A stretch of DNA of 21,208 nt from a virus: IMG/VR virus record IMGVR_UViG_3300042298_004033, positions 1-21,208 of that record. One strand, 5' to 3'. The notes beneath the pieces were generated by a model. The model did no database searches and was not told the DNA's origin. It worked only from the letters and a program-made list of their open reading frames with translations. Shown here piece by piece: positions 1 to 21,208 of the stretch. Within the stretch, counting starts at the first letter, position 1, and each line of letters starts with the position of its first letter. Made by a program: the position numbers and the translations under genes.

Positions 1-9
1 ATCGGATCG

Positions 10-327
10 ATGGGGGCTGGTAAGGCTCTCTCTCCTCTTCCTATAAAACCTACTGGTACCACTGGTACCACTGGTACCAAGAGGGAAAAGACCCTGCCGG
101 ACTGTCTCCAGTCCGGTTCCAGTTGCGAGGGCGAACCGGTACCAGGCACCCCCTGCCCCCGGCGCCAGCGTTGGGCGCAGATCGCCTGCCCCCTCGACCG
201 GAGCCCCCGCAGCCTGGGCGGCATGTGGCTCGCGTACTACCTCGACCAGGGCGCCACCCTGGACGACGCGCGCGGCCTCGCCCGGTCGACCTGTCGCGCC
301 CTGTACCCGGAGACGTTCCCGTCATGA
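10..327 (+). CDS. Small unrecognised gene, 5' end uncertain
   Basis: I do not recognise this product. The frame is open from the left edge of the window to the TGA at 325-327, so the gene may also begin outside the window. The only in-window ATG starts are at 10 (105 residues) and at 223 (34 residues). The downstream part looks coding: from about 150 the codons are strongly G/C-ending and read LAYYLDQGATLDDARGLA near the C-terminus. The first 90 bases do not: their codons end mostly in T or A and run through a palindrome array and up to a hairpin. The stop overlaps the next start as ATGA at 324-327, the usual junction style here, which supports the 3' end. A truncated gene fused by chance to a regulatory region is equally possible. 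Confidence 0.4.
   Translation: MGAGKALSPLPIKPTGTTGTTGTKREKTLPDCLQSGSSCEGEPVPGTPCPRRQRWAQIACPLDRSPRSLGGMWLAYYLDQGATLDDARGLARSTCRALYPETFPS
43..48 (+). promoter_or_regulatory. Possible -10-like element (weak)
   Basis: TATAAA stands out in a G+C-rich sequence and lies just upstream of the TGGTACCA array, where a promoter would make sense. No convincing -35 hexamer is visible 16-18 bases upstream (the stretch is CT-rich), so this is a weak call. Confidence 0.2.
54..79. repeat. Three spaced 8-bp palindromes (TGGTACCA), operator- or iteron-like
   Basis: TGGTACCA occurs at 54-61, 63-70 and 72-79, separated by single C residues, giving a 9-bp period. Each octamer is a perfect palindrome. A fourth copy with one mismatch (CGGTACCA) lies at 137-144. 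The array follows a TATAAA sequence and precedes a hairpin, and its surroundings have non-coding-like composition. Arrays of this kind are typical of binding sites for a dimeric DNA-binding protein or of origin iterons. Which of these applies cannot be told from sequence. Confidence 0.5.
97..116 (+). promoter_or_regulatory. Perfect 8-bp stem, 4-base loop hairpin
   Basis: CCGGACTG, the loop TCTC and CAGTCCGG form a perfect eight-pair stem with a G-T pair possible just outside. No T-run follows (the next bases are TTCC), so it is not a classical intrinsic terminator. It sits between the palindrome array and the first clearly coding stretch, so a leader or protein-binding hairpin is a reasonable guess. 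Confidence 0.4.
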
Positions 328-905
328 CCCCGCGCCTCTCCGACCTGGCCGAAGGCGAAGCGGTCGCTACCGGCGCCGTCCTCGCCAGCCCCCACCACAG
401 CGCCGCGGCGCTCTCCAAGGCCCAGGCCCGGGTGCGCACCCTCCAAAGCCAGCTCGACCTCACCCGGGCCCAGCTCCAGGACGCCCTGAAGGAGCTGGAC
501 GAGCAGGCCCCGCGGTGGCGCCCCCTGTTTACCCTGACGGCCCCCATCGCCACCGTGAGCGAGGCCAACCAGCGCGAGAACCACCACAAGAAAGCTGCCA
601 GGGTGAAGCGCCAGCGGGAGGCCCTGACGGCTGCCCTTCAGCGGACCATCGACCCATCGCCGTTCCGTCAACGCCCACGCCTTCGCGTCACGTTCACCCG
701 GCTGGCGTCCGTCGCCCTGGATAGCGACAACCTCACCACCGCCTTCAAGGCCTGCCGCGACGCCGTGGCGAACTGGATCGGCGTCGACGACGGGCCCCGC
801 GGCCCCATCACCTGGGCCTACGCCCAGGAGCCCCACAAGCGCCACCGCAACAGTCCGGGCATCCTCGTCACCTTCGAGGAACCGGCGCCCAGGAGGACAC
901 CGTGA
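324..905 (+). CDS. RusA-like Holliday junction resolvase (putative)
   Basis: The 193-residue product has a helical, charged N-terminal half (about residues 30-105) and a C-terminal half resembling the RusA endonuclease family. After a strand (LRVTFTRLASVALD, 120-133) comes D133-S-D135-N136-L137, then K142, and then GVDDG at 153-157. RusA enzymes use a DxDN-L-K cluster and a further acidic residue to bind metal and cut Holliday junctions. Here the lysine is seven residues after the second aspartate, further than in E. coli RusA, so this is a divergent member or a relative with the same fold. In phages such an enzyme can debranch replicating DNA before packaging, which fits its position upstream of the terminase. 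The start at 324 forms ATGA with the upstream stop. The frame is open further upstream, but that part looks non-coding. Confidence 0.55.
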   Translation: MTPRLSDLAEGEAVATGAVLASPHHSAAALSKAQARVRTLQSQLDLTRAQLQDALKELDEQAPRWRPLFTLTAPIATVSEANQRENHHKKAARVKRQREALTAALQRTIDPSPFRQRPRLRVTFTRLASVALDSDNLTTAFKACRDAVANWIGVDDGPRGPITWAYAQEPHKRHRNSPGILVTFEEPAPRRTP

Positions 906-1219
906 GCTGTCCCATCACCACCCTCGACTTCGGCGAGCTGGTCCGCTGCATCCTCCCCGAAGGGCACACGGGCCCCCACGAGGACGGCTGCATTAGCTGG
1001 TACGCCCCAGCACCCCCGGGGCCCTACAGCGAGAGCCCACCCCCGGATGACATGGCCGCGTGGCGTAGCCTCGCCCGTGCCCTCCGAGGCCGCCTCACCG
1101 CGACCCAGGAGGCAGCGCGGAGCTACCTCGACGCGAGGAGGCGGGGCGACCCCCAGGCGGCACAGCAGCGGGCCAGGGCGAGACTCTTGGAGGTGCTCGA
1201 TGCTCGTTTACACCCCTGA
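902..1219 (+). CDS. Small hypothetical protein with a Cys/His motif
   Basis: The start is the GTG at 902, inside GTGA with the upstream stop and preceded by AGGAGG at 891-896. The 105-residue product is not recognised beyond a short N-terminal motif, VRCILPEGHTGPHEDGC (residues 14-30). That Cys-x3-Gly-His-x2-Pro-His spacing is seen in many small proteins of high-GC bacteria and their phages and could hold a metal ion. The C-terminal half (about 50-102) is an Ala/Arg-rich helix. Codon 103, at 1208-1210, is TTA, followed by only two more codons and a TGA, so translation may end at 102 residues if TTA terminates. The next gene starts inside this one at 1200. Confidence 0.65.
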   Translation: MSCPITTLDFGELVRCILPEGHTGPHEDGCISWYAPAPPGPYSESPPPDDMAAWRSLARALRGRLTATQEAARSYLDARRRGDPQAAQQRARARLLEVLDARLHP

Positions 1220-1313
1220 GCACATCTGCGGCGCCGCCTTCCTCCTCGGGTGGGGACTCGCGGCGCTGGTCTTCAAGCTCAGCGTTGCAGCCAAGAAGCG
1301 GAGGAAGTCATGA
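1200..1313 (+). CDS. Very small single-span membrane protein
   Basis: This is a 37-residue product starting at the ATG at 1200. It has a short N-terminal tail (MLVYTPEH), one hydrophobic stretch of about 21 residues (ICGAAFLLGWGLAALVFKLSV, 9-29) and a basic tail ending KKRRKS, which by the positive-inside rule suggests N-out, C-in topology. The frame is open upstream, but that part overlaps the previous gene and reads as Arg/Pro/Ser-rich shadow sequence. The stop overlaps the next start (ATGA at 1310-1313). Small phage membrane proteins of this type can be holin-like, superinfection-exclusion or unknown; nothing here decides. Confidence 0.55.
   Translation: MLVYTPEHICGAAFLLGWGLAALVFKLSVAAKKRRKS
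1208..1210 (+). other. In-frame TTA near a gene end (codon 103 of the gene at 902)
   Basis: This is one of only four in-frame TTA codons in the window. It lies three codons before the TGA at 1217-1219, so termination here or there changes the protein by only three residues. Confidence 0.5.
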
Positions 1314-1588
1314 AGACCTACCCCGGGCGCGACCGCGCCAAGGACCTACACAAGCTGGCCGGCGTTTGGGTCGCCATCGTTACGGGTGACCCCTGGGATG
1401 TCGACCTGGCCGAGCCCTTCGGCGACAGCAGCCCCACCGAGGGGATCGCCCGCGCCATCGGCCTCCGGTACACGGACCGCACCCCCGAGGGGAAGCGCTC
1501 GCTGATCCGGGCCTACTGCGAGCGGCTTCTGGAGGACGTGCCCCGGTACGTGCGCCGCCAGTGGAAGAAGGGCGCCGATGGCCGCTAA
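1310..1588 (+). CDS. Hypothetical protein, 92 residues
   Basis: Not recognised. The start at 1310 lies in ATGA and is preceded by GGAGGAAG (1300-1307). The product is soluble and mixed alpha/beta-looking: an N-terminal helix with KDLHKLAGVWVAIV, a GDPW turn, and a C-terminal basic helix (LIRAYCERLLEDVPRYVRR, about 65-83). It ends in DGR at a TAA stop, one of only three TAA stops in the window. The final 11 bases are shared with the next gene. Its place in a chain of small overlapping genes between a recombination-type gene and the terminase suggests an accessory, non-virion role. Confidence 0.6.
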   Translation: MKTYPGRDRAKDLHKLAGVWVAIVTGDPWDVDLAEPFGDSSPTEGIARAIGLRYTDRTPEGKRSLIRAYCERLLEDVPRYVRRQWKKGADGR

Positions 1589-1590
1589 AA
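1576..1590 (+). repeat. Junction repeat, copy 1 (CGATGGCCGCTAAAA)
   Basis: These 15 bases recur with one change at 1760-1774. Each copy holds the end of one gene (…DGR, TAA) and, in another frame, the start of the next (MA-A/G-K). The matching layout suggests that one junction was copied, or that both are kept for coupled translation. Confidence 0.5.
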
Positions 1591-1772
1591 TACTTCGCCT
1601 CCGCAGCAAGCTGATCGGTCGGATTACCCGCATCGATCGCATCATCACCCACATCGAGTGGCGGGGCACCCTCGGGCAGACCTGCGGGACCTGGCCCACC
1701 GCCCGGGTACGCCGTCTCTGGCGGATCTCCCAGGCGGCGTGGCACCGCCTTCAGAGGATCGATGGCCGGTAA
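1578..1772 (+). CDS. Small basic hypothetical protein
   Basis: This is a 64-residue product from the ATG at 1578, which lies 11 bases inside the previous gene and follows a purine-rich GAAGAAGG (1564-1571). It is very basic, with many Arg and Trp residues: an N-terminal helix with Ile/Leu/Arg periodicity (ILRLRSKLIGRITRIDRII, 5-23) and a C-terminal Arg/Trp segment. It could bind nucleic acid, but no known domain is visible. The stop is TAA, and the gene shows the same end/start junction sequence as the gene before it. Confidence 0.5.
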   Translation: MAAKILRLRSKLIGRITRIDRIITHIEWRGTLGQTCGTWPTARVRRLWRISQAAWHRLQRIDGR

Positions 1773-1774
1773 AA
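1760..1774 (+). repeat. Junction repeat, copy 2 (CGATGGCCGGTAAAA)
   Basis: Fourteen of the 15 bases are identical to 1576-1590. This copy again contains DGR-TAA of the upstream gene and ATG-GCC-GGT-AAA (MAGK) of the downstream gene in another frame. Confidence 0.5.
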
Positions 1775-2004
1775 AGGCTGCCCCCACCCCGCCCGCTGAG
1801 CCCACCGCGCGCGCGCCTGACCTCGACGTCCAGGCCATGGAGCGCACCCTCAAGCAGTTGTGGCCGTCGAGCGTCATGCTCGATGTCTGGGAGCGCATGC
1901 GCGAAGCCCGGCGCCAGGCCTGGGCCGAGTACGCCCGCTCCTTGCTCCCCCGCTCTTGCCCTGGTTGCGGCGTCTCGCACAGCCTGGCTGAGGTGTGCCG
2001 ATGA
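1762..2004 (+). CDS. Small protein with a C-terminal CPGC zinc-ribbon-like half
   Basis: The 80-residue product starts at the ATG at 1762, with AGAGG just upstream (1753-1757). A Pro/Ala-rich N-terminus (to about 22) is followed by a helical region containing WERMREARRQAWAEYARSLL. The C-terminus ends with CPGCGVSHSLAEVCR, giving cysteines in CxxC-x10-C spacing plus a His. That could be half of a metal-binding knuckle, with another chain or residue completing it. The stop overlaps the next start as ATGA at 2001-2004. The function is unknown. Confidence 0.6.
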   Translation: MAGKKAAPTPPAEPTARAPDLDVQAMERTLKQLWPSSVMLDVWERMREARRQAWAEYARSLLPRSCPGCGVSHSLAEVCR

Positions 2005-2312
2005 GCGCCCCCGAGCCTGCCTCTCTGGCGCTGTGGCATATTCGCCTCCTCCGCACCGCCCTCCGCGAGGCCGCCGCCTGTGGCATCGCCTTCTCCGAGT
2101 GCGCCGAGGGCCCCGGGTGCCTGCTGATCTACCTGGACGGCTCGAAGCACAGCACGCGCCCAGGCGAAGCCGTTGCCATCCTGGCCCGGCGCATCTCCCG
2201 CGTCACCCCACCGGACGGCACCGATCGCGCGCAGTGGCTCCGGTGGCACCGTCTTCTCGACGCGATGGAAGACCTCGCCGAGGCCTGGCCCTGGTGGGCG
2301 GTGACGGCATGA
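2001..2312 (+). CDS. Hypothetical protein, 103 residues
   Basis: Not recognised. The start at 2001 is in ATGA and is preceded by TGAGGTG (1989-1995). A GTG two codons upstream is possible but less favoured. The product begins with a helix (LWHIRLLRTALREAAACGI, 10-28), continues with a strand-like segment (GCLLIYLDG) and a second helix, and ends in a Trp-rich tail (EAWPWWAVTA). The stop overlaps the terminase small subunit start (ATGA at 2309-2312), so it is probably co-translated with the packaging genes. Confidence 0.6.
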   Translation: MSAPEPASLALWHIRLLRTALREAAACGIAFSECAEGPGCLLIYLDGSKHSTRPGEAVAILARRISRVTPPDGTDRAQWLRWHRLLDAMEDLAEAWPWWAVTA

Positions 2313-2776
2313 CCGCCCGGAAGAAGCCCACCCCGGCGCCTCCCCCCGACGGTCGCCCCTCGGTGGCCGAGCGGGTCGCGGTCATCCGGCGGCGCATGGT
2401 CGCCAGAACCTGGAGCCCCGACCAGACGGAGGAGCTCGCCGAGGAGTGGGGGGTGTCGCTGGTGCTGGTCCGCGCCCACGCCTCCGAAGCCTCGCGGCAG
2501 ATCGAGGCGATGGCCGACCCGTCGCAGGTCAAGGCGGCCCTCGATGGCCTGCTGCTCGAAGCCGCCGACGCTGCACGCCAGGAGGAGAAGCCCGCCGACC
2601 GGGCCCGCGCGCTCTGCCAGGTCGTGAGGGAGGGCCGCGAACTGGCCGGCATCGGCGCCCACCGGGATGCGAGGAACGACCCGAAGACGACGGCGCAGCC
2701 GGAGCCCAAGCCCGCCGAGACGCCCTTCTGGCTTCGACCCAAGGCGAAGACCTCGAAGGAGGGCGACCCCTCGTGA
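2309..2776 (+). CDS. terS: Terminase small subunit (putative)
   Basis: The small terminase recognises the phage DNA and hands it to the large subunit. The 155-residue size and the position just before the large subunit are right for the family. Residues 1-16 are a basic, Pro-rich tail. Residues 18-66 look like a helix-turn-helix domain, with ELAEEWGVSLVLVRAHASEA as the turn and recognition helix. Residues 72-118 are a long helical region of the kind that forms the oligomeric ring. Residues 125-155 form a charged, Pro-rich tail that usually contacts the large subunit. The ATG at 2309 is in ATGA with the upstream stop, and the gene ends in GTGA with terL. Small terminases diverge quickly, so the call rests on fold-like features and synteny. 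Confidence 0.75.
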   Translation: MTARKKPTPAPPPDGRPSVAERVAVIRRRMVARTWSPDQTEELAEEWGVSLVLVRAHASEASRQIEAMADPSQVKAALDGLLLEAADAARQEEKPADRARALCQVVREGRELAGIGAHRDARNDPKTTAQPEPKPAETPFWLRPKAKTSKEGDPS

Positions 2777-4347
2777 GCGAAGGCGCCGCCTTCACCGACT
2801 TCCTCGACGCCCTCGACGTGCGCCTCGAAGCGGGGCAGCGCGCCTTCTGCCTTGTGGCCTTCGATGGGGTCCAGGTCGCTGACCTCCAGGGCGAGGACCG
2901 GACGTGGGCGGTGAAGATCTTCGGCGACCTGCCGCGGATGCCTGACGAGGAGTGGGCGTTCATCCGCATGGTGCTGTGCATCGTGGCCGGGGGGCGCAGC
3001 GGGAAGACGTACCTCGCTTCCTTGCGCCTCTTGCACCTTGCCCTGACGGTCGACCTGTCGGGCCTGGCGCCGGGCGAGGAGGCCTTCGCCATCATCATCG
3101 CCCCGCGCGAGAAGGAGGCCTGGCAGGCGCTGAAGTACGTCGCCGGGGCTGCCCGGAAGCACCCGGACATCAAGCGCTGCATCGTCACCGATACCAAGGT
3201 GCTGCTCACCCTCCGGCGCCCCCAGGACGGGCAGATGGTGACCATCATGCCCACCGCAGCGGGAGCCGGCGGCATCAGCGGACGAGGGAAGACGCTGATC
3301 GGTGCGCTGATGGACGAGACCTGCTTCTTCCGCGACCAGCAGAGCGGGGTGGTGAACGACGATGCGATCTTCGATGCCGCGGAGCCCCGCGTCATCGAGG
3401 GCGGCCAGACCATCGTGGCGTCAACGCCCTGGGCCGCTCGTGGCCTGCTTCACAGGAAGTGGAAGGAGAACTTCGGGCACCCGCGCAACGCCATCGTGGC
3501 TCACGCCTCGACGCGCAACATGCGCACGAACGCGCTGCAGCTCCGCAAGGTGGACAACGCCTACAAGAAGGACGCGAGCAACGCCGCCATCGAGTTCGGC
3601 GCCGAGTGGGGCTCGACCACGACGGAGCTGTTCTTCTCCGACGCCGAGCTCGATTCGATCTTCGATGGCACGGCGCCGCCCCTGGGCACCCGCCCGACCC
3701 CCGGTGACCTCGTGGGCGCCGGCGGCGACCTCGGCTTCAAGCGGAACAGCAGCTCGCTCGCCATCGTGCGCCAGCGACCCTCGCGGCAGGTCTGGCTCGC
3801 GGACCTCCTGGAGCACAAGCCAACGGGGGGCGTGAGGCTCAAGCCGAGCGTGGTCTGCGGGGACTTCGCCCAGCGCCTGGCGACCTTCGGGGCGTCGGGC
3901 CTGGTGGCGGACCAGCACGAGCGGGCGAGCCTGGAGGAGCACATGGGCGACGCAGGGTTGAGCGTCCACGATGCCCCCGCGGCGACCGATGCGCTGGTGT
4001 CGCTGAGGGCGAAGGTGCGGGAAGGGCTCGTCAAGGCGCCGACCCCCGCGGAGGACGACGACAGCCCCGAGGCCACCCTGCTGCGGCGCCTGCGGGAGCA
4101 GCTCACGGGGATCAAGCAGCGCAGGACCGTGGGCAACCAGATCTCCGTGGTCATCCCCGAGGCCATCGACGGGAGCCACGGCGACCTCGCCCAGGGCCTG
4201 GCAAACGCGGTGTGGGGCTTGAGCGCGGTGGGCGGCGAAGAGGCAGAAGAGACCAAGGAAGAGGACGAAGTATGCGAACGAGATCGACGGGAAATCGAGG
4301 CAAGGGAACGGGCGCTGCGAGCAAGGCGCGAGGAGCAAGCGTGGTGA
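2773..4347 (+). CDS. terL: Terminase large subunit (packaging ATPase and nuclease)
   Basis: This is the motor that threads DNA into the prohead and cuts it. Of 524 residues from the GTG at 2773, the N-terminal ATPase has Walker A at 72-79 (AGGRSGKT, K78), Walker B at 179-182 (LMDE, catalytic E182) and a coupling motif at 214-218 (IVAST). The C-terminal RNase H-like nuclease shows D319 in GGDLGF, D380 in VADQHE and D471 in SHGDLA, the usual acidic triad. The last 40 residues are a highly charged Glu/Arg helix. The start is supported by AGGAGGG at 2757-2763 and by GTGA overlap with terS. An upstream extension in this frame would overlap terS and reads as Arg/Pro-rich shadow. The gene is complete, and all key residues are present. 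Confidence 0.95.
   Translation: MSEGAAFTDFLDALDVRLEAGQRAFCLVAFDGVQVADLQGEDRTWAVKIFGDLPRMPDEEWAFIRMVLCIVAGGRSGKTYLASLRLLHLALTVDLSGLAPGEEAFAIIIAPREKEAWQALKYVAGAARKHPDIKRCIVTDTKVLLTLRRPQDGQMVTIMPTAAGAGGISGRGKTLIGALMDETCFFRDQQSGVVNDDAIFDAAEPRVIEGGQTIVASTPWAARGLLHRKWKENFGHPRNAIVAHASTRNMRTNALQLRKVDNAYKKDASNAAIEFGAEWGSTTTELFFSDAELDSIFDGTAPPLGTRPTPGDLVGAGGDLGFKRNSSSLAIVRQRPSRQVWLADLLEHKPTGGVRLKPSVVCGDFAQRLATFGASGLVADQHERASLEEHMGDAGLSVHDAPAATDALVSLRAKVREGLVKAPTPAEDDDSPEATLLRRLREQLTGIKQRRTVGNQISVVIPEAIDGSHGDLAQGLANAVWGLSAVGGEEAEETKEEDEVCERDRREIEARERALRARREEQAW
4331..4335 (+). promoter_or_regulatory. Ribosome binding site deciding the start at 4344
   Basis: AGGAG lies inside the 3' end of terL, eight bases before the GTG at 4344, which itself forms GTGA with the terL stop. 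This favours 4344 over the in-frame ATG at 4272. Confidence 0.6.
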
Positions 4348-4553
4348 CGCTGGCCGAGGCCGTGACGACGCTGGCGACCGCGGCAAGGAAGGCCGGGGTG
4401 ACGCACCTGCGCCTCCGTCGGGGCCCGGTGAGCGAGCTGGTCTTGCTCCCCGACGACCCGCCGCCGGTGGACACCGGCAAGGAGAAGGACCCCCAGGAGC
4501 TGGCCGCCGAGGCCCAGGCGCGTCGTGACTCGACGCTGTGGGGGGCCCGGTGA
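4344..4553 (+). CDS. Small hypothetical protein between terL and portal
   Basis: Not recognised. With the GTG at 4344 the product has 69 residues. A helical N-terminus (TLAEAVTTLATAARKAGV) is followed by a beta-like strand (THLRLRRGPVSELVLLP), a Pro/Asp-rich linker and a C-terminal charged helix. An ATG at 4272 would add 24 Arg/Gly/Ser-rich residues but would overlap terL by 76 bases. The gene ends in GTGA with the portal start. Small genes in this slot are common in short-tailed phages and are usually of unknown role. Confidence 0.6.
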   Translation: MTLAEAVTTLATAARKAGVTHLRLRRGPVSELVLLPDDPPPVDTGKEKDPQELAAEAQARRDSTLWGAR

Positions 4554-6400
4554 GGGGCCGCGCCGAGACCCGCTGGTGGCGAGCGGAGGACCACCACCGG
4601 CTCACCGTGCTCCAGGCCGCGCTGGACGATGCGTACACCACGAGCAGCTCGCGGCTCTGGAGCTACGAGCGGGCCGTGAGACTCTTCAGCGAAAAGCTCG
4701 AGGTCGTCATCGGTCGGAACCTCGCCACCCCGGCGCGGCTCGACTTCAACCTGGTGCGCACCCTCAGCCTCACCGCCCGCGCTCACCTCGCGGAGTACGC
4801 CCCGCCGAGGGCCGCCATCTACACCGAGGGCGGCTCCTGGGAGATGCGCCAGCGGGCCCAGGACCTCCAGAAGTGGACCACCGCGGCGGTCTACGCCACC
4901 AAGATGGACAAGGAGGTGCGGGAGATGGCGAGCGTGCGCTGCGCCGCCTTCGGAGACGGCCCCCTCCGCATCGGCTCACGGTGGGGCAAGATCACCGTCG
5001 AGAGCGTCAAGCCCTGGGAGCTGTTCGCCCACGAGGAAGACGAGCGGGCGGGCGAGCTGCGCACCCTCTACCGGGTCCACGAGGAGGACCGGGGCGTGCT
5101 CGCTCACCTCTACCCCGACGAGGCGAAGGCCATCGACGAGACGGAGGGCTGGAGCCTCGTGCCCTGGGGGGCCATGGGCGAGCGCTACGGTGGCCGGAGC
5201 CACCGCATCCCCGTCGTGGAGGCCTGGCATCTGCCCAGCAGCCCCGACGCCGAGGACGGGCTCTATGTCCAGGCCATCGAGGGGAAGATCCTCGAAGAGC
5301 GCCCCTGGACCGCGCCCCGCTTCCCCTTCGCCTGGTGGGGCTGGACGCGCCAGCCCGGCGGCGGCTTCTGGTCCAGCGGCATCGCGGACGAGGTGGGGGA
5401 GTTTCAGCGTCAGATCGGGCTGTTGCTGCACAAGCTCCAGGCCGCCATCGACCTCACCACCAACCCCAGGATGCTGGCGCCGAAGGCCTCGCGCCCGACG
5501 CCCTGGCCGCCCACGAACGAGATCGGCGGCATCACCTGGTTCGCCGGCAACACCCCGCCCACGTGGGATGTGGCTCGCGCGGTCTCCCCCGAGATCGCCC
5601 TGCAAATCGAGCGGCTCTGGGCCAAGGGGTTCCAGCAGACCGGCATCCCCGAGATGGCCGCCATGGGCGTCAAGCCCGCGGGGCTCAACAGCGGCGAGGC
5701 CATCCGCGTCTACGCCGACAAGGCGAACGGGCGCCTCGCGAGCTGGAGCATCGGGCAGCAAGACCTGTACGTGGAAGCCGCGGTGCTGAAGATCGACGAA
5801 GCCCGGCGCCTCACCGAAGAAGACCCGGAATTTGCCGTCGTCTACCAGGACGAGAAGAGCCAGACCATCGAGCGGGTCTTGTTCGCGGACGTCGACCTCG
5901 ATGAGGACACGTACACCGTGCGGGCCGCCCCCGTGTCGAGCCTCCCCGAGTCCCCCGCAGGCAAGCGGGCGCTGGTGGCCGACATGCTGGCAACCGGGCA
6001 GATCGACCCGGTTCAGGCCCGTCGCCTCAACCGCGACCCCGACCTGGACGCCGAGCAAGACCTGCTCGACGCGCGGGTGAACCTGCTGAAGAAAAACCTC
6101 GAAGACATGCTCTTTGGCGCCGGGATCTACATCGCGCCGGAGCCCATGGATGACCTCGTGGCCGCGAAGGAGCTCGCCCGCGCCTACTACGCCAAGGCCC
6201 GCAGCGAGGGCGTGAGCGATGCTCGCCTCGCGCTCGTCCGTCGCTGGTCCGCCGCCGTCGTCGCCCTGACGACGCCACCGCCACCGCCTCAACCACCGCC
6301 CGGCGCGATGCCTCCCGAGGGCCCGCCGGCGGACATGCCCCTGCCTCCCCCTCCCCCTGACGCGGGCGCCCCGATGCCCGAAGGAATGCCCCTCGCATGA
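4550..6400 (+). CDS. Portal protein
   Basis: The portal is the dodecameric ring at one capsid vertex through which DNA enters and leaves. The 616-residue length and the position between terL and scaffold fit a podovirus-type portal. Visible features are an N-terminal helical region (about 15-100), a mixed alpha/beta region with a WGKITVESVKPWELF strand pair (about 145-159), a stem-like helical segment around 275-400 containing GEFQRQIGLLLHKLQAAIDL and a Gly/Pro-bounded WFAGNTPP loop, and a Glu/Asp/Arg-rich helical C-terminal region. The last 45 or so residues are a Pro/Met/Ala-rich low-complexity tail, probably flexible. The GTG at 4550 overlaps the previous stop; a GTG at 4538 is the alternative. 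The stop overlaps the scaffold start (ATGA at 6397-6400). Confidence 0.85.
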   Translation: MRGRAETRWWRAEDHHRLTVLQAALDDAYTTSSSRLWSYERAVRLFSEKLEVVIGRNLATPARLDFNLVRTLSLTARAHLAEYAPPRAAIYTEGGSWEMRQRAQDLQKWTTAAVYATKMDKEVREMASVRCAAFGDGPLRIGSRWGKITVESVKPWELFAHEEDERAGELRTLYRVHEEDRGVLAHLYPDEAKAIDETEGWSLVPWGAMGERYGGRSHRIPVVEAWHLPSSPDAEDGLYVQAIEGKILEERPWTAPRFPFAWWGWTRQPGGGFWSSGIADEVGEFQRQIGLLLHKLQAAIDLTTNPRMLAPKASRPTPWPPTNEIGGITWFAGNTPPTWDVARAVSPEIALQIERLWAKGFQQTGIPEMAAMGVKPAGLNSGEAIRVYADKANGRLASWSIGQQDLYVEAAVLKIDEARRLTEEDPEFAVVYQDEKSQTIERVLFADVDLDEDTYTVRAAPVSSLPESPAGKRALVADMLATGQIDPVQARRLNRDPDLDAEQDLLDARVNLLKKNLEDMLFGAGIYIAPEPMDDLVAAKELARAYYAKARSEGVSDARLALVRRWSAAVVALTTPPPPPQPPPGAMPPEGPPADMPLPPPPPDAGAPMPEGMPLA

Positions 6401-7329
6401 CGACCGAAGAGACGACCGCCACCATCGAAGAGCCCCAGTACGGCCTTGCCGCCGTCGAGAAGATCCTCGACGCCCACATCACCGCGAAGGAAGCCGCCGC
6501 CCGCGCTGCAAAGAAGCCCGCCAGCGCCGACGAGGAGGACGAAGAAGACGACGAAGAGGAGGACAAGGACAAGCCCAAGGCTCCCCCACAGCCCGGCGAG
6601 AAGCCCAAGACGCGGACCGGGAAGAAGATCAAGGACCTGCGCCGCGGTCGTCGCGAGGCGGAGGCCAAGGCGGCGCAGCTCGAAGCCGAGCTGGCGAAGC
6701 TCCGGGCCGCGCCTCCGTCCCCCGCCGTCGACCTGGAGCTGGCGAAGAAGTCGCCGCTCGCGGCCCTGGAGCGCCTCGGGCTCACCCGCGAGGAAGCGCT
6801 GGACCGCATCCAGCAGGAGGCCATCCAGGCCGGCGCCCTGCCCCCTGCGGTGGCCAAGGCCGTGAGCGCGCTCCAGGAGAAGCTCGACGCCCTGGAGAAG
6901 CGCAACCAGGAGCTGGAGGCGCAGCGCGAGGAGCGCGAGGCGATGGCCGCCCACGAGGCCGGCATGCGCGCGCTCCAGCAGGAGGCCGCGGACCTCAAGG
7001 CGTACCCTGAGCTGGAGGGCTACGACTGGGCCACGGAGATCACCCCCGCCATCGACCAGGCCATCGACTACCTCGTGGCCCAGAACCCGGGGGCGAAGGT
7101 GTCTCCGGCCAAGGTCATCGGGCTGGTGAACGCCGCCTTCAAGGCCCACCACGAGAAGCTCGCAAAGCGCCGCCCCGCGCCGGCAGCTGCCGCGCCGCCT
7201 GCTGCGGCGACGAAGAAGCCCGTCCCTCAGCTCGCCCCCGTCCAGGCCGGAAAGAAGGGGAAAGTCGTCCTCCCGACGATGGACGAGATCCAGCGCCGCG
7301 TGGCGAGGGCTGGACAGCGCGCCTCTTTA
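6397..7329 (+). CDS. Capsid scaffolding protein; 3' end set at a TTA codon
   Basis: Scaffolds guide assembly of the capsid shell and then leave. This product is very hydrophilic: an acidic run of Glu/Asp at about 47-58, Lys/Pro-rich linkers, a long coiled coil (about 88-105 and again 160-200, with EKLDALEKRNQELEAQREER), an Ala/Pro-rich hinge near 265-280 and a conserved-looking C-terminus ending PTMDEIQRRVARAGQRAS. Position between portal and capsid gene fits. There is no TAA, TAG or TGA in this frame until 9142-9144, which would give a 915-residue product running out of phase across the whole capsid gene and into the decoration gene. I place the end at the TTA at 7327-7329 (310 residues), where the coding character stops and a non-coding gap begins. 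A lost stop or an indel in the read data are the alternatives. Confidence 0.75.
7327..7329 (+). other. In-frame TTA at the scaffold end, candidate stop
   Basis: The triplet follows GCC-TCT in the scaffold frame. Upstream codons are G/C-ending and scaffold-like. Downstream, the same frame gives Pro/Arg/Ser-rich sequence with no domain, and then the shadow of the capsid gene. Confidence 0.5.
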
Positions 7330-7468
7330 CGTTCATCCTCCTTGACAAGAGCGCAGACCCCTGCGCCCTGCCCGCCGCCAGCCCACGGCGCCGTCTCAGT
7401 CGGCAAACGCTGCCCCGCTCCCCGCGGACCCGCCCAGCGACCCCGACCCCTGACCAGGAGACGGCCCC
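7330..7468 (+). other. Intergenic gap before the capsid gene
   Basis: This is the longest apparently non-coding stretch inside the gene chain. It is C-rich. TTGACA at 7342-7347 matches a -35 consensus, but no -10-like sequence lies 16-18 bases downstream. A loose CGCTG/CAGCG inverted repeat (7408-7412 and 7435-7439) is the only fold I see. It ends in the strong capsid ribosome binding site. Confidence 0.5.
7456..7460 (+). promoter_or_regulatory. Ribosome binding site of the capsid gene
   Basis: AGGAG with an eight-base spacer precedes the ATG at 7469. It is one of the best-spaced sites in the window, as expected for the most abundant protein. Confidence 0.75.
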
Positions 7469-8755
7469 ATGGCCCTCGGTCCCGAAGATCTCGCAGCCGC
7501 AGCGAACGTCCTCAAGACGATCTATTCCCCCGAAGAGCTGATGCTCATGCTCTGCATGCGCCGGCCCTTCATGGCCGCCATCGTGAAGTCCGACGACTTC
7601 GAGGGCGACTTCTACAAGCACACCGTCCAGCACGGGTTCAACCAGTCGGCTGGCCCCACCCCCGCGGTGGCCATCGACACGTACAGCACCAACGCCGACG
7701 CGCGCTTCAGCCTGGAGCGGAAGCGTTACTACGGCTACGGGAAGATCTCCCGCGAGGTCATGCTCGCGACGCGCTCCGACAAGGGCAGCGTCACCCGCAA
7801 GTACAAGCAGGCCCTCGACGGGATGATCAAGGGCCTCGGGAGGTACCTGGACTTCACCGTCTGGAGCGACGGCGGCGGGGCCTACGGTCGGCTCTCGGGC
7901 GTCGGCGTGGCCTCGGGCCTGCTGGCCACCCAGGTGCGGCTCGCCAACCTGCATGGCGCCATCTGGATCGAGCCCGACCAGAAGCACCAGTTCAGCGTCA
8001 ACACCGGCTTCGGTGGCGTCCAGACGGTGCGGCAGCCGGGCGGCGGCGCCGAGGCCGCGGCTTCCACCGGCATCACCCTCACCGTGGCCAACGTGAACAC
8101 CCGCACGGGCGTCATCACGTACACCGGTGCGGTCCCTGTCGCCGCCGGCGAGGTCACCGTCAACGACTACGTGTTCCGCACCCGCACCAAGGGCCTCGTG
8201 CTCGACGGCGTGCGCGGCTGGTGTCCGATGGACGACACGACCGCGGCAGCGGCCTTCCTCGGCGCGACCCGGTCCGTCAACATCGACCGCCTCTCGGGGC
8301 AGCGCTGGCTCGACCCGCTCGCCACCTACGTCGAGACCATCCGCGAGGCCTGCGCGTACGCCTCCACCCTCGGCAACGCGGGGACCTCGATCTTCATCAA
8401 CCCGATGACCCAGAACAAGATCGAGAACAGCGAGCGGGACAAGGTCTTCAAGGAGGAGATCGGCGACCTGGAGATCGGGTTCCAGGTCACGAAGTTCCAG
8501 ACGCCGCTGGGCGAGCTCGACATGATGGCGGACCCCGCGGTGCCCCCCGGCTGGGCGTTCGTCACCGACCCCAAGGACTGGTCCTTCAAGCACCTCGGGA
8601 AGATGGTCGGCTTCTTCGAGGAGGCGGGCCTCCTGCGCCGCGTCCACGGCGAGGACAACTACGACTTCGAGGGCGGGGGCTACGGGAACATCCTCACGGA
8701 TGCGCCCGGCAACAGCCTCTGGATCAAGCTCGACAAGAACGCGCAGGTGGTCTGA
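7469..8755 (+). CDS. Major capsid protein
   Basis: The 428-residue product forms the icosahedral shell. It follows the scaffold, has a strong ribosome binding site and a composition typical of HK97-fold capsid proteins of short-tailed phages. It has an N-terminal helical arm (residues 1-35), an extended loop-like region with aromatic and charged residues (RKRYYGYGKISREVML near 85-103), a long helix (SDKGSVTRKYKQALDGMIKG, about 107-126) and a beta-rich inserted segment (about 190-245). A second core region carries SIFINPMTQNKIENSERD, followed by a C-terminal aromatic strand region. The gene starts with ATG and ends in TGA overlapping the next ATG (TGATG). The assignment rests on synteny and general features, not on a catalytic motif. 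Confidence 0.88.
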   Translation: MALGPEDLAAAANVLKTIYSPEELMLMLCMRRPFMAAIVKSDDFEGDFYKHTVQHGFNQSAGPTPAVAIDTYSTNADARFSLERKRYYGYGKISREVMLATRSDKGSVTRKYKQALDGMIKGLGRYLDFTVWSDGGGAYGRLSGVGVASGLLATQVRLANLHGAIWIEPDQKHQFSVNTGFGGVQTVRQPGGGAEAAASTGITLTVANVNTRTGVITYTGAVPVAAGEVTVNDYVFRTRTKGLVLDGVRGWCPMDDTTAAAAFLGATRSVNIDRLSGQRWLDPLATYVETIREACAYASTLGNAGTSIFINPMTQNKIENSERDKVFKEEIGDLEIGFQVTKFQTPLGELDMMADPAVPPGWAFVTDPKDWSFKHLGKMVGFFEEAGLLRRVHGEDNYDFEGGGYGNILTDAPGNSLWIKLDKNAQVV

Positions 8756-9144
8756 TGAGCAACCAGAGCCACTACGAGATGCGCGCTCGCGACGAGGCGC
8801 CCCGGGTGCTCTGGGGGAACTGGCTCTGCAACAACGCCAGCAACCCCGACCCCGCGAGCATCGTCGGCGCCGGCGTCGTGTCCGTCACCAAGACGGCCAA
8901 CGCGGGCGAGTTCGAGGTGACGCTGGACGACTCTTACCCCCTCGTCGGCGCCGCCATCGGCACCAAGCACAGCGACGCCGCCGAGCCCGCGGCGGCGGTG
9001 GACTTCCACTTCCCGGACATCTCCACCCTCGTCACCACGAACAAGTTCCTGATCAAGTACCGCCAGAACGGCGCGGGCGTGAACCGCAGCGCCGCGAACG
9101 GGGTGCGCATCGGGTTCATCCTCTTCCTGAAGAACCGGAGCTGA
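8755..9144 (+). CDS. Likely capsid decoration or head-associated beta protein
   Basis: The 129-residue product starts at the ATG at 8755 (TGATG with the capsid stop), with AGGTGG at 8744-8749 as the ribosome site. Most of it reads as alternating strands and turns: GVVSVTKTANAGEFEVTLDD (about 42-61), then a long Ala-rich loop, then NKFLIKYRQNGAG and GVRIGFILFL at the C-terminus. Small beta-sandwich proteins directly after the capsid gene commonly stabilise the shell or form head fibres, and that is the best guess here. It shares the reading frame of the scaffold gene, but this is a coincidence of phase: it has its own start and a clean composition of its own. Confidence 0.6.
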   Translation: MSNQSHYEMRARDEAPRVLWGNWLCNNASNPDPASIVGAGVVSVTKTANAGEFEVTLDDSYPLVGAAIGTKHSDAAEPAAAVDFHFPDISTLVTTNKFLIKYRQNGAGVNRSAANGVRIGFILFLKNRS

Positions 9145-9145
9145 C

Positions 9146-9361
9146 ATGGAGCTGGACCTCGCGGCCCTCATGAAGGGCAAGAGCAAGAAGAAGGCGCCCC
9201 CTCCGGACGACTACGCCGCGGAGCCTGAAGAGGAAGAGGGCGACGAGATGGACGGGCCTGCGCTGCTCGAGCAGTTCTTCGCCCAGGGCAAGGCGAAGGA
9301 CTTCGAGGGCGCCTGGGAGACGCTCCAGGAGGCCGTCGCTCTCGCCGCCGAGGAGGACTGA
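9146..9361 (+). CDS. Small acidic hypothetical protein
   Basis: This 71-residue product begins one base after the previous stop. It has a basic patch (KGKSKKKAPPP, 10-20), an acidic run (AEPEEEEGDEMD, 25-36) and a C-terminal helix (EGAWETLQEAVALAAEED). Small proteins with this Lys-patch, acidic-run and helix layout are found between capsid and adaptor genes in short-tailed phages of high-GC hosts, as far as I recall, with unknown role. A chaperone or connector function is only a guess. Confidence 0.65.
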   Translation: MELDLAALMKGKSKKKAPPPDDYAAEPEEEEGDEMDGPALLEQFFAQGKAKDFEGAWETLQEAVALAAEED

Positions 9362-9364
9362 TCG

Positions 9365-10168
9365 ATGGCGCTGGTGACGCTCGGCGACCTGGTGGGCCGC
9401 GCCCGCAAGCGCGCCAACCAGGAGAACAGCACCTTCCGCTCTGACGCGGACGTGAAGCGGGTGCTCCTCACGAGCGTCCAGCGCCTCCGCCAGCGCCTCC
9501 ACACCGGCGGCCAGGAATACGAGCGCCTCACCGCCGAGATGGACGTCATCCCGGGCCAGGCGCTCTACAACCTCCCCAGCGACTTCAACCAGCTCCAGAC
9601 GCTCATGGCCAACCGCACCACCGTTCAGGTGGGCGCGGTCGTGGCCGGTGTCTGGAACGCAGAGAGCAGCGACGCCCAGGCGTGGGTGCCGCTCTGGCCC
9701 TTCGAGCTGGCCGAGCTGGCGGAGCTGCTCAACCGCACCGACGGCAACGCGGACACGGTGCGCTATCGGCTGCGGGGCACCCGGCCCAGCGTCGGAGAGG
9801 TCGCGCCGGTGGTGACCCCTACCCGCAAGATCGAGCTGCGCCCGACCCCCCGCGTGAGCTTCACGCTGCGCCTCGATTACCTCCCGACCACGCTGCTCGA
9901 CACCAGCGACACGGCCCCCATCGAGGGCCTCGACGGCTTCGAGGAGATCCCCGTGCTCGAAGCGGCGATCTACCTCCTTCAGGAGGAGGAGAGCGACACG
10001 ACGAGCCTGGACACCTGGCTCAAGCGCGAGCTGGAGCGCCTCGCGGACGCGGCGCCGCAGCAGGACCGCAACCGGCCCGAGCGGGTGGTGGACGTCTATG
10101 CGCAGCAGCACATGGACACCATCGGCGGCGGCCCCCGTCGCGGCTCTTCTTACGGGTGGTGGCCGTGA
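9365..10168 (+). CDS. Head-to-tail adaptor (connector) protein
   Basis: Adaptors dock below the portal ring and bridge it to the tail. The 267-residue product has an N-terminal helical bundle (VTLGDLVGRARKRANQEN, then DADVKRVLLTSVQRLRQRL, 3-46), a beta-rich middle carrying VIPGQALYNLPSDFNQL (57-73) and a strand pair around PTRKIELRPTPRVSFTLRLD (151-170). It ends with helices (IPVLEAAIYLLQEEESD, LKRELERLADAAP) and a Gly/Ser tail. The order helices, PGQxxYxLPxDF and strands, and the position between head genes and the large nozzle gene, match phage adaptor-family proteins of the P22 gp4-like type. The ATG at 9365 follows the stop at 9361 by three bases. Confidence 0.8.
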   Translation: MALVTLGDLVGRARKRANQENSTFRSDADVKRVLLTSVQRLRQRLHTGGQEYERLTAEMDVIPGQALYNLPSDFNQLQTLMANRTTVQVGAVVAGVWNAESSDAQAWVPLWPFELAELAELLNRTDGNADTVRYRLRGTRPSVGEVAPVVTPTRKIELRPTPRVSFTLRLDYLPTTLLDTSDTAPIEGLDGFEEIPVLEAAIYLLQEEESDTTSLDTWLKRELERLADAAPQQDRNRPERVVDVYAQQHMDTIGGGPRRGSSYGWWP

Positions 10169-10470
10169 CCGCCGGGCGCGACCAGCGCACCGGAGCGCCG
10201 TCGGAGGACCAGCGCCACGCGCAGTTCCTCGCGGACCTGCAAGGCCTCCTTCGAGTCCCGTTCCTTCGGGGCGTGCGGCTCCCTGGTCTCGCGCTGGTCG
10301 CGGGGCAGAACCGCATCGCGCACAAGCTCGGCCGCCCCTACCAGGGGTGGTTCTCCCTGCGGGTCCGGGATGCGGCGCTGGTGGCTTTCGAAGTGGCCAG
10401 CGACGACCCGCGCCGGGTCCTGGTGCTCGACGTCGCGGCGCCCTGCGCCTGCGATCTGTGGGTGTTCTGA
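10165..10470 (+). CDS. Small beta-type virion protein
   Basis: The GTG at 10165 forms GTGA with the adaptor stop. The 101-residue product has a helical start, then RLPGLALVAGQNRIAHKLGR and YQGWFSLRVRDAALVAFEVA, and ends in VLVLDVAAPCACDLWVF. The pattern of HKLGRxxxGW followed by strands and a final aromatic strand recurs in small phage virion proteins near the tail. The role is not known; a tail or head-completion component is plausible. The stop TGA overlaps the next ATG (TGATG at 10468-10472). Confidence 0.6.
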   Translation: MTAGRDQRTGAPSEDQRHAQFLADLQGLLRVPFLRGVRLPGLALVAGQNRIAHKLGRPYQGWFSLRVRDAALVAFEVASDDPRRVLVLDVAAPCACDLWVF

Positions 10471-13400
10471 TGGCCTTGCAGAAGGCTGTGCTCCCGCTGC
10501 TGGTCCAGGGTGGCCTCGCCCAGGACACCGACGAGGTAGCCCTTGGGATGGGCGCCGGGTTCGTCCTGGTCGAGAACCTCAAGTACGACCGGGCCGGGGT
10601 GCTGAAGAAGCGCCACGGGTACAGCGACGTTAGCGACAGCGCCTTCCGCGGCCTCACCACCGTCGCCGACGACCAGGCCCGGAGCCTCACGCCTCACCGT
10701 GGCGCGATGGTGGCCGTGCTCGGCGACGAGCCCGCGCAGATCGCTACCTTCACGGAGCAGGGCTGGGCGGAGCACGGGCGCGCCTGCTCGCTCTCGATGC
10801 GTCGAGACAGCGCGCTCCGGATCCAGGATGCGGTGGTCGAGAACGCGCAGGTGGTCGTGGTCGGCGTCTGGACCGTGCTGGTCTACCTCGCGAACGAAGC
10901 GCTCGTTTACAAGCAGATCGAAACCGCGACGGGCGCCGTCGTGCAAGACGAGCGGATCCTGGTCCTCGACAAGGTGAAGGGGTGCCGGGCTTTCGAGGTC
11001 AACACGGACGTGGTCGTGGTCTACCACTACAACGACGGCGCCGGGACCATCGAGCTACGCGCCTTCCGGCTGAAGACGAACCTCGGCTCCGGCACCGTCA
11101 AGAGCCCCGACCTGGTGCTCGACGCCACCGGCATCGATGTGCCCTTCGACGCGATCCCCTCCGAGACGGAGGCGAACGTCTTCTGGGCCGCGTGGGTGCC
11201 CATCCCTCGCGTCGGCGTGCGCGTCGGGAAGTACCAGATCGGCGGGCTCCCGCTGGATGCCCCCACCGTCGTCACCGCGGCGCTCACCCACGCGGAACCC
11301 GACGCAGGCCCCCTCGGGATGGGCACCCATGCGAGCGGCCGCATCTGGGTCGCGTTCAGCCGCTTCAACGGCGGGACGGGCGACATCCGGCTGCTTCAGT
11401 GGGCCCCGCTCCCGTTCGCGCTCGCCACGCCCGCCTCGACGGTCTTCACCGGCGCCACCAGCGGGCACTTCCGGCGCCCCGCCGTCAGCCTCGACGGCTG
11501 GGTGGCCTGGGAGGACATGTCCGGGGTCGGCGGCGGGTTCCAGCAGGTCGACACCGCAGGCGCGCTCGTGGGGGCCCGGCGGTACCTGTGGCGCGAGACG
11601 CTCCAGAGCAGGTTCTTCCGCCAGCGCTCGCAGGACTGGATCCTGCTGGGCGAGTCCAACGGCGCGCCGGGCCAGGGGACGTACGCGCTCGTGCGCCCGT
11701 CGCAGGCCTCGGATCTGCCCCTGACCTCGACCTACCACGGCGCGATCTGCCTCGACGTCGCCGCCGGGACGGAGCCCCGCCACGCCCTCGGCTCCGTCGA
11801 GCTCCTGGAGACGGACCGCTGGCGCTGGGGGGCGCTGGTCCGGACGGGCCTCGTCAACCCCAACCTGGCCACGAGCCGAGGCCGCAAGGGCGTCGACTTC
11901 GTCACCCTCGACTTCCGCCGCAGCCAGGCTCCGGTGCTGACCTCGACGGAGGCCTCCGGGTGCCTGCTCCAGGGCGGCGCCCTCGCCCCCTTCTTCGACG
12001 GACAGCAGGTGGTCGAGCAAGGCTTCCTCCGAGGGCCGGTGATCCTCGCGCACGTCCTCACCGCAGGCGTCGGCAGCATCGAGGGCGCCGACGTCGCCCC
12101 GGGGATTTACAACGTCTACATCTACCGATGCGTCTACGAGTGGCAGGACGAGCGCGGGAACTGGCACACGTCGGAGCCCTCGACGCCGCTGGCGGTGTCC
12201 GTGTCGCTGGCCAACACCAACGCTCGGGTCGAGCTGGACATCGCCTGCCTCGGGCTCACCCGGCGCGGGGACTCCCTGATCGGTCGCAACGCCCGCATCT
12301 CCGTCTACCGCACGGAGAAGAACAGCACCGGCCCCTACTACCGCATCGACGACCCGAGCGCGGCGATCCTGGCCAACCGGCGCGGGGCCCAGAGCGAGAA
12401 TTTTACCGACAATTTCAGCGACGCGCAGATGCTCGCGCTGGGCTACGGGCGGCTCTACACCGATGGCGAGGTGCTGGAACACCGCCTCGCCCCCTCCGCG
12501 CTGGCGGTGGCCGTCTGGCAGAACCGCGTCTGGATCGTCTCCGGCGAGGACCCCCGGCAGGTGGTGTTTTCGAAGGAAGTCATCCCCGGCGGGGCGCCCG
12601 CGTTCAACCCGTCGCAGCTCTTCGTGCAGATCGAGGAGGAGGCCACGGGGCTCGCGCCCTCGGGGGCCTCGCTGCTGATCTTCTCCCGCACCCGGGTCTA
12701 TGCGCTGTCGGGCCTCGGCCCCACGGACACCGGCGCGAGCGCGGACTGGCGGGGCCCTTCGGTGGTGAGCGAGGCGGTGGGGTGCGTCGACGCGCGCTCC
12801 ATCGTCCAGTTCCCGGGCGGCGTGCTCTTCCTCGCCGAGAGCGGCTTCCACCTGATGGCCTCGCCGCAGTCGCCTCCGGCCTTCGTCGGCGCCGCGGTGC
12901 TCCAGCTCGTGCGCGACTACCCCACGTGTCGCGGCGCCGCTCACGACGAGGAGAACGGGCGGGTCCTCTGGACCATGGAACCCGCCAACGGCCGAGGGCT
13001 CACGCTGGTCTGGGATTACCTCCGCAACGCCTGGATGGTCTGGACCCCCGGAGGCACCGCCAGCACCCGCTACCCGGGCCCCCTGGCGGTGCTCGGCGGC
13101 GTCCACTGGTACGGCCACGGCGCCGGCATCCGGCGCAGCTCCAGCAACCTGGCCGACCAGAGCGACTATTTCTCGTGGCGCCTGATCCTGCCCTGGGCCC
13201 GCGTGGGGGGCGTGACCGGGTTTCAGCGCGTCTGGCGCGTGCTCGTGGCGCTGAAACGCGGCGGGGGCGTCAAGCTCCTGACGAGGCTGCGGCACGACGA
13301 GTCCACCGCCATCGCGCAGACGGCCGAGCACCTGCTCTCCGACCTCGATGCGGAGAACGGCGAGCGCCTGGTGCTCGAGACCCACGTGGCCAACCAGAAG

Positions 13401-13541
13401 GGCCGCTCGCTCCAGGTCGAGCTGAGCGAGGAGCTTCCCGCCGGCGGCACCGAGTCCGGGGGCCTGGAGATCTACGGGCTCTCGCTGGAGATCGGGCAGA
13501 AGCGCGGACGCTACAAGGGCGCCCCGGAGAACAGGAAATAA
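10470..13541 (+). CDS. Tail nozzle / head-stabilisation-type protein
   Basis: At 1023 residues this is the longest gene in the window. Early residues contain ENLKYDRAGVLKKRHGYSDV (about 35-54), the signature of phage stabilisation and tail nozzle proteins that close the portal channel. Two long beta-rich regions follow, separated by strand/turn units such as GASLLIFSRTRVYALSGLGP and GGVLFLAESGFHLMA, which suggest propeller-like repeats. The C-terminus is beta-rich, with a GGTESGGLEIYGLSLEIGQK segment. Length and context (adaptor upstream, ejection-type proteins downstream) resemble tail-nozzle proteins of short-tailed phages more than P22 gp10 in size. The ATG at 10470 is the only start that avoids a large overlap. 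The stop is TAA at 13539-13541. Confidence 0.75.
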   Translation: MALQKAVLPLLVQGGLAQDTDEVALGMGAGFVLVENLKYDRAGVLKKRHGYSDVSDSAFRGLTTVADDQARSLTPHRGAMVAVLGDEPAQIATFTEQGWAEHGRACSLSMRRDSALRIQDAVVENAQVVVVGVWTVLVYLANEALVYKQIETATGAVVQDERILVLDKVKGCRAFEVNTDVVVVYHYNDGAGTIELRAFRLKTNLGSGTVKSPDLVLDATGIDVPFDAIPSETEANVFWAAWVPIPRVGVRVGKYQIGGLPLDAPTVVTAALTHAEPDAGPLGMGTHASGRIWVAFSRFNGGTGDIRLLQWAPLPFALATPASTVFTGATSGHFRRPAVSLDGWVAWEDMSGVGGGFQQVDTAGALVGARRYLWRETLQSRFFRQRSQDWILLGESNGAPGQGTYALVRPSQASDLPLTSTYHGAICLDVAAGTEPRHALGSVELLETDRWRWGALVRTGLVNPNLATSRGRKGVDFVTLDFRRSQAPVLTSTEASGCLLQGGALAPFFDGQQVVEQGFLRGPVILAHVLTAGVGSIEGADVAPGIYNVYIYRCVYEWQDERGNWHTSEPSTPLAVSVSLANTNARVELDIACLGLTRRGDSLIGRNARISVYRTEKNSTGPYYRIDDPSAAILANRRGAQSENFTDNFSDAQMLALGYGRLYTDGEVLEHRLAPSALAVAVWQNRVWIVSGEDPRQVVFSKEVIPGGAPAFNPSQLFVQIEEEATGLAPSGASLLIFSRTRVYALSGLGPTDTGASADWRGPSVVSEAVGCVDARSIVQFPGGVLFLAESGFHLMASPQSPPAFVGAAVLQLVRDYPTCRGAAHDEENGRVLWTMEPANGRGLTLVWDYLRNAWMVWTPGGTASTRYPGPLAVLGGVHWYGHGAGIRRSSSNLADQSDYFSWRLILPWARVGGVTGFQRVWRVLVALKRGGGVKLLTRLRHDESTAIAQTAEHLLSDLDAENGERLVLETHVANQKGRSLQVELSEELPAGGTESGGLEIYGLSLEIGQKRGRYKGAPENRK

Positions 13542-13543
13542 CC

Positions 13544-14251
13544 ATGTTCGGACTCAACTGGAAAGACGCGGCGATGATGGTCGGCATGGGGCCCATGGCG
13601 CCGCTGGTGCCCCTGGCCAAGCAGTCCCTCGGCCGAGGTCGCGAGGCCAACGCAGCGGCCTACGGCTACAACTACCAGCCGGAGTACGACTGGACACAGG
13701 CCCAGCAGGACTACGCGGCGCAGCAGGCTGCCGGCGCCGGCATGATGGACGCGGCAACCCAGGCCCGCCTCGAGGCCGAGGGCAAGCTTGGCCCGTCGGT
13801 GGCCCAGCAGCAGCAGGCCGCGGGCCAGCAGCGCGCCGCCCAGGAGGCCGCCAACTTCGCCGCCAGCGCCCGCGGGGGGCCCGCTGCCGTGGCCAACGCC
13901 CAGCGCCAGGCGATGACCGTCCAGGCCAACGCTCAGAGCCAGACGGCGCAGCAAGCGGGCGTCCTCCGGAGCCAGGAGCAGCAGGCGGCCTACCAGCGGG
14001 AGCTCGCCGCCCTCCAGGGCGCGGGGCAGCTCGCCACGTCGCAACGGCAGGGCTCCATGGGCATGGCCGGCGCCGAGGTCGACGCGCAGATGCAAGCCGA
14101 GCGGTACCGGCAAGAGGGCGCCATCGGCTACGACCAGGCCGCCACCGCGGCCGACCAGGCGTACCGCGACCGGCAGCGGAAGTTCTGGGGGAAGTTCATC
14201 GACACCGGGACCGGCATCGCCACCAAGGGCGCCACGGGAGGCATGGGCTGA
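13544..14251 (+). CDS. Ala/Gln-rich internal virion (ejection) protein
   Basis: The 235-residue product starts at the ATG at 13544, after AGGAAATAA with the upstream stop. Residues 1-30 hold a short hydrophobic Met/Gly/Pro-rich segment (DAAMMVGMGPMAPLVPLAKQ). The remainder is almost entirely Ala/Gln/Arg helical sequence (for example AAQQAAGAGMMDAATQARLE), ending in a Gly/Thr tail (TGIATKGATGGMG). This composition is typical of phage internal proteins ejected with the DNA, similar in kind to P22 gp7/gp20. The stop overlaps the next start (TGATG at 14249-14253). No enzymatic motif is visible. Confidence 0.65.
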   Translation: MFGLNWKDAAMMVGMGPMAPLVPLAKQSLGRGREANAAAYGYNYQPEYDWTQAQQDYAAQQAAGAGMMDAATQARLEAEGKLGPSVAQQQQAAGQQRAAQEAANFAASARGGPAAVANAQRQAMTVQANAQSQTAQQAGVLRSQEQQAAYQRELAALQGAGQLATSQRQGSMGMAGAEVDAQMQAERYRQEGAIGYDQAATAADQAYRDRQRKFWGKFIDTGTGIATKGATGGMG

Positions 14252-16626
14252 TGCCGTGGTCGAGCTACGCCCGGCAGCCGGATGGCCGCGTGCGCCTCGT
14301 GGACGACACGGGCGGCACGCTGGACCTGCTGCCCTCGCCTTCGGTGGATGCGGAGATCGCGCGCATCGATGGCGCCATGCAGCCGATGGTCCCGGAGGTC
14401 GTCCCTGATGGCATCGTGACGGCGAAGAGCGCGCCGATGGCGGCGAACCGGGCGCAGATGATCACGCCCCCCGCCGCGCCGGTGGTGAACGTGGCGCCCC
14501 CCGCGGCAGGGAACCCCCTGGTCCCTCCGGCGCCCATCGTCGCCGCGCCCGCTCCGGCCCCGGGGAGCCCCCTGGCGCCGATGGCGGCGCCTCCCGCTCC
14601 AACGGGGCCCGCTCCAGCCGCCCCCGCGGCGCCCCCGCCCCCCGCAGGCCCCTCGCCCGCGGGCCTCGGCGCCGGCAAGATCGTACGCGGGCAGAACTGG
14701 GGCAACGTCAACGCGGAGGACCAGCTCCGCGGCGCGCAGGCCAACCTGCTCATCCAGCAGGCCAACGAAGAGCTGAAGGGCAGCCCCGGGCGCTTCGTCC
14801 CTGGTGGCACCTTCCCCACGGGCAGGACGGAGCAGTTCGCCCCCGGCCCCGACCCCCTCGCCACCGCCGAGCGCGAGGCCGCGGAGCGCAAGCTCGCCAG
14901 GGTCGATGACGCGCTCACCTGGGTGGAGACCCATCGGCAGCAAGACCTCGGCGACGCGGCGCAGGCCGAAGCCGCGAGGGCTGCGGAGCGCCAGCGCCAG
15001 CTCGATGAGCTGAACGCCCGCCAGCAGCAGAAGCTCGGCGGGGTCCTGGAGCAGATCGACACGGGCCGGCGCGAGCTGGCCGACGCGAAGATCGACCCGG
15101 ACCGGAAGCTGAAGGAGATGAGCACGGGCCAGCGGGCAACAACCGCGCTCCTCATGCTCCTGGGCGGCTTCGGCAAGGCACTCGCCGGCGAGGACGGCGA
15201 CCCGATGGCCATGCGGGTGCTCGATGAGTCCATCAAGATGGACATCGACCTTCAGCGCGAGGCCATCGACCGCAAGCGCGGCAACCTCAACACCCTCGGC
15301 GAGATCTACCGCCTCACGCGCGAGCAGTTCGGCGACGAGCGCATGGCCCAGGATGCGGCCTACCTCGCAGGCCTGGAGATCTACAAGGCGAAGATCCAGA
15401 AGGTGCACGCGGAAGCGGATGCGGCGATGGGCGTCGAGACCCAGTACGACGCCGATGGCCGGATCATCGCGAGCAACCCCTACTCCATCAAAGCTCAGCG
15501 GCTTCTCGCGGCTCTCGATGTCGAGCAAGCGCGCCTCCGGGAGCAGCTCAGCCAGGCCGCCGCGGGGCAGGTCTCGCAGCAGTTCGCGACGGTGCAAGAC
15601 CGCATCGAAGGCGGCAAGGCGCCGAACCGGGAGAAGGCGGCGAAGCTCCTCGGAGAGGCGGCGAAGGCTGCGGGGAGCGAGGGGCAACAAGTCACCTACG
15701 GGGACCAGAAGTTCAAGCTTGGGGCGTTCGTCGAGCCGGGCGAGGGCAAGGCGCTCCGCGGAGACCTCGGCGGAATCGAGAACCTCAAGGCCGACATCGC
15801 GCTCCTGGAGAAGGAGCTGAAAGATCATCCTGTCGATTCCAAGACCTTCAACAAGTCGAAGGTCGATGGGCTCATGGAGCGCATCAGCAGCAAGGGCAAC
15901 GTCGTGCTTGGCCAGGGCGCCAAGAACAACGACGAGGCCGCGCGCTGGAACGCGATTCTCGGCGGCGTGATGACGAACGGCGTGGGCGCCGTCCAGGACA
16001 TGAGCCGATGGGCGGACGACATGGCGAAGCGCAAGCTCGACCAGGTCAACGCCAAGCCCGCGGGCGCGGGGCCGAAGATCAACGTCCCCCAGGAGCTGCA
16101 AGACAAGGCCAGCGGCGCGCGGCCGATGGGCGGCGGCGGTGGCGTCGTGGGGCTCCCTCGCGGCGCAGCCCCCCAGCAGCGCCCCTCCTCGCCCGTCGTG
16201 CGGTCCACCGGCGCCGCGGCCTCGCCGCTCGACCGGGCCGGCGCCGCGGTGGTCCAGCTCCGCGAGGCGAAGGACGACAAGGCCCGCGCGAAGACCGTGA
16301 CGCTCCTGCGCTCGACGCTGCGGGACAGCCTCCAGGCGGGGCAGCTCGGGGAGTCGGAGTACAAGGCCGCCCTCACCCTCGCGGACGCCGGCGACGTTGA
16401 CGGGCTGCTGGGGTTCCTCGGGCGCATGCGCGGAGCCGTGCCCCTCGCCCCCGGTGCGGCGATGCGCCCCGATGACCTCAACCGAGCGATCTCGAACCGA
16501 CTGCTGATGAGCCAGCTCGACCGGGCCGGTGAGCCTGCTCTCCGGGCGATGGCGACGCCGCCCGCAGCCCTGACAACGGTGGTCCAGAAGACCAAAGGCA
16601 AGCTTCTCCCCACGGAGAAGAGGTTA
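14251..16626 (+). CDS. Internal virion (ejection) protein; ends at TTA overlapping the next start
   Basis: Ends at the TTA at 16624-16626 (791 residues), or at the TGA at 16807-16809 (852 residues) if TTA is read as Leu. Features: a short N-terminal domain, a Pro/Ala-rich linker (about 72-138), a long coiled coil (about 205-282), then a hydrophobic helix (TTALLMLLGGFGKALAG, about 297-313) followed by amphipathic helices (IDLQREAIDRKRGNLNTL). The pairing of a hydrophobic helix with a long coiled coil is typical of phage internal proteins that help translocate DNA. The residues after the TTA are Arg/Pro/Ser-rich shadow of the next gene. The start has GGGAG at 14236-14240. Confidence 0.7.
16624..16626 (+). 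other. TTATG junction, candidate TTA stop
   Basis: TTA at 16624-16626 is in frame with the upstream gene and shares its A with the ATG at 16626-16628. Elsewhere the same layout is TGATG (8753, 10468, 14249). If TTA is sense, the upstream frame continues for 183 bases inside the next gene. Confidence 0.5.
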
Positions 16627-19415
16627 TGGCTGGGCCCCCGCCCTCCACGGTCACGGTCTACGGGCCCGATGACGCGCCCGTGCAGGTGCCTGCGGCGGAG
16701 GCTGCGGCGCTCCTGCGCTCGGGAGAGTACGGGCTCCCGGAAGACGCGACCGTGCCCATGCAGGCGGCGGATGGGTCCTGGCAGACGGTCACCGGCGCGG
16801 AGGCCGTGAAGCGGGCGCAGAGCTTCACCGCACGCATTGGGAGCGAGGCGGACGTCCAGGACTACGCCAAGAAGGAGGAGTTCCGCGGCGCGGGGAACAT
16901 GGCGCTCGCGGCGGGAAGCGGCGTCGCGGACTCGCTCTTGCTGGGCTTCGGCGATGCGGTGATCTCGAAGGTGGGCGGAGAGCGCGCACGGCAGTTCCTC
17001 GAGGACGCCGACCGCTACGCCCCGGGCTCGCGCATGGCGGGGCAGGGGCTCGGCTTCCTGGCCCCCATGCTCGTCAGCGGTGGCACTGCTGGCGCCGCTT
17101 CTGCCGCGGGCAAGGGCGCCCAGGCGGCTTCGATGGCGACCCGGGCGGCGAGGGTGGCCACGGCGCTCCCTCGTGGGCTGACGGCGGTGGCGGAGGGCGC
17201 CGGCAGCGTCGCGGCTCGCGCCGTCGGCGGCGGGCTCCCGGGGCGCTTCGTGGCGCCGGTGGTGTCGCAGGGGATCGAGCTGGGCGTCTACGGCGCGGGC
17301 CAGGGGGCGAGCCGCGCCATCGTCCGCGACCCCAACGCGGACGGCGAAGCGGTGGCCGCGGCGATGGGGCAAGGGTTCCTCCATGGGGCCGGCATGGGCG
17401 CGGGCTTCGGCGCAGGCTTCGGGCTCCTCGGGATGGCCGGGGCGAAGGCGGGGCAGGTGGCCAGCCGCACCGCCGAGCGAGCCGGCGGGGCCATCCGGAG
17501 CCGCGTGGGCGAGTTCATCGACACGACGGCGGCGAAAGTCCGCGGCATCGAGGAGGGGCTCCGGGCGGGGCAGCTCCCGGAGCGCGTCGAGCAGCTCGCG
17601 AACCGGGGCCTGGACGAAGCGACGGCGCTCGCCGAGCGGGTCACCGGGCGCACCGCTCCCGAGGCGACCGGGCTCGCGGGCAAGGCCGACCGGCTCGCGC
17701 GCACGGTGGTGGATGTCGACAAGGCGGCCCTGGAGAAGGCGCTTCAGAGCACCGGAGCGAACGAGAAGATCCTGCAGAAGGCCAGCGCCCTGGGCCCGGC
17801 CCGCGAGGTCGCGGCGCGGCAGATCGTCGAAGAACTGCCGAAGATGCTCGGGAAGGAGGGCAAGGTGCTCACCTTCGCCGAGCAGGCGGAGGCCGCGGCG
17901 CTGCTCCGCCGCCAGGTGGGCGAGCGCATGGGCGAGGCGCTCGAGCGCCTCGACGCCACCGGCGCAGGGATCTCCGTCTCGGCGGTGGCCAAGAAGGCCC
18001 GGCGCGAGGTGGTCGATGAGCTGAAGAAGATCGCGGGCGCCGAGGGCTACGTGGCCCGCGTGGAAGACTACCTCACCTCCCTGGAGAGCAAGGCCACGCA
18101 GGGGCGCATGGGCCTCGGGGAGTTCCACAAGAACCGGGCTTTTCTTGACGATATGGTCTACGAGGCCGCCGCCAGCCGGAGCCCCGCGCGCAAGGCCCTG
18201 GAGAAGGTCCGCGGGATCATGGAGTCGTCCTTCGAGTCATCCGCCACGCGCGCCGCGAAGGCCGCCGGGAGCGACGCAGCGGAGGCGTACAAGGCCGCGA
18301 AGGTGGAATACCGCGCCGCGTCCTGGGTCAAGGAGGCGACGGAGAAGGGCGCGAGCCGCAGCGGGGCAAACCGGGCCGTTGGCTTCTCCGAGCAGGTCGG
18401 GGCCCTCACCGGTGCGGTCCTCGGCGGCGGTGGCATCACGGGCCTTGCAACCAGCGTGGCGAGCGCGGCGGCGAACCGCGCGGTCAAGCAGGTCGGCGAC
18501 CAGGCGACCGCGGCGATCCTGCGCGAAATGCAGATGGGGAAGCCCCTCGCCGAAGCCGTCGCAGACGTCACGCGCCGCAACATCGGGGACAAGACGCGGC
18601 AGTTCTTCGCCATCGCGGAGCCTGTCCGGAAGAAGGCCGGCGAGGTCGTGGGCAAGTTCCGCGAGCGCGTCATGACGCGAGGCCGCGAGGTCGTCGCCGC
18701 CGGCGCGGAGACCGCTCGCACGGTCGGGCGCGGCGTGGCTCGGGGGGCTCGTGCAACGGCGCGGGCCACGGGTCGCGGGGCCGAAGCGGCGGCGATGGCC
18801 GCGGACTACGACCGGAGGCGGAAGGAAGTGTTGGCGGCTCGCACCGGAGGGCCCACCAAGATCGCGGAGACCGCCCGGCGCATCGAGCAGGCCGGCGCGC
18901 CTCCCGAGGTGGCCGCGGTGGCTGCGGCGACGGCGCAGCGAGGGGCCGTGTTCCTGGCGGCGCGGCTGCCGCCGGTGCCCCAGCGCGTGCAGACGCTCCA
19001 GCCGGACCTCGCCGCCGACACGCCGGACCCCGAAGCGATGGCCTCGTGGCTCCGGATGGCGAAGGTCATCGAGTCGCCGATGAGCGCGCTCGACAGCCTC
19101 GCCGCCGGCACGCTGGACGCGGGCGAGGTCGAGGCGCTCCGCGAGGTGTACCCGACCGTCTACCAGCAGATCCGCGACCAGGTGGCGCTCGAGATCCAGG
19201 ACCTCAGCGACCGCGGCGAGCGCCTCCCCTACGGCAAGGCCCTGGCGCTGGGGACGCTGCTCGACGTCGTTGCGGACCCGACCCTCGACCCCGCTTTTAT
19301 CGCGGCGATGCAAGCGCCCGCGCAGCCCGCCGCGCCCCCTGTCGCCCCCTCACGCCGCGCCGTCTCGCGCGCCCCCGGTCTCTACAGCCTCAACCAGGAG
19401 TCCCCTCGCCTATGA
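16626..19415 (+). CDS. Large internal virion protein with membrane-like Gly-rich segments
   Basis: 929 residues. The N-terminal part (VTVYGPDDAPVQVPAAEAAA, 9-28) resembles the short beta/helix domain opening many phage internal proteins. Several Gly/Ala/hydrophobic stretches follow: about 90-115, 139-170, and a glycine-zipper segment at 247-277 (HGAGMGAGFGAGFGLLGMAG); another lies at about 586-622. The middle and C-terminal parts are helical. About 803-895 carries a segment seen at the end of such proteins, with ALREVYPTVYQQIRDQV and RLPYGKALALGTLLD followed by DPTLDPAF. The likely role is forming a channel across the cell envelope during DNA ejection. GGAG at 16614-16617 supports the ATG at 16626. 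The stop overlaps the next start (ATGA). Confidence 0.75.
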   Translation: MAGPPPSTVTVYGPDDAPVQVPAAEAAALLRSGEYGLPEDATVPMQAADGSWQTVTGAEAVKRAQSFTARIGSEADVQDYAKKEEFRGAGNMALAAGSGVADSLLLGFGDAVISKVGGERARQFLEDADRYAPGSRMAGQGLGFLAPMLVSGGTAGAASAAGKGAQAASMATRAARVATALPRGLTAVAEGAGSVAARAVGGGLPGRFVAPVVSQGIELGVYGAGQGASRAIVRDPNADGEAVAAAMGQGFLHGAGMGAGFGAGFGLLGMAGAKAGQVASRTAERAGGAIRSRVGEFIDTTAAKVRGIEEGLRAGQLPERVEQLANRGLDEATALAERVTGRTAPEATGLAGKADRLARTVVDVDKAALEKALQSTGANEKILQKASALGPAREVAARQIVEELPKMLGKEGKVLTFAEQAEAAALLRRQVGERMGEALERLDATGAGISVSAVAKKARREVVDELKKIAGAEGYVARVEDYLTSLESKATQGRMGLGEFHKNRAFLDDMVYEAAASRSPARKALEKVRGIMESSFESSATRAAKAAGSDAAEAYKAAKVEYRAASWVKEATEKGASRSGANRAVGFSEQVGALTGAVLGGGGITGLATSVASAAANRAVKQVGDQATAAILREMQMGKPLAEAVADVTRRNIGDKTRQFFAIAEPVRKKAGEVVGKFRERVMTRGREVVAAGAETARTVGRGVARGARATARATGRGAEAAAMAADYDRRRKEVLAARTGGPTKIAETARRIEQAGAPPEVAAVAAATAQRGAVFLAARLPPVPQRVQTLQPDLAADTPDPEAMASWLRMAKVIESPMSALDSLAAGTLDAGEVEALREVYPTVYQQIRDQVALEIQDLSDRGERLPYGKALALGTLLDVVADPTLDPAFIAAMQAPAQPAAPPVAPSRRAVSRAPGLYSLNQESPRL

Positions 19416-19717
19416 ACCTCTCCATGTTTTCCATACGCTCCAGCGCCCGCGCCGACGCCGTGAAGCGCAACGACGGCAGCACCGGCACCGCGCTGAGCAA
19501 CTCGCTCAAGCTGGGCCAGGTCGCGGTCGCGTTCCTCATCCACGGCGGCGCGACGGGGAACCTCACCTTCGTGGACCCCGACGGGAACACCCACGTGATC
19601 GACGTCGCCACGGACCGCGCCCAGGGCGTGTGGCACCTGGAGCAGATCGCTCAGGTGCTGGCCACCGGGACCACCGTGGCGGCGACGGCCCTCGAACTCG
19701 GCTGGTCGGGGGTCTGA
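19412..19717 (+). CDS. Small hypothetical virion protein
   Basis: This 101-residue product starts in ATGA at 19412, with AGGAG at 19396-19400 (11-base spacer, long but usable). The first residues (MNLSMFSIRSSARADAVKRN) are atypically AT-rich at the codon level. The rest is beta-like: LKLGQVAVAFLIHGG and GNLTFVDPDGNTHVIDVATD. It sits between the internal protein and the fibre genes, so a tail or virion role is likely. Not recognised. Confidence 0.6.
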   Translation: MNLSMFSIRSSARADAVKRNDGSTGTALSNSLKLGQVAVAFLIHGGATGNLTFVDPDGNTHVIDVATDRAQGVWHLEQIAQVLATGTTVAATALELGWSGV

Positions 19718-19718
19718 C

Positions 19719-19871
19719 GTGATCGGCGGCCTCTCTCTCGCTCTCCTCGCCCAGCTCAGCGGGAACGCCCCCGCCACCGGTGCTCCTCCGCCCGCGGCGC
19801 CCGTTCTCGTCACCAACACCGGCGACCGCATCGTCACCAACACCGGCGACCGCATCAAGGTGAACCCGTTA
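19719..19871 (+). CDS. Tiny protein with two VTNTGDRI repeats; ends at TTA
   Basis: GTG start at 19719, one base after the previous stop. With TTA (19869-19871) as the end the product has 50 residues. It has a hydrophobic N-terminus (IGGLSLALLAQLSG), a Pro/Ala linker, then VTNTGDRI twice. Short proteins carrying a few TxxGD-type repeats upstream of fibre genes are known from phages of high-GC hosts, as far as I recall, without clear function. If TTA is Leu, it continues to 19973 through the fibre gene with Arg/Pro/Ser-rich shadow sequence (84 residues). Confidence 0.5.
19809..19856 (+). repeat. Two exact 24-bp tandem repeats
   Basis: The unit at 19809-19832 is repeated without change at 19833-19856 and encodes VTNTGDRI each time. 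Exact identity at synonymous sites means the duplication is recent or copied by slippage. Copy number could vary between isolates. Confidence 0.8.
19869..19871 (+). other. TTATG junction, candidate TTA stop
   Basis: TTA is in frame with the gene at 19719 and shares its A with the ATG at 19871. It is the second TTATG with the same layout as at 16624. Confidence 0.5.
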
Positions 19872-20962
19872 TGGCTGATATCCCGATTCCAGGCCTTCCC
19901 GCCGGTACGCAACCGACCGGCTCCGAGCAGATCCCCGCGGAGCAGGGAGCCGCCACGGTCTATCTCTCCGTGACGCAGGTACGCCCTCGCGTGAACCGGA
20001 CCGGCGCCGCGCCGACCGTCACCGACGACAGCGCCGCGGGCTACACCGTGGGATCCGTCTGGGTCGATACGCGGGTGGGCTACGGCTACACCTACGACCT
20101 GATCGACGCGACCGCGGGGGCCGCTGTGTGGAAGGTCCGGCCCATCGCGTTCGTCTACACGACCCCGGGCGCGAGCACCTGGAATGAGCCCGTTGGGTCG
20201 TTCTCCGGCGTGCTCGTCGAGATGGTGGCGGGCGGTGGCGGTGGAGGCAGCGGACGCCAGGGCGCAGCGGGCACCATCCGCTGCGGTGGTGGTGGTGGCG
20301 CGGGCGGTGGCAGGGCCGGACCCTTTTTTATCGCGGCGGCGGCGCTGGGCACCACCGAGACCGTGACGGTGGGCTCCGGTGGTCCTGGCGGCGCGGCGGC
20401 AGGGACCGCCGACACCAACGGCAACGGCGGGACCGCGGGCGCGAACAGCAGCTTTGGCAGCCACATCCGCGCGCTCGGCGGGGGGCTGGGCTCCGGAGGC
20501 ACCGCCACGACGGGCACCGGCGGCTCCGGTGGGACCGGCGAGCAGGCGGGCAGCAACGGCGGGACCGCGAGCACCACGGGGCTCGTCGGTGTCGCGGGCA
20601 CCGCGGCGGTGGGCGGTGGTGCCGGTGGTGGCAGCGGCGGCGGCATCACGACGGCCAACGCGGTCAGCGGCGGCGGCGCCGGTGGCTCGCGATGGACCGT
20701 CTGGGGTGGCGCCGCGGGCGGCACCGCAGGGACCAGCGGCGGTGGCACGGGTGGGCCCGGCGCCGCGGCCCCCACTGGGAGCAGCCAGGGCGGCGCCGGT
20801 GGTGGTGGTGGTGGCTCGGGCTCGGGGGTCGCGGGCGGCGCGGGCGCTGCGGGCGGCGTCTACGGCGCGGGCGGTGGAGGCGGCGGTGCCAGCCTCAACG
20901 GTTTTGCTTCGGGTGCTGGCGGCGCAGGTGCCGGCGGTATCGTGATCGTGAACGTGTTCTGA
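19871..20962 (+). CDS. Glycine-rich tail fibre / adhesin
   Basis: 363 residues. Residues 1-40 (PIPGLPAGTQPTGSEQIPAE and on) resemble the virion-attachment start of phage fibres. Residues 51-90 contain DDSAAGYTVGSVWVDTRVG, a common phage fibre segment. From about 94 the sequence has FVYTTPGASTWNEPVGSF, then strand VLVEMVAGGGGGG, and then a long Gly-rich domain (about 120-357) broken by TTETVTVGSGGPGG and NSSFGSH. It closes with GGIVIVNVF. This layout fits a Gly-rich adhesin domain of the type in which Gly-rich runs can pack as polyglycine II helices. It probably binds the host surface. AAGGTGA at 19857-19863 lies seven bases before the ATG. Confidence 0.75.
   Translation: MADIPIPGLPAGTQPTGSEQIPAEQGAATVYLSVTQVRPRVNRTGAAPTVTDDSAAGYTVGSVWVDTRVGYGYTYDLIDATAGAAVWKVRPIAFVYTTPGASTWNEPVGSFSGVLVEMVAGGGGGGSGRQGAAGTIRCGGGGGAGGGRAGPFFIAAAALGTTETVTVGSGGPGGAAAGTADTNGNGGTAGANSSFGSHIRALGGGLGSGGTATTGTGGSGGTGEQAGSNGGTASTTGLVGVAGTAAVGGGAGGGSGGGITTANAVSGGGAGGSRWTVWGGAAGGTAGTSGGGTGGPGAAAPTGSSQGGAGGGGGGSGSGVAGGAGAAGGVYGAGGGGGGASLNGFASGAGGAGAGGIVIVNVF
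20324..20329 (+). repeat. T6 run inside the fibre gene
   Basis: Six T's (two Phe codons) stand out in this GC-rich gene. A slip of one base would shift the frame of the rest of the Gly-rich domain. Confidence 0.6.
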
Positions 20963-20974
20963 AAGAAGGTCAGC

Positions 20975-21208
20975 ATGGCAAACATCGGTGACGTTGGGTT
21001 TTTTGGCCTCGCCAGTGGCGAGAATCGGCCTTGCGTGGTGGTGAGCGGCGCGAAGGATATCGAGGGCATCGTCTATTACGACATCAACGTGGATGTCGGC
21101 CCGGACGATAACGATTACCTGAACGATATCGAGAAAAAGGAATACCAGCCCGGCCAGCCCATCGGGGACAACAACTACCAGCACGCGGTCCGGGTGATCG
21201 CGCGGCGC
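20975..21208 (+). CDS. Partial gene, unrecognised, lower G+C
   Basis: It starts at the ATG at 20975 (AAGAAGG at 20964-20970) and runs off the right edge, with 78 codons visible. The visible part is beta- and Asp/Asn-rich: NIGDVGFFGLASGENRPCVV, then GIVYYDINVDVGPDDNDYLN and EKKEYQPGQPIGDNN. I do not recognise it. Context suggests a fibre-associated, spike or small virion protein. G+C is about 56% (101 of 180 counted, 21001-21180) against 72% in a line at 10501. A-, T- and AT-rich codons (GAT, TAT, AAA, AAT, TTT) are used freely, so it may have been acquired separately. It also holds a T6 run at 20999-21004. Confidence 0.6.
   Translation, partial: MANIGDVGFFGLASGENRPCVVVSGAKDIEGIVYYDINVDVGPDDNDYLNDIEKKEYQPGQPIGDNNYQHAVRVIARR

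What the first reader, a model, noticed from the sequence alone, without database searches (positions are those of the whole stretch)
1208..19871. TTA occurs in frame only at gene ends: a possible UUA stop or unassigned codon
I scanned the whole + strand and found 21 TTA triplets. Against the supported reading frames, 17 are out of frame (mostly xTT-Axx or xxT-TAx). Only four are in frame (1208, 7327, 16624, 19869) and all four lie at the 3' end of their gene. In three, TTA is where a stop is needed: two form TTATG with the next start, as TGATG does at 8753, 10468 and 14249, and one ends the scaffold. After each of these three TTA codons the frame turns into Arg/Pro/Ser-rich shadow sequence. 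CTA and TTG are used inside genes, so leucine codons are not simply forbidden. UUA is a known stop only in the Thraustochytrium mitochondrial code. In very GC-rich genomes, codons can become unassigned (codon capture). The inference is that UUA ends translation here, by release or for lack of tRNA. Rarity of TTA in GC-rich DNA explains absence inside genes but not the placement at ends.
Basis: partly seen in the sequence, partly recalled or inferred. Interest (0 to 1): 0.9.

Follow-up and report, generated by a model that had tools for sequence, protein, structure and literature searches.

The report
UUA apparently ends genes in phages
In this very GC-rich phage and one of its relatives, the leucine codon TTA appears in frame only where a gene should stop, so their unknown bacterial host may read it as a stop signal, which would be a genetic-code change not known in bacteria or their viruses.

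Summary
In detail: 21 TTA triplets lie on the + strand and only four are in frame (1208, 7327, 16624, 19869), all at gene ends. Relatives strengthen it. At 7327 both relatives have TGA in the same alignment column. At 16624 one relative (G004) has TAA and another (G006) again has TTA. At 1208 three relatives have TAA at the same codon. G006 holds just three in-frame TTA, all at apparent gene ends. In window plus G006, all 7 genes overlapping the next by more than 15 nt carry TTA at the junction; none of 51 others contains TTA (Fisher 3e-9). GC-rich control phages do not show this. The sequence after 16624 is not constrained as protein; after 7327 it aligns with the relatives' untranslated leader. 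Best reading: UUA ends translation here, as a recoded or unassigned codon. Main rival: ordinary UUA=Leu with lost stops and long overlaps, giving the scaffold protein a 604-codon tail. The host, its tRNA-Leu(UAA) and release factors could not be examined, and a distant relative uses TTA as Leu. A strong lead, not proof.

The parts
902..1219 (+). Small conserved gene; TTA at 1208 is its 4th-last codon (TTA CAC CCC TGA)
   Evidence: Homologues in L002/L003/L004 end ..EVLDER-TAA at the same codon, at the same offset from the next ATG; a TGA follows 9 nt later here
6397..7329 (+). Putative scaffold gene ending at TTA 7327-7329
   Evidence: 51% identical to the G004 gene; TTA in the same alignment column as TGA of both G004 and G006; distance to the capsid ATG 139 nt versus 141 and 130 nt
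7330..7468 (+). Untranslated leader of the capsid gene: hairpin after the TTA, then a conserved folded segment
   Evidence: Conserved at nucleotide level with G004/G006; a hairpin of different sequence at a similar place in all three; similar leader fold in all three
7469..8755 (+). Major capsid protein
   Evidence: phrog_1328; 69% and 66% identical to G004/G006
14251..16626 (+). Virion-region gene ending at TTA 16624-16626 (AGG TTA TGG)
   Evidence: G004 homologue ends TAATG, G006 homologue TTATG, at the same place relative to the next start; coding signal ends at the preceding codon
16626..19415 (+). Large virion-region gene whose ATG overlaps the TTA
   Evidence: N-terminus aligned in three phages; no extra synonymous-site constraint in the overlap
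19719..19871 (+). 50-codon gene ending at TTA 19869-19871 (CCG TTA TGG)
   Evidence: Coding signal ends at the preceding codon; the syntenic gene in G001 is 51 aa, also ends just after a C-terminal repeat, and has a normal stop
19871..20962 (+). Gly-rich tail protein gene whose ATG overlaps the TTA
   Evidence: phrog_754 minor tail protein; N-terminus resembles the G001 gene at 19726 (MAD..GSE..P..QG)

Best explanation
UUA ends translation in this phage lineage. Shown: TTA is absent from gene interiors in the window and its nearest relatives, and stands where homologous genes have TAA or TGA, or where the next gene starts (TTATG). Inferred: in a host of about 70% GC, UUA became so rare that its tRNA-Leu(UAA) was lost or nearly lost, after which the codon acts as a weak or full stop. 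A release factor (probably RF2, which already reads UAA and UGA) could release the peptide at UUA because no tRNA competes, or the unassigned codon could stall the ribosome until it is rescued. TAA or TGA to TTA would then be a near-silent change.
For: Alignable TTA positions match stops in relatives: 1208 = TAA in three contigs; 7327 = TGA in both relatives; 16624 = TAA in G004 and TTA in G006. G006's other two TTA are a TTATG junction at the end of a DndE-like gene and a codon right after an SSB-type tip (..DQDAPF). 7 of 7 genes with >15-nt overlaps carry TTA, 0 of 51 others; control phages have 6 such overlaps, none with TTA. No sense codon other than TTA occurs at a clear lost-stop junction. 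The frame after 16624 is not constrained as protein. After 7327 the sequence is a conserved untranslated leader. The two G006 ORFs that run past TTA to TAG are the only TAG-ended genes there.
Against: No bacterial or phage precedent was found in the papers searched. The host is unknown, so tRNA and release factors are untested. The data are two metagenomic contigs. G004 and the G001 group never use TTA as a stop. Distant L028 has TTA as Leu in the portal motif EAWRLP. The SSB assignment of the G006 protein is not confirmed: no Pfam or PHROG hit and a poor structure model. The gene caller was home-made.
Confidence: 0.5

Rival explanations
1. UUA is ordinary leucine. Stops at these gene ends were lost and translation runs to the next stop, giving long gene overlaps and Arg/Pro-rich C-terminal tails that are tolerated.
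For: Requires no change of code. For six of the seven genes the extra tail is only 3-60 codons. AT-rich bases just before ATG would favour TT there. L028 shows UUA=Leu in a distant relative.
Against: Every lost stop became TTA, though other one-step losses (CAA, GAA, AAA, TCA, CGA, GGA, AGA) are open. The scaffold gene would gain 604 codons across the capsid gene. The extension at 16624 is not constrained. TTA sits in the stop column of relatives.
Confidence: 0.33
2. UUA is a rare 'hungry' codon read slowly as Leu. It sits at gene ends as a pause that promotes coupling, frameshifting or re-initiation at the overlapping ATG, so termination is partial or regulated.
For: Four of the seven sites are TTATG. 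TTA is a known regulatory rare codon in Streptomyces (bldA), from general knowledge.
Against: The codons before TTA share no slippery motif (AGG, AAA, CCG, GCC, TCT, TTC, CGT). At 7327 and at G006 4979 no start codon overlaps. From general knowledge, bldA-type TTA codons lie inside genes.
Confidence: 0.12
3. Assembly or sequencing error, or a decaying phage, makes stop-to-TTA changes and indels look meaningful.
For: Single contigs with no read data here. At 7327 a +1 indel would also give a stop (TGA 7343, read).
Against: The same TTA occurs at the same gene end in an independent contig, G006. All other complete genes of the window are intact. TTA at 7327 aligns with TGA.
Confidence: 0.05

Closest known systems
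Thraustochytrium mitochondrial code (NCBI table 23; from general knowledge)
   Same: UUA serves as a stop alongside the normal stops
   Different: A mitochondrion, not a GC-rich bacterium or phage; no link by descent
Unassigned codons in Micrococcus luteus (AGA, AUA; from general knowledge)
   Same: A GC-rich bacterium in which an AT-rich sense codon lost its tRNA
   Different: Other codons; there the codon is not known to be used as a gene end
Recoded phages such as code 15 crAss-like phages (TAG to Gln; PMC9523058)
   Same: Phages whose code departs from the standard one
   Different: There a stop becomes sense; here a sense codon would become a stop
Sense-codon reassignments in bacteria found by Codetta (PMC8629427)
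   Same: Codon reassignment in bacteria, with codon capture through biased base composition among the models discussed
   Different: Codons change amino acid; the method does not model stops and gives '?' for rare codons, so a UUA stop in a GC-rich genome could escape it

Membership tests
Genetic code with UUA as stop (as NCBI table 23) | Codon stands at homologous stop positions | tested here: met
   1208, 7327 and 16624 against relatives; 19869 has only a syntenic, not alignable, counterpart
Genetic code with UUA as stop (as NCBI table 23) | Codon absent from gene interiors | tested here: inconclusive
   0 interior TTA in window, G004, G006, G001, G003 with about 4 expected from codon usage; low power, and distant L028 has one
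Genetic code with UUA as stop (as NCBI table 23) | No tRNA reading UUA as Leu | not testable with these tools
   Host unknown; no Leu tRNA in the phage contigs
Genetic code with UUA as stop (as NCBI table 23) | Release factor that accepts UUA | not testable with these tools
   Host unknown
Unassigned codon (Micrococcus luteus type) | Codon nearly extinct in a GC-rich genome and lacking a tRNA | tested here: inconclusive
   Near extinction holds in the phages; the tRNA part is not testable
Ordinary long gene overlap | Extension constrained as protein, or overlap within the usual range | tested here: not met
   No synonymous-site constraint at 16624; overlaps of 103, 184 and 163 nt plus the 604-codon run versus 11 nt or less at nearly all other junctions
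Programmed -1 frameshift into the next gene | Slippery heptamer at the junction | tested here: not met
   Junction sequences read directly: AGG TTA TGG, AAA TTA TGG, CCG TTA TGG, GCC TTA TGG, TCT TTA CGT, TTC TTA CCC

The most novel reading that the evidence does not exclude
A GC-rich bacterial lineage and its phages use UUA as a fourth stop codon, the first sense-to-stop change in a bacterium or phage, reached by codon capture and hidden from present code-inference tools.
Probability: 0.4. Interest if true: 0.95.

Novelty: new variant of a known kind. Interest (0 to 1): 0.75.

Why it matters
If UUA ends genes in these phages, a bacterium has changed a sense codon into a stop, so far known only in mitochondria (general knowledge). 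It would support codon capture at high GC, show a blind spot of genome-wide code surveys, and mean that gene calls and protein ends in such genomes are wrong.

Tried and rejected
Assembly error as the sole cause: rejected because G006 has the same TTA at the same gene end. A frameshift to TGA 7343 at the scaffold end: not needed, since TTA aligns with TGA in both relatives. Selected overlapping protein after 16624: no constraint. Frameshift signals: none seen. Finding the host: genome-contig scans with terminase and capsid profiles found nothing; plasmid hits were only 25% identical; prokaryote genomes cannot be reached from a virus record. Known phages: one terminase match at 35%, none for the portal-like or the 16626 protein. 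Structure of the G006 SSB-like protein: pLDDT 41, not usable. My gene finder first suggested an interior TTA in G004 at 22736, but it lies upstream of the likely true start (MADDHEPILKFF..).

Full report
What is there. The window is a 21.2-kb virus record of a tailed phage with 71% GC and its genes on the + strand: terminase, portal-like, scaffold-like, capsid and tail genes. Of 21 TTA on the + strand, four are in frame in supported genes, at 1208, 7327, 16624 and 19869; there are none in 6,659 interior codons. A codon-usage score shows the coding signal ending at the codon before TTA at 16624 and 19869, and a few codons before it at 7327, with no canonical stop for 60, 33 and 604 codons.

Relatives. 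G004 (IMGVR_UViG_3300032092_000255) is colinear at about 70% nucleotide identity. G006 (IMGVR_UViG_3300037462_000657) was reached with a capsid profile and is about 55-69% identical in most shared proteins. L002/L003/L004/L006 share the terminase at 89% but differ elsewhere.

Site by site. 7327: in a three-way alignment TTA falls in the column of TGA in G004 and G006; the distance to the capsid ATG is 139 nt against 141 and 130; and what follows is a conserved untranslated leader with a hairpin of different sequence in each phage. 16624: G004 has TAATG, G006 has TTATG again. 19869: no alignable homologue, but the syntenic gene in G001 has 51 codons, ends after a similar C-terminal repeat and has a normal stop, and the next gene's N-terminus supports its start at 19871. 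1208: the homologues in three contigs have TAA at the same codon and offset from the next ATG; here the following gene is different (an insert at about 1203-1758) and a TGA follows 9 nt later, so this site is suggestive only.

G006 as an independent test. G006 has exactly three in-frame TTA. One is the 16624 counterpart. One is TTATG at the end of a DndE-domain gene. One follows the tip ..PVPLDQDAPF of a protein encoded next to a Sak4-like recombinase gene, where an SSB would fit; that identity is inferred and not confirmed. All three ORFs otherwise run on into the next gene.

Numbers. In window plus G006, genes overlapping the next by more than 15 nt are 7, all with TTA; the other 51 junction genes have no TTA (Fisher 3e-9). 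Four annotated GC-rich phages (VWB, mu1/6, Mx8, phiAsp2) and two distant relatives have 6 such overlaps, none with TTA, and their five TTA are mostly interior. Random placement of seven TTA in the last 62 codons has p about 3e-5. These figures rest on my own gene calls, and the shared 16624 site may be one event, so they are indicative.

Is the read-through real? Comparing window and G006, synonymous sites in the overlap after 16624 are no more conserved than elsewhere (46% against 56% identical codons among conserved residues), so the extension is not selected as protein. For 7327 read-through would fuse the scaffold to 604 codons of shadow sequence, which is implausible for a working protein.

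Interpretation. Shown: TTA stands where stops are expected, in two independent contigs, and nowhere else in frame there. Inferred: UUA ends translation, through a release factor or because the codon has no tRNA. Not shown: anything about the host. The ordinary alternative, UUA=Leu with tolerated long overlaps, remains possible; it leaves unexplained why every lost stop became TTA and why the scaffold would lose its end. Distant L028 has TTA at the Leu of the conserved portal motif EAWxLP, so the effect would be restricted to the lineage or host.

Known background. No paper found in the searched library reports UUA or TTA as a stop in bacteria or phages. Codetta does not model stops and returns '?' for rare codons (PMC8629427), so this case could be invisible to it. 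The Thraustochytrium and Micrococcus precedents are from general knowledge.

Noticed in passing
window 7360-7472: Leader of the capsid gene conserved at nucleotide level in three phages; predicted to fold so that GGAGACGGC before the ATG pairs with GCCGTCTC upstream, possibly controlling capsid translation. Folding energy is no better than shuffles, too few changes to test by covariation, no Rfam match.
   Followed up: partly
window about 1203-1758: Block of small genes absent at this point from L002/L003/L004, inserted exactly at a start codon.
   Followed up: no
L029, L030: Distant relatives with 66% GC; L029 ends nearly all genes (19 of 21) with TAA, unlike the TGA-dominated window.
   Followed up: no
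window, L010/L011, L023-L025: TAG is almost unused as a stop in the window, G004 and G006 (one gene, apart from two ORFs that run past TTA), against 13-20% in four GC-rich control phages.
   Followed up: partly
L023:1467-1865 (-): A DndE-domain (DNA sulphur modification) gene carried by phage G006.
   Followed up: no
L013:10724-10798: tRNA-Met gene close to an integrase-like gene in G001, a possible attachment site.
   Followed up: no
window 52-78: Three tandem copies of ACTGGTACC just before the first genes.
   Followed up: no
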